From NCBI RefSeq assembly GCF_018069875.1, contig NZ_JAGQDF010000001.1, positions 558,001 to 622,000 of the forward strand: a stretch of DNA of 64,000 bases, in the 5' to 3' direction. Below are positions 1-64,000 of this stretch, in pieces. A program made the position numbers and the translations under genes. Position 1 is the stretch's first letter; each line of letters opens with the position of its first letter. Source of the stretch: Ideonella alba. GTDB lineage: Bacteria > Pseudomonadota > Gammaproteobacteria > Burkholderiales > Burkholderiaceae_C. The notes beneath the pieces are model-generated. The model made no database searches, was not told the DNA's origin, and was given only the letters and a program-made list of their open reading frames with translations.

Positions 1-166
1 CTCGAAATTGGACAGCCATGCCGGGTCGCGCTGGAAGCACTGTTTTCTCCCGGTTAGCCCTTGCCGGCCCGAGGGTCGGATACACGGGGGAGACGCTAGA
101 CTTACGGGCGTAAGTGCAGCGGTTCGCGTGGATGTGGCCTCGCAATGGCTGACGTAGGCGAGAAGG

Positions 167-2713
167 ATGCCAGGACAGGACTTCACTTCTGATCTGACGG
201 CCGAGACGCGACGCATTGAGCGTCTTCGGGCGCTGCTGGTGCTCGACACCGAAGCTGAACCCATCTTCGACACCTTGGCGCAGATGGCCTCAGAGGTCTG
301 CCAGACGCCCATCGCCCTGCTGAGCCTGGTGGATTCGGGGAGGCAGTGGTTTAAGGCGAACGTCGGCCTTCCGGGGGTTCGTGAGACGCCGCGCAGTGTG
401 GCCTTTTGTGACCATGCGATCCGTGGCGATCAGCCCATGGAAGTGCCGGATGCCTTGAAGGACTCGCGCTTTGCGGACAATCCGCTTGTCATTGGAGCAC
501 CTGGAATACGTTACTACGCGGGCGCGCCGCTTGTGATGAGTTCGGGGGATCGCGTCGGTACGCTGTGTGTGGTCGACCTGGAGGCGCGCAAGCTTACGCA
601 GCAGCAACTCAAGATTTTGGAGCAGCTCGCCCAGCTGACAGTTCAGGCGCTTGAGATGCGTGAGCGCTCCATCCAGCGTTCGCTGGAGCTGCGCTCAGCG
701 CGCGAGCGGGAGGTGGCTGCCAGTGAGCAGCGATTGCGAGCCATCCTGGATGCCCAGAGTGAGCTGGTTTCGCAGGCACTGCCTGATGGTCAGCTGCTGT
801 ACGTGAACCCGGCCTATGCGTCGTTCTTTGGCCACACCGTAGGAGAGCTGGCTGGTGCGAACCTGATGGATCAGATTCCAGCGAGCGAGCGAGAGGCGGT
901 CAGGGCTCGCCTGGATGCCTTGCTGGCGGCTGGGGGCTCGCAGCGCTCTGAGAACCAAGTAACCGCCGCCGATGGCCAAGTGCGATGCGTGTCCTGGACC
1001 AACACCGTGCAACAAGGCCCCGATGGGCGACTACTGCTGCATTCCACCGGGCGGGATGTGACCGAGCTGAACATGGCGCAGCGGGCCTTGGCTCAAAGCC
1101 AGGCGCTGCTGGAGCGCACGGGTCGAGTGGCTGGGGTAGGTGGCTGGGCGATGGATTTGGCGACACAGCGTGTGAGTTGGACCGCTGAAACTCGCCGCAT
1201 CCACGAAGTGCCTCCAGACTATGAGCCCTCGCTTGAGACCGCGATCGCCTTCTACAGTGAGTCGAGTCGCCCTCTGGTCACGGCGGCTGTCGAGCGCGGG
1301 CTGGCTGAGGGTACCCCGTGGGATCTTGAGTTGCAGCTGGTCACGGCGCGTGGGAGGTCGATCTGGGTTCGTGCCGTGGGGGAAGTGGAGTTTGCCGATG
1401 GACACCCAGTTCGTATGTTCGGTGCCTTTCAGGACATCACCGAGCGGCGCGCTGCCGAAGCCGCGCGAGCTGAGCTGGCTGCCATCTTTGAGAACACCAC
1501 TGACTTTGTCATTCAGGCTGACGCCTCGCGTCGCGTCCGATACATGAACCCCGCGGCCCAGGCAGTCATGCTGGGGCGGCCGCTAAGCCAGGATGAAGGG
1601 CTGTTTGTGAGGGACATGCTCCCGGAACGGACGCAGCGCAAGTTTACCGATGAGATATTGCCGTACCTGCAGCTGAAGGATGTTTGGGTTGGGCAGTCTG
1701 TGGCGCGGCGTTGGGATGGGCGAGAAATCGAGGTCAGCCACATGGTGATCGCACACCGTGATGCGCGGGGCGAAATCGAGCGACTCTCGATCATTTTCCG
1801 GGACGTGTCCGAGCTTGCCGCTGCGCAGTACGAGCAGGCGCGCCAGACCCGGACGCTGCGGTCGGTGGCCAATGCCATTCCTTCGACGGTTGCTGTGATT
1901 GATGACCAAGGCAGGTATGTCTTTGTCAATCAGGCGTTTGAGAAGAAGGCGGGCATACATTCCAGCGCGATCCTCGGGCGGACTGCCGAAGAGGTACTTG
2001 GCAAAGCGGAGTTCGAGCGTCGATGGCCCTGGGTGCAACGGGCTCTGGCCGGCGAGCAAGTCCGCTTTGAGATAGAGGAGGAAGGAGAACTTGGCAAGCG
2101 CTTCATGGCGCTGGACTACCTTCCCCTGCGTCGATCCGATGGCGCCCCGGACGGATTTGTTGTGGTTGGTCAGGATGTCACTCAGGCTCGCGAGGAGAAA
2201 GAGCGCCTCAAGTTGCTGTCACAGTCCGACCCGCTGACCCGATTGCTCAATCGATCGGGTTTCCAGCAACGTGTCGATGCGCAGCTCGATGCAAACGTGG
2301 CAGAGACCTTGTGCGTGATGTACCTGGATCTCGACCGCTTCAAGCCCATCAATGACAACCACGGCCACGCCGCGGGCGATGAGCTGTTGCGCCTGGTGGC
2401 ATTGCGCCTTGTACGTCTTGTACGGCCGACTGACGCAGTGGCGCGTTTGGGTGGAGATGAGTTTGCCATTGCGATCGTTGGTGAAATCGACGAGCTGCAC
2501 GCGCAGCGTCTGTCCCGAACAGTTGTAGATACACTGGCGCGGCGGTTCCACCTTGCCGGCGGCGTTGTTGCCTCCATCGGCACCAGCGTCGGTTGTGCCA
2601 TAGGGCAGGCCACCCGAGGATCTTGGGAGCGCCTGGTGGAGCACGCCGATCAGATGCTCTATGCCGCGAAGGCTTCCGGCCGCGGTAAGACAGTGGTGTC
2701 CCGCTTGGATTGA
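167..2713 (+). CDS. GAF-multiPAS-GGDEF diguanylate cyclase
   Basis: Predicted soluble sensor that makes cyclic di-GMP from two GTP. An N-terminal GAF domain (about residues 20-165) is followed by four PAS-like repeats with PAC-type ends (about 190-685) and a C-terminal GGDEF domain (about 685-848). The active site reads RLGGDEF near residue 762. An RPTD inhibitory I-site lies five residues upstream, so product feedback is likely. No EAL domain and no transmembrane helix are visible, so the signal is cytoplasmic. The ATG follows a purine-rich AGAAGG directly, which is unusually tight spacing, so a start slightly downstream cannot be excluded. It is monocistronic; the next recognisable gene is an insertion-sequence transposase. 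Confidence 0.9.
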   Translation: MPGQDFTSDLTAETRRIERLRALLVLDTEAEPIFDTLAQMASEVCQTPIALLSLVDSGRQWFKANVGLPGVRETPRSVAFCDHAIRGDQPMEVPDALKDSRFADNPLVIGAPGIRYYAGAPLVMSSGDRVGTLCVVDLEARKLTQQQLKILEQLAQLTVQALEMRERSIQRSLELRSAREREVAASEQRLRAILDAQSELVSQALPDGQLLYVNPAYASFFGHTVGELAGANLMDQIPASEREAVRARLDALLAAGGSQRSENQVTAADGQVRCVSWTNTVQQGPDGRLLLHSTGRDVTELNMAQRALAQSQALLERTGRVAGVGGWAMDLATQRVSWTAETRRIHEVPPDYEPSLETAIAFYSESSRPLVTAAVERGLAEGTPWDLELQLVTARGRSIWVRAVGEVEFADGHPVRMFGAFQDITERRAAEAARAELAAIFENTTDFVIQADASRRVRYMNPAAQAVMLGRPLSQDEGLFVRDMLPERTQRKFTDEILPYLQLKDVWVGQSVARRWDGREIEVSHMVIAHRDARGEIERLSIIFRDVSELAAAQYEQARQTRTLRSVANAIPSTVAVIDDQGRYVFVNQAFEKKAGIHSSAILGRTAEEVLGKAEFERRWPWVQRALAGEQVRFEIEEEGELGKRFMALDYLPLRRSDGAPDGFVVVGQDVTQAREEKERLKLLSQSDPLTRLLNRSGFQQRVDAQLDANVAETLCVMYLDLDRFKPINDNHGHAAGDELLRLVALRLVRLVRPTDAVARLGGDEFAIAIVGEIDELHAQRLSRTVVDTLARRFHLAGGVVASIGTSVGCAIGQATRGSWERLVEHADQMLYAAKASGRGKTVVSRLD

Positions 2714-2795
2714 ACGGGCATTGAGGACTTGCGTGCCACATGTCTTTACGCCCCCAACTGGCTATAGCTGGTGCGACATCTGGCTGCGCCAGGAT

Positions 2796-2996
2796 ATGCA
2801 CGGCAACTACTACTTCCTGATGGAGCCTATCCGAGCGGCTGCCTTCGCCAATGGCATTGCCGAGGAGGCGCTCGACAGGCAGACCGCGACAGCGATCGCT
2901 GCTGGATGGTATCGACACCACTTGCGTCAGGGTGGCCAGCGCGTTGCACTGGCAGATCGATGGCTGTTCGATCTTGAAGGTCGGACGAAGATCTAG
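2796..2996 (+). CDS. short hypothetical ORF, possibly a gene remnant
   Basis: A 66-residue frame with protein-like composition (starts MHGNYYFLMEP, ends LFDLEGRTKI). It sits between the diguanylate cyclase and the IS5 transposase. No family is recognised and no good ribosome-binding site precedes it. The frame is open further left into the cyclase gene, so it may be the tail of a gene broken by rearrangement around the IS rather than an intact gene. Confidence 0.25.
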   Translation: MHGNYYFLMEPIRAAAFANGIAEEALDRQTATAIAAGWYRHHLRQGGQRVALADRWLFDLEGRTKI

Positions 2997-3157
2997 CGCC
3001 GACCAGGGCGTGGTACGGACTTCACAGTCGGTTGGAAGACGGGTGGAGCAGGCGTTGGTCACTTCGCCATCGCTGCCGCACACACCTACGTAGAGTCTTC
3101 ACAAATCGTCCGACGACGTACTTGGCAACGACGTGAAGCCCTGAGACGATTGGGACC

Positions 3158-4114
3158 ATGAAGCAGCCCAGCCTGGGGCTGGGAGGGACGGCCAAGGGAA
3201 CGCGACGCCGTGAGTTCCTGGACGAGATGGAGAAGGTCGTGCCCTGGGCTGACCTGGTGGCCTTGGTGTCGCCGTACCTCCCTGAAGGCAAGCGTGGTCG
3301 CCCGCCGTTCTCGCCCGAGACCATGTTGCGCATTCACTTCATGCAGCAGTGGTTCGCGCTGAGCGACCCGGCGATGGAAGAGGCACTGCACGATATGCCG
3401 GTGTTTCGCGAGTTCGCAGGCCTGGAAGGCTGGGACGAGCGGCTGCCCGACGAGAGCACGATCCTGCGCTTCCGGCATGTGCTGGAGAAGCACAAGCTGG
3501 CTGCCCAGATCCTGCAGACCGTCAACGACCTGCTGAGCGCCAAGGGCGTGATGCTTAAGAGCGGTACCGTGGTGGACGCTACCCTGATCGCCGCGCCCAG
3601 CTCGACCAAGAACAGCAGCGGTGAGCGCGACCCGGAGATGAAGCAAAGCCGCAAGGGCCAGCAGTGGTACTTCGGCATGAAGTGCCACATCGGCGTGGAA
3701 GTCGAGTCGGGCTTGGGCTACACCGTCAAGGGCACCGGCGGCTCGGTGAACGACGTGATCGAGGCTAACGGCCTGGTTCGCAGCGGTGACAGCGAAGTCT
3801 TCGCAGACGCTGGATACCAAGGCGCAGGCATACGGCCCGACGCCCGCGACGATGTGCGCTGGAACATCGCAGTGCGGTCTGGCAAGCGCCGCATGCTGGA
3901 CCTGGCCAAGCCCATCGAGGCGCTCACCGAAAAATTGGAGCGGGTAAAAGCTGGGATCAGAGCACGGGTCGAACATCCGTTCCGAGTGGTCAAGTGCCAG
4001 TTCGGACACATCAAGGTGCGCCATTGCGGGCCGGCCAAGAACACGTCGCAACTGCACACGCTGTCTGCACTGGCAAATCTTTGGCTGATGCGGCGCAAAC
4101 TGATGGGAGCGTAG
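3158..4114 (+). CDS. IS5-family transposase
   Basis: DDE transposase of 318 residues, full length for the IS5 group. The N-terminal part carries the DUF772-type region (RPPFSPETMLRIHFMQQW, then DEST.LRFRH). The catalytic core shows VVDATLIAAP, the second Asp in EVFADAGYQG, and the C-terminal RARVEHPFRVVK segment with the catalytic Glu. The frame is uninterrupted and therefore potentially active. I could not identify a convincing pair of terminal inverted repeats or a target duplication by eye, so the element's ends are undefined. It lies between two diguanylate cyclase genes and appears to have landed in, or generated, the remnant frame just upstream. Confidence 0.92.
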   Translation: MKQPSLGLGGTAKGTRRREFLDEMEKVVPWADLVALVSPYLPEGKRGRPPFSPETMLRIHFMQQWFALSDPAMEEALHDMPVFREFAGLEGWDERLPDESTILRFRHVLEKHKLAAQILQTVNDLLSAKGVMLKSGTVVDATLIAAPSSTKNSSGERDPEMKQSRKGQQWYFGMKCHIGVEVESGLGYTVKGTGGSVNDVIEANGLVRSGDSEVFADAGYQGAGIRPDARDDVRWNIAVRSGKRRMLDLAKPIEALTEKLERVKAGIRARVEHPFRVVKCQFGHIKVRHCGPAKNTSQLHTLSALANLWLMRRKLMGA

Positions 4115-4279
4115 GCGTGAGTGCGCCCGGAGTTCACGAAAACGGCCGTGCCGGTGCCTCTCTCGGGGCTAATGAGCTACGAAAGCGGGTGAATCCGGGC
4201 TGGAAGCATCACATTCCTGCCAGATCAGGGCATCAGCAAGAGTTCGATGCGTTGTGCAGACCTTCCTCAGTCCAGTGCA

Positions 4280-6337
4280 TTAGTGGGGCTTGGCTTCGCA
4301 TTGGCGGCCAGTGACGAACCGCCCCCGGCCGGACTGCTTGGCCGTGTAGCAGGCCGCGTCAGCTGCCTCGTACCAGTCTTCCGGTCGCCGATGCTCGGCA
4401 CTGAGCATCACGATCCCCTGACTGGCCCCCACGGCAAAGGAGTTGCCCTCCCAGGTCATGACGTGTTCGGCGATGGCTCGCTGGATCTTGCCGGCGATGC
4501 GAGTGGCGGTGCCTTCGTTGCAGTTCTCTAGCAGTACGGCGAACTCGTCGCCACCCATGCGCGCGACCAGGTCGCCACTGCGAACGCAGTTGGCGATGAG
4601 CGCCGCGATCGCCTTGAGCATCGCGTCACCGGCGGCATGGCCACCTGTGTCGTTCACTGGCTTGAAGTGGTCCAGGTCGATGGCGATCAGCGCTGCCAGG
4701 GACTGCGTGGCGACGTTGTCGATCAGTCGCTGGGCGCGGCGGTGGAAATTCTTGCGGTTTCCCAGGCCGGTCAAGGGGTCGTGCGACGCCGACCACTCCA
4801 GGTCCTCCCGGTCACTGACCTGTTGGCTGACATCCACCACGGTCCAGATCGTGCCGCGCTCAGGATCTTCCAGCAACACGGGCCGGCCCCGCAATTGTCC
4901 CCAGAAGACGCTTCCATCGGCGCGCAGCATGCGCCAGTCGCCCATATAGGCCCCAGTGCTCTCGAAAGCTTCAGGCACCAGCTTGCCCAACATGGCGTAG
5001 TCTTCGTTGGACGCAAAGATGGCGCTCGCCGGCTGGCCGTTGAGCTCATCAAGGGCGCGGCCGAAAATGCGGCAGAACTCGGCACTGACCAGCTCGAAGT
5101 GCTGATTGCGGGTGAAGGCGATACCAACGGGTGCGGCGTTCATCACCGACTGGAGCTTGCGCAGGATTTCTGCATTGAAGGCCTCCAACTGCGCCCGCTC
5201 TGCAGCAACGTGATGCAGCACATGAGCCAGGTTGCCGATCTCACCGGCATACTCCGGCCACGGACTGCGCTCGCTGAGGTCGTTGTCGAAGAGGTGCCTG
5301 GCGCGCTCAGCCAACGCGTCCAGTGGACGGAACAGACGCCAGAGCCAGAGGACCAGCCCGGTTGCCCCCAATGCTGCCAGGGCTGCAATCCAGCCTGCGA
5401 CTTTGGCACGAGCTGCCTCGATGGGGGCATCCACGCTGCTGCGGGACCGGACCCGCCAGACCAGCCAATCGGAGGCCTCGACGCCTGCCACGGAGACCAG
5501 ATAGCGGTCACCATCCAGACCAATGCCCAGGGGCTCGACAGGTGCGCCCATTGCCTGCCACTGGAGCCAGGCGTCACTCACCGTGGGTTCCTGGCTGGCT
5601 TTGCGAAGCAGCCAGCTCGGGTCGGAATGGGCCAGGATCTTCCCCGCGCTGTCGGAAATGATCAGCTGGGCTGTGTGGTCCGCATCTTTGTCCCGGTCGG
5701 TCGCCACGTCGTTCAGGATGCTTCGCTCGCGAAGCCGCTGCGAGGCCCCGATCACCGCCACCAGGCGCCCGGCCTGGATGACCGGTTGCGCAAACACGAT
5801 CACGGGACCTGCGGCGGTCTTGCTGTCTATGACGTCCGACACCACCGGACGCATCTCGGTGACTGCTGTCTGGAAGTACGGCCGATCAGCCAATTGCAAC
5901 GACATCTCGCGGATCCCGGCGCCGTCGCGCAAGCCGAGCACCGCTCCGTCGGGACGGCTGACCAGCACACTTGTGAAGACGGCCAGCAGTGCGGATTGGT
6001 CCTCCAGAAAGCGCAGGGCGTCTGACTTGTCGACGCCGTTGTCAGCGCGCAGGCTCTCCGCGGCCAAGGCCAGCATACGTTGCCGTTTGATCAGGTCGTG
6101 TGAGAGCAACGACGCAACCTGGACCACTTCGTCCAGTTCATGGAGTCGCACCTCTGCATGAACCTGTACCTCGGACTGGTGCACCAGCAACAGCGCGGCA
6201 AGGCCGGTGACTGCCAGCAAGAAGGCCACGGTCACGATGGCGACCCGCGTGCGCAGGCTCTCTGCGACGCTTCGACCGAGCGCAGCCCAGCCAGCGGCGG
6301 GATTCCCGAGGTGAACGCGCAATGTCTTGAAGTTCAT
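4280..6337 (-). CDS. membrane dCache-HAMP-PAS-GGDEF diguanylate cyclase
   Basis: Predicted inner-membrane sensor of 685 residues making cyclic di-GMP. One N-terminal membrane helix (about 30-50) precedes a periplasmic double-Cache-like region (about 55-290, including a VVSDVIDSKTAAGPVIVFA stretch). A second helix (about 305-325), a HAMP linker, a PAS domain (about 395-510) and a C-terminal GGDEF domain follow. The active site is RMGGDEF with an RSGD I-site five residues before it. I chose the start at MNFKTLRV because the 46 residues the frame allows upstream are low-complexity and lie outside the family's usual N terminus. It is divergent from the chemoreceptor gene. Confidence 0.9.
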   Translation of the reverse strand: MNFKTLRVHLGNPAAGWAALGRSVAESLRTRVAIVTVAFLLAVTGLAALLLVHQSEVQVHAEVRLHELDEVVQVASLLSHDLIKRQRMLALAAESLRADNGVDKSDALRFLEDQSALLAVFTSVLVSRPDGAVLGLRDGAGIREMSLQLADRPYFQTAVTEMRPVVSDVIDSKTAAGPVIVFAQPVIQAGRLVAVIGASQRLRERSILNDVATDRDKDADHTAQLIISDSAGKILAHSDPSWLLRKASQEPTVSDAWLQWQAMGAPVEPLGIGLDGDRYLVSVAGVEASDWLVWRVRSRSSVDAPIEAARAKVAGWIAALAALGATGLVLWLWRLFRPLDALAERARHLFDNDLSERSPWPEYAGEIGNLAHVLHHVAAERAQLEAFNAEILRKLQSVMNAAPVGIAFTRNQHFELVSAEFCRIFGRALDELNGQPASAIFASNEDYAMLGKLVPEAFESTGAYMGDWRMLRADGSVFWGQLRGRPVLLEDPERGTIWTVVDVSQQVSDREDLEWSASHDPLTGLGNRKNFHRRAQRLIDNVATQSLAALIAIDLDHFKPVNDTGGHAAGDAMLKAIAALIANCVRSGDLVARMGGDEFAVLLENCNEGTATRIAGKIQRAIAEHVMTWEGNSFAVGASQGIVMLSAEHRRPEDWYEAADAACYTAKQSGRGRFVTGRQCEAKPH

Positions 6338-6727
6338 GGGCTGTCGGCATGGGCCATGGCTCGGCGTGGCCCAACGGGGGGCTGGAGGCCCTGAGCGATG
6401 CCATAGGTCTCGCCTGTGGTTCCGGCCTACTCCGCAGTCTCCCCCCCCCCCCCGCAGCGAATGTATGGCCAGCATCCCACTCTCGCAGGACGGAGCCTTG
6501 GCCTATCTCGGGAAAAGCGCAACAGGGTCAGCGCAAATGCCTCGCCAAGCGGCGAGGAGCCACGCAATGCCCTGAGGGGGTGCTCGTTGGCCAAGTTGAC
6601 CCGCATCAACCCTTCAATTCGGGCGCTCCGCAGCGGATCACCTCCCGAGAATGCGCAGTTACAGAGCACAAGTCCCTGTGCGTTGGGATCGTCTTGCCTG
6701 CGGGCCACCACGACCAAGAGAGCAGCC
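6338..6727. other. divergent intergenic region, cyclase/chemoreceptor
   Basis: Non-coding spacer of 390 bases separating two divergent signalling genes, so it should contain both promoters. The only distinctive element is the run of 13 cytosines listed separately. I see no RNA gene, and reading frames crossing it have no protein-like composition. Confidence 0.5.
6441..6453. repeat. poly-C tract of 13 bases
   Basis: A homopolymer of 13 C in the divergent promoter region, about 105 bases upstream of the cyclase start and 275 upstream of the chemoreceptor start. Such tracts slip during replication in other bacteria and can vary promoter spacing. That role here is inference. Confidence 0.85.
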
Positions 6728-8770
6728 ATGTCAGCTACCCTTCCTTCCAGCGCCCCTGTGGTGCTGCCCTCACCGGCGATGTCTGACGCCGGCGGGTTCT
6801 TCGCGCACCACGGTATCTGGGCCCCGGGGGTGCGGCTGTTCCGGCGCCTGAGCTTTGCCACAAAGGCGCTGATCATCTCGTTTGCCTGTGTGCTGCCGTT
6901 GTTGGCGTTGCTCGTCTGGCAGCTGTTCAACGAGGCCGAACAGGCCCTGCAGTCCCGGATGGACGCCACACGGCAGCATGTCGAGATCGCGCATGGTCTG
7001 CTGGTCTGGGCACACGCCCAGGAGACTTCGGGCGCGCTTAGCCGGGAACAAGCGCAGGAGCAGGCCAGGAAGATGCTGGCCGGGCTGCGCTACGACGGCA
7101 GCGAGTACTTCTGGGTCAACGATATGCAGCAGCGCATGGTGATGCATGCCGCCAAGCCGGACCTGGACGGCAAGGACATGTCCGCGACCAAGGACCCGAA
7201 CGGCTTGGCGGTCTTCGGGGCCTTCGTGCAGACGGTCCAACAGTCTGGCCAGGGCTTTGTCCGCTACCAGTGGCCCAAGCCGGGCAGCGAGTTGCCGGTG
7301 GACAAGCTCTCCTATGTTAAGGGATTTGCACCGTGGGGCTGGGTGCTGGGTTCGGGGATCTATGTGGGCGAGCTGCGCGAGGCCTGGCAGCGGCAGGCGC
7401 TGCTCAACGGCGGCACCGTGTTGATGTCCATGCTGCTGGCGGCTTATCTGTTCCTCAGCTTCTACCGGGTCATGGACGGTGGCCTCAAGGAGACCCGGCG
7501 GCACCTGCGCGCCATGACTGACGGGGATCTGACCACCTCTCCAGCGCCCTGGGGCCGCGATGAGGCGGCTCAGCTGATGCTCGACCTGCGGGCGATGCAG
7601 GACTCGATGCGCTCGATGGTGCTGCGGGTGCGCCGCTCGGCCGAGGACATCGTCCACAGCAGCAGCGAGATCGCCAGTGGTTCGATGGACCTGTCCGCAC
7701 GCACCGAGCAGGCCGCTGCCAACCTGCAGGAATCCGCCTCGGCCATGGAGGAGATCTCGGCCACCGTCCACAAGACCTCGCAGAACACCGAGGAGGTGGC
7801 CTCTCTGGCCAGGCACAACGCCGAAGCCGCCGCGGCGGGCGGTCAGGTGATGGGCGAAGTGGTGCAGACGATGGACGGCATCCGCACGTCCTCGGCCCGG
7901 ATCGGCGAGATCATAGGCACCATCGATGGCATTGCCTTCCAGACCAACATCCTGGCACTGAACGCCGCGGTCGAGGCCGCCCGGGCGGGCGAGCAGGGTC
8001 GCGGCTTCGCGGTGGTGGCCTCCGAGGTGCGCACCTTGGCCCAGCGCAGCGGCTCGGCCGCCCAGGAGATCCGCACGCTGATCGGCTCGAGCGTCGACCA
8101 GGTGGAAAGCGGCGCCGAAACCGTTCGCCGTGCAGGTGCGACGATCGACGAGATCGTCCAGTCCTCTCAGCGGGTGCACGCCCTGCTGGGCGAGATCGCC
8201 ACCGGCTCCAGGGAGCAAAGCCAGGGCATCGGCCAGATCGGCCAGGCGGTGCAGGACCTGGACCGGATGACCCAGCAGAACGCCGCTCTAGTAGAGGAGA
8301 CCGCGGCAGCATCGTCGGCCATGAAGGACCAAGCACAAGTGCTGTCTCAGGAGGTCATGCGCTTCAAGCTGCCGGCGGGCCTGGAGGCGCCGCCTTCACA
8401 GGCCCCTGTCTCGGTGGCCGACTTTGACTTTGACAAGGCCATTGACGCCCACCGCCAGTGGAAGGTCAAGCTGCGCAAGGCCATCGCCGACCACAGCCAA
8501 CTGGACGCCGACACCATCTGTCGCGACGACCGGTGTCCGCTCGGGCAATGGATCCATGGCCCGGGCGGCCGCCAATGGGGCAGCAGACCGACATTCGCGG
8601 ACTTGCTGGCCAAGCATGCCGAGTTCCACCAAGTCGCCGGCGGCGTGGCCAAGCAGATCAACCAGGGCCGCTACGCGGAGGCCGAACGCTTGATCGGGTC
8701 CGGATCGGCGTTTGCGCAGGTGTCGACCGAGGTGGCGACGATCTTGACCAAGGCCAAGCGGGGTCTGTGA
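6728..8770 (+). CDS. methyl-accepting chemotaxis protein with Cache sensor and CZB domain
   Basis: Inner-membrane chemoreceptor of 680 residues that signals to CheA/CheW. After a first helix (about 45-65) comes a single-Cache (sCache_2) periplasmic domain with the SEYFWVNDM and [19 protein letters not shown] motifs. A second helix, HAMP and the coiled-coil signalling domain follow; the domain contains the conserved hairpin around [20 protein letters not shown]. The C terminus carries a chemoreceptor zinc-binding (CZB) domain with [19 protein letters not shown] and HAEFH, giving the His/Cys zinc ligands. CZB domains elsewhere sense zinc or hypochlorite. An in-frame ATG 17 codons later is an alternative start. 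The frame is open further upstream but lacks sense there. Confidence 0.92.
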
Positions 8771-8939
8771 TTCTGCCGCCTTGGCCAGGCGCTTCGGTCT
8801 GGCATCTACTGGGATGGCACCTGGCTTGGCCGGCGCGACTCGACGCGTTCCTGACTTCGAAGCACCGAGGAAGCGGCCGGTGCCGGTAGTCTCTCGATCG
8901 GTCCTTCAGCGTATCGGCATGCGCTGCCAGTGCAGTGCA

Positions 8940-9260
8940 TCAAACGCGGTAGGCCGCGATGAGGATTGATGTGGCGAGGCACATCAGCGCATTGCAGCCA
9001 CTGACGGCGATGGCGCGGTTCAAGCGGCGTCCGTTGTGTTCGTAGAGCCAGGCCGCCATCGTCGCATTGGCGCCCACCCAGGTGACCCAGGTCAGCAATG
9101 AGTGCTGGCTGCTGTCCCCACTGCTGAAAATGGCCAGCAGGGTCGGCAGGTAGGCCAGCACCCGGACAGAATTGAACAGTGTGAACAACCATGTCAACAC
9201 CACAAGGTAGGTGCCAGGCATGGGGCGGGCTGAACCCAGAGAAGAAGTTGTCGTGTTCAT
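8940..9260 (-). CDS. small hypothetical membrane protein
   Basis: Protein of 106 residues starting MNTTTSSLGSARPM with about three predicted membrane segments (YLVVLTWLFTLFNSVRVLAYL, then WVTWVGANATMAAWLY, then AVSGCNALMCLATSILIAAY). No family recognised. The frame is open upstream but the chosen Met gives a compact membrane protein. It stands alone between the chemoreceptor and the Bug protein, transcribed away from the latter. Confidence 0.6.
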   Translation of the reverse strand: MNTTTSSLGSARPMPGTYLVVLTWLFTLFNSVRVLAYLPTLLAIFSSGDSSQHSLLTWVTWVGANATMAAWLYEHNGRRLNRAIAVSGCNALMCLATSILIAAYRV

Positions 9261-9428
9261 TCGGGCCTCGTCGCGGTGTCGATGGGGTGCATCATCGAAA
9301 GGCGAAGCTTCGTTGGGAAGGTGCCCTTTGTTGTCGCCACGTTGAACCGGAAGTTCACGCCCAGGCCCGGACCACCTGCCGGTCATTGGCACCCTGGGTG
9401 TGAGGCCGCATTGGTGCTCGGATGCCAC

Positions 9429-9455
9429 GCTGACTGAACCAGGAGTTCAGTCAGC
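9429..9455. terminator. strong hairpin between two divergent genes
   Basis: Perfect 11-bp stem (GCTGACTGAAC / GTTCAGTCAGC) with a 5-base loop. There is no T-run, and it lies in the upstream region of two divergent genes. An operator is therefore as likely as a terminator. Confidence 0.4.
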
Positions 9456-9529
9456 CTCTTCCGATACAGCGCTTCCCATGAGTTTGTCGACGCGGAACAC
9501 TGTGCACCATTCGGAAGACGGAGCAACGA

Positions 9530-10492
9530 ATGAACCTGCTGTCGAAGACCCTCGCGATCGGCGCAATGGCGCTGTGTATGAGCTCGTCAGGCGCCCAGCC
9601 CGCGAACCCCGGTAAGCCAATCCGACTGGTCGTACCGACGCCGGCTGGCGGCCCGAGCGACGCGGCGGCGCGTGCCCTGGCCAAGGGCATGGCCGCGAGC
9701 CTTGGCCAGGACGTGCTGGTGGAGAACCGCCCTGGCGGCAACACTGGCATCGGGGCTGGCCTGGTGCTGAACGCAGTTCCCGACGGCCACACGCTGCTGT
9801 TTGCGCTGGGAGCCAGCGTGGGGCTGCCCCAACTCAGCAAGGCGTCGCCTTACAAGTCCATCGCCGAGTTCACGCCGATTGCCGCGATCGGCGGCAACAC
9901 GCAGTGCCTCGTGGTGCCCGTCAGCCTGCCGGTGAAGTCTCTGGCCGAGTTCGTCGCGTATGCGAAGACCAGTGCCAAGCCGCTGTTGCGCGGCGCGAAC
10001 AACGCGGCCGAAGACATGGTGGCCGGTCAGGTGATCAGCACGTTCGGCATCGTCCTGGAACGGGTGCCCTACAAAGGGGCACCTCAAATGCTGCCAGACC
10101 TGCTGGAGGGGCGTATCCAGGTTGCCGTGCTGCCGGTTGGCGCGAGCGTCCCGCACGTGAGGTCGGGCCGGCTGACGATGCTCGGCTGCAGCATCGCCGA
10201 TCGCATAGCCGCGCTGCCGACGGTGCCCACACTGGCCGAGTCCGGGGTCAGCGCGGCGCCGCTGATCACCGCGCATTTCGTCCTGGGCCCTCCCCGACTG
10301 CCGACTGACATCGTCGACCGCCTGGCTGCTGCTGCGCAGCAGGCGGCGCAGTCGGCAGACTTCAAGCAGGAGATGGAGCGCCTGCTCATCGTCGGCAAGG
10401 CCCTGCCACCTGCCGAGGCCCGCGTGCTGATGCTTCAGTCGGAGGCGCAGTACGTGCAGTTCGTCCGTGAGACGGGTGCCACCATCGACTGA
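9530..10492 (+). CDS. Bug family (TctC) tripartite tricarboxylate binding protein
   Basis: Periplasmic solute-binding protein of 320 residues. A Sec signal peptide (about 1-22, cleaved near SGAQPA) precedes the family signatures: KPIRLVVPTPAGGPSD, ENRPGGNTGIG, and FVLGPPRLPTDIVDRL near the C terminus. Bug proteins bind carboxylates or related small metabolites. Most are orphans without the TctA/TctB membrane partners, as here. They are massively amplified in Bordetella, Cupriavidus and relatives, which supports a Burkholderiales host. It is convergent with the LysR gene 12 bases downstream, so no co-transcription with it is possible. Confidence 0.92.
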   Translation: MNLLSKTLAIGAMALCMSSSGAQPANPGKPIRLVVPTPAGGPSDAAARALAKGMAASLGQDVLVENRPGGNTGIGAGLVLNAVPDGHTLLFALGASVGLPQLSKASPYKSIAEFTPIAAIGGNTQCLVVPVSLPVKSLAEFVAYAKTSAKPLLRGANNAAEDMVAGQVISTFGIVLERVPYKGAPQMLPDLLEGRIQVAVLPVGASVPHVRSGRLTMLGCSIADRIAALPTVPTLAESGVSAAPLITAHFVLGPPRLPTDIVDRLAAAAQQAAQSADFKQEMERLLIVGKALPPAEARVLMLQSEAQYVQFVRETGATID

Positions 10493-10503
10493 TGCCAAGA
10501 GGT

Positions 10504-11511
10504 TCAGCGGTGGCTCAACCAACTGGATGCACGGCGGCTGTTGCCGAGGTGCCAGGCCGGGCGACCGTCGACGCTGGCCTGCCCCTTCGCATCCGTGAGC
10601 TGCGCCAACTCGGCGCAAAGCGAGGCGACGAACTCGGCGAAGACACGCAGGCGCAGCGTCCGACGCATTGCGGGCCGGAAGTACATGGCCAGCGGCGGCG
10701 GGTCCATCAGCTCCCAGTCGAGCAGCGCGGGCACCAGGCGACCGCTCGCCAGGTCGGCCTGTGCCGTGGCCCACGCGATGCGCATCACGCCACCATCACT
10801 GAGAGCCAGCACCAGCAGGTTGTCGCGGTGGTTGGAGTTCAACCACCCCCGAACCACCACCTCTTCGATCACCTCGCCCTGCGGCCCAGTCTGCCGGTAG
10901 CGCCAGAGGTCCAGCAGCTTGCCGTAAGGATTCCGATAGCTCAGGCAGACGTGGTCGGCAAGGTCGCGCGGGTGGCGAGGAAGGCCCTGGCGCTTCCAGT
11001 AGTCGGGCGTGGCTGCCGTGACCTGCGCCATCACCGGCAACTCGCGTCGTACCCAGGCGCCGGCCTCGAACCAGCCGTGCAACAGCAGCAGGTCGCAGTC
11101 CTTCGCGGCAGCTTCCTCAAGGTGCAGCACGGAGCGAAGGTCCAGCGTCAGATCGGGAAAGCTCGCATGAAAGTCCGACAACGCTGGCACGATGCAGTGC
11201 TGAAGCAGAAATGGCGTGCCCCCCACGACCAGCGTGCCTTGCGGCCGCTGCCGCGCCTGCCGCAGTCCGTCGTCGGCCGCCTGCAACTGCGCAAGCAATG
11301 GCGCGCAGGCTTCGGCGTACTGTGCGCCATCGGCGGTGAGCTGCAAGCCGCGACTGCCTCGCTGGAAGAGCGTGGCCCCGAGTTCGGCTTCGAGCGCGCT
11401 GACCAGTTTGGCGACGGCCTGCAAGGTCACGCCCTGCTGGCGCGCGGCGGCCGACAGGCTGCCGCTTTGGGCCGCCGCGAGAAAGTACTGAATGGCCTTG
11501 AGCTTGTCCAT
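10504..11511 (-). CDS. LysR family transcriptional regulator
   Basis: Protein of 335 residues with the N-terminal LysR winged helix-turn-helix (about 1-60: IQYFLAAAQSGSLSAAARQQ, then ALEAELGATLFQRGSRGLQL) and the C-terminal effector-binding domain. The start is taken at MDKLKAIQYF, the canonical position, although the frame extends 13 codons further. It is divergent from the methyltransferase gene with a gap of about 75 bases, the classical arrangement for a LysR regulator and its target. The neighbouring Bug gene is convergent. The effector is unknown. Confidence 0.9.
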   Translation of the reverse strand: MDKLKAIQYFLAAAQSGSLSAAARQQGVTLQAVAKLVSALEAELGATLFQRGSRGLQLTADGAQYAEACAPLLAQLQAADDGLRQARQRPQGTLVVGGTPFLLQHCIVPALSDFHASFPDLTLDLRSVLHLEEAAAKDCDLLLLHGWFEAGAWVRRELPVMAQVTAATPDYWKRQGLPRHPRDLADHVCLSYRNPYGKLLDLWRYRQTGPQGEVIEEVVVRGWLNSNHRDNLLVLALSDGGVMRIAWATAQADLASGRLVPALLDWELMDPPPLAMYFRPAMRRTLRLRVFAEFVASLCAELAQLTDAKGQASVDGRPAWHLGNSRRASSWLSHR

Positions 11512-11586
11512 GAGACAGGAAGTGTCGCTTGAACATGCCGAGCAACGCAATTGGCCACTGCAACGGTTTCTGCCATGGAGGTGCTC

Positions 11587-12396
11587 ATGTCAGCTGAACC
11601 TGCTGAGTTGCCGGTTCTCTCGCCATTCGTCTTTGACGACGGTGCTGCCTACGAGCTGATGATGGGCCGATGGAGCATGCTGGTGGCGCAGCCCTTCCTG
11701 GTCTGGCTGTCGCTGCCGGCCGGCCTGAAATGGCTTGACGACGGTTGCGGTGATGGCTCGTTTACCGAGTCGCTCCTGCTGCATCAGCGTCCGTCAATGG
11801 TGCTCGGCGTGGACCCTTCACCGGCCCAACTGAGCTACGCACGCCAGCGGATCAGTCACGCCAGGGTTCGTTTTCTGCAAGGTGATGCTCAGGCACTGCC
11901 GCTGCCGGATGCATCCGTCGATGCAGCCGTGATGGCTCTGGTGCTCTTCTTCGTGCCAGACCCCTTGCAGGGCGTGCGTGAGATGGTGCGCGTGGTCCAG
12001 TGCGGCGGGACCGTCGCCGCCTATCAATGGGACCTGGACGGTGGAGGTCTACCGCTGCAACCCATTCTCGACGCAGTGCACGCTGAGGGCTACCAGTCGC
12101 AGGCACCGCCGAGCGCATGGTCGGCAACTATGGCGGCATCGTGCAGCCTGTGGCGAAGCGCCGACATGATAGACGTGCAGACGCGGCAGTTCGGTGTCAG
12201 TCGCACCTTTGACAGCTTTGACAATTACTGGCGCACGGCCTACGGAAGTCCGCGCCTGAGGGAGCTCTTTTCGTCGCTCTCACCAATAGCGCTGCAACGC
12301 GTGTACGAGCGCGTTCGACTCCGCGTTGGCGGCACGAGCGACCGGCCACTGGTGTTGACGGCCCGTGCCAATGCTGTATCAGGACGAAAGCGCTGA
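11587..12396 (+). CDS. class I SAM-dependent methyltransferase
   Basis: Protein of 269 residues with the methyltransferase-11/UbiE-like fold. Motif I is WLDDGCGDGSFT and the acidic SAM-ribose residue is in VLGVDPSPAQLSYAR. QGDAQALPLPDASVDAAVM and the following strand complete the core. The start is fixed by a GGAGGT Shine-Dalgarno ending 4 bases before the ATG; two upstream in-frame ATGs lack one. The substrate is not deducible. The divergent LysR gene is its likely regulator (inference from arrangement). Confidence 0.85.
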   Translation: MSAEPAELPVLSPFVFDDGAAYELMMGRWSMLVAQPFLVWLSLPAGLKWLDDGCGDGSFTESLLLHQRPSMVLGVDPSPAQLSYARQRISHARVRFLQGDAQALPLPDASVDAAVMALVLFFVPDPLQGVREMVRVVQCGGTVAAYQWDLDGGGLPLQPILDAVHAEGYQSQAPPSAWSATMAASCSLWRSADMIDVQTRQFGVSRTFDSFDNYWRTAYGSPRLRELFSSLSPIALQRVYERVRLRVGGTSDRPLVLTARANAVSGRKR

Positions 12397-12600
12397 GGCG
12401 AGGCTCCAAACCCTTCGCTTGCTCGAGCGCCTGCCTGATCGTGCATGTCTGAGTGTTCGCTCCTGGCCGGCCGGCGGAAGGCATGAACGTCGGGTCCCAA
12501 GCCATTGGCATTGGATGGCAGCTTTCCGGCGACGAGTTCAGCAGCCCGGCCGGCGGTGTACGACCCTCAGCGGAACTTCAGCGGTTTGAACAGCAGACAG

Positions 12601-13656
12601 TCATTTGGACGAGGCCAATCTTGACTGGATGCTCAGCCGAGCGTTCTGGGAGCAGCGCAGGACCGCTTCGACGAGCGGCGCGATAGACGATGGCGGAAAC
12701 GGCGACACGCAGCTGACGTTGATCTCGCAGAGCACGTAGCGCTGCGCACCGTCGGCAAGCGCATCGCCCAGCATGAAGTCGCAGTCCCACAGCAGTGGCA
12801 GTTGATCGCGCGCCAGGCCGACGCGCTCGCGCAGCAGCGTGATCCAGGTCGACTCCAGTTGCTGCTTCAAGTCCTGGAAGCCGGGCAGCTCAGGGCCGTG
12901 GTAAAGACGCGGCCCCGGCATGGGCGCATCGGGGTGCAGCGCGTTCACGGCCTGCAGGCCGAAGCCGGTCACGTGGTCCTCCACCAGGTAGGCGCGCACC
13001 ATGCCTTCGGGCAGCCGTGCCTGCCAGGCCTGGTCGATCATGTGGCCGCCGCCCTCCGGCTCGAAGTAAGGCGCCAGCGTCGCCTTTAGCGCCGGCATGT
13101 CCATGTGCTGGGGCGTGCTGCCGCGCTGGGCGTGCTGCACGGTCATTCCGCCGCCGGCAGACGCCTCGACGCGCCACACGCCGATGCCGCTGTGGCCACG
13201 GTGCTGCTTGAGCACGCGCGCGCCCTGCCGCAGCCGCTGCGGCAGTTCGGACTCCAGCTGCGCCAGGCTGTCGATGCTGTGAACGTCACTGCCAAATGGC
13301 AGGTCGCGGGTCTCGAACAGCACGTCCTTGGTACCCAGGCGCAGGATCGCCTCGGGGTGCGCACTGACGAGCACACCCGCCTTCGCCACTTCACGCAGCA
13401 GCGCATCGAGCCGGTCGCGACGGCGGCCGTCCTCGATCGGGTTGCACCACACCAGCACGGCCAGCACGCGGTGCAACTGCGCCGCCACCTCGTCGGCGAA
13501 GTCATCGTGATAAATCGCCGGCTCGGCCTTCACGCCGGCGGCAGCCAGCGCTTCGAACAAGGCCGCGAAGCGGCTTGCTGCAGGGTCTGCGCGGTCGCGG
13601 GCGGCCCGGTCGCCGGGATAAAGCAGCGCGACACTGGCGGCGCGGGGGCCGGTCAT
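12601..13656 (-). CDS. Cj0069-like ATP-grasp-type protein
   Basis: Protein of 351 residues resembling the Cj0069 family. These are ATP-grasp-like proteins of uncertain substrate often linked to metal or oxidative-stress operons. Visible features are the N-terminal VALLYPGDRAARDRAD strand, AVLVWCNPIEDGRRRDRLD, the FETRDLPFG segment, and an ATP-grasp-like core with VLKQHRGHSGIGVWRVE. The C-terminal metal-binding part reads LLWDCDFMLGD...YVLCEINVSCVSPFPPS. Its start overlaps the stop of the upstream chrC-like gene in an ATGA junction. It is therefore the last gene of the chromate operon and probably translationally coupled. Confidence 0.75.
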   Translation of the reverse strand: MTGPRAASVALLYPGDRAARDRADPAASRFAALFEALAAAGVKAEPAIYHDDFADEVAAQLHRVLAVLVWCNPIEDGRRRDRLDALLREVAKAGVLVSAHPEAILRLGTKDVLFETRDLPFGSDVHSIDSLAQLESELPQRLRQGARVLKQHRGHSGIGVWRVEASAGGGMTVQHAQRGSTPQHMDMPALKATLAPYFEPEGGGHMIDQAWQARLPEGMVRAYLVEDHVTGFGLQAVNALHPDAPMPGPRLYHGPELPGFQDLKQQLESTWITLLRERVGLARDQLPLLWDCDFMLGDALADGAQRYVLCEINVSCVSPFPPSSIAPLVEAVLRCSQNARLSIQSRLASSK

Positions 13657-14573
13657 GACGCAGGGCTCCCGGGCTTGTCCACCAGTGGCCTGCCCGCAGC
13701 CTGCCAGGCGTCGATGCCCCCGACCAGGTAGCGGGCCTTCAAACCCGCAGCCTGAAGCCGCAGGGCCGTGACACGGCCCACTTCGTGCCCGAAGACGCAG
13801 TACACCAGCAGCTCGCGGTCTGCCGGCAGATCTGCTGCCCAGGTGGGCACATCGGCAGGGTCGCACCAGCGTGCGCCGGGGATCATCGTGCGCGCGTTGT
13901 TGAACACACCTGCGCGACGCACGTCGAGGACCAGCGCGTCACCCATCTGATCCTGGTTCGCACCAAAGGGCTCGCCGGCCGCATGCACCGCCCGCTGATA
14001 CCGCCCATAGACTGCCGCCCAACTGATGTTGCCCATGAAGGCATCCACATAGGCGCCCGCCGCCGCGCCGAAATCCATGTGATACGCATGTTCATACATG
14101 TCGAGCGCCAGGATCGGCACGCCACCCGCCACCACTTGCGTGTGGTCGGCCGCCCACTGGTTGACCAGCGTGCCCTCGCGCGGCTGAAACACCAGCAGCA
14201 CCCAGCCCGACCCGCCGCCCAGGGCCTTGCCCATGGCGATGAACTCTTCACGCCAGCGTTCAACGCTGCCGAAGCTGGCTTCCAGCATCAGCTTCGCTGC
14301 TGGCTCCATCGTCACGCCGTCGCCGCCCAGGCTGGCGAAGTACAGCTCATGCAACAGCATCGAGTTGGTCGCGATCAACTCTTCGCGCTTCTAGCCGTTC
14401 AGCTGAAAGCCGGGCGCCGTGGCGAAGGGCACTGCAGCGAGGTCCTTGCGGATGGCGTTCAGCCGCTTCACCGCGCCACCGTAGTTGTTCTGGTGGTGGC
14501 TGGTGATCAGTGCGGGTGACAGCCGGTTCAGTGAGGCCGGGTCGAACGGCAGATCTTGTAGGCGTGCAGTCAT
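13653..14573 (-). pseudogene. chrC: chrC-like superoxide dismutase-rhodanese fusion with an in-frame stop
   Basis: Fe/Mn superoxide dismutase of the type found in chrBAC operons, fused to a C-terminal rhodanese domain (active-site Cys in LLVYCVFGHEV). The N-terminal segment ([12 protein letters not shown] to GFQLNG) ends at a TAG. The same frame continues at once with KREELIATNSM, where relatives read straight through, usually with Leu. The stop separates the N-terminal metal-ligand region (SHHQNNYGG) from the remaining ligands (LLHELYF; ALDMYEHAYHMDF). Active enzyme would need readthrough or a sequencing error. A downstream TTG could restart translation and yield a rhodanese with a partial SOD domain. 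The rest of the frame is undamaged, so the lesion is recent. Confidence 0.8.
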
Positions 14574-14583
14574 GGAAACTCTC

Positions 14584-15975
14584 TCAACGGATCATGGGAG
14601 ACAGCCAGGTCAACAACAGGCCGATGCCTGCGCAGGCACCGAGGAGCGGAATCACACCGACCTTGAATCGGAACAGCGCCACTGCAGCGGCGACGGTGAT
14701 GACGGCCGAAAGTGCATCGAAGCGCCCGGCGAAGCCCTGGGGCCAGAGCACGTGGTACGCAAAGAACATTGCTAGGTTCAGGATCACCCCGACGACGGCC
14801 GCCGTGACGGCCGACAGCGGCGCCGTGAAGCCCAGCTTGCCGTGCGTGGCCTCGACCACCGGCCCGCCAGCGAGGATGAACACGAAGGACGGCAGAAAAG
14901 TGAAGAAGGTGACCACCGCGGCCGCGACGGCGCCGCCGAGGAACAGTGCCTCAGGCCCGAACACCTGCTTCAGCCAGCCGCCGACGAATCCGACGAAGGC
15001 CACCACCATGATCAGCGGGCCGGGTGTCGTCTCACCCAAGGCCAGGCCGTCGATCATCTGCGGGCCGCTGAGCCACTGGTGCGTTTCGACCGCACCCTGG
15101 TATACATAGGGCAGCACCGCGTAGGCACCGCCGAAGGTCAGCAAGGCGGCCTTTGTGAAGAACCAGCCCATCTGCGTGAGCGTTCCCTGCAGGCCGTTGA
15201 GGGCGATCAGCACCGCCATCGCCAGCAGCCACAGCCCGAGCCCGAAGCCCAGGACCATGGCCAGGTGGCTGCGAGAAAAGCGCGCGTGCATCGGCGTCGG
15301 CGTGTCGTCGTCGATCAGCGCAGGCCCGTAGCTGGCCTTGGCGCTGCCATGCCCGCCGCCCAGCGCAAACACCTGCGGCCAGCGGCGTGCGCCGAAGTGG
15401 CCGATCAGCGCAGCCGCCAGCACGATGGCCGGGAACGGCGTGTCGAAAGCAAAGATCGCCACGAAGGACGCGGCAGCGATGCCCCACATCCAGCGGTTCT
15501 TCAAAGCCCGCGTGCCGATTCGGTGGGCGGCGTGAAGCACCAGGGCCGTCACCGCAGGCTTGAGCCCGAAGAAGATGCCTGCGACCAAGGGCACGTCTCC
15601 GAAGCGCAGGTAGATCCACGACAGCGCGATCAGGATGAACAGCGACGGCAGCACGAACAGTGCGCCGGCGACGATGCCACCCCAGGTGCGGTGCATCAAC
15701 CAGCCGATGTAGGTGGCGAGCTGCTGCGCCTCGGGGCCAGGCAGCAGCATGCAGTAGTTCAGAGCGTGCAGGAAGCGCCGCTCGCTGATCCAGCGGCGGC
15801 GCTCGACCAGCTCGGTATGCATGATCGCGATTTGGCCGGCGGGCCCGCCAAAGCTGATGAAGCCGAGCTTGAGCCAGAAGCTGAATGCCTCAGCAAAGCT
15901 CACGGAGGCAGGCGCGGCCGGAGTGGCGGGAGGGCCAGCCGACGCTTCGGGCACAGGTGTTGTGGCGGTCGTCAT
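14584..15975 (-). CDS. chrA: chromate efflux transporter ChrA
   Basis: Inner-membrane CHR-family protein of 463 residues, a normal length for the two-domain long form. Each half has the CHR repeat. The first half shows [18 protein letters not shown] and [21 protein letters not shown]; the second shows [20 protein letters not shown] and [14 protein letters not shown]. About ten to twelve membrane helices are predicted. It exports chromate from the cytoplasm using the proton-motive force. It overlaps the end of chrB by four bases (ATGA), so the two are coupled, and chrC follows 10 bases downstream. Confidence 0.95.
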
Positions 15976-16916
15976 GCCGGGGCTCCAGGGGCGGCGTGCA
16001 GGGCGTCGAAGACCGCCGCCGCCGCCAGGGTCAGTTGATCGTCATCGGCGTGTACCTCGCGCAGACCGGCGAGCACAGCCTCCAGGCCGGCCGCCTCGGG
16101 CACCGGGATGCCGCCGACGTCCAGGAAGTGAACAGCGCGCGCGATGCGCTGCAGCCGCGGGTCCGCATCCAGGCCGAAGCTCGCGGCCAGCACCTCGAAG
16201 CTGACGCGTGCGCCGACGTGCGTGAAGCGCGCGCCGTCGTAGTCGAAACCCAGTGTGCCGCGAGGCGCAGGCGTGGACCCGGCGGGGTCGGCCAGCCAGA
16301 CGAAGCGCGCTTCCGTATCGATGAAGCGGCGGATCAGCCAGGCGCAGGCCAAACGGTCAACCCAGGGTCGCTCTCGTGTAGCCCAGCGCTTGCCCTGGAA
16401 CTTGCGCGGGTCCAGCCGTGGGATGCCGTGCGGCGCCTGTGCCACAGGTTCGCCGCGCGAGAAGCGCGCATCGAGCGCTTCTCGCAGCGCATCAAGTTCG
16501 GCCTGCGCCTGCTCGGCAGCGGCACCCGGGTAGTAGTCGATGCGCACGAGTGCGTGCAGCGCCTCGGACACGGCGCGCCAACGGCGACGCGCTTCGGTTT
16601 CGGGCAGTTCAGGCAAGGCTGCCGCCAGGCGTTGCGCTTCCACGCGCCACTGACCGTAGGCCTCGGTGCGATCGAACAGCGCCAGGATCTCGGTGCGCTG
16701 GGCCTCTTCGGAGACGGACAGCTCCAGCACGCTGGCCTGGCCGCCATGGGCCCGGACCTCGGTCACCAGGGGATCGAAGAGAGCCTTTTTGGCGTCAGGC
16801 AGGACATAGACGCCATCTCGCATCGACCCGCAGCCCAGCGTCTTCAACGCACGCCAGACACGCAGCCGCACTGCGCTTGGCTGCGTCGGCAAGGTGAGAA
16901 AGAGCACGCTCCACAT
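15972..16916 (-). CDS. chrB: ChrB, chromate-responsive regulator
   Basis: Protein of 314 residues with the N-terminal ChrB domain (LFLTLPTQPSAVRLRVWRAL, MRDGVYVLPDA) and the C-terminal ChrB domain (KFQGKRWATRERPWVDRLAC, AWLIRRFIDTEARFVW, LGFDYDGARFTHVGARVSFE). In characterised operons ChrB represses or senses chromate and controls chrA. It opens the leftward operon chrB-chrA-chrC-ATP-grasp. No Shine-Dalgarno precedes the ATG, but a plausible -10 hexamer lies seven bases upstream, which suggests a leaderless message. Confidence 0.92.
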   Translation of the reverse strand: MWSVLFLTLPTQPSAVRLRVWRALKTLGCGSMRDGVYVLPDAKKALFDPLVTEVRAHGGQASVLELSVSEEAQRTEILALFDRTEAYGQWRVEAQRLAAALPELPETEARRRWRAVSEALHALVRIDYYPGAAAEQAQAELDALREALDARFSRGEPVAQAPHGIPRLDPRKFQGKRWATRERPWVDRLACAWLIRRFIDTEARFVWLADPAGSTPAPRGTLGFDYDGARFTHVGARVSFEVLAASFGLDADPRLQRIARAVHFLDVGGIPVPEAAGLEAVLAGLREVHADDDQLTLAAAAVFDALHAAPGAPA

Positions 16917-16935
16917 TTCTGAAGCATACGCTACA
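16917..16935 (-). promoter_or_regulatory. putative leaderless promoter of the chromate operon
   Basis: On the minus strand TATGCT (16923-16928) ends six bases before the chrB ATG, so transcription would begin at or beside the start codon. The -10 lies in a small inverted repeat (AGC-GTAT-GCT) that could be an operator. No consensus -35 is seen at 16-18 bp, as expected for a factor-dependent promoter. Confidence 0.3.
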
Positions 16936-17534
16936 ACTGACGACTCACCTATGTCTAAACCCTGGTGGCCAAGCTCCGGCTTGGAACCGCGAGCGTCTGC
17001 TCCTGGTCAGCGGTGGGAACGTCAGCAATTGGCCGGGTCGAGGCAAACAGAGCTTGAGACTCATCGCCGGAAACCGGCCACTCGGAGGAGCATCTGCGCG
17101 CGAATTTGCAGGGCTTCGGCTAGGACCGCTTGTGGCCGGCCGCCGACAGCCATGAGGGTCAGGTCACTGGTCGTCCGCCTTGGATGTCGACTACCCCGCG
17201 GCGAATTCCGGGGGGCCAGGCTGGCCGTGGACGATCCGCAGCGGGCCTTCGAATTCGTACCTTGCCTGCGCGAAAGCGGGCACTGGATGTGACGGTTCGG
17301 GCCAACACGGTCGGACTCAGAGCTGCAGGCCTCCGCCAATCCGGGGGCGATTCACAGTGGCTCGAGCTGCTTCTGTGAGCGCTGCTGTGCCATGGTCTTG
17401 CTCGCTAAACACCGCCCGTGATTTGCACGGGTGCCTCGTCCAATTCGGGATGAAGCCGCAGCAATCCCCTGTCGACGCCGTGGAGTCCAAGCAGGAGTAC
17501 TGTTGAGCCTCCACCCTTCCAATGGGAGGCCGCC
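16936..17534. other. intergenic, no supported gene
   Basis: About 600 bases upstream of chrB. Several short frames exist on both strands but none has a ribosome-binding site or a recognisable product. I see no RNA gene or repeat. It may be decayed mobile DNA, given the integration boundary further right. Confidence 0.4.
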
Positions 17535-17660
17535 ATGGACATTCGTCGTTACCACCTTCCGGACTGGATTGCCCAGTTTGCAGATCCTGAGTCGATCACC
17601 AACATTGTGATCGGGGTGCTGGCCGTGATGGCCATCGTGGCCTTGATGATCGGTATCTAG
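17535..17660 (+). CDS. 41-residue single-helix membrane protein
   Basis: Small frame starting MDIRRYHLPDWIAQF with a GGGAGG ribosome-binding site five bases before the ATG. An amphipathic N-terminal part is followed by one hydrophobic helix (IVIGVLAVMAIVALMIGI) running to the C terminus, so an inner-membrane miniprotein is predicted. Composition and the strong ribosome-binding site argue for a real gene, although no family is recognised. A hairpin 29 bases after the stop may end its transcript. It stands alone in a long region without other genes. Confidence 0.55.
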   Translation: MDIRRYHLPDWIAQFADPESITNIVIGVLAVMAIVALMIGI

Positions 17661-17688
17661 CGGACGGGTGTTCGCTCGGGGTGAGCTA

Positions 17689-17715
17689 GGCCAAAGCTGG
17701 GCTGCTGCTTTGGCC
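17689..17715 (+). terminator. hairpin after the small membrane gene
   Basis: Nine-bp perfect stem GGCCAAAGC / GCTTTGGCC with a nine-base loop and no T-run. It is positioned to terminate or stabilise the upstream mini-gene message. Confidence 0.4.
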
Positions 17716-18452
17716 GGTCCGGAGCCTACAGCCTTGAACGCACCCGGGCTCAATGCGCCATAGCGTTGCCGATGAACGGCCGTGCTAGCAACGTTCAGAG
17801 GTGGTCGCTTAGACTCTACGGACGATGCCAATGCCCGCGTAGACTGCAGACATATTTGCGCTTGGTGGGCGGGACATCGCTCCGCGACATCAGTATCTGC
17901 TGACTGGCTGCGTTGTTGCTTCGGTTGGGAACCTCCGTCACGCGGAGCTACAACGGTCGTTCGAGCCTGCAGTTGGGCGGGCTGTCATTGAGCGACCGCC
18001 GATGGCAGTGTTAGCTTCAAAGCGAAGGCATGGCTAGTTGACATAATTAAGGCTGCCGCGCAGACCGACGACACTGCCACCAGCGCAATGCCGTACCCCG
18101 GGGCAGGCTTGGCCGCACAGTCGGGTGTCGAACGGCCTCAAGACGACCGCATTCGTCGTCTCGGCGATCTCTTCATGACCAGCGAAGGCGACTGTGCCAC
18201 AGCGTGCGACACGAAGCGCGCAGCGACGGTCCGGTGGCGTCGCCATCGGCGATGCAGTCGCCGATCACAACGGCGCTGACCTGAAGGTCCGGCCAGCGCC
18301 TCGATCCGTCGCCGCCTGTGTTTGAATACGGTGACTGGTATGGGGAGTTCCCGGGGACTGACCCCGCCAAAACAGACCAAACCAGCGCAAAATGTGGAAT
18401 GAGTGGCTCAGAAAAGTTCAATTAAATCAACGGCTTAAGTTCGAAATCTCAC
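17716..18452. other. intergenic, no supported gene, less GC-rich at its right end
   Basis: No convincing coding frame on either strand. The last 100 bases before the tRNA fragment are noticeably more AT-rich than the surroundings and show no match to the 5' half of a tRNA. This fits their being the inner edge of an integrated element. Confidence 0.4.
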
Positions 18453-18497
18453 CTACGAACCAAGGGGTCGTGGGTTCGAATCCTGCCAGCCGCGCCA
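18453..18497 (+). other. 3' part of tRNA-Arg(ACG): integration (att) scar
   Basis: Begins exactly at the anticodon loop CTACGAA (anticodon ACG). It continues through the 3' anticodon stem, variable loop, T arm (GTGGGTTCGAATCCTGC) and acceptor strand GCCGCGCCA. The matching 5' half (D arm, 5' anticodon stem) is absent: the preceding bases cannot pair. Breakpoints in the anticodon loop are typical of tyrosine-recombinase integration into tRNA genes. The native terminator follows on the right, so the inserted element would lie to the left and the intact tRNA beyond the window's left edge (inference). Confidence 0.8.
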
Positions 18498-18504
18498 ACT
18501 TCTG

Positions 18505-18535
18505 AAGGGGCCTACCGTGAGGTAGGCCCCTTTCT
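18505..18535 (+). terminator. Rho-independent terminator of the tRNA-Arg locus
   Basis: Twelve-bp perfect stem AAGGGGCCTACC / GGTAGGCCCCTT with a GTGA loop and a pyrimidine-rich tail. It sits eight bases after the tRNA 3' end and is the original tRNA terminator. Confidence 0.8.
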
Positions 18536-18867
18536 CGTTTGGCGGTCACGATGAGGCCGTCGAATTCGCCGATCGTCTGGGAGCCGCCCGCGTAAGCCGC
18601 ACTGGAACGGCCGCGATGGGCGCTCGCCGAAACCGCTGCTGGGTGGACACCCAGCGTCCAACCCGAACGACCGCTACAACAGCGTCCGCGGGCCGCTGGC
18701 GGTCCCGCGCCGCTCGGCAAACTTCATCTCCGCCCACCGGTCCGCCAAGATCCGACTGAACCTTTGCCGGTTTTTGTCCCCAGGCTGGCCACTCCGGCTG
18801 GTTCAATCCGAAGCGAAGCGCAGTACGGTAGGCATCTCGCCCCGCACCACCCGCCAAGGAGTCGGCC
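18536..18867. other. intergenic region before the LNF1 operon
   Basis: About 330 bases without a supportable gene. It must contain the promoter of the three-gene LNF1 operon, but no clear consensus is visible. The only recognisable signal is an AAGGAG ribosome-binding site at its right end. Confidence 0.4.
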
Positions 18868-20262
18868 ATGCCACTGGAGGAGAACGAGCAGGTCCACATC
18901 GCAGCCATCCGCGAGCACTGGCTGGGCCACCGCTGCATGCCGTTTCCGGCAGACGGCCTGGTGCCGCGGGAATACACACGGCCGCTGCCGGGTACCGAGT
19001 TGTCGTCCGGCGCCCAGGCCGTGGCTGCGGCGGACTTTGCTGCGGCGCTGATCGCGGGCGAAGTTCAGCGACTGGAGGCAGCCAAGAACCCCAAGAGCCC
19101 CTTCACCACCTTGCTGGCCCACGCGGCCACTGCCTTTGCCACGCGGCATGAGGCACTGCTGTCGCCCGTGTCGATCAAGAGCCGCTACCACCCGGGCGTG
19201 ACGGTGTGTGGCGCCCTGCGCCAGCTCAGCCTGCTGCGCGACGGGCCTTCAACCGCCATCGACCTGGCACGCCAGCACTGGCGTTCGGTGGACGGGGTGT
19301 TCGTCCCCAAGCTGCTGGCCCAGGCCGGCGAGCGCAAGGTGTCCGGGCCCAGGAACCAGGACGGCGTTCGCAAGACCTACGACTACGCCGACGACCCGAC
19401 CCAACTGCCCTATGCGTGGCGCCCAGAGGCTCCGCTCGACTACCGCTGCACCTGCCAGGACTGCAGTGACCCGGCGGCACCGACCCAGCGCCCCGCAGTG
19501 CCGGACCGCCCCAAGCCGCGGAGCAAGAGCCACTTGCAGACCCTGCGGGAGCTGCGGGAGCTGCTGGTCCACCCGGGCGCCGAGTGGTGGCTGCTGAGCC
19601 GCCTGTTCCTGGCAGCGCTGCATGGCCACCTGGGGTGGATGCCGGCGCGCACCGCCAGTGCCGGGCAGGTGGTTCTGGATCGCCGTATCGAGAAACTGCT
19701 GCGCCGCCGCCGCGACCAGCCCCAGGCCGACCACGACACGGGTCTGGCCGTCGGCCTGGTGGAGGGCCTGCGCTGGCAGGCACCCACAGGACAGCACTGG
19801 CACCACGCCACCCTGACCGATCTCGCGCCGCAGGACCCGGCCGCCATGGGGCCCGCTGTCATGAAGTTCCTCAGCAAGCAAGCGCTGGACACCGACTTCT
19901 TCCAGACCCAGTGGCCCCTCGTCATGGCGCTGGCCCGCGAGATCGCCAGCGACCTCACCAGCCCCGCGCTCGCGCCGGCCTCCGGTGCGCGTGCCGCCAC
20001 TGATTGGCAGGCCCTGCAGATGCACATGGACAACACGCGCCGGACCGTCATCTACCACCTGGCGTATCGGGAAGGCGGCCCCAGCGCCGTTCCCGCGGGC
20101 AAGGGCCGGCACCCGCCCTGTACCGTGATCAACGCCGATTTCATACGTGACAAGCTGCTGCCCCGCCTGTCCACCATCGCCAGCTACCACGGCTGGATGC
20201 ACGAGCGCGGCCACGACATCGTCGCCGCCATGCCCGACTCTCTGACCGCCACCCGACCATGA
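18868..20262 (+). CDS. unknown protein, first gene of the LNF1 operon
   Basis: Protein of 464 residues, no family recognised. It starts MPLEENEQVHIAAIREHWLG after an AAGGAG Shine-Dalgarno six bases upstream. There is no signal peptide or membrane helix, so it is cytoplasmic. A Cys cluster YRCTCQDCSD near residue 195 could bind metal. The second half is largely helical and contains WWLLSRLFLAALHGH and a Trp/His-rich stretch. The stop overlaps the start of the next gene (ATGA), so the two are translationally coupled, with LNF1 37 bases further on. The constant pairing suggests a dedicated partner of the LNF1 receptor (inference). Confidence 0.8.
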   Translation: MPLEENEQVHIAAIREHWLGHRCMPFPADGLVPREYTRPLPGTELSSGAQAVAAADFAAALIAGEVQRLEAAKNPKSPFTTLLAHAATAFATRHEALLSPVSIKSRYHPGVTVCGALRQLSLLRDGPSTAIDLARQHWRSVDGVFVPKLLAQAGERKVSGPRNQDGVRKTYDYADDPTQLPYAWRPEAPLDYRCTCQDCSDPAAPTQRPAVPDRPKPRSKSHLQTLRELRELLVHPGAEWWLLSRLFLAALHGHLGWMPARTASAGQVVLDRRIEKLLRRRRDQPQADHDTGLAVGLVEGLRWQAPTGQHWHHATLTDLAPQDPAAMGPAVMKFLSKQALDTDFFQTQWPLVMALAREIASDLTSPALAPASGARAATDWQALQMHMDNTRRTVIYHLAYREGGPSAVPAGKGRHPPCTVINADFIRDKLLPRLSTIASYHGWMHERGHDIVAAMPDSLTATRP

Positions 20263-21362
20263 GCCTTGCCCTGACTGACGCCCCGCCGCCCGAGGTCAAC
20301 CTGCTGTACCCCGAGTTGTGGCTGCTGCTGACCGATCCCACCCAGGAACCCGACGCGGCCCCCACCATCAACGCCCAGTTGCAGGCCCTGGCCGGCCACG
20401 ACCGACTGGCCGAATGGCGATGGCGCCATCGGCGTGTGCGCGCCATCGGCCCCGATGCCCTGGCTGCCGAGGTGCGCGACGCGCTGGCTGCCGGCTGCCC
20501 CGCCGTGCGCGTCCACAGCAGCCAGCCCATGCCTGAGCTGGACCAGGCCATTGACGAACTGGACCTGCCACCGGGCACCGAGCGGCTGATCAACCTGCAC
20601 GGCTGGGACCAGCCGCTGGCCGTTTGGTGGCCCCGCGTGGCCGCTGAACTCACCCGCCCCGACGCCTGGGTCGAGGTGGGCTGGCGTCTCAGCCGCGGGG
20701 CGCGCATTCCGCTGTTGGCCATGCCGGGCGACAAGGCCAGCGGGCGCGATTACCAGGCGGCCTTCAAGGCCTGGCGCGCCGAACGCTTCAAGCTGGGTGA
20801 CAGCGGCCAACTGCCAAGCGACGAGGGCAACGAGGTGCTTGAGCCGACCATGGAGGAGGCGGCACCCGAGCCCAAAGGCTCCCATGACCCGGACACCGTC
20901 GCCGTGCCGCGCCCCCGCTGGCAAACCCCACCTCCGCCGCTCAAGATGCCCACCGCCAACCGCCTGGGCCTGGGCGTTGTGGGCGCACTCGGCGCGGCAG
21001 CGCCCTTCAGCCACCCGTGGTTCCCCGTGGCCACGTTGCACGGCGAGGCCCAGGCCCCCGGTGCCGCCGGCCGCTGGCCCTACACCCTGTACATCGAACG
21101 CCAAAGCGTCAACGACGCGGACGACGCGTCCTGGCTGGCCGTCCGCGTGCGGGTGGCCTGGGCGCCCGCCGTGGCCGAAGCGGCGCGCCTGCTGGCCCAC
21201 CGGCTGGTGCTGCTGCCTCGCCTGCAAGCCCCGGTGGTGCTCAGGCTGGCGGCCGGCACCGACCAGGCGCTGTTCAGCCCGGCCGGCGGCGCCATCGCCC
21301 GCATGAAAGACTGGCCGAAGGCCTTGCCCGGCACCGCAGCCACCCTGATCCCTCTGCCATGA
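20259..21362 (+). CDS. unknown protein, second gene of the LNF1 operon
   Basis: Protein of 367 residues, no family recognised. The N-terminal half (about 1-170) is an alpha/beta-like domain with LINLHGWDQPLAVWWPRVA and ARIPLLAMPGDKASG. A Pro-rich linker (about 190-235) follows, then a C-terminal domain with WPYTLYIERQSVNDADDASW and a predicted strand-rich core. No catalytic motif stands out. Coupled by ATGA to the preceding gene and 36 bases from LNF1, it completes a three-gene operon reminiscent in layout of ternary conflict systems. That comparison is by gene order only. Confidence 0.8.
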   Translation: MSLALTDAPPPEVNLLYPELWLLLTDPTQEPDAAPTINAQLQALAGHDRLAEWRWRHRRVRAIGPDALAAEVRDALAAGCPAVRVHSSQPMPELDQAIDELDLPPGTERLINLHGWDQPLAVWWPRVAAELTRPDAWVEVGWRLSRGARIPLLAMPGDKASGRDYQAAFKAWRAERFKLGDSGQLPSDEGNEVLEPTMEEAAPEPKGSHDPDTVAVPRPRWQTPPPPLKMPTANRLGLGVVGALGAAAPFSHPWFPVATLHGEAQAPGAAGRWPYTLYIERQSVNDADDASWLAVRVRVAWAPAVAEAARLLAHRLVLLPRLQAPVVLRLAAGTDQALFSPAGGAIARMKDWPKALPGTAATLIPLP

Positions 21363-21398
21363 TGCGCTGAGCACGCCCACCGCCCCCACCCGCTTCAC

Positions 21399-24300
21399 AT
21401 GCCATCCAGCAACGCCCCGGCACCGGCCAGTCCACCTCCCTGGCCCGAGATCTCGCAAGACCAGTTGCTGGCCCTGGTGCCGCGGGACGCCACCGGCTGG
21501 CCCGGCCTCTTCGGCCACGCCCTGCGTCTGGCCCAGTCCGGCGACCATGCGCTGCGCGCCCACTGGCTGCAGGCCTGGCCGGCCCAGGCCGCGGCACTGT
21601 TCGCTGTGCTGGCCGAGCAGCGCCCGGCCAACAACCCGCTGCTGTGGCCCACCGAAGAAACACCCAGGCAGCAGCTCCAGCGCGTGCTCTACGCCTTGTT
21701 CTGCGCCCACGACCAGGCGCTGGAATCCGAGCGCCAGGTCCCGCCCGACACCACCCCCTACGGCCAGACCCTGCTGTGGCGCGACGCCGCTCTGCAAGAC
21801 GCCGCCGGTCAGCTGGCCTTGAACCCGCAGCACCCCGCCAACCCCGGCGAGCGCGGCGACCCCGCCATCGCCCAGGTGCAGCTGCTGGTGGACGACAGCC
21901 TGCGCGGCGCCCTGCGCGCCGTGCTGCGCCTGCGCCTGGTGCCGGCGCCCGGCGCCTTTCTGGCCTTTGTGCCCGCACCGGCCAATGCGCTCACCTTCTG
22001 CGCCCGCAGCTTTGTGGATGCGCTGGACACCGTCACCCGGCTGCTGCGCCGCCTGCTGGCCCCGGGCCGGGCCGAGTTGCAGCACATGGCCCTGCAGTGG
22101 AACCTGCACACCCCCGAATACCCGCTGCTGGCCGTGGAAGGCCCCTCGGCCGGCGCCGCCTTCAGCATGGCCGCACTCAGCCTGCTGCAACAGCACCTGG
22201 ACCCGGCCGAACCTGCGCTGCGCCAGGCCCTGGCGGCCGTGGCCCTGCAACCCGGCCTGCTGGCCCAGGCGGGCATCAGCATTGCCATCGACGAACACGG
22301 CCAGCTCCACCCGGTGGGCGCCGCACCCGACAAGGCCCTGGCCTACCAGCACCGCCGGCCGGGCCGCCCGCTGCCCATGGACGCCCAGCACCTGTTCCTG
22401 CACCCCGACAACCACCGGGAGCTGGACGTGGGCCTGCTGCCCCATGTGCACACCCACCCGGTGGCCAGCCTGCCCGAGCTGCTGCATGAGATGGCCCAGG
22501 CCGCGCAGCCGCGCCCGGCCTTCCGCGACGTGCTGGCCCAGATGCCGCTGCACGCCCCGCCGGAAGACGACGACCAGCAGCCCCCACCCCCCGCCGACCA
22601 GCGCGAACTGCTGGACCGTCAGTGCGAAGCCGCCTGGCACGAGCGTGACCAGGTGCGCAACCTGCGCGACTACCTCATCGTCCGCTGGGCCTGGTGGGCC
22701 CGCCACAGCCAGGGCGAGCTGCACATGCGCTTCGTGCCCCTGGCGCTGAAGGCGGCGGCGGGTTCCGAGGGCCTCGCCCCGACCCTTCCCACCGTTCCAC
22801 TGCCCGGCCTGTCCCACCTGCTGCGCGAACTGCACGACGCCGACCGCGGCGAGGACCGCGCCAAGGCCCTGCTGCTGCAAGGCCAGGCCGGCGCGGGCAA
22901 GAGCACCCTGCTGCAGCGCCATGAACAGGCGCTGGCGCTAGACGGCCTGCGCCGCCTGCTGGCCGGCCCGCAGGGCGCCGCCGCGGCCGATGACACCACC
23001 CCCATCGAGCTGCCGCTGTACCTGCCCCTGGCCAGCCTGCCCGCCGATGTGCCCGACCCACTGGCCTGGGTGCGCAGCCGCGCCCACCAGCTCTACCCAG
23101 CCTTTGATGAGCTGCACGACCTGCTGGCCGGCCGCCCCACGCCGCGCTGGCAGCGGGTGCAGCTGCGCCTGCTGCTGGACGGCCTGAACGAGCTGCCCGA
23201 ACCCCCGCACACCGGCCGCTTCCAGCGCGCCCAGCAGGTGCTGGACCGGCTGACCAGTGAACTGAAGCTGCGCCTGGCGCCGCTGCTCAGCGCCCGCGGC
23301 CACCACGGCTTTGACCAGCTCAGCCAGGTGCAGCGCGGTGCCTGCGTGCAGGTCCAGCCCTGGCCGGCTGACATGGTGTGCAAGTACGTGGCCCGCTGCT
23401 TCAGCCAGCGCGGCGACAACGGCCAGGTGAGCGTGCACCCCAGCGGCCAGGCGCTGATCAAGGCCTTGAACCAGCCCGAACACCGCCACGTGCTGGACCT
23501 GTGTGCCACCCCCTTCAACTCCGCCGGTCAGGTGCGCCTGTGGGCGGGTGGCCGCCAGAAGCTGGTGCGCCACCGGGCCGACCTCTATGCCCGGCTGCTG
23601 CGCGAAGCCCTGCTGCGCGAACTGGGTGTGAACCACGACGACGGCTCGCTGCGCAACCCGCTGTTCCACGACCCCGCGCTCATCACCCCCGAAGAGCGCC
23701 GCTTCCTGCAGGACCCCAGCCACTGGGAAGGCGACGAAGTCACCTGGCCCGATGCCGGCGGCGCCCTGCTGCCCGGCCTGTTCCGCCAGGCCCTGGCCCA
23801 GTGGCTGGGCACTGACCGCCCGCCCGAAGAGCGCGGCACCGTGGAAGTGCCGCTGAACCACCCGCGCGACCCCCAGCGCAGCGTGGCCCACTGGCTGGCG
23901 CCCGCCACCCGCCACAAATGGCTGCGCGCGGTGCGTGACCTGGGCATGGTGGCCGAAGACACCGAAGGCCGCGGCCAGCGCTTCCGCTTCATGCACCAGA
24001 GCTGGGGTGAATACCTGGCCAGCGTGCGCCTGCTGGCGCCCACGCCTGAAGCCATGCCGCCTGAACCGCTTGCTGAACTGCAGGCCCGGCTGCAGCAGGG
24101 CCGCGCCTTCGAACGCAGCGCCGAAGACGAACTGGCCCACCAGCGCCAGCAGGCTGACCAGGAATGGTGGCAAGGCGCGCCGGGCCAGGCCTGGTGGCGC
24201 TCGCTGCTGGCCCAGCCGCTGCCGCTGCGGCTGAGCGATGTGAAGCGCGAGATTGGCTGGCCTGAGCACTACTTCGCGGAGCATGGTGACGTGGAGCGCA

Positions 24301-25976
24301 GTGCCTGGGGCGACTGGCAGCGCCTGCATGCTGACGGCGCGCTGGAGCTTGACGCCGCCAGCGACAGCTGTTCCATCACCCTGCAGGGCTGGGGCGACAT
24401 GCTCGTGCTGGCCGAACTCTACGGCCGCCCCGGCCAGCCCTGGGCCGAGCAGGCGGCTTGCGTGCGGGCGCTGGTGCTTCAGCACTTGTGGACGCCTTGG
24501 CAGACCGAAGTGCGCCGCAGGCTCACCGGCCACGTGGGCGAAGACCGTGCCAGGGACCTGTGGCGCAGCAACGGCGCGCTGGCCCTGCCCAGCGTGGGCA
24601 GCCTGGACGAAGTGCTGGGCCTGGCCCTGCTGGCCCTGCCGCGGCCCGGCCAGCAGGCCTGGCTGCGCTGGCTGCTGCAGCACGGCCTGTGGGCGGCGCT
24701 GCAGCCGGCCCTGCCCGAACTGCAGCGCCAGTTGGAAGACGGCGCCACCGCCTGGGCCGCCGCCCCGCCCTGCGGCGTGCTGCAGCACCTGCGTCGCGTG
24801 CTGCTGCTGCGCCAGCTGGATGCCGGCGCGGCCGCCCGCACCGGCGTGGAAGCCTCAGGCCAGGCGGCCCTGCTGGCCAGCCGCGATGCCGATTGCGACG
24901 CCGCCCTGGCAGCCCACTGGCGCCAGGAACAGGCCCAGGCCTTCCAGGGCCCCGGGCGCGACCTGCGCGAACGCCTGCACGCCGCCCAGCTGCTGGGCCT
25001 GCTGGGCGACAACCTGCGCTATGAAGCCGCCGCCGCGGCCAGCGGCACCGGCCTGCGCCCCAAGCCCGCCCTGTGGGCCGGCGTGGGCCAGCCCGGTCGT
25101 GACACGGCGCACCGCATCGGCGACGAGCCGGGCGATGCCCAAGCCTGGCCCAACGAGCAGCGCGCGTTCAACACACCACCGCTGCCCTACTACCAGGTGG
25201 CCCGGCTGCCCCTCACCTGCGCCGAATGGCGCTTCTTCGTGCAGGCCGGCGGCTACAACCCGCAGGCCGAGCACTGGCGGCTGGCCGGCCCGGCGGCGCA
25301 GCAGTGGCTGCAGAAGTACCTGAAGGACACCGGGTTGCGCTGGCAGGACTACCAGCCCGAAGCCCTGGATGACGCCGACTGGGGCTGGGCGCTCAACCCG
25401 GTGACCACGATCAACGTCTTCGAAGCCGTGGCCTATGCCTGCTGGGCGCGGCCAATGGTGGCAGGCACCGCCGGGGCGCCGGCCGCGCCCGGGCAGCCGG
25501 CCTGGTGGCTGTGCCTGCCCACTGAAGTGCTGTGGGAAGCCGCCCAGCGCGCGGGGGCCGATGGCCTGCCGGCCCCTGTGCCGCGCCCTTTGCCGGCCGC
25601 GCAGGCCCCGGCGGCCCAGGCCTTCAACCATGCCGCCACCGGCTGGAACCGGCCCAGCCCGGTGGGCCTGTTCAGCGCGGCCTATGGCCCGGCCGGCCAG
25701 GCAGACGGGCAGGGCAATGTGTGGGAATGGTGCGGCAATGCCTTGCCGGCGGGGCCCCGGCCCTACCACCACCCCGGTTCGCAAGACGAAGCCCAGGCGC
25801 GGTGGAACGGCGCGCTGCCCACCTTGCAGACACCCCGAGCCCTGCGCGGCGGGGCGTTCGACGTCACGGCGGCACAGTGCCGCGCCTCGTGTCGCGGCCA
25901 CAACCTCCCCGGCAGCCTCAGCAGCGGCACGGGCGTGCGTTTCGTGCGTGTTTGGCCGCCCCATTCAGAACCCTGA
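21399..25976 (+). CDS. LNF1: Lon-like protease-NACHT NTPase-FGE/lectin receptor
   Basis: Giant protein of 1525 residues. A Lon-like (S16) region has Ser250 in EGPSAG and Lys312 in HPVGAAPDK, the positions of the Lon Ser-Lys dyad. The NACHT NTPase has Walker A GQAGAGKS (Lys501) and Walker B LLLDGLNEL (about 590), followed by the winged-helix signature FRFMHQSWGEYL. A LLGLLGDNLRYE segment leads into a C-terminal FGE domain (about 1265-1525: ARLPLTCAEWRFF, GNVWEWC, ALRGGAF, GVRFVRVW). Only one of the two FGE catalytic cysteines is present, so ligand binding rather than oxidase chemistry is likely. The 3' end is a DGR-type variable region. Last gene of a three-gene operon and convergent with the Avd-like gene. 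Confidence 0.88.
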   Translation: MPSSNAPAPASPPPWPEISQDQLLALVPRDATGWPGLFGHALRLAQSGDHALRAHWLQAWPAQAAALFAVLAEQRPANNPLLWPTEETPRQQLQRVLYALFCAHDQALESERQVPPDTTPYGQTLLWRDAALQDAAGQLALNPQHPANPGERGDPAIAQVQLLVDDSLRGALRAVLRLRLVPAPGAFLAFVPAPANALTFCARSFVDALDTVTRLLRRLLAPGRAELQHMALQWNLHTPEYPLLAVEGPSAGAAFSMAALSLLQQHLDPAEPALRQALAAVALQPGLLAQAGISIAIDEHGQLHPVGAAPDKALAYQHRRPGRPLPMDAQHLFLHPDNHRELDVGLLPHVHTHPVASLPELLHEMAQAAQPRPAFRDVLAQMPLHAPPEDDDQQPPPPADQRELLDRQCEAAWHERDQVRNLRDYLIVRWAWWARHSQGELHMRFVPLALKAAAGSEGLAPTLPTVPLPGLSHLLRELHDADRGEDRAKALLLQGQAGAGKSTLLQRHEQALALDGLRRLLAGPQGAAAADDTTPIELPLYLPLASLPADVPDPLAWVRSRAHQLYPAFDELHDLLAGRPTPRWQRVQLRLLLDGLNELPEPPHTGRFQRAQQVLDRLTSELKLRLAPLLSARGHHGFDQLSQVQRGACVQVQPWPADMVCKYVARCFSQRGDNGQVSVHPSGQALIKALNQPEHRHVLDLCATPFNSAGQVRLWAGGRQKLVRHRADLYARLLREALLRELGVNHDDGSLRNPLFHDPALITPEERRFLQDPSHWEGDEVTWPDAGGALLPGLFRQALAQWLGTDRPPEERGTVEVPLNHPRDPQRSVAHWLAPATRHKWLRAVRDLGMVAEDTEGRGQRFRFMHQSWGEYLASVRLLAPTPEAMPPEPLAELQARLQQGRAFERSAEDELAHQRQQADQEWWQGAPGQAWWRSLLAQPLPLRLSDVKREIGWPEHYFAEHGDVERSAWGDWQRLHADGALELDAASDSCSITLQGWGDMLVLAELYGRPGQPWAEQAACVRALVLQHLWTPWQTEVRRRLTGHVGEDRARDLWRSNGALALPSVGSLDEVLGLALLALPRPGQQAWLRWLLQHGLWAALQPALPELQRQLEDGATAWAAAPPCGVLQHLRRVLLLRQLDAGAAARTGVEASGQAALLASRDADCDAALAAHWRQEQAQAFQGPGRDLRERLHAAQLLGLLGDNLRYEAAAAASGTGLRPKPALWAGVGQPGRDTAHRIGDEPGDAQAWPNEQRAFNTPPLPYYQVARLPLTCAEWRFFVQAGGYNPQAEHWRLAGPAAQQWLQKYLKDTGLRWQDYQPEALDDADWGWALNPVTTINVFEAVAYACWARPMVAGTAGAPAAPGQPAWWLCLPTEVLWEAAQRAGADGLPAPVPRPLPAAQAPAAQAFNHAATGWNRPSPVGLFSAAYGPAGQADGQGNVWEWCGNALPAGPRPYHHPGSQDEAQARWNGALPTLQTPRALRGGAFDVTAAQCRASCRGHNLPGSLSSGTGVRFVRVWPPHSEP
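25857..25960 (+). other. DGR-type variable region in LNF1
   Basis: Encodes the ligand-facing end of the FGE/C-lectin fold. The ten clustered variable codons (GGC CAC AAC CTC, then GGC AGC CTC AGC AGC GGC) all end in C, while flanking codons (TGC CGC GCC TCG; CCC) match LNF2 and LNF5 exactly. It is followed by the conserved block GGCCGCCCCATTCAGAAC, a CTGAACACC spanning the stop codon, and a decayed-looking hairpin (GGCCGAAGCGCGCC) about 30 bases on. Confidence 0.7.
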
Positions 25977-26035
25977 ACACCGTGGACCTTCGCATGTCAC
26001 CCCGGTGGCCGAAGCGCGCCGGCCGCCGGCCGCCG

Positions 26036-26311
26036 TCAACCCGGTGCAGGCCCGCGCGGCGGCCCGTCGCCCACCTGGCGCCGCCAACCACCCAGCGGGC
26101 GGCCCAGCGCCTCGCACAGGCCACTGAAGTGCTGGTATCGGCCATCGTTCCACCAGCGCCAGGTCCAGGCCAACTGGCCGTACTGGCGCAGCTGGTCCAG
26201 TGCCGTGTCCGCCGTGCGCAGTGCGGCGGCGCGCCCGCTGCCGCGCTGGTGGCGCGCTTCCACCAGCGCGTCATGCACGCGCATCGCCAGCGTGGCCATG
26301 TGCTGGGTCAC
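26036..26311 (-). CDS. avd: Avd-like DGR accessory protein (four-helix bundle), possibly N-truncated
   Basis: Small protein (91 residues from a GTG; ATG alternatives downstream) resembling the accessory variability determinant of diversity-generating retroelements. The C-terminal helix shows the family signature: a Y.H residue pair followed by EALGRPLGGWRRQ, compared with the usual E.GR.LGGW. The previous helix has ADTALDQLRQYGQLAW, matching the usual A...L..LR....LA pattern, and VHDALVEARHQR matches the first visible helix. Avd forms a basic pentamer that binds template RNA and the reverse transcriptase during mutagenic homing. An in-frame TGA lies eight codons before the GTG, yet the sequence on both sides (SR*PREHRPTVTQHM) looks like the family N terminus. 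A nonsense mutation is therefore possible. It follows LNF2 on the same strand; no reverse transcriptase follows. Confidence 0.68.
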   Translation of the reverse strand: MTQHMATLAMRVHDALVEARHQRGSGRAAALRTADTALDQLRQYGQLAWTWRWWNDGRYQHFSGLCEALGRPLGGWRRQVGDGPPRGPAPG

Positions 26312-26620
26312 GGTGGGGCGGTGCTCGCGCGGTCACCGCGACGGCGCGGGGAGCCGGCAGAACTGCGCTGAGCCCCGCAGGCCGGTATGGCGCGCCCATG
26401 GTCTCGGCGTGGCGCGGCCTGGCAACAGGCGGCGCCGCGGCGCATCTCGAACCGGGCCGCACCCTGGATGCATGCATCCCGGTGCGGCCCACCTTTTTTC
26501 GGGCCTGCGCTGCGGCCAGAAAGTTTTTTTTTGCGGCTCGCTTCGCGAGCCGGGCCCACCGCCACCGCCTGCGCGCTTCGGCCCTGGTGTTGGCATGCCC
26601 AGACCCCTGGTGTTCAGGGT
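26312..26620 (-). other. LNF2-avd spacer: no template repeat seen
   Basis: In a complete DGR this spacer, or the one after avd, could carry the template repeat. I find no AAC-rich copy of the variable region here. It contains the hairpin listed separately, two A/T runs and a palindromic GGATGCATGCATCC. Confidence 0.5.
26534..26552 (-). repeat. GAA-loop hairpin downstream of the LNF2 variable region
   Basis: On the coding strand of LNF2 it reads CGGCTCGC-GAA-GCGAGCCG, an 8-bp perfect stem about 70 bases past the stop. It is followed by an A-run rather than a T-run, so it is not a normal terminator for LNF2. Equivalent GAA-loop hairpins follow LNF4 and LNF5. Confidence 0.65.
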
Positions 26621-29600
26621 TCAAGGGGGCGGCCACACACGCACCAAGCGCACCCCGAAGTTGCCGTAGTGGAGGCCGGGGCGGTTGAGGAGGCGATACG
26701 AGGCGCGGCACCGTGCCGCCGCGTCGGTGAACGCCCCGCCCCGCAGGGCTCTATCGCCGCGGTCGCCATCCTCCGCCGGCTGGTTGGCCGCCACCTGGTC
26801 GGCCTCTTCATGCCAGCCGCGCGCAAGTTGCTCGTCGGTCAGGGCATTGGCGCAGAACTCACACACGTTGCCCTGGGTGTCGGCCAGGCCCAGCGCGGTG
26901 AAGCCGCGGCTGAAGCAGCCCACCGGGCTGGGGCGCGCCCAGCGGGTGTTGGCATGGTTAAACAGGGTGGCCGGCGGTGGCGTGTCGTGTGCGGCTGCGG
27001 GCTCCCCGCGCAGCGGCCCGCGCGCGGCGGCTTCCCATTGCACTTCGGTGGGCAGGGCCAGGTGGGGCCGCGACGCGGGCTGGCCGTCTGGGCCGGGGGC
27101 TTCGTCCCACTGCGCATCGGCCCATTCGGCATAGGCGCACAGGGCGCGCCAGCTGATGCCGGTGACGGGCTGCAGCGGGTTGTTGAAGTCGGCATCGTCG
27201 GCCATCGTCCACTCCCAGCGCTGGCCCTGCGGGCTGCGGCGGAACCAGCGCCATTCACCCACCGTCAGCGGCAGCCGGCAGGCCAGGAATCCGGGCAAGG
27301 GGGCCTGCCAGGCCGGTTGCTCGTCATCCTCGTCACCACCGCCAATCCAGAAGCGCTGTTCCTGGTTGCGCTCGCTCGGCCCCACCTGGGCCCACAGCAA
27401 CGGGTGGGGCCGCAGCCCTGGGCTGGCGTTCGGGCGGGTGGGCCGGATGAACTGGTAGCGGATGTTGTCGCCCAGTTCACCCAGCGCCAGCCCGGCCTGC
27501 AGCCGCAGGCGCAGCCGCTGCCCGGCGCCCTGGAAGGCGGCGGCGCGCCAGCGCTGCCAGGCGGCCTGCAGTTCAGCCGGCAGGGCCACGGCGGGCGGCG
27601 CATCCAGCAGATCCAGCAAGCCGCTGGCGCGCACGCCGGCCAGGCTGGCGGCGCCGGCATCCAGGCTGTGCAGCAGCAGCACGCGGCGCAGGTGCTGCAG
27701 CGCGGGGTCAGGCGGCCGCGGCTTGGCGCCGGCGGCAGCGTGCTCGCCCCAGGCGCCTTCGGGTTCCAGCCGGGCCTGCAGCGCCGGCAGCACGCCCGCC
27801 AGCGCCGGCCACAGCGGCCCGGTAGGCTGGCCGGTGGGCTCGTCCGGGGCGCCGGCCCGGGGCGCGGCAGGGCCATCGACCGCCAGCAGGGCCTGCAGCC
27901 AGGCCCGCAACCGCGGCAGCGGCAGGCCGAGCAGCGCCAGGCCCAGCACCTCGGCGCCTTCGGCCGCGGGCGGCTCTTCCAGGCGGCCTTGCTGGCCCTG
28001 CAGGGCCTCAACCGCCTCGTCGCCCAGCAGGTCGCGCAGCGTCTTCCAGAACTTGTCCCGGAACACCGGGCGCAGGCGCTGCAGCACCAGGAACTGCCAG
28101 CCCGCCGCGCCGGCCTTGCGCGGGTTTCGCCAGTCTTCAGCCTGGCCCAGGTTCAGCGCGGCGCTGACACCGAAGGTGTCGCCCCACAGGCCCAAGTTCG
28201 CCCTGCACCAACGCTGGCCGTCTTTCGTGATGTCTCGCCAGGTGCCGTCGCCAAAGAACTCTGGGAAGTCGCTGACCACTTGCCGGCTCGCCAGTTCCAT
28301 TTCCCGCGCATCGCGCGGCGGTGGGTTGTAGCAGTCGTTGAGTAAGTCCTCCCAGGGCACGGGCAACCCGTCCTTCAGCAGCCCGGCCCACACCGCCTGC
28401 GGCACGGCCTGCCAGGCCTGGCTGCCGTCCTGGGCCAGGGCGCTGATCTCGGCTTCGTCGCTGTCGTGCGGCAGCGCCGGCAGCCACAGCCGCCGCAGCA
28501 GCCCGGCGCTGGCCGGCGGGTTGGTGGCCAGCAGGGCGCAGCTGGCCAGGAATTCGCCCCAGGCCTGGTGGTCGAATGCCCAGGTGCTGCAGGCGTCGTC
28601 CACCTGCACCACGCCCAGGGCGCGGGCGGCGCGGGCGAAGCGCTTGCGCAGCGCCTCTTCGGGGTGGGTCAGGGCGGCGTCGGTGCTGCGGTGCAGCCAG
28701 GGGGCCACGCTGTCAAAGGGCTGCTCACCGGCGGTGCGGTCGGTGCCGGCGGCGGCCGGGCCGGCATCGGCGGCCCACTGGGCCAGGGCCTGGCCGGCCA
28801 GGCTGCGCACCAACTGGCCCTTGAGCGTGGTCACGCTGGGCGGGCCCTGTTGCTGCCAGCGTTCGTCGTCTTCAATGGCGGCGCAGTCTTCGCTGGTGAG
28901 CAGCACATCGTCGGCAGGGCCCACGCCCAGGGCGCTGTCGTCCAGCGCGTTGTCCGCCTCGCGGGCCTCTTCGTGGCCGGATTCCCGGCCGCGGGCGCGG
29001 CGCAGCCGCTGCCACAGCCAGGCGTTGAACAGCGCGGCGCGGTCGCCCGGCAGGGCCTTCAGGCCGCTGTCCATCAGTTCGCACTGGGCGGCCAGCTGCT
29101 GCGGCCGGCCGCACAGGCTGAGCGCGCCCTTCACCGCAGCCAGGGCCTTGAAGCGGGCTTCCACCTCGCCCGGGAACCACTGGCCCAGGTAGGCCTTGAT
29201 GTGGCTGTCGGTCCAGTCCTGCACCTCCACCTTCAGCACCTTGAACTCTCCCAGCGCGTCGGCGTGCTGGGGGCGAATGCTCAGCAGCAGCGGCAAGCCG
29301 GCAGGGCCGCGCAGCAGCGCCTGCATGGCGCCCACCACCTGGCGGGCGCGCGCCGGGCGCTGGCCGGCATGGGCCACCCGCAGTTCGTTCAGGCCGTCCA
29401 GCAGCACGCGGGCCTTCAGGCCGCGTTCGCGCGCCCAGCTGCCCTGGCCGGCCAGCAACTGCAGCAGTTCGGGCGGCAGCTGGTGGCTCAGCTGTTCGCG
29501 CAGCCAGGTGTCGGGTGACTCCTGCGGCAGCAGCTTGTTCAAGGCCAGGTACACCGGCAGTTCATGCGGCGGCGGCTGGCCGGCGTCGTCTGCCGTGGGC

Positions 29601-31156
29601 ACAAAACTGCCGGCATGCCACTGCAGCAGCCGCCGTGCGGCGCGCTGCAGGTGGTGACGCAGCAGGGTGCTCTTGCCGGCACCGGGTTTGCCGCGCAGCA
29701 GGTAGCCGTTTTCCTTCATCGTGCTGTCGCGCTCGAGCAGCAGTTCGTGCAGGCTTTGGTACTTCCTGTCCTTCTCTTTCAGCGGCACCAGGTCCAGCGG
29801 CACAAAGCGCTGCGGCAGGCTGGGGTGCATGGCCTGAGCGCATTGCGCCCAGCAGCGCAGCAGGTACTGGCGCAGTGACAGGGCGGGCTGCTGGGCCACC
29901 TGCCGCAGCAGGCCGGGGCTGGGGCTGAGCGGGGCGTCACCGGGCGCCACCAGCAGGTCCCACAGCTGCTGCTGCTCGGGACTCAGCCGGTCGGCCTGGC
30001 TGGCCAGGACCTGGGCGGCCTCCAGCACGCTGTAGTAGGGCTGGATGGCCACGCGGCCGGGCGCGGCCTGGCCGGCGCCCACGGGCACGTCTTGCAGGTG
30101 GCTCACGCCCAGTGCCAGCGGGGCCTCGGCGCCATCGTGGGCTGCCTGCGCAGCGATGGCGTGGGCCAGCGGCAGCAGCGCCTCGCTCTTCTCGCCCAGG
30201 CCACCCACCGGCAGCATCTGCCAGCCCGGCCCCAGCGCGGCCGTGAACGCGCAGCGGCGCAGGTGGCGTGGTTCCAGCGCCATCAGGTCGTGTTGCCAGC
30301 TGGGGGGCGCCGCGGCGCGCAGCAGCCACAGCGCACCCAGCGCCAGGCTGGCGCCGGCAGACGGGCCTTCCAAGGTGAGCAACGGCTGGCCGTCGCGGCG
30401 GTACAGGTCCCAGGCGATGGCGGTGTCCTGCAGCGGCCAGGCGCCGTTGTCGCGCAGGTCGGCCAGCAGCGCCTGGCGCAGCTGGGCCAGGGTGTCGTCC
30501 CATTCGGTGTCCACGCGCAGCAGCAGGCTGCTGGCGGGCGCCGGCACCAGGCACAGGCGGGCCCCGGGTTCAGGCACCAGGCGCAGGCTCAGCTCGGCCT
30601 GCACGCCTTGCCGAAGCGCCGTGTTCACCAGCACCACCGGCAGCGTGCAGGCGGGGCCCGCCTGCGGTGGCAACCAGCTGTGCCACGGGGTGCGCGCGGC
30701 CGGGTTGGCGGCCTGCGGGTCTGCCGCCGGCCCGCTGCGCACTGCCGCCTGCAGCCAGCGCGCGGCAATGCCCATGGCCTGTGCCAGATGCTGTTGCGTG
30801 ACGATGCTGAGCGGCGCGGTGTCGGGCCCGATGCCCAGCACCTGGGGCGGGGTGTTGGTGTGCAGGTCATGGCCGGCCAGCAGCGCATGCACCACCCGCT
30901 GCACCTGGTGCAACGGGCGCTCCACCCACAGCCGCGGCCGGCCTTGGGCATCGGTCAGCGGCGGCAGCTCAGCCACGATGGGCAGATGCGCGTCCAGCAG
31001 CGCCGCCGCATCGGTGGTGTGGGCCGGCAGGTCGGCCACGAAGGGCAGCAGCTGCGGCGGCAAGGCGCCTTCGCGTGCCAGCAACAGGTGCTGCCAGCCT
31101 TCGGCGCTGAAGCCGGGCAGGCGGGCGATGAAGTCCTGGATGTCTTCGGGGCGCAT
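26621..31156 (-). CDS. LNF2: Lon-like protease-NACHT NTPase-FGE/lectin receptor
   Basis: Giant protein of 1511 residues; start at MRPEDIQDFIARLPGF rather than 21 codons upstream. Its Lon-like region is the most Lon-like of the six: Ser266 in LEGPSAGASLALGAL and Lys323 in LPVGGLGEKSEALLPLA. NACHT has Walker A GKPGAGKS (Lys495) and Walker B RVLLDGLNEL, then WAFDHQAWGEFLAS. HEAT-like LALGELGDNIRYQ leads to a C-terminal FGE domain (about 1290-1511: CRLPLTVGEWRWF, QGNVCEFCAN, ALRGGAF, FGVRLVRVWPPP). Only the second FGE cysteine is kept. The gene ends in a DGR-type variable region and the Avd-like gene follows on the same strand. It is divergent from LNF3. Confidence 0.88.
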   Translation of the reverse strand: MRPEDIQDFIARLPGFSAEGWQHLLLAREGALPPQLLPFVADLPAHTTDAAALLDAHLPIVAELPPLTDAQGRPRLWVERPLHQVQRVVHALLAGHDLHTNTPPQVLGIGPDTAPLSIVTQQHLAQAMGIAARWLQAAVRSGPAADPQAANPAARTPWHSWLPPQAGPACTLPVVLVNTALRQGVQAELSLRLVPEPGARLCLVPAPASSLLLRVDTEWDDTLAQLRQALLADLRDNGAWPLQDTAIAWDLYRRDGQPLLTLEGPSAGASLALGALWLLRAAAPPSWQHDLMALEPRHLRRCAFTAALGPGWQMLPVGGLGEKSEALLPLAHAIAAQAAHDGAEAPLALGVSHLQDVPVGAGQAAPGRVAIQPYYSVLEAAQVLASQADRLSPEQQQLWDLLVAPGDAPLSPSPGLLRQVAQQPALSLRQYLLRCWAQCAQAMHPSLPQRFVPLDLVPLKEKDRKYQSLHELLLERDSTMKENGYLLRGKPGAGKSTLLRHHLQRAARRLLQWHAGSFVPTADDAGQPPPHELPVYLALNKLLPQESPDTWLREQLSHQLPPELLQLLAGQGSWARERGLKARVLLDGLNELRVAHAGQRPARARQVVGAMQALLRGPAGLPLLLSIRPQHADALGEFKVLKVEVQDWTDSHIKAYLGQWFPGEVEARFKALAAVKGALSLCGRPQQLAAQCELMDSGLKALPGDRAALFNAWLWQRLRRARGRESGHEEAREADNALDDSALGVGPADDVLLTSEDCAAIEDDERWQQQGPPSVTTLKGQLVRSLAGQALAQWAADAGPAAAGTDRTAGEQPFDSVAPWLHRSTDAALTHPEEALRKRFARAARALGVVQVDDACSTWAFDHQAWGEFLASCALLATNPPASAGLLRRLWLPALPHDSDEAEISALAQDGSQAWQAVPQAVWAGLLKDGLPVPWEDLLNDCYNPPPRDAREMELASRQVVSDFPEFFGDGTWRDITKDGQRWCRANLGLWGDTFGVSAALNLGQAEDWRNPRKAGAAGWQFLVLQRLRPVFRDKFWKTLRDLLGDEAVEALQGQQGRLEEPPAAEGAEVLGLALLGLPLPRLRAWLQALLAVDGPAAPRAGAPDEPTGQPTGPLWPALAGVLPALQARLEPEGAWGEHAAAGAKPRPPDPALQHLRRVLLLHSLDAGAASLAGVRASGLLDLLDAPPAVALPAELQAAWQRWRAAAFQGAGQRLRLRLQAGLALGELGDNIRYQFIRPTRPNASPGLRPHPLLWAQVGPSERNQEQRFWIGGGDEDDEQPAWQAPLPGFLACRLPLTVGEWRWFRRSPQGQRWEWTMADDADFNNPLQPVTGISWRALCAYAEWADAQWDEAPGPDGQPASRPHLALPTEVQWEAAARGPLRGEPAAAHDTPPPATLFNHANTRWARPSPVGCFSRGFTALGLADTQGNVCEFCANALTDEQLARGWHEEADQVAANQPAEDGDRGDRALRGGAFTDAAARCRASYRLLNRPGLHYGNFGVRLVRVWPPP
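26635..26735 (-). other. DGR-type variable region in LNF2
   Basis: Coding-strand variable codons are CTC CTC AAC CGC, then GGC CTC CAC TAC GGC AAC, every one ending in C. They are embedded in constant codons TGC CGC GCC TCG, CGC and CCC identical to LNF1. The downstream block is shortened (ATTCAG lost) but CTGAACACC past the stop is kept. Confidence 0.7.
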
Positions 31157-31260
31157 GCGTGGACCTGTGGTTCTGGCGCCTGGCGCGGGGGCAGGGCGGC
31201 CGGCCCATTCTGCCGTCACTCCTGCGCGTTATCGGGCGCAGCGGGCGCACCATGCCTTTA

Positions 31261-31421
31261 GGCGACGCTGAACAAGTCGCCGCGGATGGGCGCGCCCTGA
31301 TTCGGGATGGGCTGCAAGGCGCACACCACAGCCATAGCCCGGGCTATGGCGAGGATGTGCAACGCCGCAGACCGCCCGAAGCAGGGATGCGCACGCCGCG
31401 AGGGGCTTGTTCAGCGTTGCC
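31261..31421. mobile_element. 161-bp MITE between LNF2 and LNF3
   Basis: Terminal inverted repeats GGCGACGCTGAACAAG and (reverse complement of the right end) GGCAACGCTGAACAAG differ at one position of 16. The element is flanked on both sides by TTTA, or, moving one base inward, TTAG, which fits the YTAR targets of IS5-group elements. It encodes no transposase. An internal 18-bp perfect palindrome CCATAGCCCGGGCTATGG lies at 31332-31349. It occupies the promoter region shared by the divergent LNF2 and LNF3. Confidence 0.75.
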
Positions 31422-31464
31422 TTTAGCATCGGGCCTGCCCGCTTCACCTGCGGCCATCGGCCCG

Positions 31465-34400
31465 ATGCACCACTTCCTCCACCCCTCCGTACTTGAGAAC
31501 CGCCTGATCAACCAGGCGGTGGATGTGGCGCTGACCGCCACCCACGAGCGCCCGGCGCTGCCGTCTGAGATCGCCTGGATTCACCTGGGCCGCGCGTTCC
31601 CGCCGTGGCTGCTGCTGTGCCACCAGGTCTACTTTGAGAGCGCCCACCGGCAGGCGGGGCAGGGCATGGATGCCCGCGTGGCCCACGCGCTGCAGGCCCG
31701 CCAGGGTGCGCTGCAGATCACCGGCTTTGCCGCCGACGACGGTGATGCCCACTGCCGGCCTGCCCACGCAGGCGGCACGCACTTCACCCCCGCCCAGGTG
31801 GCTTTCCTGGCCGCACAGGCTGCCGCGGGCCAGCCCGAACCCGACGACCTGCAGGCGGCCCTGCTGGCGCGCTGCTGTGTGCAGGGCGGCCTGCCGCCGC
31901 CGGACCTGTCGCTGCGCGTGCTGCTGGTGGGCGGCTGGCAGTACGCCCACGGCGCCAGCCAGCCCGCGTGGCTGGATCTGTGGCGCGTGCCCGAACCTGG
32001 CCGCCGCCTCACCCAGCCGCTGAGCCTGGTGCGCGCCCCCGGTGCCGTGCTGCTGCCGGGCGATGCGGTGTTTGAGACCAGCCTGCAGCGCGTGCAAGCC
32101 CTGCTGCGCGCGGTGCTGCACCCGGATGCACCCAGCCTGGCCTTCAGCCTGCGCCCGGCCACCGTGCCCGGTCAGGACGAGGCCACGCCGCTGTCCGCCA
32201 TCACCGGTGCATCGGCCAGTGTCAGCCTGGCCCTGGGTGCGCTGTGGCTGCTGCAGGACCATCTGCAGGCCCCGCACGCCGCCTTGCAGGACCAGCTGCA
32301 AGACCTGGCGCTGGAACGCCTGGTGGTCAGCGCCGCGCTGGGCGAGCTGCCGGACCCGGCGGCCGGCGTGCCGCCCTGGCCCAGCGTGCACCCGGTGGGC
32401 GGCATGCCGCACAAGCAGGCCCTGTTCGAACTGCTGGACGACGCCGACCGCGACGATGGCGGCACAGGCCTGCTGCTGGGCACTGCCGCCCGGCAGCCCG
32501 GCCTGGCGCACGATCCCAGCCATGCCGACCCCGAAACCCTGCCCGCCTTCATCGAGCGCCTGTGCCGCACCGCCGGCAGCGGCCTGGCCAGCCCGGAAGC
32601 GCGCCGCTTGCACCACCTGCTGGTGCAGGACGATGCCGACATTGCCGACACCCAACTCATCGAAGCCGTGCGCGCCCAGCCGCGCCCCGCCACGCTCAAG
32701 GCCTGGCTGGTGTGGCGCTGGGCGCAGCGTGCCGGCGGGCCGGATGCCGCCTTCAGCAGCAGCCCGCACCGCCTGGCGCAGCGCTACACCCAGCTGACCC
32801 TGGCTTCCAGTGAGAAGGAAAGCAACGACCCGAGCACCCAGCCCGAAAAGCCCCAGCCACCCCAGCCCTACCGCCTGGAGCAACTGCTGGACGACCCTGC
32901 GCACGCCCACCACGCCGGCTGGTTGATCGACGCCGCGCCCTTTGCCGGCAAGTCCACCCTGCTGGCCTGGCGCGAAATGGGCGCCGCCCGCCGCGCGCTG
33001 CAGGCCCTGCGCGGCGTGGCGCCGCTCACGCCCTACGCTGCCGACACGCCCAGCCGGCCGGTGGACCACATCGAGGTCTGCGTGCTGCTGCCGCTGCGCG
33101 AATGGAAGCCGCAGCCGGCCGACGAAGCCGGCCTGCGCCAGCAGTTCGAGCAGTTCCTGTTCGACAGCGCCCCGCTGCAGCGCTGGTGGCCGCGCCAGGC
33201 GGCACCCGGCCAGCCGCCGCAAGCGGCGCCGCCGCTGCCCTGGCTGCGCCACGGCATCCGCCTGCGCCTGTGCCTGGACGGCCTGAACGAATTCAGCGCC
33301 GCCACCGATGAGCTGCGCCAAGCCGCGCTGCACGCCCTGTGCAACAGCCTGGCCCTGCGCCAGGCCTTGCTGCTGCCGCCGATCTTCACCGTGCGTGAAC
33401 GCGAGCGCAGCCTGCTGCCCCACAGCCCGCTGCACCCCGGCTGGCGGCTGGCCCAGGCCAAGGTGGAAGCCTGGTCGCTGGACGCCTGCGCGGCCTACAT
33501 CGACCAGGCCGGCCTGCAGGCCGACGCGGCCCAAAGCCTGAAGCGGTTTCTGCAACCGCCCCAGGGCGCTGACGCCCCACCCGACTGGGCCGATCCCTAC
33601 GCCCACTTCCGCAGCTTCTGCACCACGCCCGGCTTCCTGGCCGCGCAATGCACCCTGCTGCGCTGGCGCCCCGGCCGCGCCCCGGCCACGCGGCGCAGTG
33701 ACCTGTTCAGCGCGCTGCTGTGGTACGCCCTCAACCAGGACCTGAAGGATCCTGTCCCCACCACCCTGCTGCCCGCGCACCTGAAGGGCGACGACGCCCT
33801 GAAGGCCGCCGAGGCCGACCACTGGCGCCTGCAAGACCGCAGCATGGGCCTGCTGGTGGACCAATTGCTGGCCACCGCCGCCGCCATGGTGGACCAGCGC
33901 GGCCTGCCCGAGTACGACGTGTCCGCCGACCGCGCCGCCCCCGGCCTGCCGCTGCACAGCGAGCTGCGCCAGCAATGGCTGGACGCCGTGCGCCGCCTGG
34001 GCCTGGCCACGCTGCAGGCCGGGCGCTTTGCCTTCGTGCACCAGCAGTGGCATGAGTTCCTGCTGGCCCTGGCCCGCGAGCGCGGTGCCGACCTGCCCGA
34101 AAACCTGGCCGCGCCCGCGCTGAACCCCAGCAGTGAGGACCTGCTGGCGCATCTGCAGCAGGAGGATGCGCGGCTGGAGCTGCCCACCGTCTCACCCCAC
34201 CATGAGCGCTTGCGCTTCACCGCCGAACTCTCGGGCGACCCGGTGGCCTGGATACGCCGCCTGCTGCCGCTGAACCTGCCGCTGGCCGCGCGCATCGCCA
34301 TCGACCACCAGCACCTGCTGGAACCCGACGGCCCCTACCCCAACACCTCTCCCGGCGACCGTCGCCGCGGCCCGCACGGCGTGCTGCAACTGCTGCGCCA

Positions 34401-35559
34401 TGTGCTGCTGCTGACCCAGTCTGACGCGGGCGCCAGGCTGAAGCCCCGCATCCGCACCAGCGGCGTGCTGGGCATCGTGGAAGCCCCGGTGCTGAACCTG
34501 CCGGCCGACGACCCGCTGCAGGCCTGGTGGGCACAGCGCCTGCGCGCGGCCTTTCAGCCGCAGGAGGTGGACCTCCGCCTGCGCATCGAAGCCGGCTTCC
34601 TGCTGGGCGAATTGGGCGACAACCTGCGCTACGAACTGGTCACCGCCCAGGCGCCCGAAGGCGACTGGCGCACCGGCCTGCGGCTGAAGGCGGCGCTGTG
34701 GGCGGTGTTCGGCAAGCCGGGGCGCAAGCAGCGCTTTGTGATCGGGGCGTCGCGGTGGGACAAGGAGGCCAAAGACAACGAGAAGCCTGCCTGCGCGTTA
34801 TGGCTCGATGCGTTCGCCATGGCTAGGCTACCGGTGACAGTGGCGGAATGGCGCTGGTTTGCCAAGAAGGGCTATGACAGTGCGGATGCGCCGTGGTGGC
34901 GGGCTGTCGGCGGCGGCGCCAGGAGCTGGGTGAGGGACCGTCCTGTCGGCCTATTCACGAGCGCCTGGGCATTGGGTGATTCGCGAGTAGCGCAGGCCGC
35001 CCAGCCCATGCTGTGCCTCAGCCCCTATGAGGCACAGGCCTATGTCGCTTGGTGCCAGCCGCTCTACATGCAGGCTGAGCCAAGCCAAGCGCCCGCCTCT
35101 GTCGCCGAGCGCTGGCCGGTTCGCGTGCCACCTGAAGGTCAATGGGAGGCCGGCGTTCGCGGACCCGCGCCGTGGTGGTCGCCGTGGCTGCGCGCGCTGC
35201 CACGCTGGCCGTTTGAGTTTGAGCATGCTGCCGCCGCGTTGCTTGTGTTCAACCATGGCAAGAAACTCAATCGCACTGCCCCAGTAGGCAGCTTCTCTGC
35301 GGGCGTCACCGCCCATGGCGTCTTCGATGCCTGTGGTCAGGTGTGGGAATGGTGCGCGAGTCGGCAGTGGGATTTTACCTATCGAACGATTGATGGCCGG
35401 CGCGAGATGCTTGCTGAGTGGTTCGACGACCAAGCGGCGAGGCGAGTGGCCGCACGTGGCGGCACGTTTTTCGACCAATTGGCGAAGTGTCGCCCTTCAT
35501 GCCGTTTTGAACTTCATCTTGGCCAAACCGGTGTACGTTTGGTACGTACAGCCTACTGA
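31465..35559 (+). CDS. LNF3: Lon-like-NACHT-FGE receptor without a DGR-type end
   Basis: Protein of 1364 residues. The start is MHHFLHPSVLENRLI because the longer frame would run through the upstream MITE. Lon-like region: Ser250 in TGASASVSLALGAL, Lys317 in HPVGGMPHK. The NACHT domain uses the variant Walker A APFAGKS (Lys496) and LCLDGLNEF, with FAFVHQQWHEFLLA after it. LLGELGDNLRYE precedes a shortened FGE domain (about 1118-1364: MARLPVTVAEWRWF, CGQVWEWC, ARGGTFFDQLAKCRPSC). From about 34750 the codon usage shifts to TTT, CAA, GAA and CTT. The final segment lacks the NNC pattern and the conserved 3' block, so the C-terminal end has a different history. It is in the same N-terminal subgroup as LNF5 and LNF6. 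Confidence 0.85.
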   Translation: MHHFLHPSVLENRLINQAVDVALTATHERPALPSEIAWIHLGRAFPPWLLLCHQVYFESAHRQAGQGMDARVAHALQARQGALQITGFAADDGDAHCRPAHAGGTHFTPAQVAFLAAQAAAGQPEPDDLQAALLARCCVQGGLPPPDLSLRVLLVGGWQYAHGASQPAWLDLWRVPEPGRRLTQPLSLVRAPGAVLLPGDAVFETSLQRVQALLRAVLHPDAPSLAFSLRPATVPGQDEATPLSAITGASASVSLALGALWLLQDHLQAPHAALQDQLQDLALERLVVSAALGELPDPAAGVPPWPSVHPVGGMPHKQALFELLDDADRDDGGTGLLLGTAARQPGLAHDPSHADPETLPAFIERLCRTAGSGLASPEARRLHHLLVQDDADIADTQLIEAVRAQPRPATLKAWLVWRWAQRAGGPDAAFSSSPHRLAQRYTQLTLASSEKESNDPSTQPEKPQPPQPYRLEQLLDDPAHAHHAGWLIDAAPFAGKSTLLAWREMGAARRALQALRGVAPLTPYAADTPSRPVDHIEVCVLLPLREWKPQPADEAGLRQQFEQFLFDSAPLQRWWPRQAAPGQPPQAAPPLPWLRHGIRLRLCLDGLNEFSAATDELRQAALHALCNSLALRQALLLPPIFTVRERERSLLPHSPLHPGWRLAQAKVEAWSLDACAAYIDQAGLQADAAQSLKRFLQPPQGADAPPDWADPYAHFRSFCTTPGFLAAQCTLLRWRPGRAPATRRSDLFSALLWYALNQDLKDPVPTTLLPAHLKGDDALKAAEADHWRLQDRSMGLLVDQLLATAAAMVDQRGLPEYDVSADRAAPGLPLHSELRQQWLDAVRRLGLATLQAGRFAFVHQQWHEFLLALARERGADLPENLAAPALNPSSEDLLAHLQQEDARLELPTVSPHHERLRFTAELSGDPVAWIRRLLPLNLPLAARIAIDHQHLLEPDGPYPNTSPGDRRRGPHGVLQLLRHVLLLTQSDAGARLKPRIRTSGVLGIVEAPVLNLPADDPLQAWWAQRLRAAFQPQEVDLRLRIEAGFLLGELGDNLRYELVTAQAPEGDWRTGLRLKAALWAVFGKPGRKQRFVIGASRWDKEAKDNEKPACALWLDAFAMARLPVTVAEWRWFAKKGYDSADAPWWRAVGGGARSWVRDRPVGLFTSAWALGDSRVAQAAQPMLCLSPYEAQAYVAWCQPLYMQAEPSQAPASVAERWPVRVPPEGQWEAGVRGPAPWWSPWLRALPRWPFEFEHAAAALLVFNHGKKLNRTAPVGSFSAGVTAHGVFDACGQVWEWCASRQWDFTYRTIDGRREMLAEWFDDQAARRVAARGGTFFDQLAKCRPSCRFELHLGQTGVRLVRTAY

Positions 35560-35560
35560 G

Positions 35561-35887
35561 AGTCAACTACACGCTGGGCCTTCTCCCGCCAGAACAGCGC
35601 TGGCTGACCCCGCCACATTGGACGCCTCTGGCGGCCGTGGCCTGCTGCCCGCCCGCTGGCCAGCGCGGGCCGAGCTGCCCTGTGCGCGCGTGGGCTATGC
35701 GGGCGGGCTGTCAGCGCAGGCGCTGCCCAGCCAATGGTCGCTGCTCCAAGCGGCTGCCGGCGGCCTGCCAGACTGGATCGACGCTGAAACCACCCTGCGC
35801 GACGAGGCCGACCACTTCAGCCTGGCCCGCTGCCACGCCTGGCTGGCCACGGCGGCGCGGCTCGCGGGCGCGGCGGGTTTGCCTTGA
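35561..35887 (+). pseudogene. C-terminal remnant of an unidentified gene
   Basis: Open frame of about 108 codons with no start codon of its own, entering from the 3' end of LNF3. The tail reads protein-like (CARVGYAGGLSAQALP, WIDAETTLRDEADHFSL). It faintly resembles the C-terminal barrel segment of TrpF-like phosphoribosylanthranilate isomerase relatives. Most likely the surviving end of a gene cut off when the LNF3 3' region was rearranged. Confidence 0.4.
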
Positions 35888-35916
35888 TGGGCCCACAGTG
35901 CTGAAGGGCCCCTACA

Positions 35917-37506
35917 TCACGCATGAATGAAGAACCACCGATCGATGAACTGGTCGCTCAACCACCAGGACGGCCCCGCGCTGCCGTAGCGGAAATTGCG
36001 GGCTCCGGCCTGGCTTTGAAGGGGTTGCACGACGTGCCCGTCGGCATCGCGCAGGGCGGCGTGTCCGGCCACTTCCGGCACCACCACGGTGATGTGGCCG
36101 GAGCGCCCCGCGGCCTTGCGGTCGGCGCAGATGACACCGATGCCACCGCCGTTGGCCGAGTCCTGCAGGGCGGTGGTGTCGAAGACGCGCGTCCAGCCGA
36201 ACAGCGGGCCCATGTCGCACAGCCAGGCGAACAGGTCGTCGGCCTTCAGTTCCCGGACGGTCTTGCCGTAGAGAACGGGCACGTCCATGCCCTGCGCGAT
36301 CTTCACCAGGGCCGAATCGGTCCACCAGACCCGCGGCAGGTAGACGCCCGCCAGGTAGCAGTAGTCGGCCGCGTAGACGTTGCAATAGGTGGCCTGCAGC
36401 GTGGGCTGGTACCGCGGGCTGGTGGGCGAGGCCAGCCAGTCGCCGATTTCGGTGAGCTGTCGCACCCGGTCGGCCGGCGAAGCGGCGGGATCGCGCGTCT
36501 TGCGCGAGGCCTCGCCGATCGGGAAAGCGCGGCCTTCTGTCGACCCGCGGTGGGCGCTGGGCTTGTTCTCGGCCAGGCTGGCGGCGGGGATTGACACGGC
36601 CGCTGCCACTTTGGTGGGTGCCAGCAGCGGCGTGGCCAACGGGCCGGACGCGGGCGCCTCAAGCCTGGACTCGGCGATGTGGCCGATGACATCGCTGCCG
36701 CCCAGGGTGGTGCGCACGCGCTGCCATCCGGGGGCCGACGGGCCCAGCAGCCGCACGGACTGCCCGCCGGGCAGAAAGGTCACCGGCTCATTGAACCGCG
36801 TGGTGGGGCAGTGGCGGAGGTTGCCCCCGTCGGCCACGACCTGCCGGACCTCACCTTCACCGGCCTGCACGTTGAAGCCCACGGGCTGGAACTGACCGAA
36901 CTCATCCTGGGCGTCGCAACGCTCAAACTCGGTGCCCAGGTTGCACAGGCTCTGGCCGGTGTTGAGCGTCTGCTTGACAGTCCATGAGGTGTAGGTCTTG
37001 GACTCACGCCAGCCGGTGGCCTCGGCCAGCCAGCGGTAGCTGACAAAGCCCAGCGCACCCACCAGGCGACAGGCCAGTCCCGAGCCATACACACCGATCT
37101 TCAGGTAGGCCGTGCCACCACCGGCCTCGCGGAAGACCTGGTCAATGGCCCGGAAGTACGGGATCACCGCCTGCTGGATCTCGGCCGCACTGAAGTCGGT
37201 GTCCACGGCAAAGTAGACGGCACTGCCGGCCGGTTGCCCGACCTGTCCGGCAAAGACGATGGCGGATTGGGCATCCGCGGTGCCGCGTGCAGCGCCAAAG
37301 TCCTCAAGCTTCCGGGCGCGGTCCTGGTACACCGTGGCGACGAACAAGCCGCCACGGGCCAGCGCGGCCGCCTCGGCAGGGTGCAGCCGCTTCTGGGGCT
37401 GGGTGGTCGTCCTCGAGTGGTAGCGGAAGACGAAGCTGCGGCCGCTGCTGGCCAGGCAGGCCACCGACGAGTCGCAACGCAGGTTGGTAGACAGTCCGAG
37501 CAGCAT
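35917..37506 (-). CDS. DUF1906 glycoside-hydrolase-like protein with C-terminal amidase-like domain
   Basis: Protein of 529 residues without an obvious signal peptide. The N-terminal DUF1906 (Rv2525c-like TIM-barrel) domain spans about 1-190: GLSTNLRCDS, FVFRYHS, YFAVDTDFSA, LKIGVYGSGLACRL. A middle SH3-like segment (about 210-280) is followed by a cysteine-peptidase-like domain. That domain has ATYCNVYAADY, LPRVWWTD, FGWTRVFD and GRSGHITVVVPE, supplying a Cys and a His as in NlpC/P60-type amidases. Proteins of this build act on cell-wall material and often sit near secretion or conflict loci. It is divergent from LNF4 across about 290 bases and does not share the LNF architecture. Confidence 0.8.
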   Translation of the reverse strand: MLLGLSTNLRCDSSVACLASSGRSFVFRYHSRTTTQPQKRLHPAEAAALARGGLFVATVYQDRARKLEDFGAARGTADAQSAIVFAGQVGQPAGSAVYFAVDTDFSAAEIQQAVIPYFRAIDQVFREAGGGTAYLKIGVYGSGLACRLVGALGFVSYRWLAEATGWRESKTYTSWTVKQTLNTGQSLCNLGTEFERCDAQDEFGQFQPVGFNVQAGEGEVRQVVADGGNLRHCPTTRFNEPVTFLPGGQSVRLLGPSAPGWQRVRTTLGGSDVIGHIAESRLEAPASGPLATPLLAPTKVAAAVSIPAASLAENKPSAHRGSTEGRAFPIGEASRKTRDPAASPADRVRQLTEIGDWLASPTSPRYQPTLQATYCNVYAADYCYLAGVYLPRVWWTDSALVKIAQGMDVPVLYGKTVRELKADDLFAWLCDMGPLFGWTRVFDTTALQDSANGGGIGVICADRKAAGRSGHITVVVPEVAGHAALRDADGHVVQPLQSQAGARNFRYGSAGPSWWLSDQFIDRWFFIHA

Positions 37507-37799
37507 GGTGGTCGTCCTGGGTGGCTGAGGTGCTTGGCATTGTCAGGCGCCTGGGCTGGATGGCCCTGCATCGGCGTCCACAGGATTGGGGACGAAAAAC
37601 GCCTGCAGCCCGGATGCCGCTGACGCCACGAACCATGTCCGCCCGGGGCGGCCATGGGGCCACCACTGCGGCCCCTGCGCGTTGGCGCGCATCACCCAGG
37701 CCACTGCGGTCCTGCCCCTGCAGTCCGCCGCCGGCCGACTGCGCATTCCAACTGCACAATGGATTCACGCTCGCACCACGCCCAGTCCCACGCACACGC

Positions 37800-40700
37800 A
37801 TGAGCCCCGAGAAAGCCCTGCACCTGCTGTACCTGAACGCTGAAGCACACACCGAGTGGCACCGGTCACTGGTGCTGCGCCAGGGCACCCAGCCGCCGGC
37901 CTTGCTGGATGTGGCGCGCCTGGCCGCCACCCACGCGGACAGTGCGGCACTGGATCAACTCCGGCTGGCCACGAACAGCCTGCTGCACACCTTTGATGGC
38001 TGGACCTGCGACGAAGCCCCGGCTGCGCTGGCCCTGCGCGCGGTGGTCCAGGTGCTGTGGGGGCAGGGCGTTGAAACCGCCCCGCCCGACGACCTGTTCA
38101 CGCCCCACCCCGCCGTGGCCGCCATCCGCGACGAGTGGCTGCGCCAGGCCTCAAGGATCCACCACACCCTGGACCATCACCCCGCTCTGCGCTGGCAAGC
38201 ACCGCTGAACCTGGGCGCGCAGGCGCAGTGCGAACTGCCGGTGCTGCTCAGCGGTGCCGGGCCGCACCAGGGTGTGGTGGCCAGCCTGCGCCTGCGCCTG
38301 GTGCAGCAGGCCGATGCCCATCTGGCCCTGGTGCCCGCGCCCACCAGCGCCTTGCTGCCGATGACGCCCTTGTTTGCCGACACCTTGCGTGCGGTGACCC
38401 GGGCCCTGCGTGCCACGCTGCTGCCGCCGCCCGCGGGCAGTGCACTGCCGCCGCTGCAGCACATCGCCATTGCCTGGGACCTGGCGCCTGCCAACCCGCA
38501 GGTGGACATGCCGCTGGTGGACGGCAACTCGGCCGGTGCCGCCTATGCGGTGGGTGCGCTCAAGCTGCTGCAAGACGCCGCGCCCGCGCCATGGCGCCAG
38601 TGGCTGCGCCAGGTGTCGCGCAGCAGCCTGCGGCGCACCACCGTCACCGCCGCGCTGGGCAGCGATTGGGCCCTGTGCGCCGTGGGCCAGGTGGACAACA
38701 AGGCCGGAGCCCTGCTCCCCCTGGTGCGCGCCCTGGCCGCCATGAAGGGCCTGCCCCAGCGCCTGTATGTGGCCGCCGAGCAGACCGAATACCTGCTGCC
38801 GCTGGAGGAGCAGGCGCCGGAACCGGTGGGCCAGGCCAGCATGGCCGACCTGCTGCAGGCCTTGGCCGACGCCTGCGCGCCGCTGACGGACCACCAGCAC
38901 GCCCTGCTCCAGGACCTGCTGGCCGAAGCCTCGGTGCCGCCGCAGCCCAGCAGCCGGCTGGAAGCCGTGAAGACGGCCGACGCACCCACGCTGCAGCAGG
39001 CCCTGCTGCGCAGCTGGGCGCAGTGGGAGGCAGACAACCGCGTGCAGGCCACCTTTGTGGCGCTGGCCGTGCGTGACAACGCGCTGGGCGAAGACGAGCC
39101 CAGGATCCAGGGCCAGGACTTCAACGGCCTGCCGCAGCTGCTGCGCGAATTCGACCCCCGCGGCCTGCACGACGCCTACGTGCTGACCGGCCCCCCCGGC
39201 GCCGGCAAGACCACCTTGCTGCGCCACCACCTGCAGCAGCTGTGCCGCCAGGCTCTGCAGGACGAAGACCGCGGCCACACCCCGGCCGAGCTGCCACTGC
39301 TGGTGCCGCTGGCTGAGCTGCCCGAAGAAGAGGCCGATCCGGTGGCCTGGCTGCGGCGCCGCCTGCGCCTGGAGGCCGCGCCCGAAGAACTGCAACAGTT
39401 GCTGGACCCGCAGCGCCCCCGCGCGCAGCTTCCCCAGCCCCGGCTGCTGCTGGACGGCCTGAACGAGCTGCCCATGGCCGACCCGCGCCAGCGCCCCGAC
39501 CGCGCCGCCGACGTGGTGCGGGCCTTCCGACACGCGCTGCCGGCCGCGCCGCCCCTGCTGCTGTCGGTGCGCCCCCACCATGTGGGCGACATGCCCGGGC
39601 TGCGCCTGCTGCGGGTGGATGTGCAGCCCTGGGGCGACGACGGCATTGAGCGCTACCTGCAACTGCGCTGTGCGCCCGACACCGGCCACCGCCCGGGCGT
39701 CTGGCAAGAGCACCTGGCCGCCCTGCGGGCCGTGCCCGGCGCCTATGCGCTGTGCAGCACGCCGCTGAACCTGGCCGCCTATGCCGACCTGCTGGAAGCC
39801 GGCTTCACCCAGCCGCCCGGTGACCGCTCGGCCCTGTTCGCCGCCTGGCTGTGGCAGCGCCTGCGCCGCGCGCTGGGCCTGGTGCCCGGCCACGCCCTGG
39901 TGCCGGCCCACGAGGCGCTGCTGAAGACCGCGGGCCTGCTGAGCAGCGATGACCTGGACGCCATCCGCCACCCCAGCGCCTGGCGCAGCACCCGGCTGCG
40001 CCAACTGCCGCTTCAGGGCCAGCTGGTCAGCAGCCTGCTGCAGCAGGCCGAAGACCAATGGTGGGCCGACCTGGACACCGGCCGCCCCGCCCACGAGCGC
40101 GGCGGCGTGGCCGTGAAATGGAGCCAAACCGCGCTGTGGCTGCGCGACACCCGCTACCCGCCCCACGATGCGCGCCACGACGCCCTGCGCACCGCCTGGG
40201 GCGCTGCCGTCAGTGTGCTGGGTCTGGCGGTGGTGGACACGGTGCACGACAGCTTCAAGTTCAGCCATCAGGCCTGGGGCGAATGGCTGGCCTCCATGCG
40301 CCTGCTGCCCGGCGACCCGCCGCCGCTGCCGCAGCCTGCAGGCCACTGGCTGCAGCGCGCCTGGCATCGGCTGAAGCCCCAGCCGGCCCCGGCGCCGCTG
40401 CACCCCCACCTGCAGCGCCTGCTGGCCGCGCTGGAACGCAGCCGCTGGCCGCAGCCCGGCACACGGCGCGATGTGGATGAACTCAAGCACCAGGAACGCC
40501 AGGCCGATGCCGGCTGGCAGGCGGTGCCGCCGCAGGTGTGGCAGGAGTTGCTGGCCAGCGGCGTGGAGATCGACACCGACGACCTCTTGCGCGCCACCGT
40601 GGGCCTGCCGGCGGGGGCTGACCGGCAGGCCTTGCTGCAGCGGGCGCAGACGCTGCGGGCTTGGTGGTTCGAGCGGTTGATCTTCGAGCCCATCGACGGC

Positions 40701-42350
40701 ACCACCCGCTGGAAGGTGAATCTGCGCCGTTGGGGCGACAACACCCAGCTGCGCAGCGTGTACGGTGCCCAATGGGCCAACCGGCCCACCGCTTGGCAGG
40801 TGTTGATTCACCAGCAACTGTGGACGCCGGTTGAGGCGGCCTGCTGGGCCTGGCTGGCCCAGCGCCTGCCCCAGGGCACCTTGGCGCGCATGCAGCAGGA
40901 GCTCGGCGGCCTGGCCCTGCCGCCGCCGGGTGAGCTGGACGAGGTGCTGGGCCTGGCCCTGCCCGCTGCGGCCCAGCCCGCCGCCTGGCTGGCGTGGCTG
41001 CTGTACCACGGCCACTGGCAGCCCTTGCGCGCGGCCCTGCCGGCCCTGGTGCAGCAGCTGGAAGGCCCGCCGGCGCGCACCTGGGCAGATCCCCACCCGG
41101 TGCTGCAGCACCTGCGCCGCCAACTGCTGCTGACGCTGTCAGACACCGGCCGCAGCGCCCGCCGCCCGCTGCGGCGCGCCGGCCTGCTGACGCTGCTGCC
41201 GCAGGCCATTGCCGGCTTGCCGCCGGCCCTGCAGGCGGCCTGGCAGCGGCAATGGCATGGCGCCCTGCGCGGCCAAGGGGTGGACCTGCGGCTGCGCTGG
41301 CTGGCGGCTGAGCTGCTGGGCCTGCTGCGCGACAACCTGCGCTATGCCTGGTGCAGCGCAGCCGAACCTGCCGCTGGCCCCGCAGGCGCCTGGCCCGCGC
41401 GCAGCGGCCTGCGCCCGGTGGCGCCGCTGTGGGCCGGCCTGGGCACGCCGGGCGGCCCACCGGCGCGCTACCGCATCGGCAGTTGGCTGGGCTTTGCAGA
41501 TGAGCAACCCGCCTGGACGCTGCCGCTGCCGCACTTCCAGATGGCGCGGCTGCCGGTGACAGTGGCTGAATGGCGCTGCTTTGTGGACGGCGGCGGCTAT
41601 GCCAGCGCCGACGCGCCCTGGTGGGTGGCGGCCGGCCCGGCGGCGCAGGGCTGGCTGCGGCGCGCGCTGGCGGGGCAGCCTGTGGGCCAGGCCTACCGGC
41701 CCTGGGCCTTGGGCGACCCGCGCTACAACAGCCCGCTGCAGCCCATGGTGGGCATCACCCTGTTCGAAGCCCTGGCCTATGCCGCCTGGGCCGATGCCTT
41801 CTACCGGGCCGAGCAGCAAGCCGAGCGCGAGGCCGGCCTCACCGTGCTGGAACTGCGGCCGCCGACCGAGCTGCAGTGGGAAGCCGGCGTGCGCGGCCCG
41901 CGGCGGCCGGGCCAGGGCTGGCGCACCGGGCCGTTGCACTTCAACCACGGCCGCAGCCGCTGCAACGGCCCCACACCGGTGGGCCTGTTCAGCGCCGCGG
42001 CATCGGCCACCGGCCTGCTGGACGCTGCCGGCAACGTGTGGGAATGGTGCAGCAATGCCCTCGCAGCCGATGTGCGGGCGCAAGGCTGGCGCGGCCCTGG
42101 CCCCCGCCACAGCGCGGGCCAAGCTGCCAGGCTTGATGATGAAGACAGCTTCAGAGCCCTGCGGGGCGGTGCGTTCCGCAACTCAGCCACGCTCTGCCGC
42201 CCTTCGTGCCGCCTCCGCTACCACCCCGACGACCGCTACGGCGGCATTGGCGTGCGTTTGGTGCGTGAGTGGCCGCCCCATTCAGAACACTGGACACCTG
42301 CAGCCGTGGCGGAACCACCCGGTGGGACGGGCGCGCCGCCGGTGGCCTGA
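37800..42350 (+). CDS. LNF4: Lon-like-NACHT-FGE receptor with altered stop
   Basis: Protein of 1516 residues starting MSPEKALHLLYLN; the frame allows 93 more residues upstream of poor quality. Lon-like region: Ser244 in DGNSAGAAYAVGAL, Lys301 in VGQVDNK. NACHT: TGPPGAGKT (Lys470), LLLDGLNELP, FKFSHQAWGEWLAS. LLGLLRDNLRYA precedes the FGE domain (about 1248-1495: MARLPVTVAEWRCF, GNVWEWCSNA, ALRGGAF, GVRLVREWPPHSEH). The conserved CTGAACACC carries a G, CTGGACACC, so the usual TGA is lost. Translation continues 20 residues (WTPAAVAEPPGGTG...) to the next stop. It has a DGR-type variable region and a downstream GAA-loop hairpin. Confidence 0.88.
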   Translation: MSPEKALHLLYLNAEAHTEWHRSLVLRQGTQPPALLDVARLAATHADSAALDQLRLATNSLLHTFDGWTCDEAPAALALRAVVQVLWGQGVETAPPDDLFTPHPAVAAIRDEWLRQASRIHHTLDHHPALRWQAPLNLGAQAQCELPVLLSGAGPHQGVVASLRLRLVQQADAHLALVPAPTSALLPMTPLFADTLRAVTRALRATLLPPPAGSALPPLQHIAIAWDLAPANPQVDMPLVDGNSAGAAYAVGALKLLQDAAPAPWRQWLRQVSRSSLRRTTVTAALGSDWALCAVGQVDNKAGALLPLVRALAAMKGLPQRLYVAAEQTEYLLPLEEQAPEPVGQASMADLLQALADACAPLTDHQHALLQDLLAEASVPPQPSSRLEAVKTADAPTLQQALLRSWAQWEADNRVQATFVALAVRDNALGEDEPRIQGQDFNGLPQLLREFDPRGLHDAYVLTGPPGAGKTTLLRHHLQQLCRQALQDEDRGHTPAELPLLVPLAELPEEEADPVAWLRRRLRLEAAPEELQQLLDPQRPRAQLPQPRLLLDGLNELPMADPRQRPDRAADVVRAFRHALPAAPPLLLSVRPHHVGDMPGLRLLRVDVQPWGDDGIERYLQLRCAPDTGHRPGVWQEHLAALRAVPGAYALCSTPLNLAAYADLLEAGFTQPPGDRSALFAAWLWQRLRRALGLVPGHALVPAHEALLKTAGLLSSDDLDAIRHPSAWRSTRLRQLPLQGQLVSSLLQQAEDQWWADLDTGRPAHERGGVAVKWSQTALWLRDTRYPPHDARHDALRTAWGAAVSVLGLAVVDTVHDSFKFSHQAWGEWLASMRLLPGDPPPLPQPAGHWLQRAWHRLKPQPAPAPLHPHLQRLLAALERSRWPQPGTRRDVDELKHQERQADAGWQAVPPQVWQELLASGVEIDTDDLLRATVGLPAGADRQALLQRAQTLRAWWFERLIFEPIDGTTRWKVNLRRWGDNTQLRSVYGAQWANRPTAWQVLIHQQLWTPVEAACWAWLAQRLPQGTLARMQQELGGLALPPPGELDEVLGLALPAAAQPAAWLAWLLYHGHWQPLRAALPALVQQLEGPPARTWADPHPVLQHLRRQLLLTLSDTGRSARRPLRRAGLLTLLPQAIAGLPPALQAAWQRQWHGALRGQGVDLRLRWLAAELLGLLRDNLRYAWCSAAEPAAGPAGAWPARSGLRPVAPLWAGLGTPGGPPARYRIGSWLGFADEQPAWTLPLPHFQMARLPVTVAEWRCFVDGGGYASADAPWWVAAGPAAQGWLRRALAGQPVGQAYRPWALGDPRYNSPLQPMVGITLFEALAYAAWADAFYRAEQQAEREAGLTVLELRPPTELQWEAGVRGPRRPGQGWRTGPLHFNHGRSRCNGPTPVGLFSAAASATGLLDAAGNVWEWCSNALAADVRAQGWRGPGPRHSAGQAARLDDEDSFRALRGGAFRNSATLCRPSCRLRYHPDDRYGGIGVRLVREWPPHSEHWTPAAVAEPPGGTGAPPVA
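42171..42272 (+). other. DGR-type variable region in LNF4
   Basis: Variable codons CTC CGC TAC CAC, then GAC GAC CGC TAC GGC GGC, all ending in C. Fixed codons are TGC CGC, TCG, CGC and CCC. The block GGCCGCCCCATTCAGAAC follows and continues past the ancestral stop with ACACCTGCAGCC, shared with LNF6. Confidence 0.68.
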
Positions 42351-42357
42351 GGCCCGA

Positions 42358-42370
42358 CGCGCGAAGCGCG
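42358..42370 (+). repeat. GAA-loop hairpin downstream of LNF4
   Basis: CGCGC-GAA-GCGCG, a 5-bp perfect stem about 70 bases after the conserved 3' block. It has the same loop and orientation as those following LNF2 and LNF5. Confidence 0.5.
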
Positions 42371-42550
42371 CCCGCAACAGATCTTGCTGCAACGGTCTGC
42401 GGGCCGCGCCAGGCCGCCCGGTAACACGCACAGCAAGTGGAAAGGGGGAGCTTTCCAGCAGCGCCAGCGACGGGTGGCTGTGCCGGGCTGCCTGCATGCG
42501 TCATCTGCCATGTTGCGTGGTGGGCGCAGCGGTGTGCCGTGGCCGCACCG

Positions 42551-43951
42551 TCAAGCCGCACGCCGTGTGGCCGTGGCGTTCATGGTGGCCTGCACGGCCG
42601 CGGGACCGGCGCCCACCAGGGTGTGGCAGACGGGGCAGTCCATTCGCGCTGCAGCGCGAACGTCATGGTCCAGCACCTGCAGCCCGCCGTCGGGGGTTTC
42701 GCTCAGGCGCCGCCGCAGCGGTACGGCCACCCGGCCGGCGTACAGGTGCTCAAGCAGGCGCAGCGCGGCGTGGGCGGCCACGCCTTGCCAGCTGCGGGCG
42801 CTGGCCTGGTGCGCGCTGTGCAGGGGGGCGGCGGGGTCGGGCCCGCCCGCGCCGCAGACCAGGCAGCCGGCGCCGGGCAGCACCAGTTGAAGCTCGGCAT
42901 CAAAGCCCTGCGGGCCGGCCTGGGTGCGCACGGCCAGCAGCGGTTTCAGCAGCGCTTGCGACCAGGCATTGGCCCAGCGCCGGGCCTGCGGGTCCGTGGT
43001 GCAGCACAGCAGGCCGTCGGCGCCGGCCAGCAGGCTGCCGGCGGCGGGGCTGGCCACGCTGAGGGCGCGGGCATCGCAGCGCGCGCCGGGGCGCAGCAGG
43101 CCGCGCAGTTGGTGCTGCAGCGCCACCGGCTTGGGCTGGCCTTCGTGCAGCGGCGGCAGGTCGGCCAGCAGGCTGCTGGCGCTCATGGGGGCCGGGTCCA
43201 GCAGCTGCAGGTTCACGCCCATGCGCGCCAGGCTGTGGGCCAGCAGGGAGCCCACGGTGTCGCAGCCCACCACCATCCAGCGGCTGCGCTGCAGCCGGCT
43301 CAGCACCGGCGCGCCCAGGGCGGCGCCTAGGCGGCTGTGGCGCAGTGGCGTGTCGTCAGGCAGGGGCTCGGCCGCGTCGCGGCGGCTGTCCAGCATGCCG
43401 GCGCCGGGCAGTGCCACATGGGCCACCGGGTGCCAGGCGGAGCGCGCCCCCGGCTGGCCCTGCAGGGCGGCCCAGGCGTCGCCGGTGCGCAGCCAGGCGT
43501 GCAGGCTGCCGTCGGGCTGCAGCCACAGCACCGCGATGTCAGGCACCAGGGCGGCGCAGGCCAGGCGGTGTTCCGGCGCGCTGCGCGCCAGCCACACATC
43601 CCAGGCCGCAGGCGTGGCGGGGCAGGCCTCGCCGTGGGCGCTGCGGTAGAGCAGCGCCAGGCCGCTGGGCGCATCGTGCCACGCACGCTGCGTGGCCGGC
43701 CCGCGGCAGGCCTGCACCGGCAAGCGCTGCGGCGGGCCGCTGTGCAGCCGCGGTATCAGCGCCTGCACCTGGCTGCCCAGCGCGTGCAGGGTCAGCGGGC
43801 CGTGGGCCAGCGTGCCGAGGGCGCTGGCCGGCGCGCTGGACGGCGCCGGCCAGGGGCGCTGAAGCTGCTGGTCCAGCAGCGGGCGCGGCAGCGTCAGTTG
43901 CAAGGGCAGGGCGGCGTCGGGGGCAGACGCCAGGGTCAGGTGAAGTGGCAT
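42551..43951 (-). CDS. E1/ThiF-like protein associated with LNF5 (degenerate adenylation site)
   Basis: Protein of 466 residues related to ubiquitin-activating E1/ThiF/MoeB enzymes. An N-terminal domain of about 205 residues ends in HVALPGAGM, the place a JAB-like domain occupies in bacterial JAB-E1 fusions, but no JAB metal motif is seen. The Rossmann core has VVGCDTVGS. The next strand reads LLDPAPMSASSL where active E1s have an acidic residue plus a conserved Asn, so ATP chemistry may be lost. GQPKPVAL and CCTTDPQARRWANAW keep the fold signature. Two CxxC pairs (GCLVC, DCPVC) form the expected zinc site. It is third in a leftward operon after LNF5 and a small Ala-rich gene. Confidence 0.75.
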   Translation of the reverse strand: MPLHLTLASAPDAALPLQLTLPRPLLDQQLQRPWPAPSSAPASALGTLAHGPLTLHALGSQVQALIPRLHSGPPQRLPVQACRGPATQRAWHDAPSGLALLYRSAHGEACPATPAAWDVWLARSAPEHRLACAALVPDIAVLWLQPDGSLHAWLRTGDAWAALQGQPGARSAWHPVAHVALPGAGMLDSRRDAAEPLPDDTPLRHSRLGAALGAPVLSRLQRSRWMVVGCDTVGSLLAHSLARMGVNLQLLDPAPMSASSLLADLPPLHEGQPKPVALQHQLRGLLRPGARCDARALSVASPAAGSLLAGADGLLCCTTDPQARRWANAWSQALLKPLLAVRTQAGPQGFDAELQLVLPGAGCLVCGAGGPDPAAPLHSAHQASARSWQGVAAHAALRLLEHLYAGRVAVPLRRRLSETPDGGLQVLDHDVRAAARMDCPVCHTLVGAGPAAVQATMNATATRRAA

Positions 43952-44026
43952 GGGAGGTGGCTCGCTGGGCGCGGCCGCGCCGGCCCCATGCGAGGGACCC
44001 GGTGGGACCGGCGCGGCCGCAGCGCG

Positions 44027-44230
44027 TCAGTCGTGGGCGCTGCGGGCTTGCAGCGCGCGGGCGGCGGCTGCGGCGGCGGCCTGCTCGGCGCGGCGGCGCT
44101 GTTGATCGGCGGCGGCCTGGATCAGCGCGACCAGCGGGGGCGGTGGCGCTTCAGCCGCAGTGGGCGCGGGCGCTGCCGCTGGCGTGGTGGCTGGCGTGGT
44201 GGTGGGCAAGTCAAGCAAGGGGGTGTGCAT
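44027..44230 (-). CDS. small Pro/Ala-rich protein between LNF5 and the E1-like gene
   Basis: Protein of 67 residues starting MHTPLLDLPTTTPATTP, with a GGAG ribosome-binding site seven bases upstream. A Pro/Thr/Ala-rich N-terminal half is followed by a charged Ala-rich amphipathic helix (LIQAAADQQRRRAEQ...). No family recognised and no diglycine end, so it is not an obvious ubiquitin-like modifier despite lying next to an E1-like gene. Gaps to the neighbours (213 and 75 bases) fit a shared transcript. Confidence 0.5.
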   Translation of the reverse strand: MHTPLLDLPTTTPATTPAAAPAPTAAEAPPPPLVALIQAAADQQRRRAEQAAAAAAARALQARSAHD

Positions 44231-44362
44231 GGTGCAGCTCCGTTCAGTGGATGAAGACTGCATTGCACGCGCTGGCGTGCGGCCAGGGGCCACAAAAGGC
44301 GGCGAAGCAGGCGTTGCGTTGGGGCGCGGGGTACGGGGTGACCCCTTTCAGAAAAATTTTCG

Positions 44363-44383
44363 CTGGCGCGCTTCGCGCGCCAG
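44363..44383 (-). repeat. GAA-loop hairpin downstream of LNF5
   Basis: On the LNF5 coding strand it reads CTGGCGCGC-GAA-GCGCGCCAG, a 9-bp perfect stem about 60 bases past the stop. The sequence after it (AGCGAAAATTTTTCTG) resembles that after the LNF2 hairpin (GCAAAA..., TTTCTG), so the two downstream regions are homologous. Confidence 0.65.
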
Positions 44384-44443
44384 TCCGCAGGCCACCGCTG
44401 GCGCGTTCAACCTACCGGGTAGGCACGCCACCTCTGCTGGTGT

Positions 44444-47400
44444 TCAGTGTTCTGAATGGGGCGGCCACACACGCACGACACGCACCCCGAAGAAGCTGCT
44501 GAGGCTGTTGGGGTGGTCGTGGTCGCGGAACGAGGCGCGGCACTGTGCAGCCGTGCTGCCGAACGCCCCGCCCCGCAGGGCTCGCCAACTCCTTTGATCG
44601 TCGACTTTGGCAGGCACCTGCGCCGCCCGTTGCCAGCGCTCTTCGCGCCACCCGCCCTTGCGCTGCTCATCGCTGAGCACGTTCGAGCACCACTCCCAGG
44701 TGTTGCCCTGTGCATCGAAGAGCCCCGTCGGCGTGGCCCCCAGGCTGTGGCTGCCCACCGGGGCGGTGGTGCCCAGGTGCATGTCGTGGTTGAAGTCCAG
44801 CGGACCGGGCGAGCGGGTGCCGCTGCCGTGGGCCCAGCCGGCGGCACGTGGGGCGCCTTGCAGGTCCGGGCCCTGCACCGCGGCTTCCCACAGCACTTCG
44901 GTGGGCACGGCCAGCGGGGGCCTCTCGGCCACTTTCCGGCCCTGCTGCTGCCAGGCCACCGCGTCCAGCGCATCGGCCCACGCGGCATAGGCCAGGGCTT
45001 CATGCGCCGTGATGCCCACCATCGGCTGCAGCGGGTTGGTGAAGCGCGGGTTGTCCCAAAGCCAGGGCTCTTTCTGGAGGCCGCCGTTGTCGCGCAGCCA
45101 GCCCTGAGCAGCCTGACCGGCCTTCACCCACCAAGGGGCTTCCATCTCATAGCCGCCGCCGGCCAAGAATTGCTGCCATTCCTGTACCGTAACGGCATAG
45201 CGGGCCGTCTGGAAGGGCTTCAGGTCCACCGTCCAGGTTGGGCGTTCCCACTCTTGCCCGCCGCTGTCGCTGCCGATGCGGTAGGCGGTGAGCTCTTTGC
45301 TGCCGGGCTGGCCGCAGCACAGCCAGTGCGGCTGCTTCAGGCGCAGGCCTGCGATGGGCCAGCCATCCACCTCGCCCGACACGTATTCGTAGCGCAGGTT
45401 GTCGGCCAGTTCGCCCAGCAGCAGCCCGGCCTCAATGCGGTGGCGGATGTCGCGGCCCTTTCCGCCCAGGAAGTACTGCCACTCCTGCGCCCTGTGCGCA
45501 TCCAGTTCCTCACCAAAGCCCGCCATGTGCTTGGCCAGCGCTGCCTGGGTGTCATCCTCGCCCACCACGCAACCGGCGCGCAGCCGCTGATGAACCCGCT
45601 CGCCAGCGTCCATGCTGCGCAACAGCAGCACCCGGCGCAGGTGTTGCAGTTCACAGTTCGGCGGCTGGCCACTCTTGCCGATGAAGGCGCCTTGGGGTTC
45701 CAGGTCATTGCGTACATCCACCGCCACGCGGGCTGCCAGCGCCAGGTTGTCTTCACGCAGTAAGCGGCGCAGCCAGGCCGCCCGGTCGCTGGCCATTTCC
45801 ACGACGAAGCGCATGCGCTCCTGCTGCGGCGTCACCGCGGGCATCTGGATCCTGGCGCGTTCGACCGTCTCCAGGTGCCTCACCAAGCCCGCCTCGTCCG
45901 GAGGATCCAAGGCGGGTGGGGTCAGGTCGGGCAGGTCTGGGCGCTCCAGCCCGCAGCCCAGCGCCGCAAAGAACTCCAGCCACTGCTGGTGCACAAAGGC
46001 GAAGTGGCCGTCGAAGGTCTCGGCCGCCAGGCCCAGGGTGGTGACGGCCTGGCGCCAGGCTTCAGCCTGCTCGCCCTGCAGGCCCGGCGGGGCGGTGTCG
46101 GCCGGTGCTTCCACCAGGGGCTGGCTCTTCGCGTCCTGCATGGCGTCGGCCTGGCGGCGCAACTGGTCGATCAGCGTGCCCGGCTGGGCGGGCAGCCGCC
46201 AGTTCCGCTTGCGCGCCTCTTCCAGCGCACGCGTGCCGCGCAGGCGGCTGGGCAGCAGCCACTCGGGCAGCTGGCCGCCGCGTTCGTCCAGGCAGTGCCA
46301 CAGCAGTGCCAGGAACAGCGTGCCGCGCTGGCGCGGTGGCAGCAGGTCGGGCCAGCGGCGCAGCAGCGTGCACTGTGCGGCCATGATGCCGGGGCTGCGA
46401 CAGAAGCGCTCGAAGGGCGTGTCGTCGGCATGGCCGTGCGCGTCGTCCAGGTCCAGGCGCAGGGAATCATGCAGGCGCTGGGCGGCGGTGGCGTCCAGGT
46501 CGCGGCGCTGGATGTACTCGTGCCAGTCGCTGCGCCGCCAGGGTTGCAGCACGGCTCGCTGGGCGCGCCATTGCGGGTCGGCCTGCGACACCAGGTCCAG
46601 CCCGTTTTCCAGCTCGCGCACGGTGAAGACCGGCGGAAGCAGCAAGCCCTGGTGCTGCTGCAGCCAGGTGCAGATCAACGCCATCACGGCGCGGCGCTGG
46701 TCCATGCCGGCTGTGGGCAGCTCATTCAGGGCGTCAATCAGCAAGCGCCAGCGCAGCGGGCATTCGGCGGCAGGCTGCTGCAGGGCCTCGCCCAAGGGCG
46801 GCAGGCCGGGGCTGTGGCTGTGGATGAAGGCGATGAAGGCGTCGATCACGGCCTGCCGGGCTGCCGCGTCGGGCTGGTGCGGCAAGGCCGGTGGCTGAAA
46901 CGCGCGCATCGGCAGGAAGACGCTGACCTCGCCCCAGGGCTCGCCGCGGCGGCGGCGCTGCAGCGCCTGGCGCGCGGTGTCGCACTCGCGGGCGGCCAGC
47001 AGCGTGGTCTTGCCGCAGAAGGGGGGCGACTCGATGCACCAGGCCGGCTCGCGCTGGTAGGGGTCATCGTGCAGCAGGTGGCGCAGTTCCAGCGGCTGGT
47101 CGGCCAGGGCCCGGCGGGCGGCGTCGTCCGCCTGGTCGCGGTAGGTGTCGGGTGCCTTCAGCTGCAGGCGCTGGTAGTGCTGGTCCAGGCGCACCGGGTC
47201 GCCAAAGGCGCTGTGGCTGCCGCTGGCGCGCTTGGCATGGCGCCACACCAGGAAGGCCTTGATGCTGGTGGGTTTGTCGCGGCAGCGGGCCACGCGTTCC
47301 AGCAGGTCCATGTCGGTGAAGGGCTCGCTGCGGGTGGACAGGTGGCGGTGCAGGGTGCGGGCGTCGGCATCCAGCCCGCCGTTGCATTCGTCGGCAATGC

Positions 47401-48517
47401 GGACCACCAGTGCGGCCAGGTCCACGGGCTTGGTGGCGGGCAGCTCGGCGGCGTTGCTGTGCTGGTCATGCGCCACATAGCGGTGGCTGATGTGGCGGCC
47501 GGTGGGCAGTTGATCCAGCGCGGCGAGCTTGTCGTCCACGCCGCCCACACGGTGCAGGCAAGGCCATTGGACGGGCGCGTCAGGCGCCATGTCTTCCAGC
47601 GGGCCGTCCAGGCCGGCGGTGATGGTCAACTCGGCGGGCTCGCTGTCGTAGAGCTGGTCGGCCAACTCGGCAAACTCGGGCCGCAGGTGGTCGCGCAGCA
47701 GGTACAGCGCGCCATAAGCCAGGGTGGCGGTGGCCGACGGGCCGCTCAAGTGTTCCAGCGCGGGCGGGTGGGGCAGGTCGCCCGAAGGCAGCGGGCGCAG
47801 GTTCCAGGCCACGCTGGGCGCTCCGGGCTGCAGCACCCGGCGCAGCAGGCGCTGCACGCGGTGCACGCCTTCGGCAAAGTTGTCGTCCACCGGCAGCAGC
47901 AGTGCACCCGGGGCGCGCACCAGGCTGGGCTGGGCGGGCTGCAGGCTATCGGCCCGCAGCGGCAAGGCCCACAGTTGCAGCCGGGCCAGGCGGCCGCTGT
48001 GGAGGGCGCCTGTCCAGGCGCTCACCAGCAGTTGCACCAGGTCCAGCGTGTCGGCCCGCGGCGGCGGCCAGTGGCCGGTGTACAGGTCCTGCAGCAGAGC
48101 TTCGTCCAGCGTGGCCGGTTGGGCGGCGCCGGGCAGCTCGTCGGCAGCGCAACCGGCGGCCAGGGCTGCGGCGCGCGCCGGGCTGAGGGCGGGCAGGGCC
48201 GGGCTGCCTGGTGCGGTGTCGGAGTGGGTGCCGCTGTCAAAGGCCAGGCGCTGCAAGCACAGCACACGGGACAGTGCAGCCCGGGTGCCCTCGGCCTGGA
48301 AGCTGCGCCCCACCAGCATGCGGTGGCACAGCAGCAGCCACTGCGGCCAGTCGCGCAGGTGCGTGCTGCGCAGCAGGGCTGCGCTCAGCGGTGTGTGGCC
48401 GCCGGCGGCCTGATCATGCAGGGCTGCAACGGCAAGGTCCATCGCCGACAACTCGTCGGCCAGCAGGGTGTAGCGCATGGGCTGAAGCGCGGGTAGGCGG
48501 TGGCGGGCAAGGTCCAT
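44444..48517 (-). CDS. LNF5: Lon-like-NACHT-FGE receptor
   Basis: Protein of 1357 residues from MDLARHRLPALQPM; Met residues 10 and 20 codons upstream and 13 downstream are alternatives, none with a clear ribosome-binding site. Lon-like region: Ser261 in LSGPSATATLAYGAL, Lys330 in HRVGGVDDK. NACHT with the variant Walker A SPPFCGKT (Lys503; the usual first Gly/Ala is Ser) and LLIDALNELP, then FAFVHQQWLEFFAA. LLGELADNLRYE precedes the FGE domain (about 1100-1357: TARYAVTVQEWQQFL, GNTWEWCSN, ALRGGAF, FGVRVVRVW). It is very similar to LNF6 in the middle and FGE parts, and the two are divergent with about 70 bases between starts. It leads an operon with a small gene and an E1-like gene, and carries a DGR-type variable region. 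Confidence 0.88.
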   Translation of the reverse strand: MDLARHRLPALQPMRYTLLADELSAMDLAVAALHDQAAGGHTPLSAALLRSTHLRDWPQWLLLCHRMLVGRSFQAEGTRAALSRVLCLQRLAFDSGTHSDTAPGSPALPALSPARAAALAAGCAADELPGAAQPATLDEALLQDLYTGHWPPPRADTLDLVQLLVSAWTGALHSGRLARLQLWALPLRADSLQPAQPSLVRAPGALLLPVDDNFAEGVHRVQRLLRRVLQPGAPSVAWNLRPLPSGDLPHPPALEHLSGPSATATLAYGALYLLRDHLRPEFAELADQLYDSEPAELTITAGLDGPLEDMAPDAPVQWPCLHRVGGVDDKLAALDQLPTGRHISHRYVAHDQHSNAAELPATKPVDLAALVVRIADECNGGLDADARTLHRHLSTRSEPFTDMDLLERVARCRDKPTSIKAFLVWRHAKRASGSHSAFGDPVRLDQHYQRLQLKAPDTYRDQADDAARRALADQPLELRHLLHDDPYQREPAWCIESPPFCGKTTLLAARECDTARQALQRRRRGEPWGEVSVFLPMRAFQPPALPHQPDAAARQAVIDAFIAFIHSHSPGLPPLGEALQQPAAECPLRWRLLIDALNELPTAGMDQRRAVMALICTWLQQHQGLLLPPVFTVRELENGLDLVSQADPQWRAQRAVLQPWRRSDWHEYIQRRDLDATAAQRLHDSLRLDLDDAHGHADDTPFERFCRSPGIMAAQCTLLRRWPDLLPPRQRGTLFLALLWHCLDERGGQLPEWLLPSRLRGTRALEEARKRNWRLPAQPGTLIDQLRRQADAMQDAKSQPLVEAPADTAPPGLQGEQAEAWRQAVTTLGLAAETFDGHFAFVHQQWLEFFAALGCGLERPDLPDLTPPALDPPDEAGLVRHLETVERARIQMPAVTPQQERMRFVVEMASDRAAWLRRLLREDNLALAARVAVDVRNDLEPQGAFIGKSGQPPNCELQHLRRVLLLRSMDAGERVHQRLRAGCVVGEDDTQAALAKHMAGFGEELDAHRAQEWQYFLGGKGRDIRHRIEAGLLLGELADNLRYEYVSGEVDGWPIAGLRLKQPHWLCCGQPGSKELTAYRIGSDSGGQEWERPTWTVDLKPFQTARYAVTVQEWQQFLAGGGYEMEAPWWVKAGQAAQGWLRDNGGLQKEPWLWDNPRFTNPLQPMVGITAHEALAYAAWADALDAVAWQQQGRKVAERPPLAVPTEVLWEAAVQGPDLQGAPRAAGWAHGSGTRSPGPLDFNHDMHLGTTAPVGSHSLGATPTGLFDAQGNTWEWCSNVLSDEQRKGGWREERWQRAAQVPAKVDDQRSWRALRGGAFGSTAAQCRASFRDHDHPNSLSSFFGVRVVRVWPPHSEH
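44466..44566 (-). other. DGR-type variable region in LNF5
   Basis: Coding-strand variable codons GAC CAC GAC CAC, then AAC AGC CTC AGC AGC TTC, all ending in C. Constant codons (TGC CGC GCC TCG, CGC, CCC, GGG GTG CGT) match LNF1 and LNF2. GGCCGCCCCATTCAGAAC and ACTGAACACC follow, across and beyond the stop. Confidence 0.7.
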
Positions 48518-48590
48518 GCTGCCACAGCCGGGCGCCGCGTCGGCCATGGCAAGATCGTGCCAGCCCTGCCTGCCCACGCCCTGGTTGTCG

Positions 48591-51500
48591 ATGTCCGAGT
48601 CCGACGAGTCCCTGCAGCCTGCTCTTCAGCGCCTGTTCCAGCAACTGGACGAGGCCCAGCGCCAACCGACTGCGCCTGAGGCCGTGCAGCCCTTGCCGGC
48701 CGACTGGCTGTTCCTGCCCGATGCCGACACCGCGCCCTGGCCGTACTGGCTGCACCTGTGCCGCTGCCTGATGCTGGGGCAGGGCACGGCACCCGGCAGC
48801 GGCGAAGCCGCCTGGCTGCGTGGACACATCACCAGCCGCCAGCTGAAGGTGGATACGCTGTGGCTGCCCGGCTGGGGCCAGCCGTCACTGACCCACCGCC
48901 CCCTGTCGCCCGCGCGGGTGGCGCAGCTGGCGGCCTTTGGCCTGCAGCAGGACGAAGGCATAGGCCGCAGCCAGTTGCAGGGCTTTGCGCCAGTCTGCCT
49001 GGAGGAAGACCTGCTGCGCGCCGCGCTGGATGCCGGCACCGTACCGCCGCCGCGGCTGCGCTTTGTGCAGCCAGTGGTCTCGGCCCTGCTGCGCAGCCAT
49101 GGCTATGGTGCCTTGACCGAGGTCCAGTTGTGGCGCCACGACGAGGCCCCGGCGCAGAGGCCCGCCGACGCCGGCCGCCTGGTGCGCGCCCCCATGGCCG
49201 CCCTGGTGCCGCTGGATGAACAGTTTGCCGAGGGCCTGACCCGCGTGCAGGCGCTGCTGGACATCCTGCTGCGCCCGGGTGCACCGGCCGTGTCGTGGTG
49301 CATGCGGCCGCTGAAGGAACTGGGCGCCAAGCATGCGCCGCACCCGCTGCCGGCGCTGCTGGGCCCGTCGGCCACCGCCACGCTGTCCCTGGGCTGCCTG
49401 GTGCTGCTGCGCGACCATGTGCGTGACCCGCAGCACGACCTGCTGCCCGAGCTCCTGGCCGGCCACGCCGCCGAGCTGGCCCAGCTGAAGGCCGCGCTGT
49501 ACGACTGCCAACCCACCCGCGCCATTGTCTCGGCCGCGCTGGGCGACTGGCCAGCGCCCGGCGCCGCCACCCCGTGGCCGCCGCTGCGGCCGGTGGGGGG
49601 CGTCACCCACAAGCTGGGCGTGACGGTTGATGTGTCGCCGCAGTACGGCATCCGCTGCCACTATTACGCCCAGGGACAGGACGGCGTGGGCGTGGACCGC
49701 TGGCACCCGCCGGTGCAGCACCTGGGTGAGCTGGTGCAGCGCGTGGCCGACGACACCAGCGACCTGTCACCCGCCGCGCGCCTGCTGCATGCCCAGCTGG
49801 TGGACCCGCACGCCGACGAGGCCGCGCTGGACCCGCAGTTGCTGAAGAGCGTGGCGGCCGGCACCTCGCCCACCAGCCTCCGCGGCTACCTGCTGTGGCG
49901 CTATGCGGTGCATGCGGCCGGCGAGCACCAGCCGCTGGGCCCACCGGTGCGCCTGCACCGCCACTTCGTGCACCTGCACCTGCGCGACAAGCAGGCCCGT
50001 CGCGACACGGCGGCTGGGCCCCCGCCCGAGCTGCCGCGCGATGAAGACCCCCACCTGCGCCGCGACCTGGCCACGCTGCTGCAGGACGACGAGTTCCGCG
50101 ACGCCTGCGCCTGGTCCATCGAGGCTGCGCCCTACGCCGGCAAGACCACGCTGCTGTGCGAATGGGAGATGCGCTGCGCCCGCAACGCCCTGCGCCAGCA
50201 CCACCAGGACGGGCGAAGTTGGGGCGACGAGATCTGCCTGCTGCTACCGGTGGGCACGCTGGCCCAGGCGCTGCGCGACGGCCGTGGCAGCTTTGAAGAG
50301 CGCCTGCTGGCCTGGATGCAGGGCCACGCCCCCGGCCTGCCGCCGATTGACCAGCTCTTGCGCGGCGAGCCCACCTCGCCGGATGAAGCGCCACCGCGTC
50401 TGCGCCTGCTGTTTGACGCGCTGGACGAACTGCAGGCCCCCACGCCGGAAGAGCGGCGCCGCATCGAGCGCGCCTTGTGCACCTGGCTGGCCGCGCCCGG
50501 CCGCGCCGGCGCCCTGCCGCCAGTGTTCACCGTGCGCGAACAGGAGCGGGCCGGCACGCTGGACGTGGGCCATTGGCAGCCCCGGCGCGTGGACCTGCTC
50601 ACCTGGCGCCCCAGTGACATGCGCAGCTACCTGCTGGACCGCTTGGCGCCCGGTCTGCACCCCGGCACTGAGCCCGCCGCCGGCAGCCCTGCCGCCCAGC
50701 TGCTGCAGGTGCTGGGCCTGTCGGCCACGGCCGACGCTGCGCAACTGGACCGCCAGCCGCTGAACAGCATGGCCAGCTTCTGCGCCACGCCGGGCATCCT
50801 GTCGGCCCAATGCACGCTGATCCAGACCTGGCCCGGCCGCCGCCTGCCCGAGCGCCGCGCCGAGCTGCTGCTGGCCCTGGTGGCGTACAGCCTGCACCGC
50901 AGCCAGCACCGCGACGAGCTGCAGCCCGAGGCCTGGCTGCCGCAGAGCATGCGGCAATGGCTGCAGGACCTGCACACGCTGGACGACTGGCGCCTGCCGC
51001 CCCACCCCGGTGGCCTGCTGCAAGGCCTGGCCCGCGTGGCCGATGCCATGCAGGACGACCAAGGTGGCCGCACCACCGTGCTGCCGCTCGACAAGGTCTT
51101 CGACGCGCTGGCCGGGCCTGACGCGCAAGGCTGGTGGCAGGCCGTGCGTGCTACCGGTCTGGCCTACGCCACGATGGACCGGCCCACCAGGCAGTGGCAG
51201 TTCCGCTTTGTACACCCGCAGTTCCAGGAACTGTTTGCCGCGCTGGGCCTGCAGCGCGATCGCCTGCCCAAGCTGCATCCGCCCGACCTGGAGCCGCCCA
51301 CCGAGCAGGCGCTGGCCGACAGCCTGAAGTCGTGGCGCGTCAGCTTCGACCTGCCCCAGGTCACGCCGCACCACGAACGGGTGTGCATGGCCGTAGCTGT
51401 GGCGCTGTCCCATGAGCGCGCTGCTTGGCTGCGGTGCCTGCTGCTTGCCGGCAACCTGCCGTTGGCGGCGCGGGCAGGCATTGAGGCGGCGTCCGAGCTG

Positions 51501-52757
51501 GAGCCTCAGGGCGCCTTCATTGGCAAGAGCGGCCGAGCACCGCAACGTGAGCTGCAGCACCTGCGCCGCACTTTGCTGTTGCGAAGTATGGATGCGGGAA
51601 AGCAGGTACGAGAGCGGCTGCGGGCCGGTAACGTGGTGGGTGAGGATGACACCCAGGCTGCTCTAGCCGAGCACATGGCGGGCTTCGACGACGAACTGGA
51701 TGCGCTTTGGGCTCAGGAGTGGCAGCACTTCTGCAGCGGCCAGGGCCGCGACATTCGGCACCGCATCGAGGCGGGGCTGCTGCTGGGTGAGTTGGGCGAC
51801 AACCTGCGCTATGAGTATGTGTCGGGAACTGTGCAGGGCTGGCCGATTTCTGGTCTGTACTTGAAACCGCCGCACTGGCTGTGGCGCGGGCAGCCCGGCA
51901 ATGCGAAACGCACCTCCTACCGAATTGGCAGTGATGGCGGTGGCGACGATGACGAACGCCCATCCTGGACGGTGGAGCTGCGGCGGTTCCAGACCGCCCG
52001 CTATGCCGTGTCCGTGCAGGAGTGGCAGCACTTCATGGCCAGCGGCGGTTACGAGGTGGAGGCCCCCTGGTGGGTGACGGCAGGACCCGCCGCACAGGGC
52101 TGGCTGCGTGACAACGGTGGACGTCAGCGACAACCCTGGCGGTGGGGCGACGCGCGGTACACGAACCCTCTGCAGCCGGTGGTAGGCATTACGGTGTTTG
52201 AAGCAATAGCCTATGCCGCCTGGGCCGATGCTCTGGACGCTGTGGCCTGGCTGCAAAGAGGGCTTGACCAATCTGAGCGACAACCTTTGACCCTGCCCAC
52301 CGAAGTGCTTTGGGAAGCAGGGGTGCAGGGGCCGGATTTGAGTGGCCCCCCGCGGCTCCCAGGCTGGGCCCACGGCATCGGCACCCGGCCACCCGGCTTG
52401 CTGGATTTCAACCATGACCTTTACCAGGGCCGAAGCGCCCCGATCGGCTGCTACAGCTTAGGGTCAACGTCGGCGGGGCTGTTCGATGTTCAAGGCAACA
52501 CCTGGGAATGGTGCTCAAACGTTTGCGGCTTTGAACAGCGTAGGTACGGTTGGAATGAACATCGATTGAGGCTCGAGGCCCAGAAAGCTGCCGAGCTTGA
52601 CGATCGACAGAGCGACCGATCCCTCAGGGGCGGGGCCTTCAACATCACTGCTGATCAGTGTCGCGCCTCGTACCGCAATCACCACTACCCCAGTTTCCAG
52701 AACGTCAGCTTAGGGTTGCGCCTAGTGCGCGCCTGGCCTCCCCATCCGGAACCCTGA
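48591..52757 (+). CDS. LNF6: Lon-like-NACHT-FGE receptor, old or inactive variable region
   Basis: Protein of 1388 residues starting MSESDESLQPALQRLF. Lon-like region: Ser260 in LLGPSATATLSLGCL, Lys341 in RPVGGVTHK. NACHT: APYAGKT (Lys518), LLFDALDEL, FRFVHPQFQELFAA. LLGELGDNLRYE precedes the FGE domain (about 1134-1388: TARYAVSVQEWQHFM, GNTWEWCSN, SLRGGAF, LGLRLVRAWPPHPEP). From about 51400 the GC content and third-position GC fall and TTA/CTA codons appear. The 5' two thirds resemble the other LNF genes, which suggests a mosaic gene. An E1-like gene follows on the same strand, mirroring the LNF5 operon. Confidence 0.88.
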   Translation: MSESDESLQPALQRLFQQLDEAQRQPTAPEAVQPLPADWLFLPDADTAPWPYWLHLCRCLMLGQGTAPGSGEAAWLRGHITSRQLKVDTLWLPGWGQPSLTHRPLSPARVAQLAAFGLQQDEGIGRSQLQGFAPVCLEEDLLRAALDAGTVPPPRLRFVQPVVSALLRSHGYGALTEVQLWRHDEAPAQRPADAGRLVRAPMAALVPLDEQFAEGLTRVQALLDILLRPGAPAVSWCMRPLKELGAKHAPHPLPALLGPSATATLSLGCLVLLRDHVRDPQHDLLPELLAGHAAELAQLKAALYDCQPTRAIVSAALGDWPAPGAATPWPPLRPVGGVTHKLGVTVDVSPQYGIRCHYYAQGQDGVGVDRWHPPVQHLGELVQRVADDTSDLSPAARLLHAQLVDPHADEAALDPQLLKSVAAGTSPTSLRGYLLWRYAVHAAGEHQPLGPPVRLHRHFVHLHLRDKQARRDTAAGPPPELPRDEDPHLRRDLATLLQDDEFRDACAWSIEAAPYAGKTTLLCEWEMRCARNALRQHHQDGRSWGDEICLLLPVGTLAQALRDGRGSFEERLLAWMQGHAPGLPPIDQLLRGEPTSPDEAPPRLRLLFDALDELQAPTPEERRRIERALCTWLAAPGRAGALPPVFTVREQERAGTLDVGHWQPRRVDLLTWRPSDMRSYLLDRLAPGLHPGTEPAAGSPAAQLLQVLGLSATADAAQLDRQPLNSMASFCATPGILSAQCTLIQTWPGRRLPERRAELLLALVAYSLHRSQHRDELQPEAWLPQSMRQWLQDLHTLDDWRLPPHPGGLLQGLARVADAMQDDQGGRTTVLPLDKVFDALAGPDAQGWWQAVRATGLAYATMDRPTRQWQFRFVHPQFQELFAALGLQRDRLPKLHPPDLEPPTEQALADSLKSWRVSFDLPQVTPHHERVCMAVAVALSHERAAWLRCLLLAGNLPLAARAGIEAASELEPQGAFIGKSGRAPQRELQHLRRTLLLRSMDAGKQVRERLRAGNVVGEDDTQAALAEHMAGFDDELDALWAQEWQHFCSGQGRDIRHRIEAGLLLGELGDNLRYEYVSGTVQGWPISGLYLKPPHWLWRGQPGNAKRTSYRIGSDGGGDDDERPSWTVELRRFQTARYAVSVQEWQHFMASGGYEVEAPWWVTAGPAAQGWLRDNGGRQRQPWRWGDARYTNPLQPVVGITVFEAIAYAAWADALDAVAWLQRGLDQSERQPLTLPTEVLWEAGVQGPDLSGPPRLPGWAHGIGTRPPGLLDFNHDLYQGRSAPIGCYSLGSTSAGLFDVQGNTWEWCSNVCGFEQRRYGWNEHRLRLEAQKAAELDDRQSDRSLRGGAFNITADQCRASYRNHHYPSFQNVSLGLRLVRAWPPHPEP
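52634..52740 (+). other. degenerate variable-region equivalent in LNF6
   Basis: Same position as the DGR-type variable regions, with AAT CAC CAC TAC, then AGT TTC CAG AAC GTC AGC. Three of ten variable codons do not end in C, and the constant part is also altered (TTA GGG TTG CGC CTA). It looks like a once-diversified segment now drifting. Confidence 0.5.
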
Positions 52758-52992
52758 ACACCTGCAGCCTTGGCCTGCTGACCCGGCGAGTTTGCTGTAC
52801 CAGAGGCGGTCAGTGGATGGGCCGGAGGAGCGCGCCCACAGCTCGTCACACCGAGGATTCATCCGGCCACGATGCGAACGCGCTCATGGCCGCGTTTTGT
52901 GCGCACTGCGCGGCAGCCTTGTCGTGCAATGGCGCCGCTGACCGCAGGGCGATGGCATATCGCCTCCATCCCGGGTCAGCGCACCCTCCACT

Positions 52993-54453
52993 GTGCGCCC
53001 GAACGCCTTGCTGCCAACCCCCAACCCCGACCCGGCCCCCACGGCACTGTGCCTGCCCAGGGCCCAGCTCGACACCCTGTTGCACCTGGCGCTGGCCCGC
53101 CCCGCCCAGCCGCCGCACACCCTGCTGGCCCATGCGCCGCTGGTGCTGCAGCCCGCGCCCGGCGGCCTGCAGGCCCTGGCCGGGCCGCTGAGCACACAGC
53201 GCCTGCGCGCCCTGCCGCCGCAACCCGGCCACCCGCCCGAACCGCCACCGACCCACGGCCTGGTGCTGGTGGCCGTGGCATCGCCCGGTGCCCCGCCGCC
53301 GCAGGGCGATGCGGCCTGTGAGGCCTGGCTGCTGCAGCACGCCCCCGGCTTTCGGCTGGCCACTGCGGCCATCAACCCTGCGCTGGTGCTGCTGTGGCTG
53401 CGGCTGGACGGCCAGGCCACGTTGCTGTTTCGCCATGGCCGGCAACCGGCCAGCGCTGGCGCGCCACGCTGGGTGCCGGTGCCGCAGTTGCATCTGCCCG
53501 GGGGTGGCATGCAGCGGGTGGACCTGGCGGCCACCACTGGGCGGCAACCCGACCCCGAACCCGACGCCAACGAGCCCGACCCAGGTCCCGACGACCGCCG
53601 CGACAGCCGCCACCTGGCCGCTTTCGGCGCCGCACCGCTGCGCCACCTGCAGCGCAGCCACATTGTGCTGGTGGGTGCGGGGCGCGTCGGTTCGGTCTTC
53701 GCCCATGGCCTGGTGCGCCTGGGTGTGCAGCGCCTCACGGTGATCGAGCCCGACCACATGGAGCCGCACAACGAAGACGGCGATGTGGCCCCGCTGTGCG
53801 AGGGCCGACCCAAGGTGGAGGCGCTGCAGCGCTTCGTGCGCGGCCTGCAGCGCCCCGGCGCGGTGCTGGACCTGCAGCCCTGGCCGGTGTCCAGCGCCCG
53901 GGCGGGCGCGCTGATCGCCCAGGCCGATGCGGTGCTGGTGTGCGTGGACAACGACGCCGCCCGCCTGTGGGCCAACGCCTGGGCCCTGGCCCACAACCGC
54001 TGCCTGCTGGCCGTGGCTACCCGGGTGCAGCCCCAGGGTGCCGAGGCCGACCTGCGCCTGCTGCCCGCCGGCAGCGGCTGCCTGGCCTGTGTGGGCGGCT
54101 ATGTGCAGCGGGCAGAGCTGCTGCAGCAACTGGCACTGGACGGCCCGGTGCCCACGCCGGCGGACTTTCGGCAGCAGCGCCAGGGTTCTCTGCGGTCCTG
54201 GTCGGCCCTGGCCGCCCACCTGGGCCAGCGCCTGCTGGAGCAGCACCTGCTGCGCCCCGGCGGTGGCGCCCTGTTCCGGCAGTTGCAGGAAACGCCGCAA
54301 GGTGGCCTGCAGGTGCGTGACTGGCGGCCCGAGGACGACGGCCGTCCGCGGGCCTGTCCCTTCTGCAGCACCTTGCAAGGCGCTGGCCAGGCGGCCGTCA
54401 CGCCGCAGCGTCTGCGTGCCTTGGTGCGCCTATGGCTGGACAGCGCGATGTAG
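52993..54453 (+). CDS. E1/ThiF-like adenylyltransferase associated with LNF6
   Basis: Protein of 486 residues from a GTG start. The N-terminal domain (about 1-190) ends in QLHLPGGGM, equivalent to the end of the N-terminal domain of the LNF5-linked homologue. A Pro/Asp-rich linker follows, then the E1 Rossmann core: [31 protein letters not shown] with the acidic residue and Asn expected for ATP binding, GRPKVEAL and [15 protein letters not shown]. Two CxxC pairs (GCLAC, ACPFC) make the zinc site. It should be adenylation-competent, unlike its leftward homologue. No ubiquitin-like protein or E2 is visible nearby, so the substrate may be the LNF protein or unlinked (inference). Confidence 0.8.
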
Positions 54454-54596
54454 GCCGCTCAACCCCACCCACAGCACCAACCCGCAGCAGGATGGCAGCT
54501 GTCAGCTCCGGCCGGCGCGCCGGAACTTGCTATCGTGTCAGGGCGCCAGCCCGGTTGTGCGCACAATGCGCTCCAACACGACGGCCTTCGCCTGCC

Positions 54597-55835
54597 ATGA
54601 CCACTTCACCCCGCCAGTTGCCCGCCGGTCCGGCCCGCATCGAGTACCTGAAGGTGCAGAACTTTCGGGCCCTGCGGGATGTGGAACTGAAGGACCTCAC
54701 GCCGATGACCGTGCTGCTCGGCCCCAACGGCAGCGGCAAGTCCACGGTGTTCGATGTGTTCGCCTTCCTGTCTGATTGCTTCGAGTCCGGCCTGCGCCGC
54801 GCCTGGGACCGCCGCGGCCGCGCGCGTGAACTCAAGACCCGTGGCAGCGAGGGGCCGCTGTCCATCGAGATCAAGTACCGCGAGCCAGGCTACCCGCTGA
54901 TCACCTACCACCTGGCCGTGGACGAGCGCCACGGCGCCCCGGTGGTGGTGGAGGAGTGGCTGCGCTGGACGCGGGGCCGTGGCGGCAAGCCGTTTCGCTT
55001 TCTGGACTACCGCGAAGGGCGGGGCCAGGCGGTCAGTGGCGAGTTGCCCGATGCGCAGGACCGCCGCATCGACGTGCCGCTGAAATCGTCGGACCTGCTG
55101 GCCGTCAACGCCCTGGGGCAGTTCGCCGAGCACCCCCGGGTGGCGGCGCTGCGCGACTTCATCACCGGCTGGCATGTGTCCTACCTGTCGGCCGACAGCG
55201 CACGCGGCCAGCCCGAGGCCGGGCCCCAGGAGCGGCTGTCGCGCAGTGGGGACAACCTGGCCAACGTCATCCAGCACCTGGCCGAGCGCCATGGCGATCG
55301 GCTGGAGGCCATCTTCCAGTCGCTGCGGCGGCGCGTGCCACGCGTCGAGCGGGTGCTGGCCGAGCCCATGGCCGACGGCCGCCTGCTGCTGCAGATCAAG
55401 GACGCGCCGTTCAACCACCCGGTGATGGCCCGGTTTGCGTCTGACGGCACCTTGAAGATGCTGGCCTACCTGGTGTTGTTGCACGACCCCTTGCCGCCGC
55501 CGTTCATTGGCATTGAAGAGCCCGAGAACTTTCTGCACCCGCGGCTGCTGCCGGAGCTGGCGGAAGAGTGCCGCCAGTCCACCGAGCAGACCCAGTTGAT
55601 GGTCACCACCCACTCACCCTTCTTCCTCAATGCCCTGCGTGCCGAGGAGGTGCGGGTGCTGTGGCGCGACGAGGCCGGCTACACCCAGGCCGAGCGCGCT
55701 GCCGACCTGCCGGGTGTGCGCGACTTCATCCAGCACGGCGCATTGCTCGGCCACCTGTGGATGGAGGGTCACTTCGGCGTGGGGGATCCGCTGGTGAACC
55801 AGGGCGCCGCCTCGCTGCCGCTGCACCGGGGCTGA
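54597..55835 (+). CDS. AAA ATPase (SMC/OLD-like, AAA_21) of an ATPase-TOPRIM pair
   Basis: Protein of 412 residues with an ABC/SMC-type ATPase split by an inserted helical region. It starts with the OLD/RecF signature [17 protein letters not shown] and Walker [12 protein letters not shown] (about 38-48). The signature/Q-loop region follows, then [17 protein letters not shown], Walker [15 protein letters not shown] (about 300-315) and H-loop [12 protein letters not shown]. The following gene encodes a DUF4276/TOPRIM protein three bases after its stop. Together they form a two-gene version of the OLD nuclease plan, in which ATPase and TOPRIM are normally fused (as in GajA of Gabija). A defence role is inferred from that relationship and from the location. 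Confidence 0.85.
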
Positions 55836-55838
55836 GCC

Positions 55839-56489
55839 ATGCCTGCGGCCAGGCACTTGGTTCTGCTGGTGGAAGAGCCCTCGATGGAGGCCTTTCTGCA
55901 GGCGTTGTTGCCGCGCGTCCTTCCGCAGGGCTGCAGCTTCCAGGTCCGTGCCTTCCAGGGCAAGGACGACCTGCTGGCCAAGCTGGAGAGCCGGCTGCGG
56001 GCCTATGCGCAGTACCTGCCCAGCGATTGGCGCCTGATCGTGGTGGTGGACCGTGACGATGAGGACTGCCAAGCCCTGAAGGCGCGGCTGAACGCGTTGA
56101 GCGACCGCGCCGGTCTGCTGTCCCGCAGCCAGGCTGTGGCCGCCGGTGCGGCCGACTGGCAAGTGGCCCACCGCATCGCCGTGGAGGAGCTGGAGGCCTG
56201 GTACTTTGGTGACTGGCAGGCGGTGCAGGCGGCTTATCCGCGGGTGAGCCCGGGCATTCCCAGAGGCCGTGGGTTCAGGGATCCGGACGCGATCGCCGGC
56301 GGCACCTGGGAGGCCTTTGAGCGGGTGCTGCAGCGCCATGGCTACTTCAAGGCGGGCTTGGCGAAGATCCAGGCCGCGCGGGAGCTGGGCCGGCACCTGG
56401 AGCCCGCGCGCCAACGCTCGCCAAGCTTCCAGGCCTTTCACGCTGCCCTGATCGACGCCTGCGCCGAGCCAGTGCAGCAGCAGGCTTGA
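55839..56489 (+). CDS. DUF4276 (TOPRIM-like) protein, partner of the AAA ATPase
   Basis: Protein of 216 residues with the DUF4276 layout. LVLLVEEPSMEAFLQ supplies the first TOPRIM Glu, LIVVVDRDDEDC the DxD metal motif, and VEELEAWYFGDWQAV a second acidic cluster. The C-terminal half is helical. TOPRIM folds of this kind cut or nick nucleic acid with divalent metals. The three-base gap to the ATPase gene implies a co-expressed complex. The target is unknown. Confidence 0.82.
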   Translation: MPAARHLVLLVEEPSMEAFLQALLPRVLPQGCSFQVRAFQGKDDLLAKLESRLRAYAQYLPSDWRLIVVVDRDDEDCQALKARLNALSDRAGLLSRSQAVAAGAADWQVAHRIAVEELEAWYFGDWQAVQAAYPRVSPGIPRGRGFRDPDAIAGGTWEAFERVLQRHGYFKAGLAKIQAARELGRHLEPARQRSPSFQAFHAALIDACAEPVQQQA

Positions 56490-56528
56490 TCCGCCGCAAC
56501 ATTTCGCACCCACCCAGGAACGCCCGCC

Positions 56529-57473
56529 ATGACCGAGCACCCTCTGAACCCCGACGACCGCGCTGGCCTGCAGCGTGCGCTGGACCACGCCCGCCAATGG
56601 GCTGCTCAGCACCAATGGCAACTGGGTGCGGTGGAGATGGCACTGGGCGCCAGCCTGCTGGCCTGGGGCGTGCAAAGTGGTGCGGTGGAGATGGGTCAGC
56701 AACTGGTGGCCTCGGTGCTCAGCGACGGCCAGCAGCAAGGCCTGTTTGGCGCCGCAGCGGGCGCGGCGCTGGGCACCCTGCCGGGGCTGGTGCTGCAAAC
56801 GGTGGGCGTGGCCGCGATGGGCACCGCCTTCTCGGTGCCCGCGCTGGTGCTGATGGGCGGGGGCGCGCTGCTGATGGGCCTGGCTGGCTACGGTGCCGGG
56901 CGATTGGCGGCCGACTACCTGCAGGCAACGCCGTCCTTGGCCGAGGCCATCGGCCCGGGCTCGCTGGTGGTGGTGGGCGTGGCGCTGCTGCTGGATGGCG
57001 CCCGCCGCATCGCCAGCGATGCGCAGGTGCGCGCCGCCGTGTCGCGCTTTGCCGATGGCGTGCTGCATCTGGGCAGCGTGGCGGCGCAGCAGGTCCTGTC
57101 CAGCCTGCAGACCCTGGTGGACCACCTCAACGAGGCCATGCAGGACCTGGCGCGCAGTCCTTTGGCCATGGGCTCGATCGCCGCCGCCACCGCGGGCGGT
57201 GTGGTGGCCGGAGGCGCGCTGGCAGCGGGCTCGGTCACCGTGCTTGGCTCGCACACCCTGGGTGCCGCCGCAGTGACCCTGGGCCTGGTGACCGCGCCCG
57301 TGTGGCCAGTGGTGGCCGGCGGTGTGGCGGCGGCGACCGGGACTTACGCCGCCTGGCGCTGGTGGCGCCGGAAGGGCCAGAAAGCGCCGGGCGAGGCAAG
57401 CGCCGGGACCCCGTTGATGCTGCCGCGCATGACGGCGCTGGCCATCACCTGGGAGCCTCCGCCAGCGGCTTGA
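56529..57473 (+). CDS. glycine-zipper-rich membrane protein
   Basis: Protein of 314 residues with several Gly/Ala-rich hydrophobic stretches (AAAGAALGTLPGLVLQTVG, LVLMGGGALLMGLAGYGAG, AGGVVAGGALAAGSVTVLG, TLGLVTAPVWPVVAGGVAA), typical of glycine-zipper membrane or pore-forming segments. A charged AAWRWWRRKGQK tail follows. The N-terminal 35 residues are soluble and helical. An AGGA ribosome-binding site precedes the ATG. It follows the ATPase-TOPRIM pair by 39 bases on the same strand, so it could be a membrane effector of that operon. That role is inference only; no family is recognised. Confidence 0.65.
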   Translation: MTEHPLNPDDRAGLQRALDHARQWAAQHQWQLGAVEMALGASLLAWGVQSGAVEMGQQLVASVLSDGQQQGLFGAAAGAALGTLPGLVLQTVGVAAMGTAFSVPALVLMGGGALLMGLAGYGAGRLAADYLQATPSLAEAIGPGSLVVVGVALLLDGARRIASDAQVRAAVSRFADGVLHLGSVAAQQVLSSLQTLVDHLNEAMQDLARSPLAMGSIAAATAGGVVAGGALAAGSVTVLGSHTLGAAAVTLGLVTAPVWPVVAGGVAAATGTYAAWRWWRRKGQKAPGEASAGTPLMLPRMTALAITWEPPPAA

Positions 57474-57664
57474 CCGGCTGGCATTCAGCCGGGGGGAGGA
57501 GCGCCTGTCGTGGTCACACGGCCGGCGAAGGGGTGTTCACTGCACGCTGGTTCGTCCCGCAGCTCGTCCGCAGTTCTGGGGACGACGCGGCCCATTGCAT
57601 CCGGACAATGTGGCGCGCCATGCTGTGGGTGACAGCGTGGTCTATCCATCCACAGGGGGCGCCA

Positions 57665-58489
57665 ATGTCGAAGATCGCCACATGGGCTTGTCTGCTGCTC
57701 CATGCGTCCTGGGCTTGCGGGGCCGGTCAGCCTGACGAGCGGCTGGACGGCCTGCTGCAACAGACCCGGCAGGACCGGGAGGTTCTCCACGGCGGACGAA
57801 CGGCCGCAAGGTTCGTGACCTACCGCGACGCGGACCCGGCGTCCGCGACCTATGGCGTGGAGCTGTGCGTGCTGGAGGCGGGCTCGGCTCGCTTGCGCGT
57901 CAAGGATATTCGCCAGAACCAGTCGCCCAGGCAACTGTTCCCGTCCGTGTTCCGCGACAAGGCCTTGGGTGCCATGACCGGTGGCTTCTTCGGCAAAGGG
58001 AAGGGCGGTGAGTTGGTCCCGATGGGATGGGTCAAGTCTGAGGGACGCGAGTTTTCGCCGCGCCACCCCTGGACCAGCGGCGGCTTCGTGGCCTGGGGAT
58101 CGCAGGGCGCAGCCATCGTTCCTGTGTCCAAGGCTCGGTCGCTGTCGGCCTACCCCCAAGTCCTGCAGTCCAAGCCACTGCTGATAGAGCAAGGGCGCAA
58201 CGGCATCAGAACGGCGGGCGAGGATAGGTTCGACCGCAGCGCGGTGGCGCTGGATGACAGGGGGCGTCTCTACTTCATCGTGCTGCACGAACCGGCGGGT
58301 CGGGCCGGCAGTCTGGCCGAGTTCTCACATGTGCTGCTGCGCTACCGCTCGGCCGATGGGCAGGCGCTCCGGCAAGCACTGGCGATGGACGGTGGGCCTG
58401 GTGCACACCTGTATGTTCCTGCCCTGGACAGGCATTGCGGTTCCGGGGTGCCCAACTATGTTCCCAACGCCTTGTATCTTGAGCCATGA
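57665..58489 (+). CDS. secreted phosphodiester glycosidase-like (NAGPA/DUF2233) protein
   Basis: Protein of 274 residues with an N-terminal signal peptide (MSKIATWACLLLHASWACGAG), hence exported. The mature part follows the phosphodiester-glycosidase (NAGPA) domain: DKALGAMTGGFFGKGKGGEL, GGFVAWG, QSKPLLIEQGRN, DRFDRSAVALDDRGRLYFIV, ALAMDGGPGAHLYVP. An AGGGGG ribosome-binding site precedes the ATG. A longer frame upstream overlaps the membrane-protein gene and lacks sense. The stop overlaps the next start by four bases (ATGA), so the two are coupled. Proteins of this family act on phosphodiester-linked sugars at the cell surface. Confidence 0.8.
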   Translation: MSKIATWACLLLHASWACGAGQPDERLDGLLQQTRQDREVLHGGRTAARFVTYRDADPASATYGVELCVLEAGSARLRVKDIRQNQSPRQLFPSVFRDKALGAMTGGFFGKGKGGELVPMGWVKSEGREFSPRHPWTSGGFVAWGSQGAAIVPVSKARSLSAYPQVLQSKPLLIEQGRNGIRTAGEDRFDRSAVALDDRGRLYFIVLHEPAGRAGSLAEFSHVLLRYRSADGQALRQALAMDGGPGAHLYVPALDRHCGSGVPNYVPNALYLEP

Positions 58490-59352
58490 ACGCACCCCAC
58501 ACCGAACCCCGACCGGCCGATGAGCGCAAGCCGCTGATCGACCTCAAGCCGATCCTGATGCCCGTGCTGGTGGCCGTCGCCTCGTCAGTGGGCAGCCTGG
58601 TCGCCTACGTCTTTACGCCACTGAAGGAAGTGGTCAACGGCATGGTGTGGGAGGAACAGGCCGAGGTGCTGCTTATCACCCAGTCTGCCCATCCTGTCGA
58701 GGGCGAGGCCCTGGCGGTGGATGTACTGGTCCAACCCCGCTCGCCGGTTCCGCTGTCGGAAGGGGTGCTGCAGATCACCACCCAGCCTGCGGGCTTGCTC
58801 CGGCCTGCCCCGGAAAACCCCAAGCGACTGGCGCAAACGACCAAGAAGATCGATGCCGCCACCAAGCTCACCCAGGAGCCGCTGGAGTTCATTGCCCAGG
58901 CCTCTGGCAAGGCAGAGATCAAGGCCACGCTGACCACCCGCTCACGGCGGGCCTTCGAGACCGTCCTGCAGGTGGAGATTGCGCGCTCCACAGGTGAGCG
59001 TTTTCCGACCCGCCGCAGCTTCACGGGCGTGTGGAACATCGATCTGGATGGCATCACCGGGACCATGACCTTGACGGATGTGGCTCGCACACTGAAGGGC
59101 AGCTATGTGCTGTCCGATGGCCGACGCGGCCTGGTCGAGGGCACGCGAGATGGCAAGACCTTTCGCGTGACGTTTTACGTGGAGGGTGATTCGCCTGCCC
59201 GCTATGCTGTGGACGCGACGTTTGATCCGGACGACAAGGCCGACCTGGAGCTGACCGGGAGCGCCCGATTGCGAACCCCCACCGGCAACAACCTGGAGCC
59301 CTGGAAGGACCTTCGGACCGTCACTTTCCACGGGGTCGCGCGCGCGCCCTGA
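58486..59352 (+). CDS. membrane-anchored protein of unknown function
   Basis: Protein of 288 residues. A short cytoplasmic N terminus and one hydrophobic helix (about 23-45, PILMPVLVAVASSVGSLVAY) are followed by a periplasmic strand-rich region. That region contains an Ig-like stretch (AHPVEGEALAVDVLVQPRSP) and a lipocalin-like C-terminal repeat (FTGVWNIDLDGITGTMTLTD, LKGSYVLSDGRRGLVEGT). The first codons overlap the upstream phosphodiester-glycosidase gene, implying joint expression and a shared envelope role. No specific family recognised. Confidence 0.7.
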   Translation: MNAPHTEPRPADERKPLIDLKPILMPVLVAVASSVGSLVAYVFTPLKEVVNGMVWEEQAEVLLITQSAHPVEGEALAVDVLVQPRSPVPLSEGVLQITTQPAGLLRPAPENPKRLAQTTKKIDAATKLTQEPLEFIAQASGKAEIKATLTTRSRRAFETVLQVEIARSTGERFPTRRSFTGVWNIDLDGITGTMTLTDVARTLKGSYVLSDGRRGLVEGTRDGKTFRVTFYVEGDSPARYAVDATFDPDDKADLELTGSARLRTPTGNNLEPWKDLRTVTFHGVARAP

Positions 59353-59409
59353 TGGCGCCTCTCAAGGAAACGCAGGGCCGTCCCAGGTTTCCTTGTCGCC
59401 CGCGGGGGG

Positions 59410-59432
59410 CGGGCTGGGCGTAGCCCGGCCCT
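59410..59432. repeat. GC-rich REP-like hairpin
   Basis: GGGCTGGGC-GTA-GCCCGGCCC, an imperfect stem with one unpaired base, in the gap before the ClpA-like gene. Elements of this look recur between genes in GC-rich Burkholderiales. Here it may end the upstream transcript. Confidence 0.35.
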
Positions 59433-59547
59433 TGGGGGCTCAGTACCTGCATACTGCCGTACTTTGTCGCCCCGTGTCGCCCTGACGCGCCGACCATGAC
59501 TCCCGTGCCTTGCCGATGGTGCAGGGCCCACCCAACGGGAGTCGACG

Positions 59548-60930
59548 ATGTCCAATGCTGCACGATCGCTGGCCGCCGCCTTGGCGGCGGGCCGTGAGGA
59601 GGAACAGGCGGAGCTGGGGGCCTACCTGCATGACCTGACGGCGCAGGCCCAATCGGGCCGGCTGTCGCCGGTGGTGGGGCGCGAGTCCGAGATCCTGCAG
59701 GTGCTGGAGGTGGCCTCGCAGCGGCGCAAGGCCAATGCGGTGCTGATCGGCCCGGCCGGCGCCGGCAAGACCGCCGTGGCCGAAGGGCTGGCGCAGCTGT
59801 GTGCGCTGCACGGTGAGCGCCTGCCCGGGCACCTGCGTGGACTGCGCATCCTGCAGCTGGATGTGGGCGCGATCATGGCCGGGGCGGGCGTCTACGGCAC
59901 GGTCGAGCAGCGCATGGGCATGGTGCTGCGCGCGGCCGAGGCGCCGGGCACGCTGCTGTTCATCGACGAGCTGCACACGCTGGTGGGGGCGGGCGGCCGC
60001 GCCGGCCAGAACGACCTGGCGCAGTGGCTCAAGCCGCACCTGGCGCGCGGCGACCTGCGCGTGCTGGCGGCCACCACCGCGGAGGAGTACCACCAGATCA
60101 TCGCCCGCGACGCGGCGATGGAGCGGCGCTTCAGCCCCATCTACATCAGGCCGATGAGCGATGCCGCGGCGCTGCGCGCCTGCGAGTCGCACGCCCGCTG
60201 GCTGAAGCTGAACACACCCCCGCCGCAACTGCGCCCGGTGCTGCGCCATGTGGTGGCGCTGGCGCGGCGCCTGCTGCGCCACCGTTCGATGCCCGATGCC
60301 GCGATCGACCTGCTGGAGCGCAGCGTGGCCATCGCCCAGCTGGCCGACAAGCCGCTGGCCAGGGCCCATGTGGCGCAGGCGGCCGCGCGGCTGTCGCACC
60401 TGCCCGAGGACCTGCTGCGCCGCCTGCGCGTGAGCCAACGGACGCCCGGTGCGCGTGGTCCTGTGGCCGAGGGCGACGACGCCGTGGTCAGGCGAGGCGT
60501 GGCCCAGGCCTGCGCGCACCTGCTGGCCCTGTTCAGCGCCGCAGCGCCGCCGTCGCCGGATCACGCCGCCTGCATGGTGGAGGTGCCCGGCAGCGACAGC
60601 GTCGGCCGGCGGGTGGCTGATCGCCTGGCCATGCTGCTGGAAACCCAGGTGGTGGAGCTGGACGCCGAGCTCAGCGAGCGCGAGGTCTATGGCGCCGAGC
60701 CGGGCTACATCGGCCACGGCCAGCGCCGGCCGATCCACCGCCTGCAGGACCAGCCGTTCGCGGCGGTCCATCTGCGCGGCGCAGCGCAGGGCGCCAGTGG
60801 CCGACGCCTGCTGTCCGATCTGCGCGGCGGCGCCTTCACCGACACCGAAGGCCGCCAGATCCCGGTGCACCTGGCCGTGATCTCGACCGAGGGCGGCGCT
60901 CGCGCGCCCATGGGCTTCACCGCCCGCTGA
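59548..60930 (+). CDS. ClpA/B-like AAA+ ATPase with inactivated second ring
   Basis: Protein of 460 residues that begins directly before the D1 ring and so lacks the Clp N domain (DLTAQAQSGRLSPVVGRE). D1 is intact: Walker A LIGPAGAGKTAV, Walker B TLLFIDELHTLVGAGG, sensor-1 LRVLAATTAEEY and arginine finger MERRFSPI. The C-terminal part follows the D2 order, including GYIGHGQRRP and LSDLRGGAFTDTEGRQIPV. Walker A is replaced by VEVPGSDSVGRRV and Walker B by VHLRGAAQGA. It is therefore a single-motor remodeller with a dead D2. A GGGAG ribosome-binding site precedes the ATG. It probably forms a unit with the two genes downstream. Confidence 0.85.
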   Translation: MSNAARSLAAALAAGREEEQAELGAYLHDLTAQAQSGRLSPVVGRESEILQVLEVASQRRKANAVLIGPAGAGKTAVAEGLAQLCALHGERLPGHLRGLRILQLDVGAIMAGAGVYGTVEQRMGMVLRAAEAPGTLLFIDELHTLVGAGGRAGQNDLAQWLKPHLARGDLRVLAATTAEEYHQIIARDAAMERRFSPIYIRPMSDAAALRACESHARWLKLNTPPPQLRPVLRHVVALARRLLRHRSMPDAAIDLLERSVAIAQLADKPLARAHVAQAAARLSHLPEDLLRRLRVSQRTPGARGPVAEGDDAVVRRGVAQACAHLLALFSAAAPPSPDHAACMVEVPGSDSVGRRVADRLAMLLETQVVELDAELSEREVYGAEPGYIGHGQRRPIHRLQDQPFAAVHLRGAAQGASGRRLLSDLRGGAFTDTEGRQIPVHLAVISTEGGARAPMGFTAR

Positions 60931-60962
60931 ACCATCCACCACCCCCTGTTCAGGAGCACACC

Positions 60963-61724
60963 ATGCATGCTGATCTTCGCCGTCTGCTGGCCCGTCTGGG
61001 TGAACCGCCCGCCGATACCGATGACGACACCCATGACGACACCGACAGCGCCTGCGGCGACGGCGCGGGCACGTCCGACGCCGACGCCCTGGTGCAGGCC
61101 TGGCGGGCCCTGGCCCAGCCGCAGGCCCTGCAGCCCGGGGATCTGGTGCGCTGGAAGCGCAGCGCCACGGGCTTGTGCCTGGCCAACCGCACCTGCCCGA
61201 CCGCAGACGAACTGGCGGTGGTGGTTGAGGTGCTGCCGCAGCCCGTGCTGCTGCAAGGCGCGGGCGTCGATGCCGGCACGCCCAATTGGCTTGAACCGCT
61301 GGACCTGCGCCTGGGCGTGATCGATGAGGACGGCGACTTCCTGATCTACCACTACCACTCGGCCCGGTTCGCCAAGGTGCCGCTGCGCCAGGCGCGCAGC
61401 CAGGTGGCGCAGCAGTTGCAGTCACTGCAGGCCACGCTGTCCACCACGCACCACTTCGAGCCCGGCATGACCGTGCGCTGGAAGCCCCGCATGCGCAACC
61501 GCCTGTGCCCCGGCCAAGGCCAACTGGCGGTCGTGCTGGAGGTGCTGGACCCACCTGTGCACGACCCCAGCGCCAATGCCGGCACGCCGACGTTCCGCGA
61601 GCCGCTGGACCTGGTGCTGGGCGTCATGGTCAAGGGCCAGCTGATGCGCATGCATGCGGACAGCCACCGATTCGAGCCGGTGCCGACTACTGATCCGGCC
61701 GATCCGCGCCAGGACGCCGCATGA
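60963..61724 (+). CDS. protein with a tandemly duplicated domain of unknown function
   Basis: Protein of 253 residues, no family recognised. After an acidic Asp-rich leader it contains two copies of one domain. Copy 1 (about 60-140) has LQPGDLVRWKR, ELAVVVEVL, DAGTPNWLEPLDLRLGV and YHSARFAKV. Copy 2 (about 160-245) has FEPGMTVRWKP, QLAVVLEVL, NAGTPTFREPLDLVLGV and ADSHRFEPV. A predicted helix joins them. The pattern suggests a small beta-barrel adaptor. An AGGAG ribosome-binding site lies upstream, 32 bases after the ClpA-like gene; an adaptor role is plausible but unproven. Confidence 0.7.
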   Translation: MHADLRRLLARLGEPPADTDDDTHDDTDSACGDGAGTSDADALVQAWRALAQPQALQPGDLVRWKRSATGLCLANRTCPTADELAVVVEVLPQPVLLQGAGVDAGTPNWLEPLDLRLGVIDEDGDFLIYHYHSARFAKVPLRQARSQVAQQLQSLQATLSTTHHFEPGMTVRWKPRMRNRLCPGQGQLAVVLEVLDPPVHDPSANAGTPTFREPLDLVLGVMVKGQLMRMHADSHRFEPVPTTDPADPRQDAA

Positions 61725-61855
61725 GCGCACGCGCGACAACCGCTGTGTCCCGAACGTGCCGGCCTTTGTCGGTGGACATCGGCCAGCCTCCACTTCAATG
61801 ACCCACAGGCCGGGCGCAGGGTGCGCCCGGCCGAACCACTCACCAGGAGCCTTCC

Positions 61856-63703
61856 ATGACTGCCCAGTTCACGCCGCTGCGCATCCTGCACCTCGTCTCT
61901 TTGCTGATCCTGATGGCCAGCGTGGCCTTCGCGCTGAATGCCTACATGATCGTGTTCGCCGCCGCCGGCATTGCGCTGGTGCTGGTGGGTCTGCTGCATG
62001 TGCTGCTCGAGGGCCTGGCCCACGCCATCATGCGCCGTGCCTACCTGGAGGCCGCGATGTTCGGTGCCGGCGCCCTGCTGGTGGTGTCCATCACCGCGGC
62101 CCTGACGGCCGCCAACCTGGACAGCACGATGTTCGCGACGCCGGCGTCCAAGCGCCAACTGACCGAGATCCGGGGACCGATGGAGCGCGAGCTGCAGCGC
62201 GTGATCGGCCAGGCCGAGACCGCTCACGCCGCGATGCTGGCCTGGGCCGAGGATGCGGGCCGGAAAGCCGAGATCGAGAAGACCAAGGGCGGCAGCTGCC
62301 CCAACCGCGTCAACACGCAAGGTATCGAAGGCCCGGTCACGCTCTGGCGCAAGGACGACAGCCAGATCGCCGCCACCCTGGCCAAGGACTTGTCGGCCCT
62401 GCTGGACACTGCGCGCGAGCGCACCAACGAGCTGGTGGCCCTGGGCAAGCCCAGCGATTTCTCCGGCGTCAAGGACGTCTACGAGAAAGCCAATGCGGCC
62501 GTGGACGCCGCCGCGCTGCTCACAGCCGGTGGCTCCTACGCACCCGGCGCGCTGCGCACGCTGGAGTCCCAACGCATCAGCAACATCACCTACGGAGGCG
62601 GTCAGACCGTCAACTGCGGCGACAGTGGCCGCCTGGTCCTGATCGAGCGCGCGCACTTTGCGCTGACCGCGTTGGCCGCTGTTCAGCCCCCGCCGCGCAT
62701 GCAGCCGGCGGTGGACGTGAGCGACCGCAACGACGTGGTGACGCGTGCGCTGCTGCGCAGCATCAACACCGTCGCATCGGTACTGACCTTCGGCCAGGCC
62801 GGCTCGTTCGCCGGTGACCAGGCGATGACGCATGCGCTGAAGACCAATGGCGTCTGGAATATCGAGACCCTGCCGATGACGCTGGCCGCGATCGCAGAAA
62901 CCACGCTGGCGATCAGCACGCTCTTGCTGGTCCGCCTGGGGCGCCCGCCGTTCTCGGACAACGTCATCGACTGGCTGCGCGCAGCCCGCGAAGGGGGCCG
63001 CCCGCATGGCGTGGTGCGCCGGCTGCTGCTGACCATCGCCACACGGCTGGGCAACCTGTTTTACGTGGTCCCTGAGACCTCGGCGCCGGTGGCCCCCTCC
63101 ATGGCCTCGGGGGGTGGGCGCGGTGCACGCGGCCGCCCGGGCTTCGAGCCGCTGGCACTGCCGCCCGAACCCGACTGTCGCCAGCGCGAGGCCGGCTTCG
63201 CGATGGAACTGCTGCCCTACCACCTGGCCGTCACCGATCGCGACTTCCTGATCATCCCGATCGACGCACAGACCCAGCGCGTGCGCAACATGGCCCATGT
63301 GCTGCGTGCCCAGGGGGTGCTGCAAGCCCTCAACACCTCAGCGGCGCGCGACCTGGTGCGCATGCACCCGGAGGTGGGCGAGTGGCTGGACATGGTATAC
63401 CCGCAGGACAGCCTGCAGCGACACCAGGATCAATCCGGAACCTGGTGGTCTCGCCTGTTCAAGGCCCGCCCTGCTCAGGGTGATCAACGTCGATTCCAGG
63501 TCTTTCAGATCGAACCGACCTATGCCCAGTTCATGCGCCTGCGTCACCTGGATCAACTGACGGCATTCCCAGCTCCGGCCAGGCTTGGGCACGTGCCCGC
63601 CGCTACCAGCAGCGCTGACGACGTTCCGGCGGTCCACCCCACCGCCGGCCGTCACGTCTCGCTGCGCCGGCTGCTGGCGCAGCGCCCAGGTTTCGGCCGC
63701 TGA
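61856..63703 (+). CDS. large multi-helix membrane protein, unknown function
   Basis: Protein of 615 residues. Three N-terminal helices (about 8-30, 33-60, 68-90) precede a soluble, mostly helical region (about 95-300) with two Cys (KGGSCPNR and TVNCGDSG). Another membrane segment comes near 340-360 (TLPMTLAAIAETTLAISTLLLV). A cytoplasmic C-terminal domain has MELLPYHLAVTDRDFLIIPI and FKARPAQGDQRRFQVFQIEP. No family recognised. An AGGAG ribosome-binding site precedes the ATG. It is on the same strand as, and 131 bases after, the duplicated-domain gene, so it may be the membrane partner of the Clp-like set. Confidence 0.7.
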   Translation: MTAQFTPLRILHLVSLLILMASVAFALNAYMIVFAAAGIALVLVGLLHVLLEGLAHAIMRRAYLEAAMFGAGALLVVSITAALTAANLDSTMFATPASKRQLTEIRGPMERELQRVIGQAETAHAAMLAWAEDAGRKAEIEKTKGGSCPNRVNTQGIEGPVTLWRKDDSQIAATLAKDLSALLDTARERTNELVALGKPSDFSGVKDVYEKANAAVDAAALLTAGGSYAPGALRTLESQRISNITYGGGQTVNCGDSGRLVLIERAHFALTALAAVQPPPRMQPAVDVSDRNDVVTRALLRSINTVASVLTFGQAGSFAGDQAMTHALKTNGVWNIETLPMTLAAIAETTLAISTLLLVRLGRPPFSDNVIDWLRAAREGGRPHGVVRRLLLTIATRLGNLFYVVPETSAPVAPSMASGGGRGARGRPGFEPLALPPEPDCRQREAGFAMELLPYHLAVTDRDFLIIPIDAQTQRVRNMAHVLRAQGVLQALNTSAARDLVRMHPEVGEWLDMVYPQDSLQRHQDQSGTWWSRLFKARPAQGDQRRFQVFQIEPTYAQFMRLRHLDQLTAFPAPARLGHVPAATSSADDVPAVHPTAGRHVSLRRLLAQRPGFGR

Positions 63704-63708
63704 GGTGG

Positions 63709-63732
63709 GGCCAGCGCTACGTAGCGCTGGCC
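63709..63732. repeat. 24-bp perfect palindrome
   Basis: GGCCAGCGCTAC followed by its exact reverse complement GTAGCGCTGGCC, five bases after the stop of the membrane-protein gene. A loopless palindrome can act as a bidirectional terminator or a protein-binding site; there is no T-run. Confidence 0.5.
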
Positions 63733-63907
63733 TGCCGACGCGTAGAGGGTGCAGGCCGGACATCGTGCGCTACGACGGCCCAATGGGCATGCCGCGTCCT
63801 CACGCACGGCACCGGGCTCCTCTCGGGGCGCTGGTGGCCTGGCCAGCGGCGGTCCAGGGCCGTCATCGTGCGGGCCTGCACAGCAGGCGGTCCGGGTTCA
63901 GGAGAGG

Positions 63908-64000
63908 TCAGGTCGCTTGGCCCGGCGGCGAGTTGTCGCCTTTGCTACCACCGGCGTTGTCCGCCTGGCCACTGTTGGTTCCGTCCTTGCGCACATCCTC
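63908..64000 (-). CDS. C-terminal end of a gene entering from the right (partial)
   Basis: Open minus-strand frame of 30 residues to the window edge, ending GGSKGDNSPPGQAT before TGA. The Gly/Ser/Asn/Asp-rich tail is typical of a disordered C terminus. The start and identity lie outside the window. It is convergent with the membrane-protein gene. Confidence 0.35.
   Translation of the reverse strand, partial: EDVRKDGTNSGQADNAGGSKGDNSPPGQAT

Follow-up and report, generated by a model that had tools for sequence, protein, structure and literature searches.

A cluster of FGE-domain genes with a common 3′ end

The window (the whole stretch of DNA that was analysed, 64,000 nt, C11:558001-622000) lies in a 36-contig draft assembly of 5.51 Mb with a completeness estimate of 99.83%. 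A search of this assembly with the FGE-sulfatase profile gave 14 matches, 11 of which were clustered on contig C11 at 583-672 kb. We numbered these genes F1-F11 along C11; F1-F6 are LNF1-LNF6 of the window (Table 1), and F7-F11 lie outside it. The initial annotation had described variable regions (VRs) at the 3′ ends of LNF1, LNF2, LNF4 and LNF5. These were confirmed, but the set proved to be bigger: nine of the 11 genes (F1, F2 and F4-F10) have a common 3′ VR of ~140 bp, four of them beyond the window (C11 at 628, 639, 653 and 662 kb). The copy in LNF6 has drifted, and that in LNF3 is shortened and decayed. F11 (671.6 kb) matched the FGE profile only up to position 194 of 255, and a weak VR relic of 38 bp (E 0.023) was found near it.

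Table 1. Genes, variable regions and downstream hairpins located in the window
Feature	Position in window	Strand	Remarks
LNF1 (F1)	21399..25976	+	ORF; FGE 80.5 bits; NACHT marginal, 26.3 bits vs cut-off 26.7; Lon-like N-terminal stretch
VR of LNF1	25839..25981	+	common stretch continues beyond the stop codon as far as ACACC
Hairpin after LNF2	26534..26552	-	8-bp stem, GAA loop
VR of LNF2	26609..26749	-	
LNF2 (F2)	26621..31219	-	NACHT-FGE gene; ORF and profile matches
LNF3 (F3)	31159..35559	+	FGE gene; ORF start uncertain; no NACHT match at E≤0.001
VR of LNF3	35455..35559	+	shortened, decayed
LNF4 (F4)	37521..42350	+	NACHT-FGE gene; ORF and profile matches
VR of LNF4	42156..42298	+	CGC CCT TCG variant; reading frame continues beyond the VR
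Hairpin right after the LNF4 stop codon	42354..42374	+	short, GAA loop
Hairpin after LNF5	44363..44383	-	9-bp stem, GAA loop
VR of LNF5	44439..44581	-	
LNF5 (F5)	44444..48577	-	FGE gene; no NACHT match at E≤0.001
LNF6 (F6)	48516..52757	+	FGE gene; no NACHT match at E≤0.001
VR of LNF6	52620..52762	+	drifted; 16/93 constant columns off consensus

The VR is borne by the FGE (C-lectin type) fold, as in variable proteins with an FGE/CLec fold. The NACHT profile scored above its cut-off in LNF2 and LNF4, stayed 0.4 bits below it in LNF1 and gave no match at E≤0.001 in LNF3, LNF5 and LNF6. A NACHT/STAND scan of F7 and F9, outside the window, found only sub-threshold AAA_16/nSTAND matches in F7 and none in F9. 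The N-termini of LNF1-6, F7, F9 and F10 have a conserved Ser and Lys in Lon-like motifs that Pfam missed, and this stretch may be a Lon-like effector, not described so far, that is fused to NACHT-FGE. No Lon-type effector in such receptors was found in the literature, including the available parts of PMC7159879, PMC8195603 and PMC10907252, with subscription papers mostly outside the search. The products probably combine a Lon-like part, for which the evidence is weak, with a NACHT module and an FGE sensor.

Other genes occur within and next to the cluster. ThiF/E1-type genes are interspersed with the receptor genes (window 42551-43951, -; 52993-54453, +; and L061:13783-15435); the second of these also matches PADLOC E1-E2 models, and the third lies just below the Pfam cut-off. 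An Rv2525c-like glycoside-hydrolase-like gene (window 35917-37506, -) sits between LNF3 and LNF4, and two genes directly upstream of LNF1 (window 18868-21362, +) gave no Pfam, NCBIfam or PADLOC match at E≤0.001.

Codon pattern of the variable regions

At the DNA level, the stretch common to the nine genes runs from GCC CTG CGG to shortly after the stop codon (..TGAACACC) and was compared codon by codon. Ten core variable codons per gene in LNF1, LNF2, LNF4 and LNF5 had been claimed to end in C throughout, and all 40/40 do so. When two variable codons nearer the 5′ end were added, 48/48 were C-ending and NNG codons were missing (0/48). NNG is, as remarked earlier, common elsewhere in these genes: upstream, the third base is C in 0.428 and G in 0.421 of 3,283 codons. 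The binomial probability of 48 C-ending codons is ~2e-18; given the amino acids, 29/48 would be expected. Across all nine genes, the twelve codons, which were chosen by eye after alignment, were C-ending in 103/108 cases and NNG in 3/108. Codons 8, 11, 16 and 30 vary too and are not always C-ending (8, 11 and 30 mostly lack the terminal C); with them included, the counts were 53/64 for the four genes (p 5e-11) and 116/144 for the nine. Under a DGR reading, codons 8 and 11 would derive from ACG and CAG and so have a third base other than C.

Among the fixed codons that the initial annotation had named (TGC CGC GCC TCG, CGC, CCC), five of six are identical in the four genes, but GCC is CCT in LNF4. 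The VRs contain clustered codons in which bases 1 and 2 vary and the third is fixed (AAC-type), as described for DGR targets. Codon 19 reads C-N-C in 9/9 genes, codon 26 reads C-N-N in 8/9 and codon 16 is T-N-C or T-N-T, patterns that point to template codons CAC and TAC. An extra VR codon is common to F8 and F9, and CCT at a fixed codon is common to F4 and F8, so a single template does not account for all VRs.

Adenine footprint and copying between genes

Randomisation of template adenines, with all other bases copied, predicts constant columns free of A and variable columns that contain A. Among columns in which at least 7/9 genes agree, A was the consensus in 0/93 in the VR versus 39/321 upstream, and A was present in 31/33 variable columns of the VR versus 241/408 upstream; p-values for such comparisons are rough, as the constant columns were picked for agreement and the upstream controls are under protein constraint. 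At 24 inferred A positions of LNF1, LNF2, LNF4 and LNF5 (n=96) we counted A 38, G 35, T 18 and C 5. In the tail that the VRs have in common beyond the stop codon, adenines are mostly invariant.

The kinship of the VRs did not follow that of the genes. In F1, F2, F4, F5, F7, F9 and F10 the constant VR columns are 89-97% identical versus 36-62% for the upstream protein. The sisters F8 and F9 are 75% alike upstream and 84% in the VR, whereas F9 and F10 are 39% alike upstream and 97% in the VR. Over the nine genes, VR and upstream kinship were not correlated (Mantel r -0.045, p 0.62), and it is on this absent correlation that the argument rests, the identity levels being inflated by the choice of constant columns for agreement. 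Where two genes encode the same amino acid, the codons agreed in 582/762 cases in the VR versus 2,557/4,257 upstream, with the VR higher in 34/36 gene pairs and lower in two (F4/F6 and F8/F9). Deviations from the consensus at the 93 constant positions numbered 1 in F10, 2 each in F2, F5, F7 and F9, 4 in F1, 6 in F4, 14 in F8 and 16 in F6, which suggests that copying was recent for most genes and that some have drifted. As judged from sequence, the VR footprint is the one expected when a template is copied with changes directed to its adenines, as DGRs do.

Hairpins downstream of the variable regions

In phage DGRs, VRs are followed by hairpins with stems of 7-10 bp and 4-nt GRNA loops, according to the available part of PMC3240598. 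Hairpins with stems of 7-9 bp and GAA or GCA loops were located after F2, F5, F9 and F10, 87-95 nt past the last VR codon counted. The stem after F4 is shorter, the F8 hairpin is imperfect (by eye), and the strict form is absent after F1, F3, F6 and F7. By a neutral definition (stem of at least 7, loop of 3-5), hairpins occurred at 5/10 gene ends (F2, F5, F7, F9 and F10) versus 83/799 windows of 200 nt, the one after F7 differing in sequence from the others. A GNA-loop definition, made after the motif had been seen, gave ten hairpins across 160 kb, half of which follow F2, F4, F5, F9 and F10. Some of the hairpins downstream of VRs may be terminators.

DGR loci in other genomes

As controls, we scanned 81 loci: one was viral, and the other 80 had been kept from a set of 115 in which the FGE part has a relative (best identity 37%). 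A Brt-like ORF was present in 4/81 loci, at E<1e-40 in L089 and L096 and weakly in L083 and L140; an A-specific repeat pair passed our filter in L089 only, and L096 failed. Two loci, L089 and L177, look like complete DGRs and share the VR layout of our genes; L177 comes from a genome (G597) of the same order as ours. In L089, from an Anaerolineae MAG, the A-rich copy and the VR have 15 differences, 15/15 at template A, and a Brt-like reverse transcriptase (RT) adjoins. In L177, 18 differences separate the template from one VR, 18/18 at template A, and 15 separate it from the other, 14/15 at template A; an RT adjoins the template. The targets in L177 are a TIR-NACHT-FGE gene and a second FGE gene whose NACHT score is below the cut-off. 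VR2 of L177 is followed by a 9-bp hairpin with a GTA loop, VR1 by one that is imperfect by eye, and the template is followed by a hairpin as well.

Once the extra codon column of F8 and F9 was removed, the L177 and L089 templates aligned to our VR frame without gaps. Variable columns of our VRs fell on 20/27 and 23/33 adenines of the two outside templates (p 2e-8 and 3e-9) and on 11 and 8 of their non-A bases; this mismatch-at-adenine test was run only with templates of two other genomes. The adenine rule, the template-like copying and the matching DGRs of other genomes give good support to the initial description of these regions as DGR-type and recently hypermutated.

Further loci of this kind were seen in the same order. 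A congener of G597, G656, carries two VR-bearing FGE genes of this type (L178, G656:C10:205001-225000). They are accompanied by RT fragments, one of which contains two stops; no template was found within the 20 kb, and the locus appears to be another decaying DGR. G631 has two related genes of ~1,380 aa (L176, G631:C12, gene ends 3327 and 11576) and no match to the L177 RT; the 3′ ends of these genes differ, follow no NNC rule by eye, and the second is followed by a GAA-loop hairpin. The L177 RT was also matched elsewhere in G597 (C86, C116 and C142) and in G050 (C1:3517374), so several DGRs may exist in G597 and one in G050.

Search for the diversifying machinery

The initial annotation had proposed to look in the genome for a near copy of the VR, rich in AAC, beside a DGR-type RT, and had stated that their absence would refute its claim. 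In our genome, BLAST with the LNF2 VR found the nine genes, and the next best match had an E of 0.03 (40/73 candidates were scored). No stretch of the assembly matched a 24-base AAC pattern, even when 3 mismatches were tolerated. In the receptor island, which has no N in its sequence, tblastn gave RT matches only at E 0.24 or worse, and neither an RT relic nor an AAC-rich window was found. The PF05635 model of the accessory protein Avd gave no match at E≤1 in this genome; the model does not catch every accessory protein.

An RVT_1 search of the assembly yielded three matches: P0002, P0001 and a fragment near the start of contig C36. Queries with the BPP-1 Brt and the L089 RT matched no further RTs in the genome. 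P0002 was rejected as a DGR enzyme since it is classed as a retron type VI RT (250.7 bits), and a phage relative is retron-named too. The L089 RT query hit nothing but the C36 piece, which was likewise rejected, as a fragment of a group II intron (189 bits). P0001 is the RT of this genome nearest to Brt (33% identity, E 6e-8) and is weakly classed (retron 53.8 bits, CRISPR-RT 53.6 bits). The SQ in the GSLTSQ stretch of Brt matters, and the stretch PYGFVQSP of P0001 is unlike it. As the genome-wide VR search found none, there is no VR-like repeat near P0001. P0002 and P0001 lie ~2 kb apart (L004:8384-9145 and 11090-11992; C22:476-480 kb).

Neither the near copy nor a convincing DGR-type RT was found in the assembly, and Avd was not found either. 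The wording that the receptors are hypermutated at present is not supported, since the search of the assembled genome ended in the outcome that the initial annotation had itself named as refuting.

Relatives, plasmids and phages

In 59 relatives, 15 of them of the same genus, the LNF2 VR gave 2 short matches, and in 398 other genomes of the family, a set that overlaps with the 59, it gave 8 (at most two candidates were scored per genome). The ten stretches were rejected as template or VR because by eye they had no FGE motif and no AAC run. The FGE profile was matched at E≤1e-20 in 4/398 other genomes of the order. Plasmid records gave no match to the LNF2 VR, and in phage records the LNF5 protein had a single weak FGE match that covered 11% of the query. 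Among viral contigs, 1/21 pattern stretches encoded a relative (28%), and an exact template-like 24-mer did not occur.

Origin of the variable regions

The best reading of these sequences is that the receptors would be orphaned DGR targets that were diversified until recently and whose machine is lost or sits on an unassembled replicon. That the VRs were made by a DGR whose machine is absent from the assembly seems very likely to us, and, if so, loss of that machine is the favoured explanation of its absence. The process would have begun with transcription of a template repeat whose codons were of AAC, TAC and CAC type, followed by reverse transcription with random bases opposite adenines. The cDNA would have replaced the VR in each LNF gene, so that non-adenine positions were kept as in the template and adenine positions were randomised; such replacement would have reached at least seven paralogues, later than the divergence of the gene bodies. 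The machine (RT, template and any accessory protein) would most likely have been lost recently, leaving frozen receptors with VRs that drift at unequal rates. The products are probably intracellular receptors with a Lon-like effector, a NACHT/STAND switch and an FGE-type C-lectin-fold sensor.

Alternatively, the machine might lie outside the assembly, on a plasmid, in a prophage or in a gap, and act in trans on receptors that are still diversifying. Six VRs are only 1-4 of 93 constant positions from consensus, the genome is in draft form (36 contigs), and trans action has been proposed for the Thiohalocapsa loci (available part of PMC10907252). This is nevertheless rather unlikely given the completeness estimate, the plasmid records without a VR match, the viral contigs without an exact template-like 24-mer and the drifting VRs of LNF6, F8 and LNF3. 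Still less probable, in our judgement, is a visiting diversifier, a DGR on a mobile replicon outside the assembly that would rewrite at least nine Lon-like/NACHT/FGE receptors in trans, and only while present.

Gene conversion among clustered paralogues is ordinary, and together with positive selection at binding residues it would explain, with no DGR at all, why VR constants are homogenised among genes and why variation sits in the sensor end. It predicts neither codons whose third base stays C while the first two are free, nor constant columns free of A, nor a fit to the adenines of two independent templates, and we consider it very improbable. Chance NNC codons, arising from high GC and codon usage in a fast-evolving loop, are hardly credible even at a G+C content of 70% and with 43% of upstream codons C-ending, because NNG is equally common upstream (0.421) yet at the chosen sites accounts for 0/48 codons (four genes) and 3/108 (nine genes), and because the all-C probability given the amino acids is ~10^-15 (four genes).

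If the receptors are indeed orphaned DGR targets, they would amount to a large cluster of NLR-like receptors diversified by a retroelement, in a genome where no resident diversifier was found. Such a set would offer a natural experiment on the fate of hypermutable receptors once the mutator has gone, showing which of them decay and which preserve the binding surface. If the Lon-like reading is true, a protease type would be added to the outputs of such receptors. The same order holds a complete-looking DGR (G597), RT remnants (G656) and related genes without an RT match (G631), which suggests a series from active to orphaned systems.

Comparison with known systems

The BPP-1 DGR of a Bordetella phage resembles our genes in that its VR terminates a CLec gene at the 3′ side and, for some of our genes, in a hairpin downstream, as far as the available part of PMC3240598 describes it; it differs in that its target is a phage tail protein, that Brt, Avd and TR are present, and that its hairpin loop has four bases (GRNA), whereas ours have three. 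L177 of G597 comes closer, with TIR-NACHT-FGE and NACHT-FGE-type targets, a VR in the same frame and a GTA-loop hairpin after one VR, but it retains RT and template and has two targets.

The Clade-5D DGR loci of Thiohalocapsa PB-PSB1 and others, in the available part of PMC10907252, encode a C-terminal FGE/CLec sensor with the VR and a central STAND NTPase, and those with NACHT/STAND-CLec targets include several targets and incomplete loci. In contrast to our cluster, with nine VR genes, a probably Lon-like N-terminus and no full set found in the assembly, each class there has a single locus with the full complement, and two targets are usual for a 5D locus. The Treponema denticola DGR likewise has FGE-fold targets (available part of PMC4891356, also for what follows). 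Its targets are spread genome-wide, up to seven in intact isolates, whereas our nine VRs are clustered; intact DGRs occur in other T. denticola isolates, whereas the relatives that we searched with the VR gave no match. T. denticola isolates with 0 RT and 0 TR retain 2-6 target genes, six in AL-2. To the extent covered by these sources, precedents for the parts of our system exist, in Thiohalocapsa (PMC10907252) and in the Treponema isolates without RT and TR (PMC4891356).
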